From positions 1 through 43,661 of the forward strand of contig VAWW01000064.1 in NCBI GenBank assembly GCA_005884575.1: DNA of 43,661 nt, in the 5' to 3' direction. The DNA comes from Actinomycetota bacterium. GTDB lineage: Bacteria > Actinomycetota > Thermoleophilia > Gaiellales > Gaiellaceae. Under the pieces are notes generated by a model. The model saw only the letters and a list, made by a program, of their open reading frames with translations, had not been told where the DNA came from and did no database searches. Every line of letters begins with the position of its first letter. Position 1 is the stretch's first letter. Shown here in pieces: positions 1 to 43,661 of the stretch. The translations under genes were made by a program, and so were the position numbers.

Positions 1-375
<375 letters not shown>

Positions 376-439
376 TTAGAACACGTTGTCTCTGCTATGG
401 AGTTTTGAGGGTGCCGGCATTCGTCGCGGCTTTGACACT

Positions 440-555
<116 letters not shown>

Positions 556-563
556 TTAGTTCC

Positions 564-588
564 GAAGAGCCGCCCTGGGCGGCTCTTC
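564..588 (+). terminator. rRNA operon terminator hairpin
   Basis: Perfect 11-bp stem (564-574 with 578-588) closed by a CTG loop, nine bases after 5S. No T-tract follows, so it may need help or be partly Rho-dependent. Because it also lies just beyond the stop of the convergent minus-strand gene (stop at 593-595), it can serve both directions. Confidence 0.8.
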
Positions 589-592
589 GTCG

Positions 593-1774
593 TCAAAGCG
601 TCAGGCTCTCGAGGTCGCGCGGGTAGTACGTCAGGAACTCGAGGCCGTCGGCCCGGACGACGACGGTGTCGGAGTGGCGGAAGCCTCCGACGCCGGCGGC
701 GTAGAGACCAGGCTCGACCGTGAACACCATCCCGGGGCGGATCTCCGTGTCGTCGCCGAGATCGAGGAACGGGCCCTCGTGGTAGCGGAGCCCGATCGCG
801 TGGCCGACATGGTGCTTCCAGTACCCCCAGAGCTCGTGCCGGTCGTAGTACGCGCGCACCGCACGGTCGACGTCGGAGCAGCGTGCCCCGGCGCGAATCG
901 CCTCGAATGCCGTGTCCTGGAGGGCGACCATGTGGTCGAAGAGGCGACGCTGCTCGTCGGAGGGCGGGCCGATCACCATCGTCCGCTCGAGCTCCGAGTC
1001 ATACCCCCACACGGGAGCGCCCGCTCCGGTGACGAGCACGTCGCCGCACCGGAAGACGATGTTCGCCGCGAGCGCGTGCGGGATCGCCGCGTTGCGCCCG
1101 ATCTGACCGCGGTAGCCCGCGGAGGCGCCGTCGGCGAACGGGCTCTGGGCCCGGTAGATCGGCCCGATTGCGTCGAGCATCGCAAGCGTCGCCTCGCCGC
1201 TCGCCCGCTGTGCCACCTCGGTCTCGGTGAGGCCGGGACGCGTGTAGCGCTGGAGCAGCGTATGAGCGAGATTCCCCCACTTCGCGCTTTCGCGGATCAA
1301 CGCGATCTCCGCCTCGCTCTTGACGGCCATCGCGTCCTCGACGACGGCGGCGATCCGTTCCGGTGCGGCGCCCGTCAGTTCGGTGAGCGTCGGCCCGCGG
1401 TAGCCGAGGATCCACGGATACCCGTCCGTGTCGGCGCCGAGCCGTCCGCGGACGCCGAGCGCGCCCAGGACGCGCTGGAGCGCCTGAAGCGGATGCTGCT
1501 CCGACGGATACTCGGGGTAGTCCTCGACGATCCCGACGGTCGCGTTCGCCTCTGCATGCTCGCGTTCGAGCCGCGGCACGAGCATGCCCGCGTCTCCGCC
1601 CGCCGACAGGACGAGGGCGATCGGCCGCTCGGTCGGGACGAAGGCGAAACCGCTGTAGTAGAGGACGTAGCTGCGGTCGAAGAGAACAGCGCCTCCGAGC
1701 CCGTGGCCGGCGAGATGCTCTGCGAGCGTGTCCAGCCGTTGCCGGTATTCGTGCGGGCCGATCGCGAGCGTCAC
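593..1774 (-). CDS. M24-fold (Xaa-Pro peptidase/creatinase-like) protein
   Basis: 393-residue pita-bread-fold protein with an N-terminal creatinase-like domain (about 1-140) and a C-terminal M24 domain. Visible M24 landmarks are GHAIGLRYHEGP and VFTVEPGLY. The metal site is not canonical: the first Asp position reads TGAGA, the second reads SELERT, and the usual I-E-D-T-V block reads RHSDTVVV. It is therefore probably not a standard dinuclear aminopeptidase. The start is GTG at 1774, overlapping the TGA of the upstream M48 gene (GTGA), so the two are translationally coupled. It is the last gene of a four-gene minus-strand operon. The exact substrate is unknown; fold assignment is firm. Confidence 0.88.
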   Translation of the reverse strand: MTLAIGPHEYRQRLDTLAEHLAGHGLGGAVLFDRSYVLYYSGFAFVPTERPIALVLSAGGDAGMLVPRLEREHAEANATVGIVEDYPEYPSEQHPLQALQRVLGALGVRGRLGADTDGYPWILGYRGPTLTELTGAAPERIAAVVEDAMAVKSEAEIALIRESAKWGNLAHTLLQRYTRPGLTETEVAQRASGEATLAMLDAIGPIYRAQSPFADGASAGYRGQIGRNAAIPHALAANIVFRCGDVLVTGAGAPVWGYDSELERTMVIGPPSDEQRRLFDHMVALQDTAFEAIRAGARCSDVDRAVRAYYDRHELWGYWKHHVGHAIGLRYHEGPFLDLGDDTEIRPGMVFTVEPGLYAAGVGGFRHSDTVVVRADGLEFLTYYPRDLESLTL

Positions 1775-2601
1775 GCGGCGCGGAGCTTCTCGCGCCAGGC
1801 TGGATCGAGCTCCCGCAGGCGCCGCACGCGGTCGCCGATCGGCGGGTGCGTGACGAAGAGCGCGGCGAGCCCTTCCTCCATGAACGGGTTGAACGTGTAG
1901 AGCGGCTCGGTCGCCGGGCTGCCCTGGAACGCGACGAGCTCGCTGGCCTGCTCCAGCCGGATCAGCGCGTCGGCGAGGCCGTGCGGGGAGTCGACGATGT
2001 GCGCCGCAGCCCGGTCGGCGCCGAACTCGCGCCGCGGCGACAGCATCAGGTGGACGAAGGCCGCGGCGATCGGCCCGAGGACGAACAGCAGGGCGCGGGA
2101 GAGCCAGCCGCCGATCCGGCTCAGCTCGACGAGCCACGCCGCGAGCACGACGACGGCGGTCTGCACGACGACGTCGCGGTGCCGGACGTGCGCGAGCTCG
2201 TGTGCGAGCACCCCCTCGAGCTCCGCCGGTGGGCAGGCCGACAGGAGGCCGGCGCTGATCGCGAGGCTCGATCCCCGCGGGCCGCGGCCGACGACGAGTG
2301 CGCGCGGCAAGCCGTCCGGGATCAGGTACAGCTTCGGCTTCGCGACCCCGGCCAGCGCCGCGAGCCGCTCGGCAGTCGAATGGAGCAGCGGCGCCTCGCC
2401 GAGCGGCAGCTCGCGCGCACCGACCATCCCGAGCGCGACGCGGTCCGAGTACCAGTAGACGGCGCCCGCGAGCAGCAGCCCGCAGAAGAGGAAGATCGAC
2501 AGGAGCCGGTAGCCGTCGAGCGACCACCCCAAGAACGCGAGCGCTCCGCACACGACGACGAGCAGCGTCCACGCCTTGAGGACGTTGCGGAGGGCCAGCA
2601 C
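1771..2601 (-). CDS. htpX: HtpX-like M48 zinc membrane protease
   Basis: 276 residues. Two N-terminal membrane segments (about 10-27 and 33-50) precede the catalytic domain. The zinc motif HELAH is at about 134-138 (His134, Glu135, His138), with the third ligand in REFGADRAA (Glu192). More hydrophobic segments lie at about 145-187. This is the HtpX arrangement: an inner-membrane protease that degrades misfolded membrane proteins. The GTG start at 2601 abuts the TAG of the upstream small gene and its stop overlaps the M24 gene. Assignment to the family is strong; equating it with E. coli HtpX function is by homology. Confidence 0.9.
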   Translation of the reverse strand: MLALRNVLKAWTLLVVVCGALAFLGWSLDGYRLLSIFLFCGLLLAGAVYWYSDRVALGMVGARELPLGEAPLLHSTAERLAALAGVAKPKLYLIPDGLPRALVVGRGPRGSSLAISAGLLSACPPAELEGVLAHELAHVRHRDVVVQTAVVVLAAWLVELSRIGGWLSRALLFVLGPIAAAFVHLMLSPRREFGADRAAAHIVDSPHGLADALIRLEQASELVAFQGSPATEPLYTFNPFMEEGLAALFVTHPPIGDRVRRLRELDPAWREKLRAA

Positions 2602-2850
2602 CTAGCCCTCGTCGTCTCGCTCGTCCTCGGTGAGTCCGCGCGGCGGCCAGTCCGGCTCCGGCGCGTCGCAACGGCTCGAGCAGTGAAGCGACGCGATGTT
2701 CTGGAGCGGGACGAGGATGTGCCCGTTCAACTCGATGTGGGCGACGTCCTCCACGTAGCAATACGCGGTGAGGACGCCTTCCTGGTACTCGCCTCCGAAC
2801 AGTGCGACCTCGACCTGCTCGCCCTTGTACTTGGACGTGTAGTCCTCCAC
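2602..2850 (-). CDS. Small conserved-looking protein, unknown function
   Basis: About 82 residues if it starts at GTG 2850, eight bases downstream of the phosphatase stop. The open frame extends further upstream but only as overlap with the phosphatase. The sequence is compact and beta-rich in look (GEQVEVALFGGEYQEGVLTA, then HIELNGHILVPLQNIASLHC), resembling a small barrel, with a Cys pair (LHCSSRC) and an acidic tail. Position between phosphatase and protease, with contiguous stop/start junctions, supports a real gene. No function can be assigned. Confidence 0.7.
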   Translation of the reverse strand: MEDYTSKYKGEQVEVALFGGEYQEGVLTAYCYVEDVAHIELNGHILVPLQNIASLHCSSRCDAPEPDWPPRGLTEDERDDEG

Positions 2851-2858
2851 CGCCCCGC

Positions 2859-3392
2859 TCAGTCTACCGGCGCGAAAACACCGTCCCGGAAGGTCAGCTC
2901 GTAGACCCCGCAGTTCTCGATCGGATGGACGGGATCGCCCACGCAATGCCGCCTCAGGGCCCGCATCGAGCCCCCGTGGGAGACGATCAGGATCCGCTGG
3001 CCGGGGTGGCGGCGGGCAATCCGGTCGGCCGCCCCGAACACCCGTCCGAGGTGCTGCTCCCGGGTCTCGCCGTCGTGGCGCTCGACCCCGGGGAAGCGCT
3101 CCTCGATCTCCGAGCGGGTCAGCCCCGACCAGGTGCCATAGTGCATCTCCCGCAGGTCGGGGTCGATGAGGACGGGGACGCGGTGCGGCTCGGCGACGAT
3201 CTCGGCGGTCTGGCGAGCGCGCGTGAGGTCGCTCGCGTAGACGGCGTCGAACGGCACGTCTGCGAGTCGACGTGCGAGCTCCCGCGCCTGCTCGCGGCCG
3301 GTCTCGTTCAGCGGCCGGTCGTCCCAGCCCTGAAGGCGGCCTTCGCGATTCCAGTCGGTCTCGCCGTGCCGTGCAAGCAGGATCGTCGTCAT
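2859..3392 (-). CDS. Histidine phosphatase family protein
   Basis: 177 residues from ATG 3392. The phosphohistidine motif RHGETDWN is at about residues 8-15 and the second catalytic block VSHGGSM is near the C-terminus. An E-x-x-Y-G-x-W-type block (REMHYGTWSGL) is typical of phosphoglycerate-mutase-like phosphatases such as cobalamin or acid phosphatases. The substrate is not predictable. A TTG two codons earlier (3398) is an alternative start, but a -10-like element at 3402-3407 would put transcription start downstream of it, favouring the ATG. First gene of the minus-strand operon. Confidence 0.9.
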   Translation of the reverse strand: MTTILLARHGETDWNREGRLQGWDDRPLNETGREQARELARRLADVPFDAVYASDLTRARQTAEIVAEPHRVPVLIDPDLREMHYGTWSGLTRSEIEERFPGVERHDGETREQHLGRVFGAADRIARRHPGQRILIVSHGGSMRALRRHCVGDPVHPIENCGVYELTFRDGVFAPVD

Positions 3393-3400
3393 CTCCAAGC

Positions 3401-3407
3401 TAGGCTA
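3401..3407. promoter_or_regulatory. Symmetric divergent -10 element (TAGGCTA)
   Basis: Only 23 bases separate the ATGs of the divergent genes at 3392 and 3416. The heptamer TAGGCTA reads TAGGCT on plus (3401-3406) and TAGCCT on minus (3407-3402). Each match lies nine bases from its own ATG, so RNA starting seven bases downstream would carry about a 3-nt leader in both directions. No good -35 is visible on either side. Inference from spacing and symmetry. Confidence 0.5.
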
Positions 3408-3415
3408 GCCGCCCG

Positions 3416-4204
3416 ATGGACCTCGACCTGCGGGACAAGGTGTGCCTGGTCACCGGCTCGACGGGCGGAATCGGCCTCGCGACGGCGAAGCTGCTCGCGG
3501 ACGAGGGTGCGCGCGTCGTCGTCGTCGGCCGCGACTCGGAGCGACTCGCGCAGGCGCGCGAGGAGAGCGGCGCCGCGCGAGCGATCCGGGCAGACCTCGC
3601 GGAGCCGGGAGAGCCGGAGCGGGTCGTCCGCGAGACGATCGAGGAGCTCGGGTCGGTGGACTGCCTGGTGAATAACCTCGGGCTCGCGTACGAGGCGGAC
3701 TTCCTCGAGCTCGAGGATCCGCAATGGGACGAGCTCTGGCAGCTGAATGTGATGAGCTACGTGCGCGCGATGCGGGCGGTGTTGCCGGCGATGATCGAGC
3801 GCGGGCGCGGCTCGATCGTCAACCTCTCGTCCAGCGCGGGGAAGCGGCCGTCGACCGCGATGCCGAACTACTCGGTGACGAAGGCAGCGGTCCTCTCCCT
3901 CTCGCGGCTCGTCGCGGACCTCTACGGCAAACAGGGAATCCGCTGCAACGCGGTGGCGCCCGGGCCGACGGCGACGGCTGCGTGGCTCGGCGCCGGGGGC
4001 CTCGCCGAGCAGCAGGCGGAGCGCACGGGCTCGACGCGCGAGAAGGTTCTCGACGCGGTGGGCGCCGGACGGCCGCTCGGCCGGCTCGCGGAACCGGAGG
4101 AGATCGCCGCGGTCGTCGCCTTCCTCTGCTCGGACCGGGCGGCCGGCTACGTCACCGGCGCCGCGTGGAGTGCGGACGGCGGCACCGTGCAGATCATCGT
4201 CTAG
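3416..4204 (+). CDS. SDR family NAD(P)-dependent oxidoreductase
   Basis: 262 residues, the classic short-chain dehydrogenase length. Cofactor motif TGSTGGIG is at 13-20, NNLG (family NNAG) at about 86-89, catalytic Ser139, and Y-x-x-x-K with Tyr152 and Lys156. The C-terminal YVTGAAWSADGG block is typical of FabG-like members. The residue after the second cofactor strand (VVGRD) could suit NADP. Substrate unknown. Its last bases overlap the 3' end of the convergent broken secreted-protein gene. Confidence 0.93.
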   Translation: MDLDLRDKVCLVTGSTGGIGLATAKLLADEGARVVVVGRDSERLAQAREESGAARAIRADLAEPGEPERVVRETIEELGSVDCLVNNLGLAYEADFLELEDPQWDELWQLNVMSYVRAMRAVLPAMIERGRGSIVNLSSSAGKRPSTAMPNYSVTKAAVLSLSRLVADLYGKQGIRCNAVAPGPTATAAWLGAGGLAEQQAERTGSTREKVLDAVGAGRPLGRLAEPEEIAAVVAFLCSDRAAGYVTGAAWSADGGTVQIIV

Positions 4205-4641
4205 AGAGCCAGCAGCTCCGCGCGAGGCTGCGGATGACGCCCGGCGGTGCGGCGAGGCAGTCCCACCGGGAGCTCGCCTCGCTGAGCTCGCGCCACGCGT
4301 CCGCGGCGGTGCGGCGATCGACCGACTCGGCGTTCCCGAGCCTGCAGTCGGTGTACGGCTTCCTGAAGTCGTAGGCGACGAGCGCATACCGCTCATCGAC
4401 CCGCGAGACGGCGATCACGTAGCGCACGCATCGGTCGTGCCCGTCGAAGATGCGGCGGCTGGCGTCCCCGACGATCGCACGGCGTTCTGCCGCCGTCGCC
4501 ACGTCGCGCCAGACGCGGACGCGCGTCAGGGAGACCCGCACGTCGCGACCCCACCACATGGGGTCGTGGAAGTAGAGGTACGTCTGCGGCGAGCCGGCCG
4601 AGAAGGAGCGCGGCCGCTACGAATGCCGTCAGTTTCGGCAC
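4194..4641 (-). pseudogene. Small secreted protein, frameshifted
   Basis: Two frames together read as one exported protein. GTG at 4641 starts MPKLTAFVAAALLL, a signal-peptide-like segment. The continuation SAGSPQTYLYFHDPMWWG and about 125 more residues to the stop at 4194 lie in the next frame. The switch falls at about 4600-4610, in CTCCTTCTCGG; removing one T there restores ALLSAGSP. The second frame has strongly G/C-ending codons, so it is coding DNA. If no repair is assumed, the only start in the second frame is ATG 4559, giving a 121-residue protein without a signal. No family recognised. Confidence 0.6.
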
Positions 4642-4674
4642 GAAATGCGTCTACCCGGCGACCGCTCGGGCGAC

Positions 4675-4680
4675 TACGCT
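4675..4680 (+). promoter_or_regulatory. -10-like element for dgt-dnaG (leaderless)
   Basis: TACGCT ends seven bases before the ATG at 4688, so transcription would begin at the start codon itself. There is no Shine-Dalgarno candidate before this ATG, which fits leaderless translation, common in actinobacteria. No convincing -35 is seen. Confidence 0.4.
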
Positions 4681-4687
4681 GGCCCTG

Positions 4688-5662
4688 ATGTCCGAGGTCG
4701 CCGGGAGAGTTGCCGATGCCTTCGAGAGCGCGGTCCGCGAGCACGAGGAGCGGTGGCTCTCGCCGCTCGCGGTGCGGTCGTACGAGTCGCGCGGGCGCGT
4801 CCATCCGGAGGAGCCGTGCCCGCTGCGGACGCCGTTCCAGCGTGACCGCGACCGGATCGTCCACTCGAAGGCCTTCCGACGGCTCCGGCACAAGACGCAG
4901 GTGTTCATCGACCCCGAGGGCGACCATTTCCGGACGCGGCTGACGCACACGCTCGAGACGACCGGGATCGCACGCACCGTTGCCCGTGCGTTGCGGCTGA
5001 ACGAGGATCTCGTCGAGGCGATCGGTCTCGGCCACGACCTCGGCCACCCGCCCTTCGGCCACGCGGGCGAGGAAGCGCTCGACGAGCTGCTGCGCGAGCG
5101 CTTCGGCCTCGGCTTCCGCCACAACGAGCACTCGCTGCGCGTCGTCGAGCGGCTGGAGCGCGACGGGCGCGGGCTCAACCTGACGTGGGTGGTGCGCGAC
5201 GGGATCCTGAAGCACACCGGCGCCGTCGAGCCGGAGACGCTCGAAGGAAAGATCGTCCGGATCGTCGACCGCGTCGCGTACATCAACCACGACATCGACG
5301 ACGCCTTGCGCGCCGGAGTGCTGTCGGCTGACGAGTTGCCGAACGGGCCGATCGAGCTGCTCGGCGCGACGGGCTCGCGGCGCATCGACACGCTCGTCCA
5401 CGATCTCGTCGAGACGTCCGAGCGCGTCGGCGACATCGCGCAGACCGACGAGGTCGGCGGCGCGATGCTCGAGCTGCGCTCCTTCATGTTCGACCGCGTC
5501 TACCTCGGCCCCGACGCGCGGCTCGAGCACGGTCGCGCCCGGGCGACGATCTCGCGGATCTTCGAGCACCTCGTCGAGCACGGCTCGACGCCCGAGGACG
5601 CGACCGATTACATCGCGGGGATGACCGACCGCTTCGCGCTCTCGTACGAGGGCTCCCTGTAG
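4688..5662 (+). CDS. dgt: dGTPase-like HD-domain phosphohydrolase
   Basis: 324 residues. The dNTP triphosphohydrolase hallmarks are in order: RDRIVHSKAFRRL and HKTQVF near 54-73, RLTHTLE with His87, the HD pair in GHDLGHPPFGH (His116, Asp117), FRHNEHSLR, and YINHDIDD supplying the last metal Asp. Family members hydrolyse dGTP (or other dNTPs) to deoxynucleoside plus triphosphate, controlling dNTP pools. The TAG stop overlaps the GTG of dnaG by one base; dgt-dnaG pairing is common in actinobacteria. Complete by comparison with the short actinobacterial form. Confidence 0.92.
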   Translation: MSEVAGRVADAFESAVREHEERWLSPLAVRSYESRGRVHPEEPCPLRTPFQRDRDRIVHSKAFRRLRHKTQVFIDPEGDHFRTRLTHTLETTGIARTVARALRLNEDLVEAIGLGHDLGHPPFGHAGEEALDELLRERFGLGFRHNEHSLRVVERLERDGRGLNLTWVVRDGILKHTGAVEPETLEGKIVRIVDRVAYINHDIDDALRAGVLSADELPNGPIELLGATGSRRIDTLVHDLVETSERVGDIAQTDEVGGAMLELRSFMFDRVYLGPDARLEHGRARATISRIFEHLVEHGSTPEDATDYIAGMTDRFALSYEGSL

Positions 5663-7305
5663 TGGCGCGGATCAAGGACGCCTCGGTCGAGGCGGTGAAG
5701 GCCGCGATCGACATCGTCACCGTTGTCGAGGGCCGCACGCGGCTGCGCAAGATGGGCTCGAGCTACAAGGGCCTCTGCCCGTTCCACCAGGAGAAGACGC
5801 CGTCGTTCTCCGTGATGCCCGAGCGCGGAACCTTCCACTGCTTCGGCTGCGGTGAAGGCGGCGATGCGATCGACTTCGTCGAGAAGACCGAGCAGCTCGA
5901 CTTCGTCGGCGCGATCGAGTGGCTCGCGGACAGGTTCAACGTGCCGCTCGAGTACGAGGAGGCGTCACCGGAAGCGGATCGCGAGCGGAAGCGGAAGGAG
6001 CGGCTCTACGCGCTGCTCGAGCGCGCGGCGTCGTTCTACGAGCGCTACCTCTGGGAGGCCGAGGCCGGTGCGTTCGCGCGGGAGTACCTCGCGTCGCGCA
6101 GGCTCGGTGAGTCGGTCGCGAAGGAGTTCCGGATCGGACTCGCGCCCGGCGGCACGGCGTTGGCGCGGGCGGCCTCGGCGCAGGGATTCACGCGCGACGA
6201 GCTGGCGGCGGCCGGGCTCGTGAACCGGCGCGGGAACGACTACTTCATGCGGCGGCTCCTCTTCCCGCTGGCCGACGCGCGCGGCCGCGTGCGCGGATTC
6301 CAGGCACGGCAGCTCCACCAGGACGACCCCCTGCGCGCGAAGTACGTCAACTCGCCGGAAGGCGACCTGTTCCGCAAGGGCGACCTGCTCTATGGGCTCC
6401 ACCAGGCGCGCGCCGCAGTCGCGAAGCAGGACTGCGCGGTCGTCGTCGAGGGGAACACGGACGTGCTCGCACTGCGGCAGGCCGGCTTCGAGCCGGTCAT
6501 CGCGTCGATGGGGACGGCGCTCACAGAGCGTCAGCTGAAGGAGCTCGTGCGGCTGACGAAGCGGCTCTACCTCTGCTTCGACGCGGACGCCGCCGGCCAG
6601 GAGGCGACGTTGCGCGGGATGGAACTCGCGGCAGCCGAGGGCTTCGACATCCACCTCGTCTCACTGCCGGTCGGGACCGATCCCGCGGACGATCCCGAGT
6701 CGTTCGAGCAGCGACTCGGTGAGGCGGAGGACTACCTGCCCTACCGCGTCCGGCTCGAGATCGACCGCGCGCGCGACAAGCAACAGGCGTTCCAGCGCGT
6801 GCAAGAGTTCCTCGGGCGCTTCGGCGACTCGCCGCAGCGGCAGGATGCGGTGCGCCTCGCGGCGGATCGCCTCGACCTGCCGCGGGAGACGCAGGCGGGC
6901 CTGGCGCCGGGCGCGTCGCGCTCCACCGGTGCGATCTCGCCGAAGCTGCTCGACGCGGGCTCGCGGCTCGAGCGAAGCGCTCTGGCGGGCGTCGCGACCC
7001 AACCGGCGCTGACGCGCGTGCTCGCAGAGCTCGGGCCGGAGCACTTCGACTCGGCGCTGCACCGGCGAATGCGCTCGCATCTGCTCGCGGAGGTCGGCGC
7101 CGACGACGAGCTCGCGAGGTACCTCGCCGAGCTGCACGCGCGCGCGGAGGCGGAGTCGATCGACGAGCAGACCGCGCGCCAGCTCCTCTTGCGGCTGCGC
7201 GAGCGGCAGCTCCAGCGCGACGTCTCGGAGGCGGACGACGAGCGACTGCTCGACCTCCAGCAGGCGCTCGCGAAGGTGCGGACCGCGATCCGCGAGTTCG
7301 CGTAA
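5662..7305 (+). CDS. dnaG: DNA primase
   Basis: 547 residues, slightly shorter than the usual 580-620. The CHC2 zinc finger has Cys39, His42, Cys60 and Cys63 (CPFH...CFGC). The catalytic N-domain and a Toprim domain follow, with VVVEGNTDVLAL (catalytic Glu) and YLCFDADAAGQEA (DxD). A helical C-terminal region for DnaB binding follows. It synthesises RNA primers at the replication fork. GTG start overlaps the dgt stop (TAGTGG), so the pair is co-transcribed. No rpoD follows it, unlike the classic macromolecular synthesis operon. Confidence 0.95.
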   Translation: MARIKDASVEAVKAAIDIVTVVEGRTRLRKMGSSYKGLCPFHQEKTPSFSVMPERGTFHCFGCGEGGDAIDFVEKTEQLDFVGAIEWLADRFNVPLEYEEASPEADRERKRKERLYALLERAASFYERYLWEAEAGAFAREYLASRRLGESVAKEFRIGLAPGGTALARAASAQGFTRDELAAAGLVNRRGNDYFMRRLLFPLADARGRVRGFQARQLHQDDPLRAKYVNSPEGDLFRKGDLLYGLHQARAAVAKQDCAVVVEGNTDVLALRQAGFEPVIASMGTALTERQLKELVRLTKRLYLCFDADAAGQEATLRGMELAAAEGFDIHLVSLPVGTDPADDPESFEQRLGEAEDYLPYRVRLEIDRARDKQQAFQRVQEFLGRFGDSPQRQDAVRLAADRLDLPRETQAGLAPGASRSTGAISPKLLDAGSRLERSALAGVATQPALTRVLAELGPEHFDSALHRRMRSHLLAEVGADDELARYLAELHARAEAESIDEQTARQLLLRLRERQLQRDVSEADDERLLDLQQALAKVRTAIREFA

Positions 7306-7317
7306 ACCCGCCGTTGT

Positions 7318-8181
7318 TCAGTCGAGCAGCGTGCGGAGGATCCGTTCCTCGTGCACGAGCCAGCCGGCGTGTCCTGCGTCCTGGATCACCTCGAACGACT
7401 CCACGTTGAGTTGCTGCGCCATCGCGCGGGCGGCGGCGAGCGGCACGTTTCGATCGGAGTCTCCGTACCACAGACGCAGCGGAGTGCGCACGTCCTCGAG
7501 CCGGAATCCCCACGGGTTCATCAGCGACCACGCGTCGTCGAACCAACCGAAGGGGCCGGTGCGAAACGCTTCGCGAAACGAGTCGGCGATCATGGCCCGT
7601 ACCTCCGGCTGCTCGAGCATCGCACGGTCGATCGGGGGAGCATCCTCCATGGCGGCGACGAGCGTCCCGACCGGGTCGGCGCTCATCTGCGACGCGGGTT
7701 CGGCGAGAAACGATTCCAACGCTGCACGTCCCCCTTCGAGGCAGCGACGCCTCGCTTCCCGGTTGAACGCGATCAAGTCGTCCTCGTCGATCAGCTCGTG
7801 AGGTGTCATGCCGACGGCGACTCCGGCGCGCTCGATGCGTTCGGGCGCGCGTACCGTGACCGCCAGCGCATGCGGCCCGCCGCCGCTCACCCCGAGCACG
7901 CTGAACGTGTCCCAGCCCAGGCGGTCTGCCAACGCCAGCGCATCGTGGGCCACCGAGAGAATGTCCCGGTCTCGCTGCGCCGTCGACGCGCCGTAGCCGG
8001 GTCGGTCGAACGTCACGACATGCGCCCCGGCGCGGGCGAAGAGCTCGGGGTCGGGGTTGCGAGACAACCGCGAGCCCGGAGTGCCGTGGAGCCGCAGGAT
8101 CGGCTTGCCGGCGGGATCGCCCCACGCCGCCCACGCGACAATCCGGCCGCCCGGGCGCTCGATGGTTCCCTGATCGAGCAG
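7318..8181 (-). CDS. Alpha/beta hydrolase
   Basis: About 287 residues. Fold landmarks: oxyanion-loop LRLHGTPGSR, FDRPGYGAS, nucleophile elbow GVSGGG (Ser), acid in YGDSDRN and catalytic His in GHAGW near the C-terminus. This is the proline-iminopeptidase/haloperoxidase-like type; the substrate is unknown. The start is unclear: no ATG or GTG sits between the cupin stop (8190) and the first conserved block. CTG 8181 is used here, and GTG 8286 would overlap the cupin by about 95 bases. Convergent with dnaG, 12 bases apart. Confidence 0.85.
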   Translation of the reverse strand: MLDQGTIERPGGRIVAWAAWGDPAGKPILRLHGTPGSRLSRNPDPELFARAGAHVVTFDRPGYGASTAQRDRDILSVAHDALALADRLGWDTFSVLGVSGGGPHALAVTVRAPERIERAGVAVGMTPHELIDEDDLIAFNREARRRCLEGGRAALESFLAEPASQMSADPVGTLVAAMEDAPPIDRAMLEQPEVRAMIADSFREAFRTGPFGWFDDAWSLMNPWGFRLEDVRTPLRLWYGDSDRNVPLAAARAMAQQLNVESFEVIQDAGHAGWLVHEERILRTLLD

Positions 8182-8189
8182 AGGGCTGC

Positions 8190-8552
8190 CTACTCCGCCT
8201 GGTCGAGCATTGCGGCGTGCCGCTCGCGGTAGTCCTCGCGCACCGGCTGGAAGACGTCGAGGACGGTCGCACCCTCGGGGCCGCACTTGGCGGCGTGCTC
8301 GACGCCGCCGGGGAGGACGTAGCCCTCCATCGGCCCGATCGGATGCTCGACGCCGTCCACGATCAGGATCTGGATGCCGCGCAGGCAGATCCCGAGCTGC
8401 TCGTGCGGATGAGTGTGCAGCGGCACGGTCGCACCCGGCTCGAACTCGATCACGTTCAGCATCGCGCCCTCGCCGAAGAGCGGCCGGCCGGCGACGCCCG
8501 GCGCGAGCTCGAAGCTCTTGATGTCCTCTATCCGCCTGAACTGGGGCTCCAC
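8190..8552 (-). CDS. Cupin-domain protein
   Basis: 120 residues, GTG start at 8552. Single small beta-barrel with cupin motif 1 G-x5-H-x-H (GATVPLHTHPHEQLG) followed by GYVLPGGVEHAAKCG for motif 2, so a metal site of three His and one Gln/Glu is likely. Such one-domain cupins are often sensors or small dioxygenase/isomerase-like proteins. Followed directly by the alpha/beta hydrolase on the same strand, suggesting a two-gene unit. Specific reaction unknown. Confidence 0.88.
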   Translation of the reverse strand: MEPQFRRIEDIKSFELAPGVAGRPLFGEGAMLNVIEFEPGATVPLHTHPHEQLGICLRGIQILIVDGVEHPIGPMEGYVLPGGVEHAAKCGPEGATVLDVFQPVREDYRERHAAMLDQAE

Positions 8553-8571
8553 GACGCGATTATCGCCTCGC

Positions 8572-8577
8572 TACAAT
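8572..8577 (+). promoter_or_regulatory. -10 element of tRNA-Asn
   Basis: TACAAT (5 of 6 to TATAAT) ends 12 bases before the mature tRNA, giving a leader of about five bases. No good -35 is seen at 17 bp spacing. Confidence 0.55.
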
Positions 8578-8589
8578 CCGCCGCGCCAA

Positions 8590-8662
8590 TCCCCGGTAGC
8601 TCAATTGGCAGAGCATCCGGCTGTTAACCGGAGGGTTGTTGGTTCGAGTCCAACCCGGGGAG
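8590..8662 (+). tRNA. tRNA-Asn (GTT)
   Basis: 73 bases fold as a cloverleaf: acceptor TCCCCGG/CCGGGGA, D arm GCTC..GAGC, anticodon stem TCCGG/CCGGA around CTGTTAA (anticodon GTT at 8623-8625), and T arm with GTTCGAGTC. Discriminator G; the 3' CCA is not encoded. Confidence 0.97.
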
Positions 8663-8664
8663 TC

Positions 8665-8695
8665 ACGGGCGAAGGTGCTGCGCGCTTTCGCCCGT
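8665..8695 (+). terminator. Hairpin after tRNA-Asn
   Basis: ACGGGCGAA (8665-8673) pairs perfectly with TTCGCCCGT (8687-8695) around a 13-base loop, two bases after the tRNA. The T-tract is weak (TCCCGTT). It may act in 3' processing or termination. Confidence 0.55.
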
Positions 8696-8727
8696 TCCCG
8701 TTAGACCCTCGCTCTGCTCGGTCGAGC

Positions 8728-8761
8728 GGGCGCGCCTGTGACGGCGGCCGCGCCCTCTTTT
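8728..8761 (+). terminator. Second terminator-like hairpin with T-run
   Basis: GGGCGCG (8728-8734) pairs with CGCGCCC (8749-8755), then TCTTTT. This is the better intrinsic-terminator match downstream of tRNA-Asn. Its tail overlaps the promoter of the next gene. Confidence 0.6.
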
Positions 8762-8766
8762 AGGGT
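8738..8766 (+). promoter_or_regulatory. Promoter of the gene at 8774
   Basis: GTGACG (8738-8743, 4 of 6 to TTGACA), 17 bp, then TAGGGT (8761-8766). The -10 ends seven bases before ATG 8774, predicting a leaderless mRNA. Confidence 0.45.
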
Positions 8767-8773
8767 CTGTTAC

Positions 8774-9454
8774 ATGGCGTCCGTCTGGATCGAACGTCGT
8801 TACCGCGGCCCGGACGACTCTGGCAACGGCGGCTACACGTGCGGGCTCGTCGCGGCGCACGTGGACGGCGATGCCGAGGTGACGCTGCGGCTGCCGCCGC
8901 CGCTCGAGACGGAGCTGCGCGTCGAGCGGGACGGCGACGAGCTCCGTGTGCTCGGCGGCGACCGCGTGGTCGCCGAAGCCCGGCCGGCCGCGCTCGAACT
9001 GAAGCCGCCGGAGCCGGTGGTGTTCGAGCTCGCGGCGGAACGCTCCGCTGCGGCGGCGGACGATCCCGAGCATCCGTTTCCACACTGCTTCGTCTGCGGG
9101 CCGGCGCGGGAGCCCGGCGACGCGTTGCGCCTGCGGCCGGCTCCCATCGGCGGCGGTCGCGTCGCCGCGGTCTGGCTCCCGACCGGGGAGCAGGCCGGAC
9201 GGCCGGAGCTCGTCTGGGCCGCACTCGACTGCCCCGGCGCGTTCGCGATCGACCCGCACTTCGACCGCGGCGTCAGCGTCCTCGGACGGCTCCACGCACG
9301 TGTCGCCGACACGCCTGCCGTGGGCGAGCCCTGCGTCGTCGTCGGCTGGCCGCTCGGCGAGGACGGCCGCAAGCGCTATGCCGGCACCGTGCTCTTCGGC
9401 GACCGCGACCGCGTGCTCGGCCTCGGGCGCGCCACCTGGATCCTGCTGCGATGA
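8774..9454 (+). CDS. Hotdog-fold thioesterase-like protein
   Basis: 226 residues from ATG 8774. The N-terminal third resembles a beta-rich half domain (WIERRYRGPDDSGNGGYTCG). A Cys-rich link HPFPHCFVCGP at about 97-107 is followed by a hotdog-like second half ending GTVLFGDRDRVLGLGRATW. The CFVCG block recurs in acyl-CoA-thioesterase-like hypothetical proteins. Catalytic residues cannot be fixed from sequence alone. Just upstream of the unknown gene and fumarylacetoacetase at 9462-11107, possibly one transcription unit. Confidence 0.65.
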   Translation: MASVWIERRYRGPDDSGNGGYTCGLVAAHVDGDAEVTLRLPPPLETELRVERDGDELRVLGGDRVVAEARPAALELKPPEPVVFELAAERSAAAADDPEHPFPHCFVCGPAREPGDALRLRPAPIGGGRVAAVWLPTGEQAGRPELVWAALDCPGAFAIDPHFDRGVSVLGRLHARVADTPAVGEPCVVVGWPLGEDGRKRYAGTVLFGDRDRVLGLGRATWILLR

Positions 9455-9461
9455 TTCGCGC

Positions 9462-10148
9462 GTGGCCGTCAGGACAGAGCACGAACTGCTCGCGCGCCTG
9501 ATCGACCACGCGCCGACGTTTCCGCCCGCGCAGCTCCCGACCGGCGCGGCCCTTGCGGAGGACCGTCGTGCGCGCGCGTCCGAGCACGCGTGGATCCTCA
9601 ACCGGCTCGTGTGGCCCGCGACCCGCTTCGACGAAGTCCGCGACTACGACGTCGCACTCAGCCTCGTCCTGGACGGACCGGTGCCGAAATCCGAGCCGCA
9701 TCGGGTCGCAGCGGTCGAGAGTCGCTGGCCTGCCGTGCCGGAGTTCGACGGCGACGTCTTCGTCGAGCTGCCGATCGACGGCGATCTCGAGCGGAACCTC
9801 GAGCGGATCCGAGCCGCCGGCGCATTCGCAAAGGTGCGGTGCGGCGGCGAGCGAAGACCGTCGATCCCGGAGCTGGCGCGCTTCGTCCGCACGTGCGCGG
9901 ATGGGCAGGTCGCGTTCAAGGCGTCCGCCGGTCTCCATCACGCCGTCCGCACCGGCGAGGCGCACGGCTTCTTGAACCTCCTTCTCGCCGTGTTCCATCC
10001 GGGCGCGGCGGAGGAGGCGCTGGCCGATCCGGACCCCGCTCGGGGTCTGACCCCCGCAGACGGCTGCGTGCGGGAGCGGTTTCGCGGGTTCGGAAGCTGC
10101 AGCTTCTTCGAGCCCGTCGACGAGCTCCGGGCGCTCGGGCTCCTGTGA
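9462..10148 (+). CDS. Unknown protein upstream of fumarylacetoacetase
   Basis: 228 residues from GTG 9462, seven bases after the preceding stop. Alternating hydrophobic strands and helices, and the blocks FAKVRCGGERRPSIPELARF and FKASAGLHHAVRTGEAHGF, suggest a TIM-barrel-like enzyme with Lys, His and Arg near strand ends. Its TGA overlaps the GTG of the FAH gene (GTGA), so the two are coupled and probably act in the same tyrosine/aromatic-acid context. Function not assignable from known motifs. Confidence 0.7.
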   Translation: MAVRTEHELLARLIDHAPTFPPAQLPTGAALAEDRRARASEHAWILNRLVWPATRFDEVRDYDVALSLVLDGPVPKSEPHRVAAVESRWPAVPEFDGDVFVELPIDGDLERNLERIRAAGAFAKVRCGGERRPSIPELARFVRTCADGQVAFKASAGLHHAVRTGEAHGFLNLLLAVFHPGAAEEALADPDPARGLTPADGCVRERFRGFGSCSFFEPVDELRALGLL

Positions 10149-11107
10149 CGATCGCGTACGGCGTCGTCCGGCCCCCGGGCGGGGAGCCTCGCGTGGCCGC
10201 GCGGGTCGACGGGCGCGTGGTCGACCTCTCCGACCTCGGCGACGCGTTCCGCCGGCCGAGCCTCAACGACTTCATGACGCTCGGGCGCGATGCGTGGCGC
10301 GCGACGACCGAACGCGCCCGTGGGCTCGACGGGCCGAGGGTCGACGGCGAGTGCCTGCTTCCGTTCGAGGTCGCGGACTACGTCGACTTCTACTCGTCCC
10401 TCGACCACGCAACGAACCTCGGTCGCCTGTTCCGGCCGGACTCGGAGCCGCTGCTCCGCGGCTCGGCGATCCGTCGCCCGCACGGGCAACGAATGCCCGG
10501 CCCGACGTTCGGTCCGAGCACGCGGCTCGACATCGAGCTCGAGATCGGCTTCGTCATCGGCACTCCGAGCCGGCTCGGCGTTCCCGTCCCCGTCGAGCAG
10601 GCACTCGACCACGTCTTCGGCGTCGTGCTCGTCAACGACTGGAGCGCCCGCGACATCCAGGCCTGGGAGTACCAGCCGCTCGGCCCCTTCCTCGGCAAGT
10701 CGTTCGCGACGTCGATCAGCCCCTGGGTCGTGCCGCTCGACGAGCTGGCCGAGTACCGCGTCCCACTGCCGCCGCAGGAGCCGCCGCTGCTCGACTACCT
10801 CGCGACCGATCCGTGGGCGTACGACCTCGAGCTCGAGATCGAGCTAAACGGGGAGACGATCTCGCGCACGAACGCGCGGCACCTGTACTGGAACATCGAG
10901 CAGCAGCTCGCGCACCTGACCGCGAACGGTGCGAGCCTTCGCACCGGCGATCTGCTCGCATCCGGAACGATCTCCGGGCCGGAGCGCGACAGCTCGGGCA
11001 GCCTGATCGAGCTGACGTGGAACGAGCGGTTCCTCGAGGACGGCGACGAGGTCGTGCTGCGCGCGCCGCAGCTCCAGCTCGAGGTGCGCGGACGGATTAC
11101 TCCGTGA
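10145..11107 (+). CDS. Fumarylacetoacetase, lacking a conserved internal block
   Basis: 320 residues, against 410-430 for the family. FAH hydrolyses fumarylacetoacetate to fumarate and acetoacetate in tyrosine breakdown. Present: YVDFYSSLDHATNLG (metal Asp and catalytic His of mouse FAH D126/H133), LDIELEIGFVIG (two metal Glu), NDWSARDIQAWEYQPLGPFL (metal Asp), GKSF, and GTISGPE with a downstream Glu. Missing: about 19-20 residues between RPDSEPLL and RGSAIRRPHGQ, where the family has the PNW..LPVGYHGRA segment including the substrate-contacting Tyr159 (mouse numbering). The loss is in frame. The N-terminal domain is also short (about 84 residues). Activity is doubtful unless the gap is a sequence artefact. 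Confidence 0.82.
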   Translation: MTIAYGVVRPPGGEPRVAARVDGRVVDLSDLGDAFRRPSLNDFMTLGRDAWRATTERARGLDGPRVDGECLLPFEVADYVDFYSSLDHATNLGRLFRPDSEPLLRGSAIRRPHGQRMPGPTFGPSTRLDIELEIGFVIGTPSRLGVPVPVEQALDHVFGVVLVNDWSARDIQAWEYQPLGPFLGKSFATSISPWVVPLDELAEYRVPLPPQEPPLLDYLATDPWAYDLELEIELNGETISRTNARHLYWNIEQQLAHLTANGASLRTGDLLASGTISGPERDSSGSLIELTWNERFLEDGDEVVLRAPQLQLEVRGRITP

Positions 11108-11131
11108 AACGCACAAGAAATAAGTTCCTGC

Positions 11132-11161
11132 TTGACAGCCGCATCACGCGTGAGGTGGACT
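11132..11161 (+). promoter_or_regulatory. Candidate promoter of the Mo-hydroxylase operon
   Basis: A perfect -35 TTGACA (11132-11137) followed at 18 bp by TGGACT (11156-11161, 3 of 6). The -10-like hexamer ends eight bases before ATG 11170, suggesting a leaderless or near-leaderless transcript. This 62-base gap is the only break between the FAH gene and the long operon. Confidence 0.45.
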
Positions 11162-11169
11162 AGCGCGCG

Positions 11170-11973
11170 ATGCTCCTCCGCGAGGTCGAATACGTGCGGC
11201 CGTCGAGCCTCGACGAGGCCCTCCGCCTGCTCGCCGCGGACGACGGCGCGCGCCCGCTCGCCGGCGGGCAGACGCTCCTCAACGTGATGAAGGCCCGCGC
11301 CGCGGCGCCGGACGTGCTCGTCGACCTGAACGCGATCGAGGAGCTGAAGGGCATCGACCTCGCGCCGAACGGCACACTGACGATCGGCGCGATGACGACC
11401 TACACCGAGCTGCTGGAGGCCGCGGAGACGAAGGCGCGGCCGATTCTCGGCGAGGTCGCGGCGACGATCGCCGATGTCCAGGTGCGGAACCGCGGCACGA
11501 TCGGCGGAAACGTCTGCTCGAACGACCCGACCAACCACCTGCCGCCGTTGATGGTCGCGCTCGGCGCCGAGATGGTGATTGCGGGCGCCGACGCGGAGCG
11601 GACGGTGAAGGCGGAGGACTTCTTCCTCGGCGTCTACCTGACCGCCGCCGGCCCCGGCGAGGTGCTCACGAAGATCCGGATTCCGGCCGGGCGCAGCGAC
11701 GGCTTCGCCGCTGTCACGATCGGCGCCGACGGCACGTGCATCGTCAACGCCGCCGCCAGCCTGAACGGCGAGGCGCGCGTCGCGATCGGCTGCGTGGCCG
11801 CGGTCCCGGTCCTGATCCGGCCGGGCGGCAGGGATGCCGATGCCGTGCGCGACGCCGTCCGCGGCGCCGACCTCGATCCTCCCTCCGACGTGCACGCCTC
11901 CGGCGAGTACCGGCGCCACCTGGCCGAGGTCGTGGCGGCGCGCGCGATCGAGCAGGCGAGCGCGAGGAGCTAG
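11170..11973 (+). CDS. Molybdenum hydroxylase FAD subunit (CoxM/XdhB type)
   Basis: 267 residues. The FAD-binding PCMH fold is marked by RPLAGGQTLL (about 31-40, pyrophosphate loop) and the family block VRNRGTIGGNVCSNDPTNHLPP. The C-terminal CO_deh_flav_C-like half follows. It passes electrons from the Fe-S subunit to the acceptor. Stop TAG is followed immediately by the GTG of the Fe-S subunit. The order FAD, Fe-S, Mo is that of coxMSL, but the Mo subunit is not a CO dehydrogenase. Confidence 0.93.
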   Translation: MLLREVEYVRPSSLDEALRLLAADDGARPLAGGQTLLNVMKARAAAPDVLVDLNAIEELKGIDLAPNGTLTIGAMTTYTELLEAAETKARPILGEVAATIADVQVRNRGTIGGNVCSNDPTNHLPPLMVALGAEMVIAGADAERTVKAEDFFLGVYLTAAGPGEVLTKIRIPAGRSDGFAAVTIGADGTCIVNAAASLNGEARVAIGCVAAVPVLIRPGGRDADAVRDAVRGADLDPPSDVHASGEYRRHLAEVVAARAIEQASARS

Positions 11974-12447
11974 GTGGAACCGCAAACGAGCCAGACGATC
12001 ACGGTTACCGTCAACGGCGAGACCTACGAGCGCGAGGTCGAGGCGCGGCGGCTCCTGATCCACTTCATCCGCGACGACCTCGACCTGACCGGAAGCCACG
12101 TCGGCTGCGACACCGGCAACTGCGGCGCGTGCTCCGTGATCTACAACGGCCAGCTCGTCAAGAGCTGCATGCTCCTCGCGGTGCAAGCAGACGGCGCGCG
12201 GATCGAGACCGTCGAGGGACTCGCGCCCGAGGACGGAAAGCTCCACGCGCTCCAGCAGTCGTTCAGCGACCACCACGCGCTCCAGTGCGGCTACTGCACG
12301 CCCGGGATGCTGATGAGTGCGAAGGCGCTGCTCGACGCGAACCCGTCCGCGTCGGAGGAGGAGATCCGCAAGGGCCTGCAGGGCAACATCTGCCGCTGCA
12401 CCGGCTACTGGAACATCATCGACGCGGTCAAGGCGGTCGCCCGATGA
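11974..12447 (+). CDS. Molybdenum hydroxylase [2Fe-2S] subunit (CoxS type)
   Basis: 157 residues. Plant-type ferredoxin cluster Cys45, Cys50, Cys53 and Cys65 (CDTGNCGAC...C), then the helical second-cluster domain with Cys105, Cys108, Cys140 and Cys142 (CGYCTPG...CRCTGYW). All eight ligands are present. It links the Mo cofactor to FAD. GTG start directly after the FAD-subunit stop; TGA overlaps the ATG of the large subunit (ATGA). Confidence 0.95.
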   Translation: MEPQTSQTITVTVNGETYEREVEARRLLIHFIRDDLDLTGSHVGCDTGNCGACSVIYNGQLVKSCMLLAVQADGARIETVEGLAPEDGKLHALQQSFSDHHALQCGYCTPGMLMSAKALLDANPSASEEEIRKGLQGNICRCTGYWNIIDAVKAVAR

Positions 12448-14921
12448 CCGAGACGCTCTCGCCCGCGCAGCCGCTCGTCGTCGAAGAGGGCGAGGAGCAG
12501 CGCGGCTTCGCGGGCACGAACGTCCCGCGCAAGGAGGACAAGCGGCTCGTCCAGGGCCAGGGCGTCTACTTCGACGACGTCAAGCGGCACGGGATGGGCT
12601 ACGCGCACTTCGTCCGGTCGCCGTACGCCCACGCGAACATCACGTCGATCGACGTCTCGAAGGCGGAGGCGCTCGAGGGCGTCTACGGGACGCTGATCGG
12701 CGAGGAGGTCGCGGCGCTCACCGACCCGTTCTTCCAGCTCGCGACGCCGCCGGGCGCGCACATCAAGGACTACGCGCTCGCCGTCGGCAAGGTGCGCCAC
12801 GTCGGCGAGCCGGTTGCGATCGTCGTCGCCGCGACGCGCGAGCTCGCACGCGACGCCGCGGATCTCGTCGAGGTCGACTACGAGCCGCTCGGCGCGGTCA
12901 CCGACGCACGGCGCGCCCTCGATCCCGAGACGCCGGTGCTCCACGAGGAGGCAGGGTCGAACCTTTCCTGGGAGGGCGTCTACGAGTGGGGCGACGTCGA
13001 GGGCGCGTTCGCCGAGGCCGATCACGTCGTCAAGATCAGCGAGCTGCACTTCGACCGCTTCAACTCGACTCCGCTCGAGTGCGACGGCGCGGTCGTCGAG
13101 TACAACCGCGGCACCGGGCAGTGGACGATCCACACGAACAATCAGTTCCCGGGCTTCGCCGCGATCATGATGGGGCCGGCGATGCGCACGGGGCTGGACA
13201 AGCTCCGCTTCGTCACGCAGGACATCGGCGGCGGCTTCGGCAACAAGATCACGTCGCACCCACAGCTTGTCGCGTGTTGCCTGCTCGCGCGCAAGCTGCA
13301 CCGGCCGATCAACTGGACGGAGTGGCGGACCGAGTTCCACCTGACGATGTCGCACGGGAACGAGCGCTGGTTCCTCGACACGGAAGTCGCCGTCAAGGCG
13401 GACGGGACGCTCCTCGGCTTCCGCACGAAGGCACTGGACGACGCGGGAGCTTTCTTGCGCTACGAGCCGCTCGGCGGCGTGATCTGGGCACAGGTCACTC
13501 CGGGCTGCTACCGCTGGCGCAACGTGCGGCTCGACTTCACGCAGGTCGTGACGAACAAGGCGCCGTGCTCGCCCAACCGCGGCTACTCGCGCATGCAGCA
13601 CCTCTGGTTCACAGAGCGCATGATCGACATCGTCGCGCACGAGCTCGGGCTGGATCCGGTCGAGGTGCGCAAGAAGAACTACGTCAAGGCCGAGGAGATG
13701 CCGTACACGACGCCGAACGGCTGCGTCTACGACTCCGGCGACTACGCGCGGATGCTCGACGTCGCGCTCGAGCTGATCGGCTACGAGGGCCTCGCGGAGC
13801 GCCGTGCGGACGCCGAGTCGCGCGGAAAGCTTTTCGGCTTCGGGATCGGCTCGACGCTCGACTCCGGGACGAACAACTTCGGCCAGTCGCGGCTGATCAA
13901 TCCGGAGCTGCAGTTCTCCGGCAACAACGAGGTCGCGACGGTGAAGCTCGACATCTTCGGCGAGATCGTCGTCACGCTGGGTACGACGCCGCAGGGCCAG
14001 AGCCACGAGACGACGGCCGCGATCGTCGTCGCCGACATCCTCGGCGTCACGCCCGACGACGTGAACGTCCGCGCGGGCCACGACACCTACTGGAACTCGC
14101 ACGCCGGCTTCTCCGGGACGTACGCGTCGCAGTTCGCCGTCACCGGTCTCGGCGCGGTGAAGGGCGCCGCGGAGAAGCTCGCCGGCGAGATCAAGAAGCT
14201 CGGCTCGGTGATCCTCGGCTGCCCCGAGAGCGAGCTCGAGCTCGCGGACGGCTTCGTCCGCATGAAGGCGAATGCGGAGGCGGCGCTGCCGCTGATGGCC
14301 TGCGGCGCGATCATCAACGCGAACAACGCGGGGCTGCCCGAGGATCTCGACGTGACGCTGAACGCGCGGTACGTGTACCGGCCGCCGTTCGAACTTCCGG
14401 ACGTCGAGCGGAAGTACGGCAACCTGACGCTGACGTACGCGGCGCAGGTCCACGCAGCGCTCGTCGAGGTCGATCCCGAGACCGGCGTCTACGAGATCGT
14501 CCAGTACGCGGCGATCGACGACTGCGGGAAGCGCATCCATCCGCAGATCGTCGAGGGCCAGGTGATGGGCGCGACCGCGCACGCGCTCGGGGCGGCGACA
14601 CACGAGACGTTCACGTACGACGCCGAGGGCAATCTCCTGACCCCGAACTTCTACGACTATCACGTGCCCCACGCGATGGACATGCCGCCGCTCAAGACCG
14701 GGTACATCGAGTCGCCGTCGCCGTTCACCGCGCTCGGCACGAAGGGCATGGGCGAGGGCGGGGGCGCAGGGATCCACGCGGTGTGCGCGGCGCTGCAGGA
14801 CGCGCTTGCGCCGCGCGGTCGCCCGGTCGTCTATGACAGCTGCAATCCCTACCACCGCGTCTGGGAGCTCTTGCAGGATCCGGAGGCGTCGCGGCGCCGC
14901 GTGGAGGTGATCTCGAAGTGA
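12444..14921 (+). CDS. Molybdenum hydroxylase large subunit (XdhA/CoxL superfamily)
   Basis: 825 residues, full length. Contains the aldehyde-oxidase/xanthine-dehydrogenase a/b hammerhead domain (about 25-150) and the Mo-cofactor domain. Visible: DIGGGFGNK, the active-site loop PNRGYSR at about 377-383, GTTPQGQSHETT and the catalytic Glu in GMGEGGGAG (about Glu771). True CO dehydrogenases have AYRCSFR at this loop and relaxed paralogues AYRGAGR; here the Cys is absent, so CO oxidation is unlikely. Hydroxylation of a heterocycle, aldehyde or similar substrate is expected. The TGA overlaps the next GTG. XdhC at 36456 could mature it. Confidence 0.93.
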   Translation: MTETLSPAQPLVVEEGEEQRGFAGTNVPRKEDKRLVQGQGVYFDDVKRHGMGYAHFVRSPYAHANITSIDVSKAEALEGVYGTLIGEEVAALTDPFFQLATPPGAHIKDYALAVGKVRHVGEPVAIVVAATRELARDAADLVEVDYEPLGAVTDARRALDPETPVLHEEAGSNLSWEGVYEWGDVEGAFAEADHVVKISELHFDRFNSTPLECDGAVVEYNRGTGQWTIHTNNQFPGFAAIMMGPAMRTGLDKLRFVTQDIGGGFGNKITSHPQLVACCLLARKLHRPINWTEWRTEFHLTMSHGNERWFLDTEVAVKADGTLLGFRTKALDDAGAFLRYEPLGGVIWAQVTPGCYRWRNVRLDFTQVVTNKAPCSPNRGYSRMQHLWFTERMIDIVAHELGLDPVEVRKKNYVKAEEMPYTTPNGCVYDSGDYARMLDVALELIGYEGLAERRADAESRGKLFGFGIGSTLDSGTNNFGQSRLINPELQFSGNNEVATVKLDIFGEIVVTLGTTPQGQSHETTAAIVVADILGVTPDDVNVRAGHDTYWNSHAGFSGTYASQFAVTGLGAVKGAAEKLAGEIKKLGSVILGCPESELELADGFVRMKANAEAALPLMACGAIINANNAGLPEDLDVTLNARYVYRPPFELPDVERKYGNLTLTYAAQVHAALVEVDPETGVYEIVQYAAIDDCGKRIHPQIVEGQVMGATAHALGAATHETFTYDAEGNLLTPNFYDYHVPHAMDMPPLKTGYIESPSPFTALGTKGMGEGGGAGIHAVCAALQDALAPRGRPVVYDSCNPYHRVWELLQDPEASRRRVEVISK

Positions 14922-15364
14922 GATTGGAAGGGGAGAAGACGTTCGACGCGCCGCGCGACACGGTGTGGCGCGTGCTCAACTCGCCCGAAGCGATGGCGAA
15001 GACGATGCCCGGCGTGGAGAGCTTCGACATCCAGGACGAGCAGCACTGGACCGCAAACGTGAAGATCCCGCTCGGTCTCGGCGGCCTGAAGGTGAAGATC
15101 AGGATGGAGAAGACCGACGAGCGCGAGCCCGAATTCGCGACGCTGAACGCGAGGGGGGAGGGCGTCGGCGCGATCATGAACATGTCGACCGCGTTCGAGC
15201 TGAGCGAGAACGGGCCCGGGTCGACGAGCATGAAGTGGACCGCCGACGTGTCGATCGCGGGACCGGTCGGGTCGATGGGCCAGCGCGTCCTCCAGCCGAT
15301 CGTCAACCAGCAGGTCGGCAACGTGCTCGCGTCGCTGGAGCAGCAGGTCGAGGCGGCGAAATGA
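14918..15364 (+). CDS. CoxG-like SRPBCC protein
   Basis: 148 residues of the SRPBCC/START-like lipid-binding fold. It starts MRLEGEKTFDAPRDTVWRVL, which is the CoxG beginning, with AKTMPGVESF after it. CoxG proteins accompany Mo-hydroxylases and are thought to help membrane attachment or a quinone/lipid link. GTG start overlaps the large-subunit stop, and its TGA overlaps the next ATG. The membrane-anchoring C-terminal tail found in some CoxG proteins is absent here; it ends in a short helix. Confidence 0.9.
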   Translation: MRLEGEKTFDAPRDTVWRVLNSPEAMAKTMPGVESFDIQDEQHWTANVKIPLGLGGLKVKIRMEKTDEREPEFATLNARGEGVGAIMNMSTAFELSENGPGSTSMKWTADVSIAGPVGSMGQRVLQPIVNQQVGNVLASLEQQVEAAK

Positions 15365-15570
15365 GCGAATCCGGGGATGCCGGCGCGCCGAAGCCGCCGC
15401 CCGATCCGGAGACGGATCCGGAGGTGAAGGACTACGGCCCGCCGGCGGAGAGCGACGAGGACGCGGAGCCGGACGCAGGCACGAGCGGCGCGGACGAGGG
15501 CATCAGCCCCTGGTCGCCCGAGGCGTACGACGAGGATCCCGAGAGGCCGACGACGTCGACCGAGGATTGA
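15361..15570 (+). CDS. Small acidic, disordered protein
   Basis: 69 residues, ATG overlapping the CoxG stop and ending two bases before the next ATG. Almost every third residue is Asp or Glu, with many Pro, Gly and Ser; no hydrophobic core. The C-terminal SPWSPEAYDEDPERP is the only aromatic-bearing stretch. Tight position inside the operon argues that it is a real gene, possibly an accessory or docking peptide of the oxidoreductases. No family recognised; function unknown. Confidence 0.6.
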   Translation: MSESGDAGAPKPPPDPETDPEVKDYGPPAESDEDAEPDAGTSGADEGISPWSPEAYDEDPERPTTSTED

Positions 15571-15572
15571 GC

Positions 15573-16548
15573 ATGCCCCCGTTCAGGATCGGGGTCATGC
15601 AGCTGACGATGGAGCCGCTCGACGAGATGCTCGCGTCGGCGCGCGCGATGGACGAGGCGGGCATGGACACCGTCTGGCTCGCCGAGGCGTACCCGTGGTG
15701 GCGGAAGCACGGGATGGAGGCACGCTCCTCGACGGTCGTCTCGGCGCTGATGGCGCGCGAGACAAAGCGGCTCGGGATCGGCTGGGGAATCATCTCGCCG
15801 TTCACGCGGCACCCCGTGCAGGTCGCGATGGACGCTCGCGTCGTGCAGGAGGCGGCCGGTCCGGGGCGCTTCCTGCTCGGCTTCGGGACGTCGAAGATCT
15901 TCCTCAACAACGCGCGGATGCAGACGAACAAGACGCTCGGGCCGATGCGCGACGCGGTCGAGATCGTCCGCGGCGTGCTCGGCGGCGAGCCCTTCGAGTA
16001 CACGGGCTCGACGTGGAGCGCGAGTGTGCCCGGGCTGCAGAGCGGCGCGAACGCGCCGCGCGATGTGCCGCCGGTCTACGTGGCTGCGACGGCGCCGAAG
16101 ATGCAGGCGCTCGCGGGCGAGATCGCCGACGGCTGCCTGACGCCGTCGATCACGACGCCGGCGTTCGTCCGTTACACGCGCGAGAACGTCGACGCGGATA
16201 TCGACATCGGCTGCACGGTCGTCGCGTCGATCCACGCGACCGATCGCGACAGAGGCCGTGACGGGGCGCGCGAGATCGCCGGGATGTATCTCGCGAACAA
16301 GGTGCAGAACATCCAGGGCGCAGCGGACACGGATGGAGCAGGGCGGGCGGCTCGCGGCGAAGGCGCAGGTGAGCGACGCGCTGCTCGACAAGTGCAAGCC
16401 GATCGCCGGGACGCCGGAGGACTGCATCGCCGCGATCGAGGAGTACCGCGACGCGGGCTGCACGCACGTCATGCTGGAGCTGTGGGGCGAGGACCGGCAC
16501 GAGCAGATCCGGCTTTTCGGCGAGCGCGTCCTCCCCGAGTTCCGATGA
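15573..16548 (+). pseudogene. LLM-class flavin-dependent oxidoreductase, frameshifted
   Basis: Luciferase-like (F420 or FMN) oxidoreductase. Frame 1 runs from ATG 15573 (MPPFRIGVMQLTMEPLDEML) through GRFLLGFGTSK and ends its similarity at NKVQNIQGAADT. The rest (EQGGRLAAKAQVSDALLDKC to GERVLPEFR) is in another frame, joined at about 16331. Related proteins have roughly 15-20 more residues between these blocks, so the event looks like a small deletion rather than a one-base slip. The stop overlaps the M20 ATG (ATGA). If real the protein is truncated at about 250 sensible residues; an assembly error is equally possible. Confidence 0.8.
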
Positions 16549-17771
16549 ACGTCAAGATCGACCGGAAGCGGCTCGTCGAGTGGGCGGGCCGCGCGATCGC
16601 GACGCCGAGCTTCACCGGGTCGGAGCAGGAGATGGCGACCCTGATGGCCGAAACGTTCCACGAGATGGAGCTCCACGTGCAGTGGCAGCAGGTCGAGCAC
16701 GGACGCGCGAACGTGCTCGGTATCCGCCAGGGCGCCGGCGGCGGTTCGAGCCTGATGTTCAACGGCCACATGGACACCTCGTACTCGGGCACGGAGGCGT
16801 GGCTCGCGCACGTGCCGGGCTTCCAGCCGGAGCCGTTCGAGCGCGACGGGCGGCTCTACGGGCTCGGGATCTCGAACATGAAGGGCGCGCTCGCCTGCTA
16901 CGTCGAGGCGCTGCGGGCGCTCGACGACGCGGGAGTCCGCCTGCGCGGCGACCTGATGATCGCCGCGGTCTGCGGCGAGATCGAGAAGACGCAGTACGGC
17001 GACGCGCAGGGCCCGCAGTACCGTGGCTATGCGGCAGGCTCGCGGTATCTCGTCATGCACGGGGGCGTCGCCGACACGTGCATCCTCGGCGAGCCGACCG
17101 AGGGCAAGGTCGTGCTCGGCCACTTCGGCGCGCTCTGGCTCCGGATCTCGACGCACGGGAACTTCATCCATACGGCGTTCAGCGAGGGCAAGCGCGGCCA
17201 GAACTCGATCCTGCGCATGCGCGAGGTGCTCGACGCGGTGGTCGAGTGGATCCCGATCTGGGAGGACGATCCAGAGAATGCGTACCGCGGCGCGAGGGCG
17301 ATCGTCAATGTCGGTGCGATCCAGGGCGGCTTCGGCTGGCGTGTGTCGCGGACGCCGCACCACACGGATCTCTTCCTCGACGTGCGCGTGCCGCCGACGA
17401 AGCCGATGCCGGTCGCGCGCGGGCAGGTGCTCGAGATGGTGCGCGGTCTGAAGGAGCGGTTTCCGGACTACGGGATCGAGGGTGAGGTCTACGTGACGGC
17501 GCCCGGCGCGGAGATCGACGAGTCGCATCCGCTGATCGCCGCGGTGGAGGAAAGCCACGAGCAGGTCTTCGGCTCGCGCCCCGAGCGCGACACGACGCGC
17601 TGGTTCTCCGACGCGTCCGCGCTGACGAGGTACGGGATCGCGACGGTCAACTACGGAACGTCGACCGGCCTGATGGACACGGAGCTGGGCGAGAACCTCG
17701 AGATCGAGGGACTCGTGAAGACGGCCCACGTCTACGCGCTGGCAGCGGCGAAGGTCTGCGGAGTCGCCTGA
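16545..17771 (+). CDS. M20-family amidohydrolase (ArgE/DapE-like)
   Basis: 408 residues, complete. Metal-binding blocks: FNGHMDTSYSG (first His), GLGISNMKGALAC, CGEIEK (catalytic Glu region), ILGEPTEG, and a dimerisation domain in the middle (FGALWLRISTHGNFIH). In most M20 enzymes the second block reads x-D-M-K-G, with the Asp bridging the two zincs; here it is Asn (S-N-M-K-G). Family members cleave amide bonds of N-acyl amino acids or carbamoyl compounds. In this operon it may open a ring-derived amide. Starts on ATGA and ends TGATG with the next gene. Confidence 0.88.
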   Translation: MNVKIDRKRLVEWAGRAIATPSFTGSEQEMATLMAETFHEMELHVQWQQVEHGRANVLGIRQGAGGGSSLMFNGHMDTSYSGTEAWLAHVPGFQPEPFERDGRLYGLGISNMKGALACYVEALRALDDAGVRLRGDLMIAAVCGEIEKTQYGDAQGPQYRGYAAGSRYLVMHGGVADTCILGEPTEGKVVLGHFGALWLRISTHGNFIHTAFSEGKRGQNSILRMREVLDAVVEWIPIWEDDPENAYRGARAIVNVGAIQGGFGWRVSRTPHHTDLFLDVRVPPTKPMPVARGQVLEMVRGLKERFPDYGIEGEVYVTAPGAEIDESHPLIAAVEESHEQVFGSRPERDTTRWFSDASALTRYGIATVNYGTSTGLMDTELGENLEIEGLVKTAHVYALAAAKVCGVA

Positions 17772-18640
17772 TGAAGCTCGTCACGTTCAACTCGGGACAG
17801 GTCGGCGAGCTGCGGGACGGCACTGTCGTCGAGCTCGACGTGCCGTCGATGCGCGAGTACTTCGACCGTGGCCAGCATGCAGAGCCCACCGGCGCCGAGT
17901 ACGCGCTCGACGACGTCCACCTGCGTGCGCCGATCGTCCCGAAGAAGTTCTTCCACACGGCCGGCAACTTTCGCGAGCACGAGGAGGAGTCGAAGACCGT
18001 CGCGTGGTCGCACGAGATCGCGCCGTGGATCGTCTTCTTCCAGAACGTCGACGCGATCGTCGGCCCGGACGAGCCCGTGGTCTATCCGGAGCACCTCACC
18101 GAGGAGCTCGACTACGAGCTCGAGCTCGCGGTCGTGATCCGCAAGCCGGGCAAGTGGTTCGGCCCCGACGAAGCCGCGGACTACATCGGTGGCTACGTCA
18201 TCTTCAACGACATCACGGCCCGCGACATCCAGCGGCGGGAGATGCGGTCCGGCGTCTTCTCGTACTCGAAGGCGATCGACACGTTCTGCCCGCTCGGTCC
18301 GTGGATCGTCACGCCCGACGAGATTCCCGACCCGCACGACCTGAAGATGGAGCTCCGCGTCAACGGAGACATTCGCCAGAGCTCGTACTCCGGGAACATG
18401 TCGGTAACGATCCCGGAGATCATCAGCCACTACTCGGCGCTCGGTTACTCGGCCGGCGACGTGCTGTCGACGGGAACGGTCTCCGGCGTCGCGGGGTTCA
18501 GCGAGGACGCGGCGTCGCTGTACCTGAAGCCGGGCGACGTGATGGATGCCGAGATCGAGCGGATCGGCGTGCTGCGGAATCCAGTCGTGTCGTGGCAGGA
18601 GGCGCACGGGGAGCCGGCGCCGGCGCGCGTCCGCTGGTGA
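17771..18640 (+). CDS. FAH-family hydrolase/hydratase
   Basis: 289 residues. FAH-domain features: KKFFHTAGNFREHEEE, ELDYELELAVVI (the E-x-E metal pair), FNDITARDIQRREM (metal Asp) and GTVSGVAGF. This clade covers acylpyruvate hydrolases, 2-keto-4-pentenoate hydratases and decarboxylases, which cleave or hydrate ring-opening products. It is distinct from the tyrosine-type FAH at 10145 and appears intact. ATG overlaps the M20 stop by one base; the stop overlaps the next GTG. It probably handles a downstream keto acid of the pathway. Confidence 0.88.
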   Translation: MKLVTFNSGQVGELRDGTVVELDVPSMREYFDRGQHAEPTGAEYALDDVHLRAPIVPKKFFHTAGNFREHEEESKTVAWSHEIAPWIVFFQNVDAIVGPDEPVVYPEHLTEELDYELELAVVIRKPGKWFGPDEAADYIGGYVIFNDITARDIQRREMRSGVFSYSKAIDTFCPLGPWIVTPDEIPDPHDLKMELRVNGDIRQSSYSGNMSVTIPEIISHYSALGYSAGDVLSTGTVSGVAGFSEDAASLYLKPGDVMDAEIERIGVLRNPVVSWQEAHGEPAPARVRW

Positions 18641-19694
18641 GCTGGGAGCGGGACGACGCGAAGCTCGACCGTGTCCGCCGGCTGATGGCGGAGCGGGAAC
18701 TCGACGCGATCGTCGCGCGCGCGCCCGACAACGTCCTCTATCTGACGAACTTCTGGGGCATGAAGGGCTACGACGCAGTCGTCTTCCCGCGCGAGGGCGA
18801 GCCCGTATTGATCTGCCTCGAAGCGTCGGAGGAGGACGCGGCACGCATGGCCTGGACGAAAGACGTTCGCTTCTTCCGCGGCTACGACGAGACCGACCCG
18901 CGTCCTCCGACGGCTCGGACGCTCGACCTTGCCCGGGAGGCGGCATCGGCGTATGAGCGCGTGGGCCTCGAGCTCTCGCTCGGGACCCAGGCCTCGGACC
19001 GCATGGTCGGGGAGCCGACGACCTTCACCGAGGCCTGGTTCCACGCCTTCTCCGGCGCCGTCGACGCGACGCCGCTGGCTCGCGAATGAGATCGCCGCCG
19101 CCGCGATGGAGCACGTCAGCCGTCTCCTGCGGCCGGGGATGAAGTGCTCCGAGGCTGCGGCGATATGGCAGGGGTTCGTGCACGGCCAGGGCACCGGCTG
19201 GCGCACCAAGGTCGACCTCGCGCTGCCGTTCTCGCTCGTCTGGTCGGGCCCTTCGATCAAGACCTTCACAGCGACCGGCGACTCGCGCGTGCAAGAGAAC
19301 GAGCCAACGCTGTTCGAGATCTGGGTCTGCGCGGACGGGTACTGGGCGGACCATACGAAGAACCTCTGTCCGGGCGAGCTCCGTCCCGAGTACGCACGTC
19401 TCGAAGAGGGGCTTGCACATGTGTACACATCGGCCTTGCACATGTGTACCCATGGGTCGTCGCTGGCCGAGCTGGACCGGTCCGTGCGCGAGGGCCTGGC
19501 CGAAATCGGCTATCCCGGGCAGCCGTCGCACCCGATTTGTCATGGGATCGGCGCCCGCGCACACGAGCCGCCGTACGCGCACCAGGCCGGCGGGGGACGG
19601 AGGGGGCGGGCTGCGCGTCGAGGACAACTTCCTGATCACCGCGGACGGGGCCGAGAAGCTCTCGCCCTTCCCCGACGGGATCGTGCGGACATGA
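18637..19694 (+). pseudogene. M24-family (Xaa-Pro peptidase-like) protein, multiply broken
   Basis: Starts at GTG 18637 and reads a creatinase-like N-domain to DATPL, then stops (TGA 19087). The M24 half continues in a second frame from LANEIAAAAMEHVSRLLRPG (about 19078) to HGIGARAHEPPYAHQAGGG, then a third frame gives GGLRVEDNFLITADGAEKLS to the TGA at 19692-19694. Family members have an extra linker of about 15 residues at the first junction. At the second they have the E-x-G-M-V-x-x-I-E-P-G-V-Y block, which carries a metal Glu. Both are missing. A 15-bp direct repeat (19412 and 19435, offset 23) lies in the middle. As it stands the gene cannot make a working enzyme. TGA overlaps the next ATG. 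Confidence 0.8.
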
Positions 19695-20848
19695 GCTCCG
19701 AGATCTGGACCGGCGCGCTCAACGACGCCTACCGGCTCGGCGGCTCGGTCGGCCTCTACGACACGACGCTGCGCGACGGCGAGCAGACCGTCGGCGTCGT
19801 GCTCGATCCCGAGCAGAAGCTCGAGATCGCGCGGTTGCTCGACGAGCTCGGGATCGACCGGATCGAGGCAGGGTTCCCGCGCGTCTCGCAGGACGACTGG
19901 CGCGCCGTGGAGCTGATCGCCGGCGCGGGCCTCCGCGCCGAGGTCTGGGGCTTCTCGCGCGCCGTTCCCGCCGATCTCGAGGCGCTCGTCGAGCTGGGCG
20001 TCCCCGCGTCGGTGATCGAGTCGCCCATCTCGGATCTCAAGCTCGACGCCATCGGGGTCCCGCGCGAGAAGATGCTCGACCGGATCACGAGCGCGATGCA
20101 GTTCGCCGCCGAGCACGGCATCCACGCGGCGTTCTTCGGCGTCGACTCGACGCGCGCGGCGCCCGACTTCTACGAGCGCGTCTACAAGAGCGCCGTCGAC
20201 GCCGGCGCGAAGGAGGTGGTCGTCGTCGACACGCTCGGGATCGCGTCGCCCGAGGCCGTCGCCGAGCTCGTCGGGCGCACCGTCGACTGGGTCGGCGCCG
20301 ATGTTCCCGTCCACTTCCACGGTCACAACGACTTCGGGCTCGCGACGGCCGCTGCCGTCGCCGCCGTGCGCGCCGGCGCACGTTGGGTCCACGGCACGAT
20401 CAACGGGATGGGGGAGCGCGCCGGCAACGCGAATCTCGGCGAGGTCGCGCTGACGCTGCGCGCGCTCTACGGCGTCGAGTCGCACCTCGAGCTCGACCGC
20501 GTCCGCGATGTCTCAGAGCGCGTGCGCGAGCTGTCCGGCTACGAGCTCGAGCCGTGGAAGCCGGTCACCGGCGAGACGCTGTTCCGCCGCGAGAGCGGCG
20601 CGGTCGCGAGCCAGTTCCACGATCCGCCGTCGATCGAGCCGTACTCGTCGCGGCTGGTCGCCGCCGAGCGCGCGATCGTGCTCGGCAAGAAGAGCGGCCT
20701 CGACTCGATCCGCATCAAGGCAGAGGAGCTCGGGCTCGACGTGCCGGAGGAGAAGCGCGCCGAGTTGCTCGCGCGCGTGAAGGAGCTCGGAGCCAGCAAG
20801 CGCGGTCTCGTCAGCGACGACGAGTTCAAGGAGCTCGCCGGTGCCTGA
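19691..20848 (+). CDS. HMGL-like pyruvate carboxyltransferase domain protein
   Basis: 385 residues of the DRE-TIM metallolyase superfamily. Signature LYDTTLRDGEQT (about 21-32), metal HxH in VHFHGHNDFGLA, and GMGERAGNANLGEV near the barrel end. The C-terminal extension with IVLGKKSGLDSI resembles the linker of isopropylmalate/homocitrate synthases but no LeuA regulatory domain follows. It could condense acetyl-CoA with a keto acid or cleave a hydroxyacyl-CoA. In this operon a catabolic lyase role is more likely than leucine synthesis. ATG overlaps the broken M24 stop; its end overlaps the next GTG by eight bases. Confidence 0.9.
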   Translation: MSSEIWTGALNDAYRLGGSVGLYDTTLRDGEQTVGVVLDPEQKLEIARLLDELGIDRIEAGFPRVSQDDWRAVELIAGAGLRAEVWGFSRAVPADLEALVELGVPASVIESPISDLKLDAIGVPREKMLDRITSAMQFAAEHGIHAAFFGVDSTRAAPDFYERVYKSAVDAGAKEVVVVDTLGIASPEAVAELVGRTVDWVGADVPVHFHGHNDFGLATAAAVAAVRAGARWVHGTINGMGERAGNANLGEVALTLRALYGVESHLELDRVRDVSERVRELSGYELEPWKPVTGETLFRRESGAVASQFHDPPSIEPYSSRLVAAERAIVLGKKSGLDSIRIKAEELGLDVPEEKRAELLARVKELGASKRGLVSDDEFKELAGA

Positions 20849-22460
20849 CTACGACGCGATCCTCGTCGGCAGCGGGATCAACAGCCTCGCGTGCGCCGCA
20901 ATGCTCGCCCGCTCGGGCAAGCGTGTGTGCGTGCTCGAGCGGAACGACTGGTTCGGCGGCGCAATCAAGACGGCGGAGATCACCGAGCCGGGCTTCCATC
21001 ACGACGTCTTCAGCGCGTGGCATCCGCTCTGGGTCGGCGGGGCCGCGCACGCGCAGCTCGGTGACGACCTCGCTGCGCGCGGGCTCGAGTACCTCAACAC
21101 CGACCTGCCGACGGCGACCGCGTTCCCAGACGGGCACGCGTCGTTCCTGCTCCGCACCGCCGAGGGCAACGCGGACGAGCTCGGGCCGGAATGGCCGGGC
21201 GTGCTGCAGCGGTTCTTCCCGAACGCCGACCTCGCGTTCGGCGTGCTCGGCACCGAGCTCTGGGGCCGCGGCGGCCTCTCCCTCGGGCTCAAGGCGTACC
21301 GGCGCCTCGGGCGCACCGGCACCGCGGCCTTCACCGGCGAGCTGCTGCAGACGAGCCGCGACTGGCTCGAGAAGACGTTCGCTTCCGAACGGGCGCACGG
21401 GCTCCTCGCCCCCTGGGTGCTGCACACGGGACTCGGCCCCGACGCGGCGACGTCCGGCTTCATGACGCAGGTGATCGCAGTCGCCGTGCAGGAGGGCGGG
21501 ATGCCGATCCCGCGCGGCGGCGGCGCGAAGCTCGTCGACGCGCTCGTCCGGCTCATCGGCGATCACGGCGGCGTCGCCGAGACCGGCAAGGACGTCGAGC
21601 GCGTGCTCGTCCAGGCCGGCCGCGCGGTCGGCGTGCGCACGACCGAGGGCGAGACCGTCACCGCGACCGACGCCGTCATCTGCTGCGTCACGCCGACGCA
21701 GCTCTACCAACGGCTGCTCGCCGACGCCGGCGTGCCGCCGGAGGTGGCCGAGGGTGCGCGCCGTTTCCGCTACGGACGCAGCGAGATGCAGATCCACTTC
21801 GCGCTCTCCGAGCCTGCGCGCTGGGACGGCGACGAGCGCCTGAACCGCACCGCGATCGTCCACCTGACGCCCGGGCTCGACGGCGTCTCGCGCGCCGTCA
21901 ACGAGGCCGAGCGCGGCCTGCTCCCCGTCGAGGCGACGGTCGTCGTCGGGCAGCCGCTGACGATCGATCCCTCGCGCGCCCCGGAGGGCAAGGGGATTCT
22001 CTGGATCCAGCTGCAGGAGCTGCCGTGGCACGTGAAGGGCGACGCGGCCGGCGACCTCGACGTCGGCGAGGGCCGCTGGAGCGAGCGGCTGCGCGAGCGC
22101 TATGCCGACCGGATCCAGACGCGCCTCGCGAAGCACATTCCGAACCTCGAGTCGAAGATCCTGCGCCGCGTCGTGCTCTCGCCGGCAGATCTGCAGGCGG
22201 CGAACGTCAACCTCCGGCACGGCGACCCGTACGGCGGAGCGCTGACGCTCGACCAGAACTTCCTCTGGCGGCCCTTCCCGCGCAACCCCGGCCACGCGAC
22301 GCCCGTCGAGCAGCTCTACCAGATCGGCGCCAGCACCTGGCCTGGCCCGGGGCTCGGCGCAGGCTCGGGCGTGATCGTCGCCGAGGAGCTGCTGCGCCCG
22401 CCGCCCGCCGAGCGGGCGATGGCGAAGGTTCGCTCCCTACTCGGCCGCGAGCACGCGTAG
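20841..22460 (+). CDS. Phytoene-desaturase-like FAD oxidoreductase
   Basis: 539 residues. N-terminal FAD-binding Rossmann motif VGSGINSLACAAMLARSG (about 9-26) with the ERNDWFGG second block. The C-terminal GASTWPGPGLGAGSG closes the FAD domain as in CrtI-like amine oxidases. The interior includes AVQEGGMPIPRGGGAKLVDA. Despite the CrtI-like fold, no carotenoid genes are nearby; such proteins also oxidise retinoid, amine or alicyclic compounds. Last gene of the long operon; its tail overlaps the convergent nucleotidyltransferase remnant by 24 bases. Confidence 0.88.
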   Translation: MPDYDAILVGSGINSLACAAMLARSGKRVCVLERNDWFGGAIKTAEITEPGFHHDVFSAWHPLWVGGAAHAQLGDDLAARGLEYLNTDLPTATAFPDGHASFLLRTAEGNADELGPEWPGVLQRFFPNADLAFGVLGTELWGRGGLSLGLKAYRRLGRTGTAAFTGELLQTSRDWLEKTFASERAHGLLAPWVLHTGLGPDAATSGFMTQVIAVAVQEGGMPIPRGGGAKLVDALVRLIGDHGGVAETGKDVERVLVQAGRAVGVRTTEGETVTATDAVICCVTPTQLYQRLLADAGVPPEVAEGARRFRYGRSEMQIHFALSEPARWDGDERLNRTAIVHLTPGLDGVSRAVNEAERGLLPVEATVVVGQPLTIDPSRAPEGKGILWIQLQELPWHVKGDAAGDLDVGEGRWSERLRERYADRIQTRLAKHIPNLESKILRRVVLSPADLQAANVNLRHGDPYGGALTLDQNFLWRPFPRNPGHATPVEQLYQIGASTWPGPGLGAGSGVIVAEELLRPPPAERAMAKVRSLLGREHA

Positions 22461-22920
22461 CTGCGGCTCGACCTTCGCAGCCAGCTCTCGAACCTTTTCC
22501 GCTTCGCGCAACAACCCGTCGACGGCGACGCAGAGCACGCGAAGCAGCTCGTCGCGCGCCAGTGACCGCATCAGCGCAGCCGCGAAGCCGTCGCGCACAT
22601 CGGCAGGGAGGGCGTCGAAGCCGCGCCCGTACCCGCCGACGGCGGTTCGACGTACGGCTTCTCGACGGCCTCGCCGGACAGCAGCCTGAACTTCGTCCCG
22701 CCCGCCCCGAACGCGGACGCGTCCAGTCGCTCAGCACCTCCAACACGGGGACGTCATCCGCGACCGCGAACGTCAGGTCGAGATCGGACCAGCGATCGCC
22801 ATCGCCGAGCGCGAGCAAGCCGACGACCGCTCCGGCGACCACGCGCTGGTCGGACGAGGCAAATTCGAGCACGCGGTCGCGCACGCGCTCGCGCTCCTCG
22901 ACGCTGAAGAGCGGCCTCAC
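22437..22920 (-). pseudogene. Nucleotidyltransferase-fold protein, internally deleted
   Basis: GTG at 22920 overlaps the GntR stop. The first 66 residues read well and hold a nucleotidyltransferase-like core (VVGLLALGDGDRWSDLDLTF, with the D-x-D of the metal site). After LSDWT the sense passes to another frame (FGAGGTKFRLLSGEAVEKPY, from about 22714), then to a third (YGRGFDALPADVRDGF, from about 22633), ending AAKVEPQLRVLAAE with TAG at 22437-22439. About 40 residues appear to be missing at each junction compared with intact relatives as I recall them. This is a remnant or an assembly artefact. Confidence 0.65.
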
Positions 22921-23591
22921 CGCTCGAAGATTCCGCGGTCGCCGAGTTCGACCGCGTAGAACTCGCCCGCGAGCTCGAGGTGCGCGCGCAGCGTCGCGGC
23001 CGCGCGGTCCTCGTCATGCGCCTCGCATGCGGCGAGCAGCTCGGCGTCGAGCCGCTCGTGCCGGTCTTGCAGATCGCCCTTCGGCGAGAGCAGCGCGGGG
23101 CGGTACCGCTCGCAGCTGTCCCACGCCGGCCGGATCAGCCGCAACAGCCACTGCGAGCCTGCCGCCTCATACACGGTGAAATGGAACGCCGTGTGCGCCC
23201 GCATCGCCTCGCGGACGTCATTGCCGCGCCGCGCCGTCGCCCACGCCTCGAGCGACGACCGCGCCCGCGCAGCGTCCTCGTCGCCGAACCGCCGGGCGGC
23301 GCCGCGCACCGCCAGCGCCTCCAGAGCGAGCCGCACCTCGAAGAGCTCCCGCAGGTCGTCGACGTCGAGCGCGACGACCTTGGCGCCGTGGTGCGGCACG
23401 TGCTCGGCCAGGCCGAGCGCCTCCAGTTGCCGCACGGCCTCTCGGATCGGCGAGATGCTCATCCCGAGCGAACGGGCGAGATCCTCGAGCCGCAGCGGCG
23501 CTCCGGGCACGAGCTCGCCGAGGATGATCGCCTCCCGGAGCTCCTCCAGCGCGGCTTCTGCCATCGTCCGGTGGCGCGACGTCGTGCGCAT
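22917..23591 (-). CDS. GntR-family regulator, FCD domain
   Basis: 224 residues, ATG 23591. Winged helix in the first 75 residues (ALEELREAIILGELVPGAPL, then SLGMSISPIREAVRQLEALG, the recognition helix). The C-terminal FCD helical bundle has metal/ligand His in AHTAFHFTVYEAAG. FCD regulators sense small organic acids and usually repress the catabolic genes beside them. It diverges from the flavin oxidoreductase/Liv importer and sits beside the end of the Mo-hydroxylase operon, so it is the likely local controller. The palindrome at 23613-23627 is its probable operator. Confidence 0.92.
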   Translation of the reverse strand: MRTTSRHRTMAEAALEELREAIILGELVPGAPLRLEDLARSLGMSISPIREAVRQLEALGLAEHVPHHGAKVVALDVDDLRELFEVRLALEALAVRGAARRFGDEDAARARSSLEAWATARRGNDVREAMRAHTAFHFTVYEAAGSQWLLRLIRPAWDSCERYRPALLSPKGDLQDRHERLDAELLAACEAHDEDRAAATLRAHLELAGEFYAVELGDRGIFER

Positions 23592-23612
23592 CGCGCGAAG
23601 CGTCACACGTCC

Positions 23613-23627
23613 TTGATCAAAGATCAA
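23613..23627. promoter_or_regulatory. Perfect palindrome, probable GntR operator
   Basis: TTGATC-AAA-GATCAA, a perfect 6-3-6 inverted repeat and an A/T-rich island in G/C-rich DNA. It lies 21 bases from the regulator's ATG and 21 bases before ATG 23649. Size and placement fit an FCD-type GntR site controlling both directions. The same ten bases TTGATCAAAG recur at 32823-32832 before the creatinase-like gene. Confidence 0.6.
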
Positions 23628-23648
23628 ATGAGTGAGACGATCGCACCC

Positions 23649-24740
23649 ATGAAATTCAGCATCTACACCGAGATCCAGAGCTGGCCGGGCAAGGAGCCGC
23701 GGCAGCTTTACGCGGAGGTCCTGGAGCAGATCGTCAACGCCGACCGGCTCGGCTACGACGCGTACGCCGCGATCGAGCACTTCTTCTTCCCGAAGTTCGG
23801 CGCGTCGCCGGACCCCTTGACGCTGTTCGCGACGGCGCTGCCGCGGACGCGCGACATCCGCTTCCGTACCCTCGTGCACGTGCTGCCGTACCACAACCCG
23901 GCCGTGCTCGCGTCGCGGATCGCCTTCTTCGACGTGCTGTCGAACGGCCGCTACGAGTTCGGCGTCGGCCGCGGCCACGGCTGGATTCCGCCGAAGGCAG
24001 GCGTGCCGATTGCGGAGACGCGCGCGATCTACGAGGAGGGGCTCCAGGTGCTGCTCGACGCGCTCGAGAACGAGCGCTTCGCGAGCGACGGCACGTACTA
24101 CAAGGTCGAGGACTCGCACGTCGTGCCGCGGCCGGTCTCGGACCGCTTCCGGATCTTCCTCGGCGGGACGAGCGACTACACGTACCGGCTCGCCGGCGAG
24201 AAGGGCTACGCGATGGTCGTCCCGCCGCTGCTCCCGTACGAGGCGCTGCGCGAGCAGCTCGACATCTACCGGGCGACCGCGCGCGAGCACGGCCACGAGC
24301 CCGATATCGTCTGGATCCACGCGTGCTACATCGACGAGGACCGCGCGACGGCGAAGCGCGAGGCGGAGGCGATGATGCGCGGCTTCCTCAAGGGCAACGC
24401 GTCCGTGCTGCTCGAGAACGCGGACGAGCTGAAGTCGAAGGAGGAGCTCGAAGGCGCCGGCTACGGCTTCTACGCATCCGGGCTCATGGAGCAGCTCAGC
24501 GACATGCCGTACGACGAGATGATCGAGAAGGATGTCGTCTGGGTCGGGACGCCGCAGGACGTGATCGAGCGCATCGAGGCGGTACGCGAGGTCTGCGACG
24601 GGCTGACCGAGATTTCCATCACCGTCAACCCGGGCGGCGTCGAGCACTGGAAGGCGATCAAGACGCAGGAGCTGTTCGCCGCCGAGGTCATCCCGCACTT
24701 CAAGGGCGCTCGGACCCGACCCGAGCCGGCACTCGCCTGA
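23649..24740 (+). CDS. LLM-class flavin-dependent oxidoreductase
   Basis: 363 residues, intact TIM-barrel bacterial-luciferase fold: MKFSIYTEIQSWPG start, YDAYAAIEHFFFPKFG, RYEFGVGRGHGW (phosphate-binding loop) and IFLGGTSDYTYRLAGEKGYA. It would use FMNH2 or F420 to oxygenate or reduce a small substrate; the partner reductase is not in the window. ATG 23628 is an alternative start adding seven residues, but it abuts the palindrome. First gene of the regulator-controlled unit with the Liv-type importer 28 bases downstream. Confidence 0.9.
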   Translation: MKFSIYTEIQSWPGKEPRQLYAEVLEQIVNADRLGYDAYAAIEHFFFPKFGASPDPLTLFATALPRTRDIRFRTLVHVLPYHNPAVLASRIAFFDVLSNGRYEFGVGRGHGWIPPKAGVPIAETRAIYEEGLQVLLDALENERFASDGTYYKVEDSHVVPRPVSDRFRIFLGGTSDYTYRLAGEKGYAMVVPPLLPYEALREQLDIYRATAREHGHEPDIVWIHACYIDEDRATAKREAEAMMRGFLKGNASVLLENADELKSKEELEGAGYGFYASGLMEQLSDMPYDEMIEKDVVWVGTPQDVIERIEAVREVCDGLTEISITVNPGGVEHWKAIKTQELFAAEVIPHFKGARTRPEPALA

Positions 24741-24768
24741 GCACGAGACCCCCAACGGAGGAGAGAGC

Positions 24769-25953
24769 ATGAGACGTAGGAGTGGGCTCGCCGTCGCCGC
24801 GCTGTTCGGTGTGGTCGCGGCCGCTGCGGCGGTCTTCGCAGGGGGCGCGTCCCCTGCCGGCAAGCCGATCGTGATCGGCTGGGCCTTCGACAGCAAGGGC
24901 GCGATGGCGCCGTTCGACGGGCCTGCGCTCGCCGCCGCCAAGCTGCGCGTCGCGCAGGTCAACGCCAAGGGCGGCGTCAAGGGACGCCCGCTGCAGATCC
25001 GCACCTGCGACACGCAGGGCAACAAGCCGGCGATCGCGAAGGCCTGCGCCACGAAGCTCCTCGGCCAGGGCGCCAACATCATCTTCACGACCTGCGACGT
25101 CGACTTCGCGGCTCCCGTCGTCCAGGCGTCGATCAACGCGGGCGTGCTCGCGGTCGCGCCGTGCATCGGCACCGACCAGATGGGCCCGAAGCGGTTCGGC
25201 GCGAAGGGCAGGCTGGCGTTCAGCTTCGGCAACGTTGCGCAGGACGAGGGCTCGGCGATGGCCGACTTCGCGTGGAAGAAGGGCTGGCGAAGCGCCGCGC
25301 TCGCGACCGACACCGTCATCGTCTACTTCAAGAACGTCGTGCAGGCGTTCGCCGCCCGCTGGAAGCAGCTCGGCGGCAAGATCGTCGCGCAGGAGACCTA
25401 CCAGTCGCTCGGCAGCAACAACGTCCAGAACGCGGTCAGCCGGCTGAACGGCGTCAATGCGGACGTGATCGTGACCTCCACCGCCGGCGCGTTCGGCGCA
25501 CTGCCGACGCTCGTGTCCGGGCTCCGCACCCTCGGCAACAACACGCCGATCCTCAACTCGTGGGCCGGTGACGGGACCTACTGGCTCCCGAAGGATCCGA
25601 AGGTGACGCACTACTTCTTCGTCACCTACGCGTCGTCGTTCGGCAACGATCCGAACCCGGCCGTCAACAAGCTCGCGAAGCAGGTCAAGGCGGGCACCGG
25701 CGGCTTCATCACCGGTCCGGCCGCGATCGACGGCGTCGTCACCGCGATCAAGCGGGCGGGCGGCTCGACGAACGGCGCCGCGCTCGCCGCGCAGATGGAG
25801 AAGTTCAGGAAGGTCCCGACGCTGTCCGGGCTCGTTAGCTTCTCGGCCCAGCTGCACTCCGTGTTCGGCCGCCAGTACCGGGTGATCGACATCGAGAACA
25901 ACGTGCCGCGCGTCGTCACCACGATCGTCGCCAAGGTCGTTCCGAAGATCTAG
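24769..25953 (+). CDS. Branched-chain-type ABC transporter substrate-binding protein
   Basis: 394 residues. Signal peptide of about 30 residues with a hydrophobic core (LAVAALFGVVAAAAAVFAGG) but no lipobox Cys. It is followed by a type-I periplasmic-binding (LivJ/AmiC) fold: IVIGWAFDSKGAMAPFDGPA, then INAGVLAVAPCIGTDQ and GLRTLGNNTPILNSWAG. One of the clearest Shine-Dalgarno sites of the window, GGAGGA at 24757-24762, precedes ATG by six bases, fitting high expression. It captures the solute for the importer encoded next. Ligand not predictable; the binding cleft differs from amino-acid-specific LivJ. Confidence 0.92.
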   Translation: MRRRSGLAVAALFGVVAAAAAVFAGGASPAGKPIVIGWAFDSKGAMAPFDGPALAAAKLRVAQVNAKGGVKGRPLQIRTCDTQGNKPAIAKACATKLLGQGANIIFTTCDVDFAAPVVQASINAGVLAVAPCIGTDQMGPKRFGAKGRLAFSFGNVAQDEGSAMADFAWKKGWRSAALATDTVIVYFKNVVQAFAARWKQLGGKIVAQETYQSLGSNNVQNAVSRLNGVNADVIVTSTAGAFGALPTLVSGLRTLGNNTPILNSWAGDGTYWLPKDPKVTHYFFVTYASSFGNDPNPAVNKLAKQVKAGTGGFITGPAAIDGVVTAIKRAGGSTNGAALAAQMEKFRKVPTLSGLVSFSAQLHSVFGRQYRVIDIENNVPRVVTTIVAKVVPKI

Positions 25954-25959
25954 GACGCG

Positions 25960-26721
25960 TTGGCGGCAGAGGAAGTCCACGGGAGGCCCGGAGGAACGCT
26001 CCGGGCCTCCGCCGTCTCACGCTCGTTCGAGGGCGTGAAGGCGCTGCGCGGCGTCACGCTGGAGCTGCACCGGAGCGAGGTCGTCGGCCTGATCGGGCCG
26101 AACGGAGCGGGGAAGTCGACGCTCGTGAACGTCCTCAGCGGCTTCGACCGGCCGAGCGAGGGGTCGGTCGAGCTCGAGGGACGCGATGTGACGCGCTGGC
26201 CGGCGTACCGGCGCGGCCGGGCTGGGCTTGCGCGGACGTTCCAGCACAGCCACGCGTACCGCTCGCTGTCGGTGCGCGAGAACGTCGAGGTGGCGGCGCT
26301 CGGGGTCGGCGCCGGGCCGCGTCAGGCGTCCCGCCGCGCCGCGGAGGTGCTCGACGTCCTCGGCCTCGCGCGCTACGCGGACGCGCCGGCGTCCGCGCTC
26401 GCGCACGGGGACGAGCGGCGGCTCGGGGTCGCGCGTGCGCTCGCGACCGAGCCGCGGTTCGTCCTGCTGGACGAGCCGGCCGCCGGCCTGCCCGAGGCCG
26501 AGGTGCCGGACTTCGCGGCCGTCATCCGCTCCGTCCGCGACGACCACGGCGCCGGCGTCCTGCTGATCGACCACAACATGGCGCTGATCATGGACGTCTG
26601 CGACCGGATCCAGGTGCTCGACCAGGGAACGACCCTCGCGGAGGGAACGCCGGCCGAGATCCGCTCGAATCTCGACGTGGCGGCCGCGTATCTCGGCGAG
26701 ACGGCGGTCGACACGGAATGA
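25960..26721 (+). CDS. Liv-type ABC transporter ATPase (LivG-like)
   Basis: 253 residues from TTG 25960, the only start upstream of the first conserved strand (LRASAVSRSFEGVKALRGV). Walker A GPNGAGKS at about 47-54, a degenerate signature LAHGDERR where LS-x-GQ is usual, Walker B FVLLDEPAAGL, and the H-loop IDHNM. It energises the importer with the LivF-like partner. A strong stem-loop (25982-26010) lies inside its first codons. ATGA overlap with the next gene. Confidence 0.9.
   Translation: MAAEEVHGRPGGTLRASAVSRSFEGVKALRGVTLELHRSEVVGLIGPNGAGKSTLVNVLSGFDRPSEGSVELEGRDVTRWPAYRRGRAGLARTFQHSHAYRSLSVRENVEVAALGVGAGPRQASRRAAEVLDVLGLARYADAPASALAHGDERRLGVARALATEPRFVLLDEPAAGLPEAEVPDFAAVIRSVRDDHGAGVLLIDHNMALIMDVCDRIQVLDQGTTLAEGTPAEIRSNLDVAAAYLGETAVDTE
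25982..26010 (+). promoter_or_regulatory. Intercistronic stem-loop between binding protein and ATPase
   Basis: GGAGGCCCGGAG (25982-25993) pairs perfectly over 12 bp with CTCCGGGCCTCC (25999-26010), loop GAACG, 28 bases after the binding-protein stop. There is no T-tract. Such hairpins protect the 3' end of the abundant binding-protein mRNA or partly stop transcription, lowering ATPase/permease levels. Here it lies within the start region of the ATPase frame. Confidence 0.6.
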
Positions 26722-27425
26722 GCGCGCTCGTCATCGACAAGCTGTCGGTGAACTACGGCGCGGTCCGCGCAGTGCGCGACGTGTCCCTGGAGGTGAAGCC
26801 GGGCGAGATCGTCGGGCTGATCGGCCCGAACGGCGCGGGAAAGTCCTCCACGCTGCACGCGGTGATGGGCGTCGTGCCCGCCGCGGGCGGGGAGGTGCGC
26901 CTCGGCGATCGCCGGCTGCTCGGGCGCCGCTCGGAGGAGGTTGCCCGCGCAGGCATCGCGCTCGTCCCGGAAGGGCGGCGCATCTTCGCCGAGCTGACCG
27001 TCGACGAGAACCTCCGTCTCGGCCTGGCGGGTCGCCGGTCGAGACGGGACACTGCGGGCGTGCTGGCGCGCATCTACGAGCTCTTCCCGGTCGTGAAGGA
27101 GTTCCGCGCGCGCCAGGCCGGCGCGCTCTCGGGCGGCCAGCAGCAGCAGCTCGCGATCGCCCGCGGGCTCGTCGCCGAGCCGGACGTGCTGCTCCTCGAC
27201 GAGCCGTCGCTCGGCCTCGCACCGCGCGTCGTCGACGCCGTCTTCGAGGCGCTCGCGGCGATCCGCGACCGCGGCCTGGCCGTCCTGCTCGTCGAACAGC
27301 GTGCACAGCGGACGGTCGCGCTCGCCGACCGCTCGCACGTGCTCGCGAACGGCGAGCTGCGGCTGACACTCGGGCCGGGGGACGCGGACGACACCGACAG
27401 GCTCGTCGCCGCGTACTTCGGATGA
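26718..27425 (+). CDS. Liv-type ABC transporter ATPase (LivF-like)
   Basis: 235 residues, complete. Walker A GPNGAGKS at about 37-44, Q-loop region, canonical signature LSGGQQQQLAIARGL, Walker B VLLLDEPSLGLAP and H-loop-equivalent LLVEQRAQR. The short length and EQ in place of the H-loop His are typical of LivF. Pairs with the LivG-like ATPase. ATG overlaps the previous stop and its own stop overlaps the permease ATG, so ATPases and permeases are coupled. Confidence 0.93.
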   Translation: MSALVIDKLSVNYGAVRAVRDVSLEVKPGEIVGLIGPNGAGKSSTLHAVMGVVPAAGGEVRLGDRRLLGRRSEEVARAGIALVPEGRRIFAELTVDENLRLGLAGRRSRRDTAGVLARIYELFPVVKEFRARQAGALSGGQQQQLAIARGLVAEPDVLLLDEPSLGLAPRVVDAVFEALAAIRDRGLAVLLVEQRAQRTVALADRSHVLANGELRLTLGPGDADDTDRLVAAYFG

Positions 27426-28315
27426 CCGTTGACTGGCAGACGATTGCGGACGCGACCGCGCAGGGCGCGATCTACGCACTGATGGCCGTCGGGATCGGGC
27501 TCGTCTTCGGCGTTCTGCGGCTCGTCAACTTCGCGTACGGCCAGCTGATCATGGCCGGCGCGTTCGCGCTCGCGATGGCGTCCAGGTGGGGCTGGCCGGT
27601 GTGGGGCGGGATCCTGCTCTGCTTCGCCGTCGTGATCGCGCTGTCGATGCTGATGGACCGGCTGCTGTTCCGGCCGCTGCGGACGCAGTCGCCGGCGGTG
27701 ATGCTCGTCGCGACGTTCGCCGTCGCGTTCCTGCTGCAGAGCATCGCGCTGCTTTGGTTCGGGCCGCTTGGAAGGGTCGCGGCCTCGCTGGCGTACCTGA
27801 ACCGCCCGTTCACAATCTCGGGCGTCGAGATCCGCAAGATCGCGGTCGTCGCGATCGCCGTCGCGGCCGTCTGCCTCGTCGCGCTCGTCGTACTGCTCGA
27901 GCGGACGACGGTCGGGCTGCAGATGCGCGCGGCCGCGCTCGACTTCCGCACCGCGCGGCTGCTCGGCGTCCGCGCGAACCGCGTCATCGCTGTGGCCGTG
28001 CTCCTCTCCGGTGTGCTCGCGGCGATCGTCGCGATCATGCTCACGGTCCAGACGCCGCTCGTCACCTCGGACTTCGCGCTGCGCGACACGATCGTCGTGC
28101 TCGCGGGCGTCGTCCTCGGCGGCCTGAACCGGCTCGTGCCCGCGACGCTCGGCGGCTTCGCGATCGGCTTCGCGAGCGGCTTCCTCGGCGGCGCACTGCC
28201 GACCGAGAAGAGCCAGTACCTGCCGACGTTCCTCTTTGCCGCAGTGATCCTCGTCCTGCTCGTCCGTCCGGCCGGTCTCTTCACCCGGGGGCGCGGCGCT
28301 GTGGAGCGCGTGTGA
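27422..28315 (+). CDS. Liv-type ABC permease (LivH-like)
   Basis: 297 residues with about eight hydrophobic segments. LivH hallmarks: GAIYALMAVGIGLVFGVLRL at about 19-38, LVNFAYGQLIMAGAF, the coupling-helix region around RAAALDFRTARLLGVRANRV, and VLAGVVLGGLN. It forms half of the membrane channel. The TGA overlaps the GTG of the LivM-like partner (GTGTGA). Confidence 0.92.
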   Translation: MTVDWQTIADATAQGAIYALMAVGIGLVFGVLRLVNFAYGQLIMAGAFALAMASRWGWPVWGGILLCFAVVIALSMLMDRLLFRPLRTQSPAVMLVATFAVAFLLQSIALLWFGPLGRVAASLAYLNRPFTISGVEIRKIAVVAIAVAAVCLVALVVLLERTTVGLQMRAAALDFRTARLLGVRANRVIAVAVLLSGVLAAIVAIMLTVQTPLVTSDFALRDTIVVLAGVVLGGLNRLVPATLGGFAIGFASGFLGGALPTEKSQYLPTFLFAAVILVLLVRPAGLFTRGRGAVERV

Positions 28316-29355
28316 GAGCGGTCCGCTGGCTGCCGCAGCTCCTCGTCCCGGCTGCGCTCGTCGGGGGCGCCGCGCTGCTCGGGCTCGTCGTCTCGGCCTC
28401 GACCGAGACGTACTTCGTGGACGCGCTCGTCAAGGTCGCGATTGTCGTCGCGCTGTACACGTTCATCGGCAACTCGGGCGTGCTCTCCTTCGGCCACGTC
28501 AGCTTCGTCGCACTTGGCGCCTGGACGGCCGGCGTGCTGACCGTGCCGGTCGCGGAGAAGCCGGCGATCATGCCGAACCTTGCGCACTTCCTCCGGGACA
28601 CCACCGTCGGGAACGTGCCCTCGCTCGCGCTCGCCGCCGCGGTCGGCGCCGCCGCGGCGTTGCTGGTCGGCCTGCCGCTGATGCGGCTCTCCGGGCTGGC
28701 GGCCGGGATCGCGACCTTCGCGGTGCTGGAGATCACGCACAATGTGCTCCGCTATTACGAGAAGATCGGCCCCGGCCTGAACACGTTCTCGTCGGTGCCG
28801 GAGACGACCGGGCTCGGCCAGGCGGCGATCGGCGCGCTGATCGCCGTCGTCGTCGCGTTCGCGTACCAGCGCAGCCCGTTCGGCCGCGTGCTGCGCGCCG
28901 CCCGGGAGGACCCGGCCGCCGCGGCGGCCGTCGGCATCTCCGTCTACCGGCAGCGGCTCGTCGCGTTCACGGTCTCGGGCGCGCTTGCAGGCTTCGCCGG
29001 CGGTCTCTACGTCCATCTCCTGCCGATCAACACCGAGACGCTCTATCTCGACCTGACCTTCGTCACACTCGCGATGCTCGTCGTCGGCGGGGTGACGAGC
29101 CTGCTCGGCGCGGTCGTCGGCGCACTCGCCGTCAGCGCGCTCGACTCGTTCCTCGCCGTGGCCGAGAACGGCGCCTCCCTTCCCTTCGGAACGCTCGATC
29201 TCCCGGCCGGCACGCGCCTCGTCGTCGTGGGCGCGCTGATGGCGATCGTCCTCGTCCTGCGGCCCAGCGGCCTCACCGGAGGACGCGAATTCACCCTTTT
29301 GAGGCGCCGGCAGAGGGTTACCAAGGAGCCTGCGCCGGTATCTTCCTCGCGGTGA
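28312..29355 (+). CDS. Liv-type ABC permease (LivM-like)
   Basis: 347 residues from GTG 28312. Multiple membrane segments; LivM blocks YTFIGNSGVLSFGHVSFVAL, GLAAGIATFAVLEI, the coupling helix FGRVLRAAREDPAAAAAVGI and VTSLLGAVVGALAVSALDSF. A basic C-terminal tail of about 25 residues (LLRRRQRVTKEP) is cytoplasmic. The TGA overlaps the GTG of the carboxypeptidase (GTGA), so that enzyme is in the same transcript. Completes a five-component importer. Confidence 0.92.
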   Translation: MRAVRWLPQLLVPAALVGGAALLGLVVSASTETYFVDALVKVAIVVALYTFIGNSGVLSFGHVSFVALGAWTAGVLTVPVAEKPAIMPNLAHFLRDTTVGNVPSLALAAAVGAAAALLVGLPLMRLSGLAAGIATFAVLEITHNVLRYYEKIGPGLNTFSSVPETTGLGQAAIGALIAVVVAFAYQRSPFGRVLRAAREDPAAAAAVGISVYRQRLVAFTVSGALAGFAGGLYVHLLPINTETLYLDLTFVTLAMLVVGGVTSLLGAVVGALAVSALDSFLAVAENGASLPFGTLDLPAGTRLVVVGALMAIVLVLRPSGLTGGREFTLLRRRQRVTKEPAPVSSSR

Positions 29356-30863
29356 ACGGGCGCTACGAGCAGCTCCGCGCCCTCGCGGGCGAGATCTGGG
29401 ACATCGAAAAGGCGTCCGGCCTTCTCTCCTGGGACGAGGAGACGGGGATGCCTCCGGGCGGCGCACACGCCCGCGCCGAGCAGAAGGCGACCCTGCAGCG
29501 CCTCGCCCATGAGCGGTGGATCTCCGACGAGCTCGCCGAGCTGCTCGAGGAGCTCAGGCAGTTCGAGGCCGAGCACGACCACGACTCGGACGAGGCGAGC
29601 CTGGTCCGCGTGATGCGGCACGACCACGAGAAGGCGCGGCGCGTTCCGGTCGAGCTGCACGCGGAGATCGTCCGCGCCGGCTCGCTCGGCTATCAGGCCT
29701 GGCTCGAGGCGCGCGCGCGCGAGGACTTCTCGGTCCTGCTCCCGCACCTCGAGCGCAACCTCGAGCTGCGGCGCCGCTACGTCGAGTGCTTCGGCCCGCA
29801 GGACGATCCGTACGATCCGCTGCTGGACGACTACGAGCCGGGGATGAAGACCTCGGACGTCGACCCCGTGTTCGAGCAGCTCAAGGCCGCGCTCGTGCCG
29901 ATGATCGCCGCGGTCAAGGAGGCCGAGCCGGTCGACGACTCGTGCCTGCGCGGATACTTCCCGCTCGACGCGCAGCGACGCTTCTCGGTCTGGGTGATGG
30001 AGCACTGGGGGTACGACCCGGCGACGTGGCGGCTGGACGGCACCGTCCATCCGTTCGCGACGGCGTTCGCGACGACCGACATCCGGTTGACGACCCGCTT
30101 TCAGCCGGACCATCTGGGCGGGGTGATCGCGTGCCTGCACGAGTTCGGGCACGGGATCTACGAGCGGCAGGTGTCGCCGACGCTCGAGCGCACGCCGCTC
30201 GCTAGCGGAGTCTCGGCGGCGATGCACGAGTCGCAGAGCCGCATGTGGGAGAACCTCGTCGGTCGCAGCCTCGCGACGTGGCGCGTCTTCTATCCGAAGC
30301 TGCAGGAGGAGCTGCCGCAGTTCGCCGACGTCCCGCTCACGACCTTCCATCGAGCGATCAACAAGGTGCAGCCGTCCCTCGTGCGCACCGAGGCGGACGA
30401 GGTCACGTACAACCTCCACGTCATCCTGCGCTACGAGATCGAGCGGGAGCTGCTCTCGGGCACCCTCGCGTTGGCCGACCTGCCCGACGCGTTCAACGCG
30501 AAGATGCGCGACTACCTCGGGCTCGATCCCCCGGATCTCGTGCGCGGTGTCCTCCAGGACGCGCACTGGTCGGATCTCGGCTTCGGCTACTTCCCGACCT
30601 ACTCGCTCGGCAACGTGATCTCCGTGCAGATCTGGGAACGCGCGCAGAACGATCTCGGCGATCTCGAGGAGCAGTTCGAGCGCGGCGAGTTCGGCGCGCT
30701 GCGGGACTGGCTCGGTGAGCACGTGCACCGGTTCGGCCGGAAGTTCACCGCCGCGGAGACCGTCCAGCGGACGGCCGGCGGGCCGATCGACCCGGCCCCG
30801 TACGTTGCGTACCTCGAGCGGAAGCTCAGGGACGTTTTCGGCGCGGCAGTCGGCGCGTCTTGA
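29352..30863 (+). CDS. Carboxypeptidase Taq family (M32) metallopeptidase
   Basis: 503 residues, full length for M32. Zinc motif HEFGH with His263, Glu264 and His267. It is mostly helical, with M32 landmarks near the N-terminus (SLLSWDEETGMPPGGAHARA) and HESQSRMWEN after the active site. Removes C-terminal amino acids from peptides in the cytosol. GTG start overlaps the permease stop, and its TGA overlaps the TTG of the reductase, placing a general peptidase within the transport/catabolic transcript. Complete. Confidence 0.93.
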   Translation: MNGRYEQLRALAGEIWDIEKASGLLSWDEETGMPPGGAHARAEQKATLQRLAHERWISDELAELLEELRQFEAEHDHDSDEASLVRVMRHDHEKARRVPVELHAEIVRAGSLGYQAWLEARAREDFSVLLPHLERNLELRRRYVECFGPQDDPYDPLLDDYEPGMKTSDVDPVFEQLKAALVPMIAAVKEAEPVDDSCLRGYFPLDAQRRFSVWVMEHWGYDPATWRLDGTVHPFATAFATTDIRLTTRFQPDHLGGVIACLHEFGHGIYERQVSPTLERTPLASGVSAAMHESQSRMWENLVGRSLATWRVFYPKLQEELPQFADVPLTTFHRAINKVQPSLVRTEADEVTYNLHVILRYEIERELLSGTLALADLPDAFNAKMRDYLGLDPPDLVRGVLQDAHWSDLGFGYFPTYSLGNVISVQIWERAQNDLGDLEEQFERGEFGALRDWLGEHVHRFGRKFTAAETVQRTAGGPIDPAPYVAYLERKLRDVFGAAVGAS

Positions 30864-31783
30864 TCCAGCGCGTCTGTGTTGCCGGAGCCGGCTCGATCGG
30901 CTCGCTCTACGCGGGGCATCTCGCGCAGGTCTGCGATGTCGTCGTCCTCTGCCGGCGCGAGGAGCAGGCCCGGGCGTTGCGGGAGGACGGGCTGCACGTC
31001 TCGGGCCGTAGCGAGCTGCACTCACGGGTCGAGGCGACCACGGATCCCGCCGAGCTCGGCGACGTCGACCTCGTGATCTGCGCGACGAAGGGGCCGGACC
31101 TCGACGCGGTCGCGTCGCGGCTCGAGGGGCACGCGCTCGAGGCCAGTGTGATGACCGTCCAGAACGGGCTCGGAGCGGAGGAGATCGTCGCGCGGCACGG
31201 GGAGTGGCCGCTGATCTCCGCGGTTACGTTCATGAGCGGCACGCGGCAGAGCGACACGCACGTCGAGTACGTCCTCGACACGGCGACGTGGCTCGGTCCG
31301 TACGGGTCGACGACGTTCGTGAACGTGCGCGAGGTCGCCGGGCTGATCGTCTCGTCCGGGCTCAAGGCCGAGGCGTTCGAGGATCTTCAGCCGGCACAGT
31401 GGTCGAAGCTGATCTTCAACGCGACGGTGAACGCGGTCGCCGCGCTGACGGGGCTCCCGCACGACTTCCACTTCGCGGCCGAGGAGCGGCCGTCCGACCT
31501 CGGCCATCTCGTCCACGCGCTCGTCGACGAGGGCAAGGCTGTTGCCGCTGCAGCCGGGATCGAGCTGGGAGAGGATCCCTGGAAGATGAACGTGCTGGCG
31601 ACGCGGCGCGGCAGCGCGCACTCCCCGTCGATGCTCGAGGACGTCGAGGCGCGGCGGCCGACGGAGATCGAGACGATCACCGGCTCGCTCATCCGCGAGG
31701 CCGAGCGGCTCGGCGTGCCGGTGCCGCTCCACACGGCCCTGTACCGGCTGGTCAAGGCCAGAGAGGCGAGCTACTCCGAATGA
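30860..31783 (+). CDS. Ketopantoate reductase-like protein, copy 1
   Basis: 307 residues, TTG start at 30860 overlapping the peptidase TGA. Rossmann motif GAGSIGSLYAGHLAQ (about 8-22), VICATKGPDLDA, VQNGLGAEE (NGLG block) and the helical C-domain with WSKLIFNATVNAVAALTG carrying the conserved Lys and Asn. Family ApbA/PanE: NADPH-dependent reduction of 2-dehydropantoate or related 2-keto acids. Two diverged copies in tandem inside a catabolic locus suggest reduction of a pathway keto acid rather than pantothenate synthesis. Confidence 0.9.
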   Translation: MIQRVCVAGAGSIGSLYAGHLAQVCDVVVLCRREEQARALREDGLHVSGRSELHSRVEATTDPAELGDVDLVICATKGPDLDAVASRLEGHALEASVMTVQNGLGAEEIVARHGEWPLISAVTFMSGTRQSDTHVEYVLDTATWLGPYGSTTFVNVREVAGLIVSSGLKAEAFEDLQPAQWSKLIFNATVNAVAALTGLPHDFHFAAEERPSDLGHLVHALVDEGKAVAAAAGIELGEDPWKMNVLATRRGSAHSPSMLEDVEARRPTEIETITGSLIREAERLGVPVPLHTALYRLVKAREASYSE

Positions 31784-31937
31784 CCATGTCCCGGGACCTG
31801 GTCCCCAGCCGTGGCCGAAGCGGCCAAGCAACCAGCCGAGGAGCAGGCATTTCCGCAGCCGCACGAGTCCCGACGAGCCACGACCCGGGTCCTACCCCGG
31901 GAAAGGTCCCGGGTCTTGGCTGCAGGAGCCGTGTCCG
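31784..31937 (+). other. Intergenic spacer with clustered CCCGGG palindromes
   Basis: 154 bases between the two reductase genes, unusual in a chain of otherwise overlapping genes. It holds GTCCCGGGAC (near 31791), GACCCGGGTC and TACCCCGGGAAA (near 31881-31902) and GGTCCCGGGTC (near 31906). The clustered repeats can fold against each other as strong hairpins. It may hold a promoter/terminator for the downstream reductase and creatinase-like genes, or a dispersed intergenic repeat. No tRNA or small-RNA family recognised. Confidence 0.5.
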
Positions 31938-32858
31938 GTGAGAATTTGCGTCGTCGGCTGCGGGGCGGTGGGGTCGCTGTTCGCGGCGAACCTGTCGCTG
32001 CTCGAGGACGTCGAGGTCTGGGCGTACGACCTCGCACAGGCTCACGTCGACGCGATCAACCGCGACGGGCTGCGGCTGAGCGGCGCCGGCGACGTCCTCG
32101 GGCACCCGCGCGCGACCTCGGACGCGGCGGGGGTCCCGCCCTGCGACTTCGGCATCGTCGCGACGAAGGCGATGCATACCGATGCGGCGATCGCGGCCAC
32201 GGCGCACGCCTTCGGGGACGGCTGCGTCGCGACCGTCCAGAACGGGATCGGCAACGAGGAGGTCATCGCGAACCACGTGGAGCGCGTGATCCGCGGCACG
32301 ACCTTTCCCGCCGGCAAGATCGTCGAGCCCGGCCACGTGCAGTGGGACGTGAAGGGCGACACCACGCTCGGCCCGTTCGAGCCAAAGCCGGCGCCGCTCG
32401 CGGAGATCGAACGCCTGGCCGACGCGTGCACCCGCGCTGGGATGCCGACGAAGGCCGTCGGCGACGCGCGCGGCCCGCAATGGCGCAAGGTGATCTTCAA
32501 CGCGTCGACGAATCCGATCGGCGCCCTGACCGGCCTGACGCACGGCCGCGTCTGCGAGCTCCCGCCGCTCCGCGCCCTGGTCTCGCAGCTCGTCGACGAG
32601 GGCAAGGCTGTCGCCGCAGCGCAGAGCATCGAGCTGGACGCCGATCCCGAGGATCTGATCGACCACGCGGCGAAGCCCGAGGTCGCGTATGACCACAAGG
32701 CCTCGATGCTGCAGGACGTCGAGGCGCGCCGGCAGACCGAAATCGACTACCTGAACGGCGGCATCGTCCGCTTCGGCGAGGAGCATGGCGTGCCGACGCC
32801 CACGCATCGGACGATCTGGACGTTGATCAAAGGAGTGGAGAAGTCATGGTCCCAGTGA
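31938..32858 (+). CDS. Ketopantoate reductase-like protein, copy 2
   Basis: 306 residues from GTG 31938. Same layout as copy 1: GCGAVGSLFAANL Rossmann motif, IVATKAMHTDA, VQNGIGNEE, and WRKVIFNASTNPIGALTG in the C-domain. The copies are clearly homologous but much diverged, so this is an old duplication with likely different substrates. The 3' end overlaps the start of the creatinase-like gene by 13 bases and holds its ribosome-binding site. Confidence 0.9.
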   Translation: MRICVVGCGAVGSLFAANLSLLEDVEVWAYDLAQAHVDAINRDGLRLSGAGDVLGHPRATSDAAGVPPCDFGIVATKAMHTDAAIAATAHAFGDGCVATVQNGIGNEEVIANHVERVIRGTTFPAGKIVEPGHVQWDVKGDTTLGPFEPKPAPLAEIERLADACTRAGMPTKAVGDARGPQWRKVIFNASTNPIGALTGLTHGRVCELPPLRALVSQLVDEGKAVAAAQSIELDADPEDLIDHAAKPEVAYDHKASMLQDVEARRQTEIDYLNGGIVRFGEEHGVPTPTHRTIWTLIKGVEKSWSQ

Positions 32859-33964
32859 GCGAGGTCGAGCGCCGCTACGGCCTCGTCCGGCAGGCGATGG
32901 ACGAGCACGGGGTGGACGCCGTGGTCGTCAGCGGCAACGAGTACACCGGCTTCGAGGGCGCCGTCACCTACATGTCCGGCTTCGTGATCGTGCACCGGTA
33001 TGCGTACGTTCTGCTCCCGCGCGAGGGCGACCCCGCGATCGTCTTCCCGAGCGAGGCCCGCTACGTCGGCGAGCACAGCACGACGTGGATCGAGAACCAG
33101 GTCTTCGTCGACCGGCCCGGCGAGTGGCTGGCCGAGCAGACGAAGGGGAAGCGCGTCGGCATCTACGGGCTCGACTACGTGATGACCGTCCGCGACTTCC
33201 GCGCTGTCGACGGCGCCGCGCAGCTCGTCCCGTTCGACGTCGAATTCGATCTCGCACGCGCGGTCAAGAGCGAGCTCGAGCTCGAGTCGGTGCGCGAGAG
33301 CGTGCGCATCAACACCGAGGGCTTCTGGATCTTCGTCGAGCACTTTGCACCGGGGAAGACCGAGCGCGAGGTGCTCGCGCCCTGCGAGGAGTACTTCGTC
33401 TCGCAGGGCTGCGGCCGGCTGACGATGGACATGGTGCTCGACGGGCCCGACGGCTCTGCGCTGCCCGAGTTCAAGATCGCGGGCGAGCGTCGGTTCGACG
33501 CGCGCGACTGCGTCCTGCCGTCGCTGGAGGTCGCCGGCCCGGGCGGCCACTGGGTCGAGGTCTCCCGCGCGATTTGCCCGGGCGAGCCGAGCGACGAGAC
33601 CAAGCGCATGATGGAGGCGTACGAGGAGTACTACGCCGTCGCGCCCGAGGTGATGAAGGACGGCGCGACCGCGCACGACGTCCACCGCGCCGTCTCGAAG
33701 GGCTTCGCCGATCGCGGCTACAAGCTCGGACACGTCACGGGGCACTCGATCGGGATGACGATGATCGAGTTCCCGAAGATCGGCGAGGGCGTCGAGACCG
33801 AGCTGAAGGAGAACATGATCTTCTCGATGCACCCGCACGCGATCTCCGACGACGGCAAGGCGTGCCTCTACATGCAGGACACGTGGCGCGTCGGCAAGGA
33901 TGGAGCGATACCGCTCGCGGGACTCGAGATGAAGCTCTTCCGCGGCGACGAACGGCGCGGCTAG
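32846..33964 (+). CDS. Creatinase-like M24-fold protein, metal ligands lost
   Basis: 372 residues, ATG 32846 behind AGGAG/GGAG at 32831-32840. An N-terminal creatinase domain (1-140) is followed by a pita-bread domain. At the metal positions of M24 peptidases it has GHWVEVSR instead of G-Y-x-x-D-x-T-R, and IFSMHPHAIS where peptidases have I-E-P-G. GHSIGM keeps one His. Creatinase, which hydrolyses a C-N bond without metal, shows the same kind of loss. A C-N hydrolase acting on the imported compound fits better than a peptidase. Its TAG and the convergent lipoprotein's TAG share a CTAG. Confidence 0.85.
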   Translation: MVPVSEVERRYGLVRQAMDEHGVDAVVVSGNEYTGFEGAVTYMSGFVIVHRYAYVLLPREGDPAIVFPSEARYVGEHSTTWIENQVFVDRPGEWLAEQTKGKRVGIYGLDYVMTVRDFRAVDGAAQLVPFDVEFDLARAVKSELELESVRESVRINTEGFWIFVEHFAPGKTEREVLAPCEEYFVSQGCGRLTMDMVLDGPDGSALPEFKIAGERRFDARDCVLPSLEVAGPGGHWVEVSRAICPGEPSDETKRMMEAYEEYYAVAPEVMKDGATAHDVHRAVSKGFADRGYKLGHVTGHSIGMTMIEFPKIGEGVETELKENMIFSMHPHAISDDGKACLYMQDTWRVGKDGAIPLAGLEMKLFRGDERRG

Positions 33965-34824
33965 CCCCCGAGCCCGAGCCGGTCGAGGTACTGGTCGTAG
34001 GTCTTCGGGTTCGCCGGCCGCTGCACCGGCGTCTGCTTGCCCCAGCCGGTCAGCTCGAGCTCGATCACCGCGTCCACGCCGTGGAGGTCCGGCAGCTGCG
34101 CCTCGAGCCGGGTGCCGAGGTCGGGGCGCACCGCGTGCAGCTCGATGCGCAGGCGGCGAGGGAGGAAATCGTCGCGGCCGACGTCGTAGATCGCGCGCAA
34201 CCGCGCCGCGATCTGCGTCACGTGGAGGCCGGACACGTACCCGGTGAACGGTCGCAGGAGCGCCTTCAGTGCGGCGGGGTCGACGGTGCCTGCGAGCTCC
34301 CAGGTCTCGGTTCCGTCCCGCGAAGGCCCGGCCGTCACCGAGCCGTGGATCGCACCTTCGAGCAACGCGAACAGCTCGTCCCGCGTCGCAGGCCTCCCGA
34401 GCGCGAGACTGGGAAGCCGACGCCAGAAATCGACGAGCCCGTGCGTGCCGGAGCCGTACCACGTTTCCCGGTAACGCAGGTACGCGAAGTCCCGGCCCGC
34501 GGCGATCTCGTCCCCGGTGACGATCGCGATCGCCGGAATGCTCGACGAGACGTGGGCGACGAACAGGTCGCGGGCGATCGTGCCGGTTGCGCGCGCGTGC
34601 GGGGCGGTACGCACGTAGCTCCTGAGCCGCTTGGGCAACGCTCCGCTCAGCTTCGCGTCGATCACGAGGTCGTACGTCGCCCCCGGCGACTCGGCGGCTG
34701 CGAGCAGGGAGCTGCGCACGAGCTCCTGTGCGGTCGGCGGCGGGCCCGGCTGCGTCTTGCCCGAGGAGCCGCAGCCCGCGACGATCACCGCCATGGTCGT
34801 CACCGCCGCTGCGCCCGCCCTCAC
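33961..34824 (-). CDS. Putative lipoprotein, LppX/LprG-like
   Basis: 287 residues from GTG 34824. A short signal ends in a lipobox VAGC (Cys18), then a Gly/Pro-rich linker. The mature part (AQELVRSSLLAAAESPGATY to ELELTGWGKQTPVQ) has the alternating-strand pattern of actinobacterial lipid-carrier lipoproteins. The similarity is of pattern, not of firm motifs. A near-consensus -10 sits seven bases before GTG, predicting a leaderless mRNA. Convergent with the creatinase-like gene; divergent from the oxidoreductase at 34872. Confidence 0.75.
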   Translation of the reverse strand: MRAGAAAVTTMAVIVAGCGSSGKTQPGPPPTAQELVRSSLLAAAESPGATYDLVIDAKLSGALPKRLRSYVRTAPHARATGTIARDLFVAHVSSSIPAIAIVTGDEIAAGRDFAYLRYRETWYGSGTHGLVDFWRRLPSLALGRPATRDELFALLEGAIHGSVTAGPSRDGTETWELAGTVDPAALKALLRPFTGYVSGLHVTQIAARLRAIYDVGRDDFLPRRLRIELHAVRPDLGTRLEAQLPDLHGVDAVIELELTGWGKQTPVQRPANPKTYDQYLDRLGLGG

Positions 34825-34831
34825 GGGTTCG

Positions 34832-34837
34832 ATTATG
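34832..34837 (-). promoter_or_regulatory. -10 element of the lipoprotein gene (leaderless)
   Basis: On the minus strand CATAAT (5 of 6 to TATAAT) ends seven bases before GTG 34824, so the RNA should start at the initiation codon. There is no Shine-Dalgarno site. Confidence 0.55.
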
Positions 34838-34871
34838 CGAGAAGCTGTCGTGTCGACCGAGGAGGAATATC

Positions 34872-36235
34872 GTGGCATCGAGGACATTCGACGCCGTCGT
34901 GATCGGCGCGGGTCCGGCGGGCGAGGCATGCGCCGGCAGACTCGGCAAAGGCGGGCTCGAGGTCGCGCTCGTCGAGGAGCACCTCGTCGGCGGCGAATGC
35001 TCCTACTACGCGTGCATGCCCTCGAAGGCCCTGCTGCGGCCGGCCGAGGCGCTCGACGAGGCGCGGAGGGTCCGGGCGCGCGCGAGGCCGTCGCGGGGGA
35101 GCTGGACGTGCAGGCGGCGCTCAAGCGGCGCGACGAAGTGATCCACAACCTCGACGACGGCGCGCAGCTGCCGTGGCTCGACGAGCGCGGCGTGACGCTC
35201 GTCCGCGGCGCGGCCCGGTTCGACGGCGAGCGTCGCCTCCTGGTCGGAGACGAGGTGCTCGAGGCACGGACGGCTGTCGTCGTCGCGACCGGGAGCGAGA
35301 CGTCCGTGCCTCCGATCCCCGGGCTCCGCGAGGCGAAGCCGTGGACGAACCGCGAGGCGACGACCGCGAAGGAGGTCCCCGGCCGGCTGCTCGTGCTCGG
35401 CGGCGGCGTCTCGGGCGTGGAGCTCGCGCAGGCGTGGGCATCGTTCGGGTCGCGTGTTGCCGTCATCGAGGCAATGCCGCGGCTGCTCGGCCGGGAGGAG
35501 TCGTTCGCCGCAGAGCTCGTCCACGCCGCGCTCGTCGATCGCGGGATCGACGTGCGCGTCGGCGTCAAGGCCATCGCCGCGTCGCGGAACGGGGAGGTGG
35601 GGCTCGAGCTCGAGACGGGCGACCGCCTGGCTGGCGACGAGCTGCTCGTCGCCGTCGGCCGCCGCCCGCGGACCGCGCAGCTCGGGGTCGAGACGATCGG
35701 CCTCGAGCCGGGGGAGCCGGTCGAGGTCGGCGAGACGCTGCAGTCGCCCGAGAACGAGTGGTTGTATGCGATCGGCGACGTGAACGGCCGCAATCTCTTG
35801 ACGCACATGGGCAAGTACCAGGGCCGGATCGCCGCCGACCGGATCCTCGGCAAGGACGTGAAGATCCGCGACGACGGCGGCGGTCCGCCGCGCGTAATCT
35901 TTACCGAGCCGCAGATCGCGGCAGTCGGCCACACGCTCGCGTCGGCGCAGGAGGCCGGCCTGAACGTCCGCGCGGTCGACTATGGGACCTCGGACGTCGC
36001 CGGCGGCAGCTTCTACGGCCGCGGCGCGCCCGGAACGACCCGGTTCGTAATCGACCACGACAGGGAGGTGCTCGTCGGCGCGACGTTCACCGGAGCCGAG
36101 GTTGCGGAGTTCGTCCACGCCGCGACGATCGCGATCGTCGGCGAGGTGCCGCTGCAGCGCCTGTGGCACTCCGTGCCGTCGTTTCCGACGCGCAGCGAGG
36201 TCTGGCTGCGGTTGCTCGAGACATACGGTCTCTAG
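34872..36235 (+). pseudogene. Pyridine nucleotide-disulfide oxidoreductase, frameshifted
   Basis: GTG 34872 follows AGGAGG (34860-34865), the best ribosome-binding site in this part. Frame 1 has the FAD motif VIGAGPAGEACAGRLG and the redox disulfide GGECSYYACMPSK (C-x4-C). At about 35070-35080 sense moves to another frame (AREAVAGELDVQAALKRRDE) and runs to TAG 36235 with the NAD motif LVLGGGVSGVELAQ and YAIGDVNG. One extra C in GGTCCGGGCG would give RRVPGAREAV and restore about 454 residues. The C-terminal block reads SFPTRSEVW, lacking the His of the H-P-T-x-S-E motif of lipoamide dehydrogenase. An NAD(P)H-disulfide or mercuric-reductase-like relative. Confidence 0.82.
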
Positions 36236-36455
36236 CCTCAAGCCTCGGCCAAGTCACGCCGGCCCATGTCCCGAACGTGGCACCGGGCTTGTCCGGAAAC
36301 GTCATGTCGAGTGTCACGTATCTGTGTCGGCGGCCGGCGCCCGCCGGGCCGTGTCTCGCGGCGAGAACGGCCTGGTCAGGCGGTGGGACTCGTCCGTCAG
36401 AGCCACGGCACACGCATGGCACCGGGCACGGCCGCAAGAGACGTGTCGGCGACGC
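36236..36455 (+). other. Intergenic region between convergent genes
   Basis: 220 bases between two convergent stops. G/C-rich with possible hairpins (GGCGGCCGGCGCCCGCCGG near 36328-36347) and the word TGGCACCGGGC twice (about 36277 and 36416). No start with coding character. It may serve as a bidirectional terminator; nothing else is seen. Confidence 0.4.
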
Positions 36456-37484
36456 TCAACCGACGGCGGCGTGGATGCGGCTCTTGCTGTCGCGCAGCGA
36501 GCCGCCCTCGCGGCCTGCCCGAACCGCGAGGATCTCGGCCAGGATCGAGAGCGCGGTCTCGCCCGGCGAGTCGGCGCCGACGTCGAGGCCGCACGGGCCG
36601 GTGATCCGCTCCAGCGACTCCTCGGAGACGCCGGCCTCGAGCAGGCGCTCGCGGCGGCGCTCCTGGTTGCGGCGCGAGCCGAGCGCGCCGATATAGAACG
36701 CCTCGGTCTCCAGCGCGCCCTTCAGCGCGGGGACGTCGAACTTGTCGTCGTGCGTCAGTACGACGATCGCGGTCGCGTAGTCCGGCTTCACCTGCGCAAG
36801 CGCCTCGTCCGGCCACGCGACGAGAACCTCGTCCGCGCTCGGGACGCGCTCTTCGGTCGCGAAGCGGCCGCGTGCGTCGGCGACGATCGTGCGCCAGCCG
36901 ACGAGCTTCGCCGCGCGGCACAGCGCCTCCGCGGTGTCGACGGCGCCGATCACGAGCAGCCGCGGCGGCGGTGCGAACACCTCCGCGAAGACCTTCTGCC
37001 CCTCGAGCTCGAGCACCCGCGAACGGGCGCCCTTCAGCAGCTCGCGCGTCAGCTCGTCCGCGTCCGGCTCCTCGACGAGCCGCCGCTTCCCGACGGAGTC
37101 GCCGTCGAGCGTCGTGTACAGGACGGCACGGCGGCCCTCGTCGACGATCTCCCCGAGCCGTTTCACGAGCGCGGCGTCGGCCTCCTCGATGAAGACGTCG
37201 ATCTCGCCTCCGCACGGCAGGCCGACGTCGAATGCGAGCTCGTCCGAGATCCCGTAACTCACGAGCCGCGGACCGCCGCCGGCGAGCACCTCGCGGGCGG
37301 CGCCGTAGACGTCGTTCTCGACACATCCGCCGGAGACCGAGCCGGCGAGCTCGCCGCCCGACGAGACGCCGAGCTTCGAGCCGATCGGGCGCGGGGCGGA
37401 GCGCCGCGTGGCGACGACGGTCGCCAGGGCGACACGCTCGCCCGCTGCGCGCCAGCGCTCGAGGTCGGCGGAGATCTCCTTCAC
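36456..37484 (-). CDS. XdhC/CoxI family Mo-hydroxylase maturation factor
   Basis: 342 residues from GTG 37484. N-terminal XdhC domain with ATVVATRRSAPRPIGSKLGV and GSVSGGCVENDVY (conserved Cys of the family). The C-terminal Rossmann domain has RLLVIGAVDTAEALCRAAK, VVLTHDDKFDVPAL and the ALGSRRNQERRRERL / GLDVGADSPGETALSILAEI ending. XdhC binds the molybdenum cofactor, promotes its sulfuration and inserts it into xanthine-dehydrogenase-type enzymes. It is therefore the natural helper of the Mo-hydroxylase at 11170-14921, 21 kb away. The frame stays open upstream to ATG 37646. Confidence 0.9.
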   Translation of the reverse strand: MKEISADLERWRAAGERVALATVVATRRSAPRPIGSKLGVSSGGELAGSVSGGCVENDVYGAAREVLAGGGPRLVSYGISDELAFDVGLPCGGEIDVFIEEADAALVKRLGEIVDEGRRAVLYTTLDGDSVGKRRLVEEPDADELTRELLKGARSRVLELEGQKVFAEVFAPPPRLLVIGAVDTAEALCRAAKLVGWRTIVADARGRFATEERVPSADEVLVAWPDEALAQVKPDYATAIVVLTHDDKFDVPALKGALETEAFYIGALGSRRNQERRRERLLEAGVSEESLERITGPCGLDVGADSPGETALSILAEILAVRAGREGGSLRDSKSRIHAAVG

Positions 37485-37646
37485 AGGAGGAATCGTATGT
37501 GCGGAGGGACTATCGCCGAGCCGGCGCCGCTCGAACGGCAGTCCGCAACGCGCGCAGGTGGGCCGGACGAGCTTCGCGCGGACGAGCAGCGCCCGCATCA
37601 GCGCCGCCCAGAGAAGGACGTACGCGACGATCAGGGGGCCGCTCAT
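37485..37646 (-). CDS. In-frame N-terminal extension of XdhC: membrane segment plus CxxC
   Basis: Upstream of XdhC the frame is open to ATG 37646 and encodes one membrane helix (LIVAYVLLWAALMRALLV) and a half zinc-ribbon CARCGLPFERRRLGD. G/C-ending codons mark the first 45 residues as coding. The last ten codons before GTG 37484 (AGT, CCT, ATT, CAT) do not look coding. Either a small separate membrane protein lost its stop through an indel or substitution, or XdhC carries a membrane anchor here. Confidence 0.45.
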
Positions 37647-37701
37647 GTAACAAGTATCGGCGAACGTACCCGATCGGTTTAGCGGCGCGCCCCTCCGTCG
37701 G

Positions 37702-37707
37702 TAAGAT
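37702..37707 (+). promoter_or_regulatory. -10 element of the small membrane protein gene
   Basis: TAAGAT (4 of 6 to TATAAT) ends six bases before GTG 37714, again predicting a leaderless transcript. A weak -35 (TTAGCG, 37679-37684) lies 17 bp upstream. Confidence 0.45.
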
Positions 37708-37713
37708 CAGGGA

Positions 37714-37950
37714 GTGGGCTGGGTGTACATCGCATTACTCGCCCTGGCGGTTGCCGTCCTCGCGGGCGCCGAGTGGCCGCGCGTGGAGTCCCGCTTCGGG
37801 CTCGAAGGCCGTCGCAGCCGCGAGCGCGCCCGTCGCAAGGCCAACTTGAAGCTCCTGCGGAACGAGAGCGACGAGTTCGCGGCCAGCGTCGAGCGCGACC
37901 TCGCGAACCTGCCGACGACGAACGACCGGCCTAGCCGACGCGGAAACTAG
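37714..37950 (+). CDS. Small single-span membrane protein
   Basis: 78 residues. One N-terminal membrane helix (VYIALLALAVAVLAGAEW), then a strongly charged Arg/Lys/Glu-rich helix (GRRSRERARRKANLKLLRNE), probably cytoplasmic. Codon third positions are G/C-rich throughout. The last 20 bases overlap the convergent subtilase. No family recognised. Confidence 0.7.
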   Translation: MGWVYIALLALAVAVLAGAEWPRVESRFGLEGRRSRERARRKANLKLLRNESDEFAASVERDLANLPTTNDRPSRRGN

Positions 37951-40417
37951 TCCGGAGGACTCTCGTGTTGGGCAGCACGGGCCCCACGTCCTCCATGTTC
38001 TTCGTCTCCTGGTAATCCGAGGCGCTGACGACGAGCCCGTGCAGGCCCGGCCCGCGGCGGCCCGTCGAGACGAGCAGCGTCGTGCCCGTCCAGCGGACCG
38101 GCACCGCGCGGCCGTCGACGCTCGCCTCCAGGGAACCGGGGTCGACGCCCGCGCCGGCGTCGTGGATCGCGACGCGCAGCGTCGTCCCGCTCCGGCCGAC
38201 CAGCCGGACGGACGGCGGCGTCACGTCGTTCACCCAGAAGCGGAACGTGAAGCGGCCGGCGCGACTGGAGCTCGGGCTGTCGAACACGATGTCGTATGCG
38301 CCGGGAGTGGGTAGGACGGCCCCCGCGACCGGCGCGGACAGTCGGAAGTTCTTCGCATACGGATTGAGCGCCCGAGGCAGGCCCGGATAGCCGAGCAGCC
38401 GGTTCTCGTTGCCGGCGAAGACGACCAGTGGCTGCGTGACGGTCCCCGGCGCGCGGGCGATGACGACGGCGCCGAAGTTCGCGACCGGCCGGCGGAGGTT
38501 GAAGCGGTAGACGACCTCGGGGCCGGAGAGCGCCGCCGGCGGCTCCCCGAGCACTGTCTGGTCGGGATACCGGTACGCCGACACGAGCGAGGCGCCGGCC
38601 CTCGTGTTCGCGCGGTAGACCCCCGGCCGCGTCAGCGTCGCATGCCGCTCCTGGCCGAGCTTCGGCACGGCGACGCGGAGCCAGTAGGGAACCCGCCGCA
38701 CCTCGCCGCCGCGCGTGAGGGCGACGAAGCCCGTCAGGTCGCGTTCCGCGGCCGCCGCGTCGACGGCGAGCGTCACGGTGAGCGGACCCGGCACCGTGGC
38801 GGACGGGGGCGCCGTCACGGCGACGCCCGGCTCCGGCGACTGCTGCTGCACGGACACGGCCCAGTCGCCGGCGCCGCCGCCCGCGTCCGTCAGGGCGAGC
38901 GTCCGCGTGACCTGGCGGCCCGGCCCCGCGAGGCCGAACGAGATTCCCGTCGGGTCGGTGAAGAGGAGGGGCACGTCGGCCCGTGTCAGGTCGATCCTGC
39001 CGCCGCCCTCCCGCGTCGCAGGCGTCTCGGTGACCCCGTCGTCCCCCTTGACTGGATCGCCGGTCGACTCGAGCGCCGACTTGACCTGCTCAACCGTCCA
39101 GGTCGGATGCCGCTGCTTCAGAACCGCCGCCGCGCCCGCGACGTGCGGTGCGGCCATGCTCGTTCCGTCGAGCACCGCCCAGGTCCCCTCGGTGCGCGGC
39201 ACGGACGAGAGGATCCCGGTGCCCGGGGCGGTCACGTCCGGCTTCATCTGGAGCGTCAGCGGCGACGGACCGCTGCCGGAGAAGTCGGCGATCGCGTCGG
39301 CGGCCCCGTCGCGGCCGCCCGTCGACGCTGCGGCGGTGATGGCCTTCGACGCAGCGGCCGGCGAGTCGATCGAGCCGCGCCCGGAGACGTCGAAGTCGTT
39401 GCCGGCCGCGATCGTGGCCACGACGTTAGCGTCCGCCGCCGCGTTGATCGCCTTCACGACGATGTCGCGCGCGGGGTCGATCTCCGGCTCGCCGAGGGAG
39501 AGGTTGATCACGTCCATTCCGTCGCGGACGGCCGCTTCGACCGCCGCGGCGATCTCCGGCGAGTTCCCGTTCAGCCCGACCTCGCGCGTCGGGATCGTCA
39601 GCGCCTTGTAGTTGCCGAGGTATGCCTTCGGCGCGACGCCGGATGCGAGCACGCGCCTGCCCCCCGGGTCGCGCGCGGCCGTCTGGAAGTCGCCCGCGGC
39701 GATACCCGCGACGTGGGTCGCGTGGTCGGAGAGCTTCGGGTCGAACGGGAGCTTCGCGTTCTCGTACGTCTCGCCCGGTCGCGTGAACGTGCGCGCGACG
39801 ATCACCTTCGGCGTCGTGTACTTGGTCTGTCCCTTCGGGAAGCCGGGCGGATAGGCGAAGCCGGTCGAGTCGAAGAACGGATGCGTCTGGTCGATCCCGT
39901 CGTCGATGATCCCGATCTTCAGGCCCTCGCCCGCCGTGGCGAGCGTCGCGCCCCAGAGATTCGTCGCGCCGATCAGCCCGGGCGTGCGGTCGAGCAGCGG
40001 CCGGTACGTGAGGCTCGGCCAGACTGTCGTGCCCGGGAGTGCGCGGAGCCGGACGAGCTGCGAGCGCGGGACGACGACGGCGAGGCCGTTCAGGACGACC
40101 GTGAAGCGGCGCGCGACCTGTGCGCCGGGGATCGCGGTCTGGATCCGTGCCTGCAGCGTGCGCTGCGCGGACGCGAGTCGGCGTAGATACGAGCGGCTCG
40201 CGGGCGTGCGCAGGTCGAGCCGGTGTCGGCGGGTCGTCGCGGCCCCGGCGAGGCTCCGGTCGGCGTGCACCGCTTCGGCGAGCGACGGCTCCGGCAGCGT
40301 GACGACGACCTCGACCAGCGGGTTGGCGTGCGAGGACGTTCTGGCCGTCGCACCGGTGGTGGCGAGCAGAGCGAGAAGTGCCGCAAAGAGGACGAAGACC
40401 CGCGTCAGGTGCGCCAT
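37931..40417 (-). CDS. Secreted subtilisin-like serine protease (S8)
   Basis: 828 residues from ATG 40417. Signal peptide 1-26, an inhibitor-like propeptide region (about 30-130), and an S8 catalytic domain with Asp172 (IGIIDDGID), His232 (DHATHVAGI), Asn340 (AAGND) and Ser420 (DGTSMAAPH). The C-terminal 320 residues are beta-rich, with Ig-like repeats (TLALTDAGGGAGDW..., then FRFWVNDVTPPSVRLVGRS) probably for substrate or wall binding. All triad residues are present, so active. It probably degrades extracellular protein. Convergent overlap with the small membrane protein; divergent from tRNA-Leu. Confidence 0.95.
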   Translation of the reverse strand: MAHLTRVFVLFAALLALLATTGATARTSSHANPLVEVVVTLPEPSLAEAVHADRSLAGAATTRRHRLDLRTPASRSYLRRLASAQRTLQARIQTAIPGAQVARRFTVVLNGLAVVVPRSQLVRLRALPGTTVWPSLTYRPLLDRTPGLIGATNLWGATLATAGEGLKIGIIDDGIDQTHPFFDSTGFAYPPGFPKGQTKYTTPKVIVARTFTRPGETYENAKLPFDPKLSDHATHVAGIAAGDFQTAARDPGGRRVLASGVAPKAYLGNYKALTIPTREVGLNGNSPEIAAAVEAAVRDGMDVINLSLGEPEIDPARDIVVKAINAAADANVVATIAAGNDFDVSGRGSIDSPAAASKAITAAASTGGRDGAADAIADFSGSGPSPLTLQMKPDVTAPGTGILSSVPRTEGTWAVLDGTSMAAPHVAGAAAVLKQRHPTWTVEQVKSALESTGDPVKGDDGVTETPATREGGGRIDLTRADVPLLFTDPTGISFGLAGPGRQVTRTLALTDAGGGAGDWAVSVQQQSPEPGVAVTAPPSATVPGPLTVTLAVDAAAAERDLTGFVALTRGGEVRRVPYWLRVAVPKLGQERHATLTRPGVYRANTRAGASLVSAYRYPDQTVLGEPPAALSGPEVVYRFNLRRPVANFGAVVIARAPGTVTQPLVVFAGNENRLLGYPGLPRALNPYAKNFRLSAPVAGAVLPTPGAYDIVFDSPSSSRAGRFTFRFWVNDVTPPSVRLVGRSGTTLRVAIHDAGAGVDPGSLEASVDGRAVPVRWTGTTLLVSTGRRGPGLHGLVVSASDYQETKNMEDVGPVLPNTRVLRTSFRVG

Positions 40418-40452
40418 GGTACGCGCGCCCGCGACCCGCCGCCGGGCCGGGC

Positions 40453-40458
40453 TACACT
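40453..40458 (+). promoter_or_regulatory. -10 element of tRNA-Leu
   Basis: TACACT (4 of 6) ends ten bases before the tRNA 5' end, with a spacing similar to that of the tRNA-Asn promoter at 8572. It lies between the subtilase start and the tRNA. Confidence 0.45.
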
Positions 40459-40468
40459 GTCGCCCCGC

Positions 40469-40552
40469 GCGGATGTGGCGGAATTGGTAGACGCGCACGG
40501 TTCAGGTCCGTGTGCCCTTCGGGGCGTGGAGGTTCAAGTCCTCTCATCCGCA
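40469..40552 (+). tRNA. tRNA-Leu (CAG)
   Basis: 84 bases, class II with a long variable arm (GTGCCCTTCGGGGCG). Acceptor GCGGATG pairs with CATCCGC; the anticodon stem CACGG/CCGTG encloses TTCAGGT with anticodon CAG at 40503-40505. T arm GTTCAAGTC. Discriminator A; CCA not encoded. Confidence 0.97.
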
Positions 40553-40578
40553 TCGCGTCGTTTGGCGAACCAGGTGCC

Positions 40579-40995
40579 GTGGGTACGCCGCAGTTCGTGC
40601 AGGCGCGCAGCGTCCTCGCCGTCCTTGTCGTAGCTGCGTCTTTGGCCGGATCCGTGGCCGCGGCTCCGCTCTCCGACGCGTCGGCCGTCAAGACCCTGAT
40701 TCAGCGGGAGACGGCTCTCTTCAACGCGGGGAGCTGGAGGGCGCTCTACGCGCTCTACACGCCATCGTTCCGGGCGAAGTGTGCGTTCGGCGTCTGGTCG
40801 GCCGCGAACCGCCAGTTCCGGAGGCAGACCGGGCCGGTCACGACGGCGAACATCACCGTCCGCGTCACCGGCAACCGCGCGCTCGCGAACTACGTCATCA
40901 AGTCGAGGACGGGGAAGGTGCTCGCCCGCGCAAAGGGCGACGTCTATCTCAAGATCGGCGGCCGCTGGCTCGACGAAGAGTCGGCCTGCGCCTAG
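40579..40995 (+). CDS. Secreted NTF2-like protein
   Basis: 138 residues from GTG 40579 (GTG 40597 is an alternative). Signal peptide with core SVLAVLVVAASLAGSVAAAP. The mature part starts with a helix (AVKTLIQRETALFNAGSWRA), then the curved-sheet pattern of NTF2/SnoaL-like folds: LYALYTPSFRAKCAF, ANITVRVTGNRALANYVI, GDVYLKIGGRWLDEESACA. Two Cys could form a disulfide. Function unknown. It begins 26 bases after tRNA-Leu and may be read through from the tRNA promoter. Confidence 0.75.
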   Translation: MGTPQFVQARSVLAVLVVAASLAGSVAAAPLSDASAVKTLIQRETALFNAGSWRALYALYTPSFRAKCAFGVWSAANRQFRRQTGPVTTANITVRVTGNRALANYVIKSRTGKVLARAKGDVYLKIGGRWLDEESACA

Positions 40996-41079
40996 AACTC
41001 GTCTCAGCCGCGCTCGACCGGTAGCCCCGCCGCGAGCAGGTCGTCCACGGTCTTCCGCATCCATGACGACAATACCCCG

Positions 41080-41736
41080 ATGCTCCTCGCCGTCCTCACG
41101 GCCGCAGCCGCGATCCAGCCGGCGATCGTCCAGAAGCCGATCCCGTTCCCGGCCACGCGGCGGGCGGAGACGGCCGCATACGCCCGCAAGCACTACGGGC
41201 TCGACACGTGGGAGCTTCGCAACCCGCGCGTGATCGTCGAGCACCTGACCGCGAACACCAGCTTCGCGTCCACCTTCGCGACCTTCGCACCGGACCGGCC
41301 GGACGCGGAGCTGCACGAGCTGCCGGGAATCTGCGCGCACTTCGTGATCGACGCCGACGGGACGATCTACCAACTCGTCCCGTTGACCGTGATGTGCCGC
41401 CACACCGTCGGACTGAACTACACGGCGTTCGGAATCGAGCACGTCGCGCTGAGCGACGCCGCCGTTCTCTCGAACCCGCGACAGCTCGACTCGTCGCTGC
41501 AGCTCACGGCCTGGCTGATGCAGAAGTACGGGATCTCGCTCGGCAACGTGATCGGCCACAACGAGAGCCTGACGAGTTCCTACCACCGCGAGCTCTACCG
41601 GCCGTGGCGCTGCCAGACCCACGGCGACTGGCGCCGCGCCGACATGGATGTCTATCGGGCGAGGCTCAGTGTTGTGGCGCGCCGCGAGCGCGTCCCACTC
41701 GGCCCGCCCGCGCGCCACGTAGCGCTGCGCTGCTAA
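41080..41736 (+). CDS. N-acetylmuramoyl-L-alanine amidase-like (amidase_2/PGRP) protein
   Basis: 218 residues. Weak N-terminal hydrophobic stretch, then an amidase_2 fold: VIVEHLTANTSF (first zinc His), HFVIDADGTIYQLVP, MCRHTVGLNYTAFGIEHVA (second His and the substrate strand), and VIGHNES. These are the marks of a zinc amidase that cuts between MurNAc and the stem peptide, here probably exported or wall-associated. GACAAT ends six bases before ATG, suggesting a leaderless mRNA. Its TAA overlaps the TAG of the convergent small gene. Confidence 0.85.
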   Translation: MLLAVLTAAAAIQPAIVQKPIPFPATRRAETAAYARKHYGLDTWELRNPRVIVEHLTANTSFASTFATFAPDRPDAELHELPGICAHFVIDADGTIYQLVPLTVMCRHTVGLNYTAFGIEHVALSDAAVLSNPRQLDSSLQLTAWLMQKYGISLGNVIGHNESLTSSYHRELYRPWRCQTHGDWRRADMDVYRARLSVVARRERVPLGPPARHVALRC

Positions 41737-41978
41737 TCGCCCAGGTCGACCTCCGCCTCCGGGTACAGCACACGCCAGACGCGCAGGTAGATCTGCACCT
41801 CGCCGCGGGACAGCTCGACGTCGTCCGCTACGAGCTCGACGCGATCCGGGCCGTTCACGACCACCGTCTGGCCAAGGCTCCGCAGGAATGCCGCCAGACG
41901 GTCCGTATAGGCCGGGTCGCGGAGAGAGATCTGCATGACGCCGTGGTGGACCGCTATCGGCCAGCTTCCCACCGCCAT
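41733..41978 (-). CDS. Small protein, unknown function
   Basis: 81 residues from ATG 41978, or 67 from ATG 41936 (MQISLRDPAYTDRLAAFLRS). The core is an alpha/beta-looking domain (RLAAFLRSLGQTVVVNGPDR, then VELSRGEVQIYLRVWRVLYP) followed by an acidic end. Shared in look with small actinobacterial proteins of unknown role. The direct repeat at 41991-42030 lies just upstream and may control it. Confidence 0.65.
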   Translation of the reverse strand: MAVGSWPIAVHHGVMQISLRDPAYTDRLAAFLRSLGQTVVVNGPDRVELVADDVELSRGEVQIYLRVWRVLYPEAEVDLGD

Positions 41979-41990
41979 CCCTCGAAGTGA

Positions 41991-42030
41991 TTCCCCCGAA
42001 TGGGTGAGGGCCGTTCCCCCGAATGGGTGA
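41991..42030. repeat. Two direct copies of TTCCCCCGAATGGGTGA
   Basis: The 17-mer occurs at 41991-42007 and again, identically, at 42014-42030, separated by six bases (period 23). Each copy is itself a loose palindrome around GAAT (CCCC..GGG). It fills the gap between the Bcp stop and the small gene's start. It could be a two-site operator or a fragment of a dispersed repeat. Confidence 0.7.
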
Positions 42031-42034
42031 TCTT

Positions 42035-42490
42035 CTACGCCAGCTGATCGAGGATTTGTGCGGCGTGACCCGCCGGCTTGATCCCGACCATCGCCTTCGC
42101 GACCTTGCCCTCGGGATCGATCACGAACGTCGAGCGGTTGATCCCCATGTACGTGCGGCCCATGTACTTCTTCTCGCCCCAGACGCCGTACGCCTCGGCG
42201 AGCTTGTGCTCCGGATCCGCGAGCAGCAGGAACGGTAGCTCGTGCTTCGACTTGAACTTCTGGTGTGACTGGACCGGATCGGGGCTGACGCCGATCACCT
42301 CGACGCCCTGCTCGCGGAAGCGGTCGTACGTGTCCCTGAACTCGCAGGCTTCGGTCGTGCAGCCGGGCGTGTCGTCCTTGGGATAGAAGTAGAGGACGAC
42401 GGTCTTGCCGCGGAAGTCGGCGAGCTTGACGCGGTCGCCCGTGTCGCTCTCCAGCTCGACGTCCGGCGCGGGCTGTCCTTCGGAGATCAT
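42035..42490 (-). CDS. bcp: Thioredoxin-dependent peroxiredoxin, Bcp type
   Basis: 151 residues, complete. Peroxidatic Cys44 and resolving Cys49 in TPGCTTEACEFR, the alpha2-helix Cys pair of BCP/PrxQ proteins. The fold blocks VVLYFYPKDDTPG and GVEVIGVSPDP are clear, as is the STFVIDPEGKV strand. It reduces H2O2 and organic hydroperoxides with thioredoxin. ATG start, monocistronic; six bases separate it from the divergent membrane-protein ATG, so the promoters must overlap the coding starts. Confidence 0.94.
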   Translation of the reverse strand: MISEGQPAPDVELESDTGDRVKLADFRGKTVVLYFYPKDDTPGCTTEACEFRDTYDRFREQGVEVIGVSPDPVQSHQKFKSKHELPFLLLADPEHKLAEAYGVWGEKKYMGRTYMGINRSTFVIDPEGKVAKAMVGIKPAGHAAQILDQLA

Positions 42491-42496
42491 GCGGCC

Positions 42497-42853
42497 ATGC
42501 TAACGGCACACCGGGTCACGGCATTCCTGGTCCTCGCGACGACGTTCGCCGCGGCGGCCGTCGCCGCGTGGACGTACTACCGGCGGGCGCCGGCGCGCGG
42601 CATCGTCACGCACCTGCTCGCGCTCGTCCAGACGCTGCTCGTCGCCCAGGTCGGGATCGGACTGCTGCTCCTCTCCGACCACCGGCGCGCCCCGCACCAG
42701 CTCCACTACCTCTACGGCGCGCTCTCGCTCGCCGCCGTGCTCGCGCCGTGGCTGTACGCGCCGCGAGAACCTCGGCAGCGGCTGGCGTGGTTCGCCGGCG
42801 CTACCCTGGTGGCCGGAGCACTTGCGGTGCGGGCCTACATGACCGGAACGTGA
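42497..42853 (+). CDS. Small four-helix membrane protein
   Basis: 118 residues with four hydrophobic segments (about 8-25, 35-58, 69-84, 92-110). Polar residues HRRAPHQLHYLYG between helices two and three (three His) might bind metal or haem. No firm family. Its TGA overlaps the next ATG (TGATG), so it works with the following membrane protein. Divergent from bcp. Confidence 0.75.
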   Translation: MLTAHRVTAFLVLATTFAAAAVAAWTYYRRAPARGIVTHLLALVQTLLVAQVGIGLLLLSDHRRAPHQLHYLYGALSLAAVLAPWLYAPREPRQRLAWFAGATLVAGALAVRAYMTGT

Positions 42854-43230
42854 TGAGAGCCTTCTTCGGACGGATGAACCCGACGCTGCGCGGCCTGCTG
42901 ATCGTCGCGCTGATCGCGCTCGTCGTCGTCGTGCTCCAGCTCGAGACCACGCTCTCTGTCATCTCGGCGCTACTGAGCATCGCGTTCATCCTCGCGATCA
43001 CGTTCTTCGTCTACCTCGTCTGGCGCGAGCGGCGCGCGGAGATCGCGGCGTGGTCGCTGCGGGCCCGCGTGACGTTCTACGGCGCCGCATTGCTGATCGT
43101 CACGGACATCGGCGTGCGCTGGTGGAAGGGCTCGCCGGGGCTGCAACTGCTCGCGTTCATCGGCGTGATCGTGATCTGCGCGGTCGCGATGTGGCGCGTC
43201 TGGCGCGACCAGCACAGGTACGGCATCTAG
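42853..43230 (+). CDS. Small membrane protein
   Basis: 125 residues; hydrophobic helices at about 14-31, 36-56, 72-86 and 93-112, a basic start (MRAFFGRMNPTLRG) and a basic tail (WRVWRDQHRYG). No motifs recognised. Coupled to the preceding membrane protein. The TAG stop at 43228-43230 is followed within a few bases by the IS element end. Confidence 0.75.
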   Translation: MRAFFGRMNPTLRGLLIVALIALVVVVLQLETTLSVISALLSIAFILAITFFVYLVWRERRAEIAAWSLRARVTFYGAALLIVTDIGVRWWKGSPGLQLLAFIGVIVICAVAMWRVWRDQHRYGI

Positions 43231-43661
43231 AGTGGACAGCCTCCGAGATGTGCCGACAGGTGCGGCTGATCTCGCTTCCATCTTGTGGGCACCGTAGACG
43301 ATGTCGGCGGGTGTGCGGCTGCGGGTGAGGCGGCCGGTGTGGGCGCGCTCGAAGTTGTAGTAGCGGAGGTGGTCGTCGAGGTCGCGGCGTAGGCCTTGGA
43401 AGCGGACCTGGAGGTAGCGGGCGAAGGCCGGGCGCCAGCACTCGTCGAGGATCGTCTTGTGTACGGACTCGACCGCACCGTTTGTCTGCGGTCGGCCGGC
43501 GCGGATCCGGGTCGCGCGCGCTCCCAGCCGCGCGAGCCGCTGCTTGAAAGCGCCGCGGAACTCGCTGCCGTTATCTGTCAGTGCCGGCTCGAGTCGCCGG
43601 CCGGCTGCGCGCAACTCCTCGGCCAGGCGCTGGGCTAGCTTCGAGGTCTGGGCCGCACTCG
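42970..43661 (-). CDS. IS481-type transposase, C-terminal part (runs off window)
   Basis: Integrase-core (DDE) transposase whose N-terminus lies beyond the window edge; the frame is open to 43661. Visible: TDNGSEFRGAF (second Asp), RAGRPQTNGAVESVH (catalytic Glu), and the C-terminal HLRYYNFERAHTGRLTRSRTPADIVYG typical of IS481. The frame does not stop at the element end. After KMEARSAAPVGTSRRLSTL it runs on antisense into the neighbouring membrane-protein gene to 42970, so the last 85-90 residues are host-derived or not translated from an intact stop. Only about 43235-43661 is element sequence. Confidence 0.75.
   Translation of the reverse strand, partial: SAAQTSKLAQRLAEELRAAGRRLEPALTDNGSEFRGAFKQRLARLGARATRIRAGRPQTNGAVESVHKTILDECWRPAFARYLQVRFQGLRRDLDDHLRYYNFERAHTGRLTRSRTPADIVYGAHKMEARSAAPVGTSRRLSTLDAVPVLVAPDAPHRDRADHDHADEREQLQPRRALPPAHADVRDDQQCGAVERHAGPQRPRRDLRAPLAPDEVDEERDREDERDAQ
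43231..43661 (-). mobile_element. IS481-family insertion sequence, one end
   Basis: The element's left boundary is inferred just after the TAG at 43228-43230, where the sequence TGGACAGCCTCCGAGATGTG begins; read outward-in this should be the terminal inverted repeat. The other end and any target duplication lie outside the window. Insertion directly behind a stop codon has spared the membrane-protein gene. Confidence 0.65.

What the first reader, a model, noticed from the sequence alone, without database searches (positions are those of the whole stretch)
11170..29355. Candidate undescribed catabolic locus: Mo-hydroxylase, flavin oxidoreductases, amidohydrolase, FAH, HMGL, GntR and a dedicated importer
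Seen: genes at 11170-22460 overlap or nearly touch on one strand. They encode a complete Mo/Fe-S/FAD hydroxylase with CoxG, an LLM oxidoreductase, M20 amidohydrolase, FAH-family enzyme, M24 protein, DRE-TIM lyase and FAD oxidoreductase. After a GntR/FCD regulator come a second LLM enzyme and all five Liv-type transporter parts. Known: Mo-hydroxylases attack N-heterocycles or aldehydes, LLM enzymes open or oxygenate rings, M20 enzymes cut amides, FAH enzymes act on ring-opening products. Inferred: import, hydroxylation, ring opening, amide hydrolysis and C-C cleavage of one, probably N-containing, cyclic compound. The set matches no pathway I can name.
Basis: partly seen in the sequence, partly recalled or inferred. 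Interest (0 to 1): 0.72.

Follow-up and report, generated by a model that had tools for sequence, protein, structure and literature searches.

The report
Unassigned nitrogen-ring breakdown gene set
A core of ten enzyme genes that recurs together in two distant phyla of bacteria, here beside a transporter and a regulator, is predicted to dismantle one still unidentified, probably nitrogen-containing ring compound, and one of its enzymes lacks the catalytic residues of its known relatives and so likely does a different reaction.

Summary
Ten core genes (coxL, coxS, LLM1, M20, FAH1, M24, DRE-TIM "HMGL", two ApbA reductases, a second M24) recur side by side: 20 of 80 loci fetched with HMGL hold at least 9 of the 10, in Actinomycetota and Acidobacteria. 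In 61 genomes, HMGL and ApbA2 orthologues occur in the same 21; coxL, M24 and M20 only among those 21. A palindromic site beside GntR recurs before genes of the set in 15 of 81 sequences. M20 is closest, by sequence and fold, to 5-nitroanthranilate aminohydrolase. HMGL keeps the metal core but lacks the Claisen catalytic His and its stacking Tyr in 69 of 69 sequences, so "isopropylmalate/homocitrate synthase" is likely a wrong label. FAH1-HMGL also occurs with an SDR in Proteobacteria. Predicted: Mo-hydroxylation, flavin oxidation, C-N hydrolysis and C-C cleavage of an N-bearing ring compound. Substrate unknown; no step tested. LLM1 and M24 are frame-broken in this assembly.

The parts
11170..11973 (+). 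coxM-like FAD subunit of Mo-hydroxylase
   Evidence: PF00941 172 bits
11974..12447 (+). coxS-like [2Fe-2S] subunit
   Evidence: PF01799 117 bits, PF00111
12444..14921 (+). coxL-like Mo subunit; active-site loop RGYSRM in 25 of 25 aligned members
   Evidence: PF02738/PF20256; loop and Glu771; loop differs from CO dehydrogenase rows
14924..15364 (+). CoxG
   Evidence: PF06240 75 bits
15573..16540 (+). LLM1, Mer-like (F420-type) flavin oxidoreductase; frame broken near 16332 in this assembly
   Evidence: PF00296; intact relative (L034) best hits Mer, 113 bits; break
16545..17771 (+). M20-family enzyme, 5-nitroanthranilate-aminohydrolase-like
17771..18640 (+). FAH1, FAH-family C-C hydrolase/decarboxylase
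   Evidence: PF01557 223 bits; His70 in 53 of 53, Glu73 in 52 of 53
18637..19690 (+). M24ab, creatinase/prolidase-fold hydrolase; frame broken near 19070 and 19590
   Evidence: PF01321 and PF00557 in different frames; break
19691..20848 (+). HMGL, divergent DRE-TIM enzyme without the Claisen His/Tyr
   Evidence: PF00682 209 bits; residues; fold
20841..22460 (+). FAD oxidoreductase, CrtO/phytoene-desaturase-like; in the Actinomycetota loci only
   Evidence: PF01593, NF045689 205 bits, cut-off 1000, distribution
22917..23591 (-). GntR/FCD regulator
   Evidence: PF00392, PF07729
23612..23628 (-). candidate operator TTTGATCTTTGATCAAG (perfect inverted repeat TTGATC-N3-GATCAA)
   Evidence: only site at up to 2 mismatches in this genome
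23649..24740 (+). LLM2, luciferase-alpha-like FMN monooxygenase
   Evidence: PF00296 188 bits; 7bip, 8cbb, luciferase, diketocamphane monooxygenase; 46% homologue near coxM in one of three Acidobacteria read
24769..25953 (+). Liv-type substrate-binding protein
   Evidence: PF13458 129 bits
25960..26721 (+). Liv-type ATPase 1
   Evidence: PF00005, PF12399
26718..27425 (+). Liv-type ATPase 2
   Evidence: PF00005
27422..28315 (+). Liv-type permease 1
   Evidence: PF02653
28312..29355 (+). Liv-type permease 2
   Evidence: PF02653
30860..31783 (+). ApbA1, ketopantoate-reductase-family dehydrogenase
   Evidence: TIGR00745 219 bits, cut-off 141; Lys183 in 26 of 26
31938..32858 (+). ApbA2, ketopantoate-reductase-family dehydrogenase
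   Evidence: TIGR00745 221 bits; in the same 21 of 61 genomes as HMGL
32846..33964 (+). M24c, creatinase-fold hydrolase with altered metal ligands
   Evidence: PF00557, PF01321; residues E,E,H,H,Q at the ligand positions in 24 of 24 (positions mapped by motif)

Best explanation
The genes from 11170 to 33964 are a set whose core recurs together in Actinomycetota and Acidobacteria, and they are predicted to import and degrade one small, likely nitrogen-containing ring carboxylate. Predicted order (inferred, no step tested): the Liv transporter brings the compound in (in three Acidobacteria a receptor-sized gene, perhaps TonB-type, lies beside the set); the Mo-hydroxylase hydroxylates the ring beside the heteroatom; LLM2 (FMN-type) oxygenates and opens the ring, and LLM1 (Mer-like) does an F420-linked hydride transfer; the aminohydrolase-like M20 enzyme and the two creatinase-fold M24 enzymes hydrolyse C-N bonds and release the nitrogen; ApbA1 and ApbA2 oxidise or reduce the resulting hydroxy/oxo acid; FAH1 and the divergent DRE-TIM enzyme split the carbon chain into central metabolites. 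GntR would repress at least the importer block through TTTGAYMTYTGATCAAG. FAH1-HMGL looks like a general lower module: in Proteobacteria it stands with an SDR instead of the ApbA pair.
For: Co-occurrence: HMGL at 68% identity or more in 21 of 61 genomes, ApbA2 in the same 21, coxL 19, M24ab 19, M20 17, all inside the 21 and, at the E-value limits used, in none of the other 40. Synteny (loci chosen by HMGL): FAH1 in 73 of 80, in 72 on the same strand upstream; the other 7 have HMGL within 1.8 kb of the locus start; 13 of 80 loci hold all ten core genes and 7 more hold nine. Gene order differs between phyla, so content is kept without order. Both ApbA paralogues are orthologous across phyla (Acidobacterial copies 53-58% to their own type, 36-44% to the other). 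FAD and F12 genes sit left of coxM in 3 of 9 relatives with longer flanks. Operator in front of GntR/importer, LLM2, FAD and coxM genes in different loci. M20: nearest to 5-nitroanthranilate aminohydrolase by sequence and fold, same Asp-to-Asn change. HMGL: Arg28 and Asp29 in 67 of 67 with letters there, His210 and His212 in 69 of 69; no His or Tyr at the His388 and Tyr399 positions in 69 of 69 (roles from PMC11532901). SDR in 17 loci, ApbA in 33, both in 0.
Against: No substrate or activity is known; the order of steps is a guess. LLM1 and M24 are frame-broken in this assembly, so this strain may not run the pathway unless the breaks are assembly errors. No operator was found before the window's coxM. 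At up to 2 mismatches the operator pattern occurs in only 6 of the 21 carriers and also in 12 of the 40 non-carriers (backward-pattern control: 2 hits in 61 genomes); the two exact sites are both at the set. Thirty of 80 loci show neither SDR nor ApbA, many of them short. F420 synthesis does not separate loci with and without LLM1 within Acidobacteria. Identity to the aminohydrolase is only 27-28%, so its substrate class need not carry over. In the methylthioalkylmalate synthase paper an H388N mutant kept reduced activity (H388A none), so loss of the His need not abolish the chemistry; a Tyr or Phe at 318 (60 and 9 of 69) might stand in for the Tyr. Mirror-tree correlations partly reflect organism phylogeny. 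FAD, GntR, F12, LLM2 and Liv genes are not universal.
Confidence: 0.55

Rival explanations
1. The same unit degrades a non-aromatic nitrogen compound, such as a cyclic amidine, lactam or modified amino acid (ectoine- or creatine-like solute), and the Mo-enzyme is an aldehyde or imine oxidase.
For: M24ab of L034 matches ectoine hydrolase DoeA structures at 71 bits and TIGR02993 at 68 bits; M24c has lost usual metal ligands, as recalled for creatinase; arginine-deiminase-like genes sit beside the set in 4 of 80 loci.
Against: All DoeA scores are far below the curated cut-offs (613, 575); two LLM enzymes and a Mo-hydroxylase are more than such solutes need; M20 is nearest to an aromatic-amine hydrolase.
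Confidence: 0.25
2. The substrate is a ring compound without nitrogen (alicyclic or lactone), opened by type II Baeyer-Villiger oxidation by LLM2.
For: LLM2 is related to 3,6-diketocamphane 1,6-monooxygenase (58 bits); a SAR202 paper proposes such roles for LLM families (PMC5395668, passages).
Against: Three C-N-hydrolase-type enzymes (M20, M24ab, M24c) would have no task; no CoA ligase in the core.
Confidence: 0.12
3. Cofactor-like amide salvage (pantoate or pantothenate type): amidases release a hydroxy acid that the ketopantoate-reductase-family enzymes oxidise, and the DRE-TIM enzyme acts on the 2-oxo acid.
For: Both ApbA proteins pass the TIGR00745 cut-off (219 and 221 bits against 141); HMGL is nearest to 2-oxo-acid-using synthases.
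Against: Mo-hydroxylase and two LLM enzymes are unexplained.
Confidence: 0.06
4. Unrelated neighbours: a CO dehydrogenase operon, a leucine or lysine synthesis gene and peptidases that happen to lie together.
For: Generic annotations say so (source names; NCBIfam hits). The chromosomal place is partly conserved: DnaG and HD genes lie left of the set in 3 of 9 relatives, and the gene at 37931-40417 right of it in 3 of 4, so some neighbourhood is shared without function.
Against: Same-21-genome profile; recurrence in another phylum in another order; CoxL loop is RGYSRM in 25 of 25, not the CO-dehydrogenase loop; HMGL lacks the Claisen residues.
Confidence: 0.02

Closest known systems
5-nitroanthranilate aminohydrolase of Bradyrhizobium sp. 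JS329 (M20 family; strain and pathway from PMC10306065, passages; its short name NaaA is recalled)
   Different: 27-28% identity; different gene partners in the set.
2-isopropylmalate / homocitrate / methylthioalkylmalate synthases (DRE-TIM, Claisen group)
   Different: General-base His388 and stacking Tyr399 (BjMAMS numbering, PMC11532901, passages) replaced in 69 of 69; invariant Arg300, His310, Glu316 instead.
L-rhamnonate diketo-hydrolase route (SDR plus FAH-family LRA6; route recalled)
   Same: FAH1's best NCBIfam hit is 2,4-didehydro-3-deoxy-L-rhamnonate hydrolase (150 bits, cut-off 500); the Proteobacterial module pairs FAH1 with an SDR.
   Different: Score far under the cut-off; in the loci fetched it is tied to the DRE-TIM enzyme (loci were chosen by that enzyme).
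Quinoline 2-oxidoreductase and aerobic CO dehydrogenase
   Same: CoxL fold family; FAD, Fe-S and Mo subunits and CoxG.
   Different: Loop RGYSRM differs from both.
Ectoine catabolic clusters (DoeA/EutD; PMC5924519, passages; regulator EnuR as GntR-type is recalled)
   Same: M24-fold ring hydrolase candidate and a GntR-family regulator near an importer.
   Different: DoeA models far under cut-off; the paper finds ectoine consumers restricted to Proteobacteria; none of the core genes is a transaminase or aldehyde dehydrogenase as in that pathway.

Membership tests
Molybdenum hydroxylase (xanthine oxidase family) | FAD, 2x[2Fe-2S] and Mo subunits with the conserved active-site Glu | tested here: met
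   Pfam hits on all three; Glu771 in 25 of 25
Form I CO dehydrogenase | AYxCSFR loop in CoxL (motif recalled; seen in the aligned CO dehydrogenase rows) | tested here: not met
   RGYSRM in 25 of 25
Claisen-type DRE-TIM synthase (IPMS/HCS/MAMS) | general-base His and stacking Tyr in the C-terminal part | tested here: not met
   Val or Ala at the His position, Ile or Val (or Pro, by the other alignment) at the Tyr position in 69 of 69
DRE-TIM metallolyase superfamily | Arg-Asp after strand 1 and HxH metal site | tested here: met
   67 of 67 with letters there, and 69 of 69; fold
4-hydroxy-2-oxovalerate aldolase of meta-cleavage pathways | NCBIfam equivalog score | tested here: not met
   TIGR03217 83.6 bits against 286
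5-nitroanthranilate aminohydrolase | M20 fold with that enzyme's metal-site changes | tested here: met
5-nitroanthranilate aminohydrolase | deaminates 5-nitroanthranilate | not testable with these tools
   needs enzyme assay
Ectoine hydrolase DoeA | score above TIGR02993/NF038259 cut-off | tested here: not met
   67.9 and 48.6 against 613 and 575 for M24ab of L034; 27.4 and 35.8 for M24c
F420-dependent LLM (Mer-like), for LLM1 | score above a curated Mer or F420-LLM cut-off | tested here: not met
   best 113 bits, cut-off 276: related, not a member
F420-dependent LLM (Mer-like), for LLM1 | host makes F420 | tested here: inconclusive
   CofG over cut-off in 12 of 14 genomes with LLM1 in the locus and in 6 of 12 without; CofD over cut-off in 4 of 6
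Ketopantoate reductase family (ApbA/PanE), for ApbA1 and ApbA2 | score above TIGR00745 subfamily cut-off | tested here: met
   219 and 221 bits against 141; the equivalog models listed there are all under cut-off
Liv-type ABC importer | one binding protein, two ATPases, two permeases in a row | tested here: met
GntR/FCD regulator | GntR plus FCD domains | tested here: met

The most novel reading that the evidence does not exclude
FAH1 plus the His-less DRE-TIM enzyme is a new, cross-phylum C-C cleavage module with a reaction not yet described in that superfamily; bolted to a Mo-hydroxylase, two flavin LLM enzymes and an aminohydrolase it forms a common unrecognised route by which uncultured bacteria strip nitrogen from heteroaromatic organic matter, and the natural stock from which 5-nitroanthranilate aminohydrolase arose.
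Probability: 0.3. Interest if true: 0.82.

Novelty: new variant of a known kind. Interest (0 to 1): 0.6.

Why it matters
The set is carried by 21 of 61 examined genomes around this one and recurs in Acidobacteria, mostly in genomes binned from metagenomes (record titles). No description was found in an open-licence library: five searches aimed at the set and four at single enzymes; most subscription papers are not held there. It questions routine labels (acetylornithine deacetylase, isopropylmalate synthase, CO dehydrogenase) that can misdirect metabolic models. The small FAH1-HMGL-SDR version in named strains (Rhodoplanes serenus DSM 18633, R. tepidamans DSM 9987, Bradyrhizobium manausense BR 3351) makes the lower half directly testable.

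Tried and rejected
Plasmid search: HMGL of L075 matched 9 records, all under 37% identity and, where named, homocitrate, isopropylmalate or citramalate synthases; M20 matched none. Literature: nothing on the set (calls named under Why it matters). SAR202 papers (passages only) describe LLM and CO-dehydrogenase-family expansions, not this set. An operator before coxM was sought and not found in the window. Operator as a mark of carriers: it fails, see the Against line. F420 biosynthesis as a discriminator for LLM1: CofG over cut-off in 6 of 6 full-set genomes, then in 6 of 8 further genomes with LLM1 in the locus and 6 of 12 without; the four Acidobacteria examined with FAH1-HMGL but no LLM1 in the locus (L100, L105, L110, L112) have CofG too. 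The HMGL C-terminal loop (287-312) is low-confidence in the monomer model, so the model says nothing on what replaces the lost residues. The nearest PDB entries of the binding protein (Leu/Ile/Val and amide binders) gave no clear ligand hint. My simple gene caller mis-called strands or ends in some high-GC loci (for example L046, L051, L066, L081, L082, L102, L104, L111); presence counts therefore rest on tblastn, and the residue counts use only the members it did call (HMGL: 68 of 80 loci plus the window). Left edge first looked sharper than it is: see the observation check (4).


Full report
Observation. The first + strand block runs 11170-22460: coxM, coxS, coxL, coxG, a 69-aa ORF, LLM1, M20, FAH1, M24, a DRE-TIM enzyme (called HMGL here after its Pfam domain) and an FAD oxidoreductase. 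GntR/FCD is on the minus strand (22917-23591) and divergent from LLM2 (23649-24740), which starts the second + strand block: binding protein, two ATPases, two permeases, then M32, ApbA1, ApbA2 and M24c, to 33964. LLM1 and M24 are frame-broken: an intact relative's LLM1 aligns in two frames with residues 246-263 missing, its M24 in three frames with two gaps. Each of the three breaks takes away roughly 50 bases (reckoned from the alignment ends), which looks more like an assembly fault than decay; this was not tested.

Is it a unit? The window is contig C102 of a 4.16-Mb genome rated 91% complete. Over the same 61 genomes (own plus 60 relatives), HMGL orthologues at 68% identity or more occur in 21 (any match at E 0.001 occurs in 59, the rest being paralogues at 42% identity or less); ApbA2 at E 1e-60 or better in the identical 21; coxL at 1e-200 in 19, M24ab in 19 and M20 in 17 at 1e-60, all inside the 21; none in the other 40. 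The missing ones fall in G012, G015, G025 and G033, each in more than 300 contigs. A scan of named genome contigs with HMGL gave 119 relatives, of which the best 80 were kept. FAH1 was found in 73 of 80, in 72 of them upstream on the same strand within 3.6 kb (L066 has it on the other strand); in the other 7 HMGL starts within 1.8 kb of the locus start. Thirteen of 80 loci hold all ten core genes (tblastn, 40% identity or more) and seven more hold nine: L034, L038, L039, L061, L063 (titled Actinobacteria or Actinomycetota), L076, L094 (Solirubrobacterales/-aceae) and thirteen Acidobacteria or Terriglobia loci. In one search I grouped loci by title and similarity; the 39 of the main Actinomycetota group include L046 and L047, titled Acidobacteriota and Burkholderiales. 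In Acidobacteria the order is different: FAH1-HMGL one way, and coxS, CoxG, coxL, ApbA1, M24ab, M20, M24c, ApbA2, LLM1 the other. Further out, three Acidobacteria read for this carry coxM (31-36% to the window's) and a 1034-1069-aa gene, perhaps a TonB-type receptor (not scanned), and one of the three a 46%-identical LLM2. Acidobacterial ApbA copies match their own type at 53-58% and the other type at 36-44%, so the pair is old. Pairwise distances of nine gene families correlate at r 0.81-0.98, partly because organisms share a tree.

Edges. M32 is found in 2 of 80 loci; cupin, two unknown genes and FAH2 left of coxM in 0 of 80, but only about seven loci reach 0.8 kb or more left of coxM. I therefore fetched longer flanks: of nine relatives read left of coxM, FAH2 and one unknown gene occur in one (G008, reverse orientation, another gene between); FAD and F12 genes sit there in three (G018, G029, G032); XdhC, a Mo-enzyme maturation factor, in one (G030); DnaG and HD genes, which also lie left of the set in the window, in three (G003, G005, G029), so the chromosomal place is partly shared. 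Of four read right of M24c, the gene of 37931-40417 occurs in three. It may be only a neighbour; its function was not looked at.

Regulation. A perfect inverted repeat, TTGATC-N3-GATCAA, lies between GntR and LLM2. A consensus TTTGAYMTYTGATCAAG written from six such regions matches exactly in nine Actinomycetota-type loci, always between GntR and F12 of the importer block, and in the window; only some of these were used to write it, so part of this is circular. With up to 3 mismatches it also lies directly upstream of LLM2 (L053, L066), GntR (L066, L076), an FAD oxidoreductase (L073, L076) and coxM (L094, two sites): 18 of 23 hits in 1.24 Mb, in 15 of 81 sequences (window included), are placed so, against 0, 3 and 3 hits in three mononucleotide shuffles. 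The other five (L085, L087, L090, L099, L105) are not clearly so placed. In this genome the window's site is the only one at up to 2 mismatches. Against the idea: over 61 genomes the pattern at up to 2 mismatches gives 20 sites in 18 genomes, 6 of them carriers and 12 non-carriers, with 2 hits for the backward control; the only exact sites are in G000 and G030, both at the set. So the site marks part of the carriers, not the set as a whole, and no site was found before the window's coxM.

Two architectures. SDR follows FAH1-HMGL in 12 of 12 proteobacterial loci, 3 of 3 labelled Bacillota and 2 of 23 Acidobacteria; loci with SDR 17, with ApbA 33, with both 0, with neither 30, many of them truncated. 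In the three proteobacterial loci whose neighbours I read (L075, L089, L093) the module stands near a TRAP, MFS or TTT-type transporter and a LysR gene (read from protein starts, not scanned). So FAH1-HMGL plus a dehydrogenase looks like a lower pathway, and the large set an upper pathway feeding it. This is inference.

Mechanism. I commit to hydroxylation by the Mo enzyme, ring oxygenation by LLM2 (luciferase-alpha and diketocamphane-monooxygenase relatives), a hydride transfer by LLM1, C-N hydrolysis by M20, M24ab and M24c, redox by the ApbA pair, and C-C cleavage by FAH1 and HMGL. Nitrogen in the substrate is inferred from three C-N-hydrolase-type enzymes, foremost the aminohydrolase-like M20. 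Substrate and order are unknown.

Comparison. CO dehydrogenase, isopropylmalate/homocitrate synthase, ectoine hydrolase and 4-hydroxy-2-oxovalerate aldolase were tested as family memberships and not met. Literature searches (five on the set, four on single enzymes, listed under Why it matters) found no description. Among the best 120 listed relatives of M20, four at 81-88% identity are named from Gaiellaceae, which places the window near that family; where named, the others are called acetylornithine deacetylase or M20 hydrolase. Verdict: a real, conserved, unassigned catabolic system with one clearly non-canonical enzyme family; substrate open.

Noticed in passing
window 15573-16540, 18637-19690: Three frame breaks, each with roughly 50 bases missing against a relative, in two otherwise well conserved genes; probably assembly faults.
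   Followed up: partly
window 1-556: The contig starts inside a 23S rRNA gene followed by 5S rRNA, a typical assembly break at an rRNA operon.
   Followed up: no
window 22437-22907, minus strand: A nucleotidyltransferase-like reading frame (my reading of the translation, not scanned), apparently frame-broken, downstream of GntR; at this place L044 and L048 carry an arginine-deiminase-like gene.
   Followed up: partly
window 10145-11107: A second FAH-family gene, close to fumarylacetoacetase (298 bits, cut-off 375), just left of the set; found near it in 0 of 80 loci and 1 of 9 longer flanks.
   Followed up: yes
L034:12692-13492 and 16 other Actinomycetota-type loci: A xylose-isomerase-like TIM-barrel gene (F12) sits near the binding protein in relatives, or beside FAD left of coxM; in the window LLM2 holds the place between GntR and the binding protein.
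   Followed up: partly
L061, L062, L063, L054: Threonine-dehydratase-like (PALP) and ornithine-cyclodeaminase-like genes near the set in four loci.
   Followed up: no
window 37931-40417, minus strand: A long gene right of the set that also lies right of M24c in 3 of 4 relatives read; not scanned.
   Followed up: no
window 34899-36235: A pyridine-nucleotide-disulphide oxidoreductase gene (lipoamide-dehydrogenase-like) is split over two overlapping frames near 35110.
   Followed up: no
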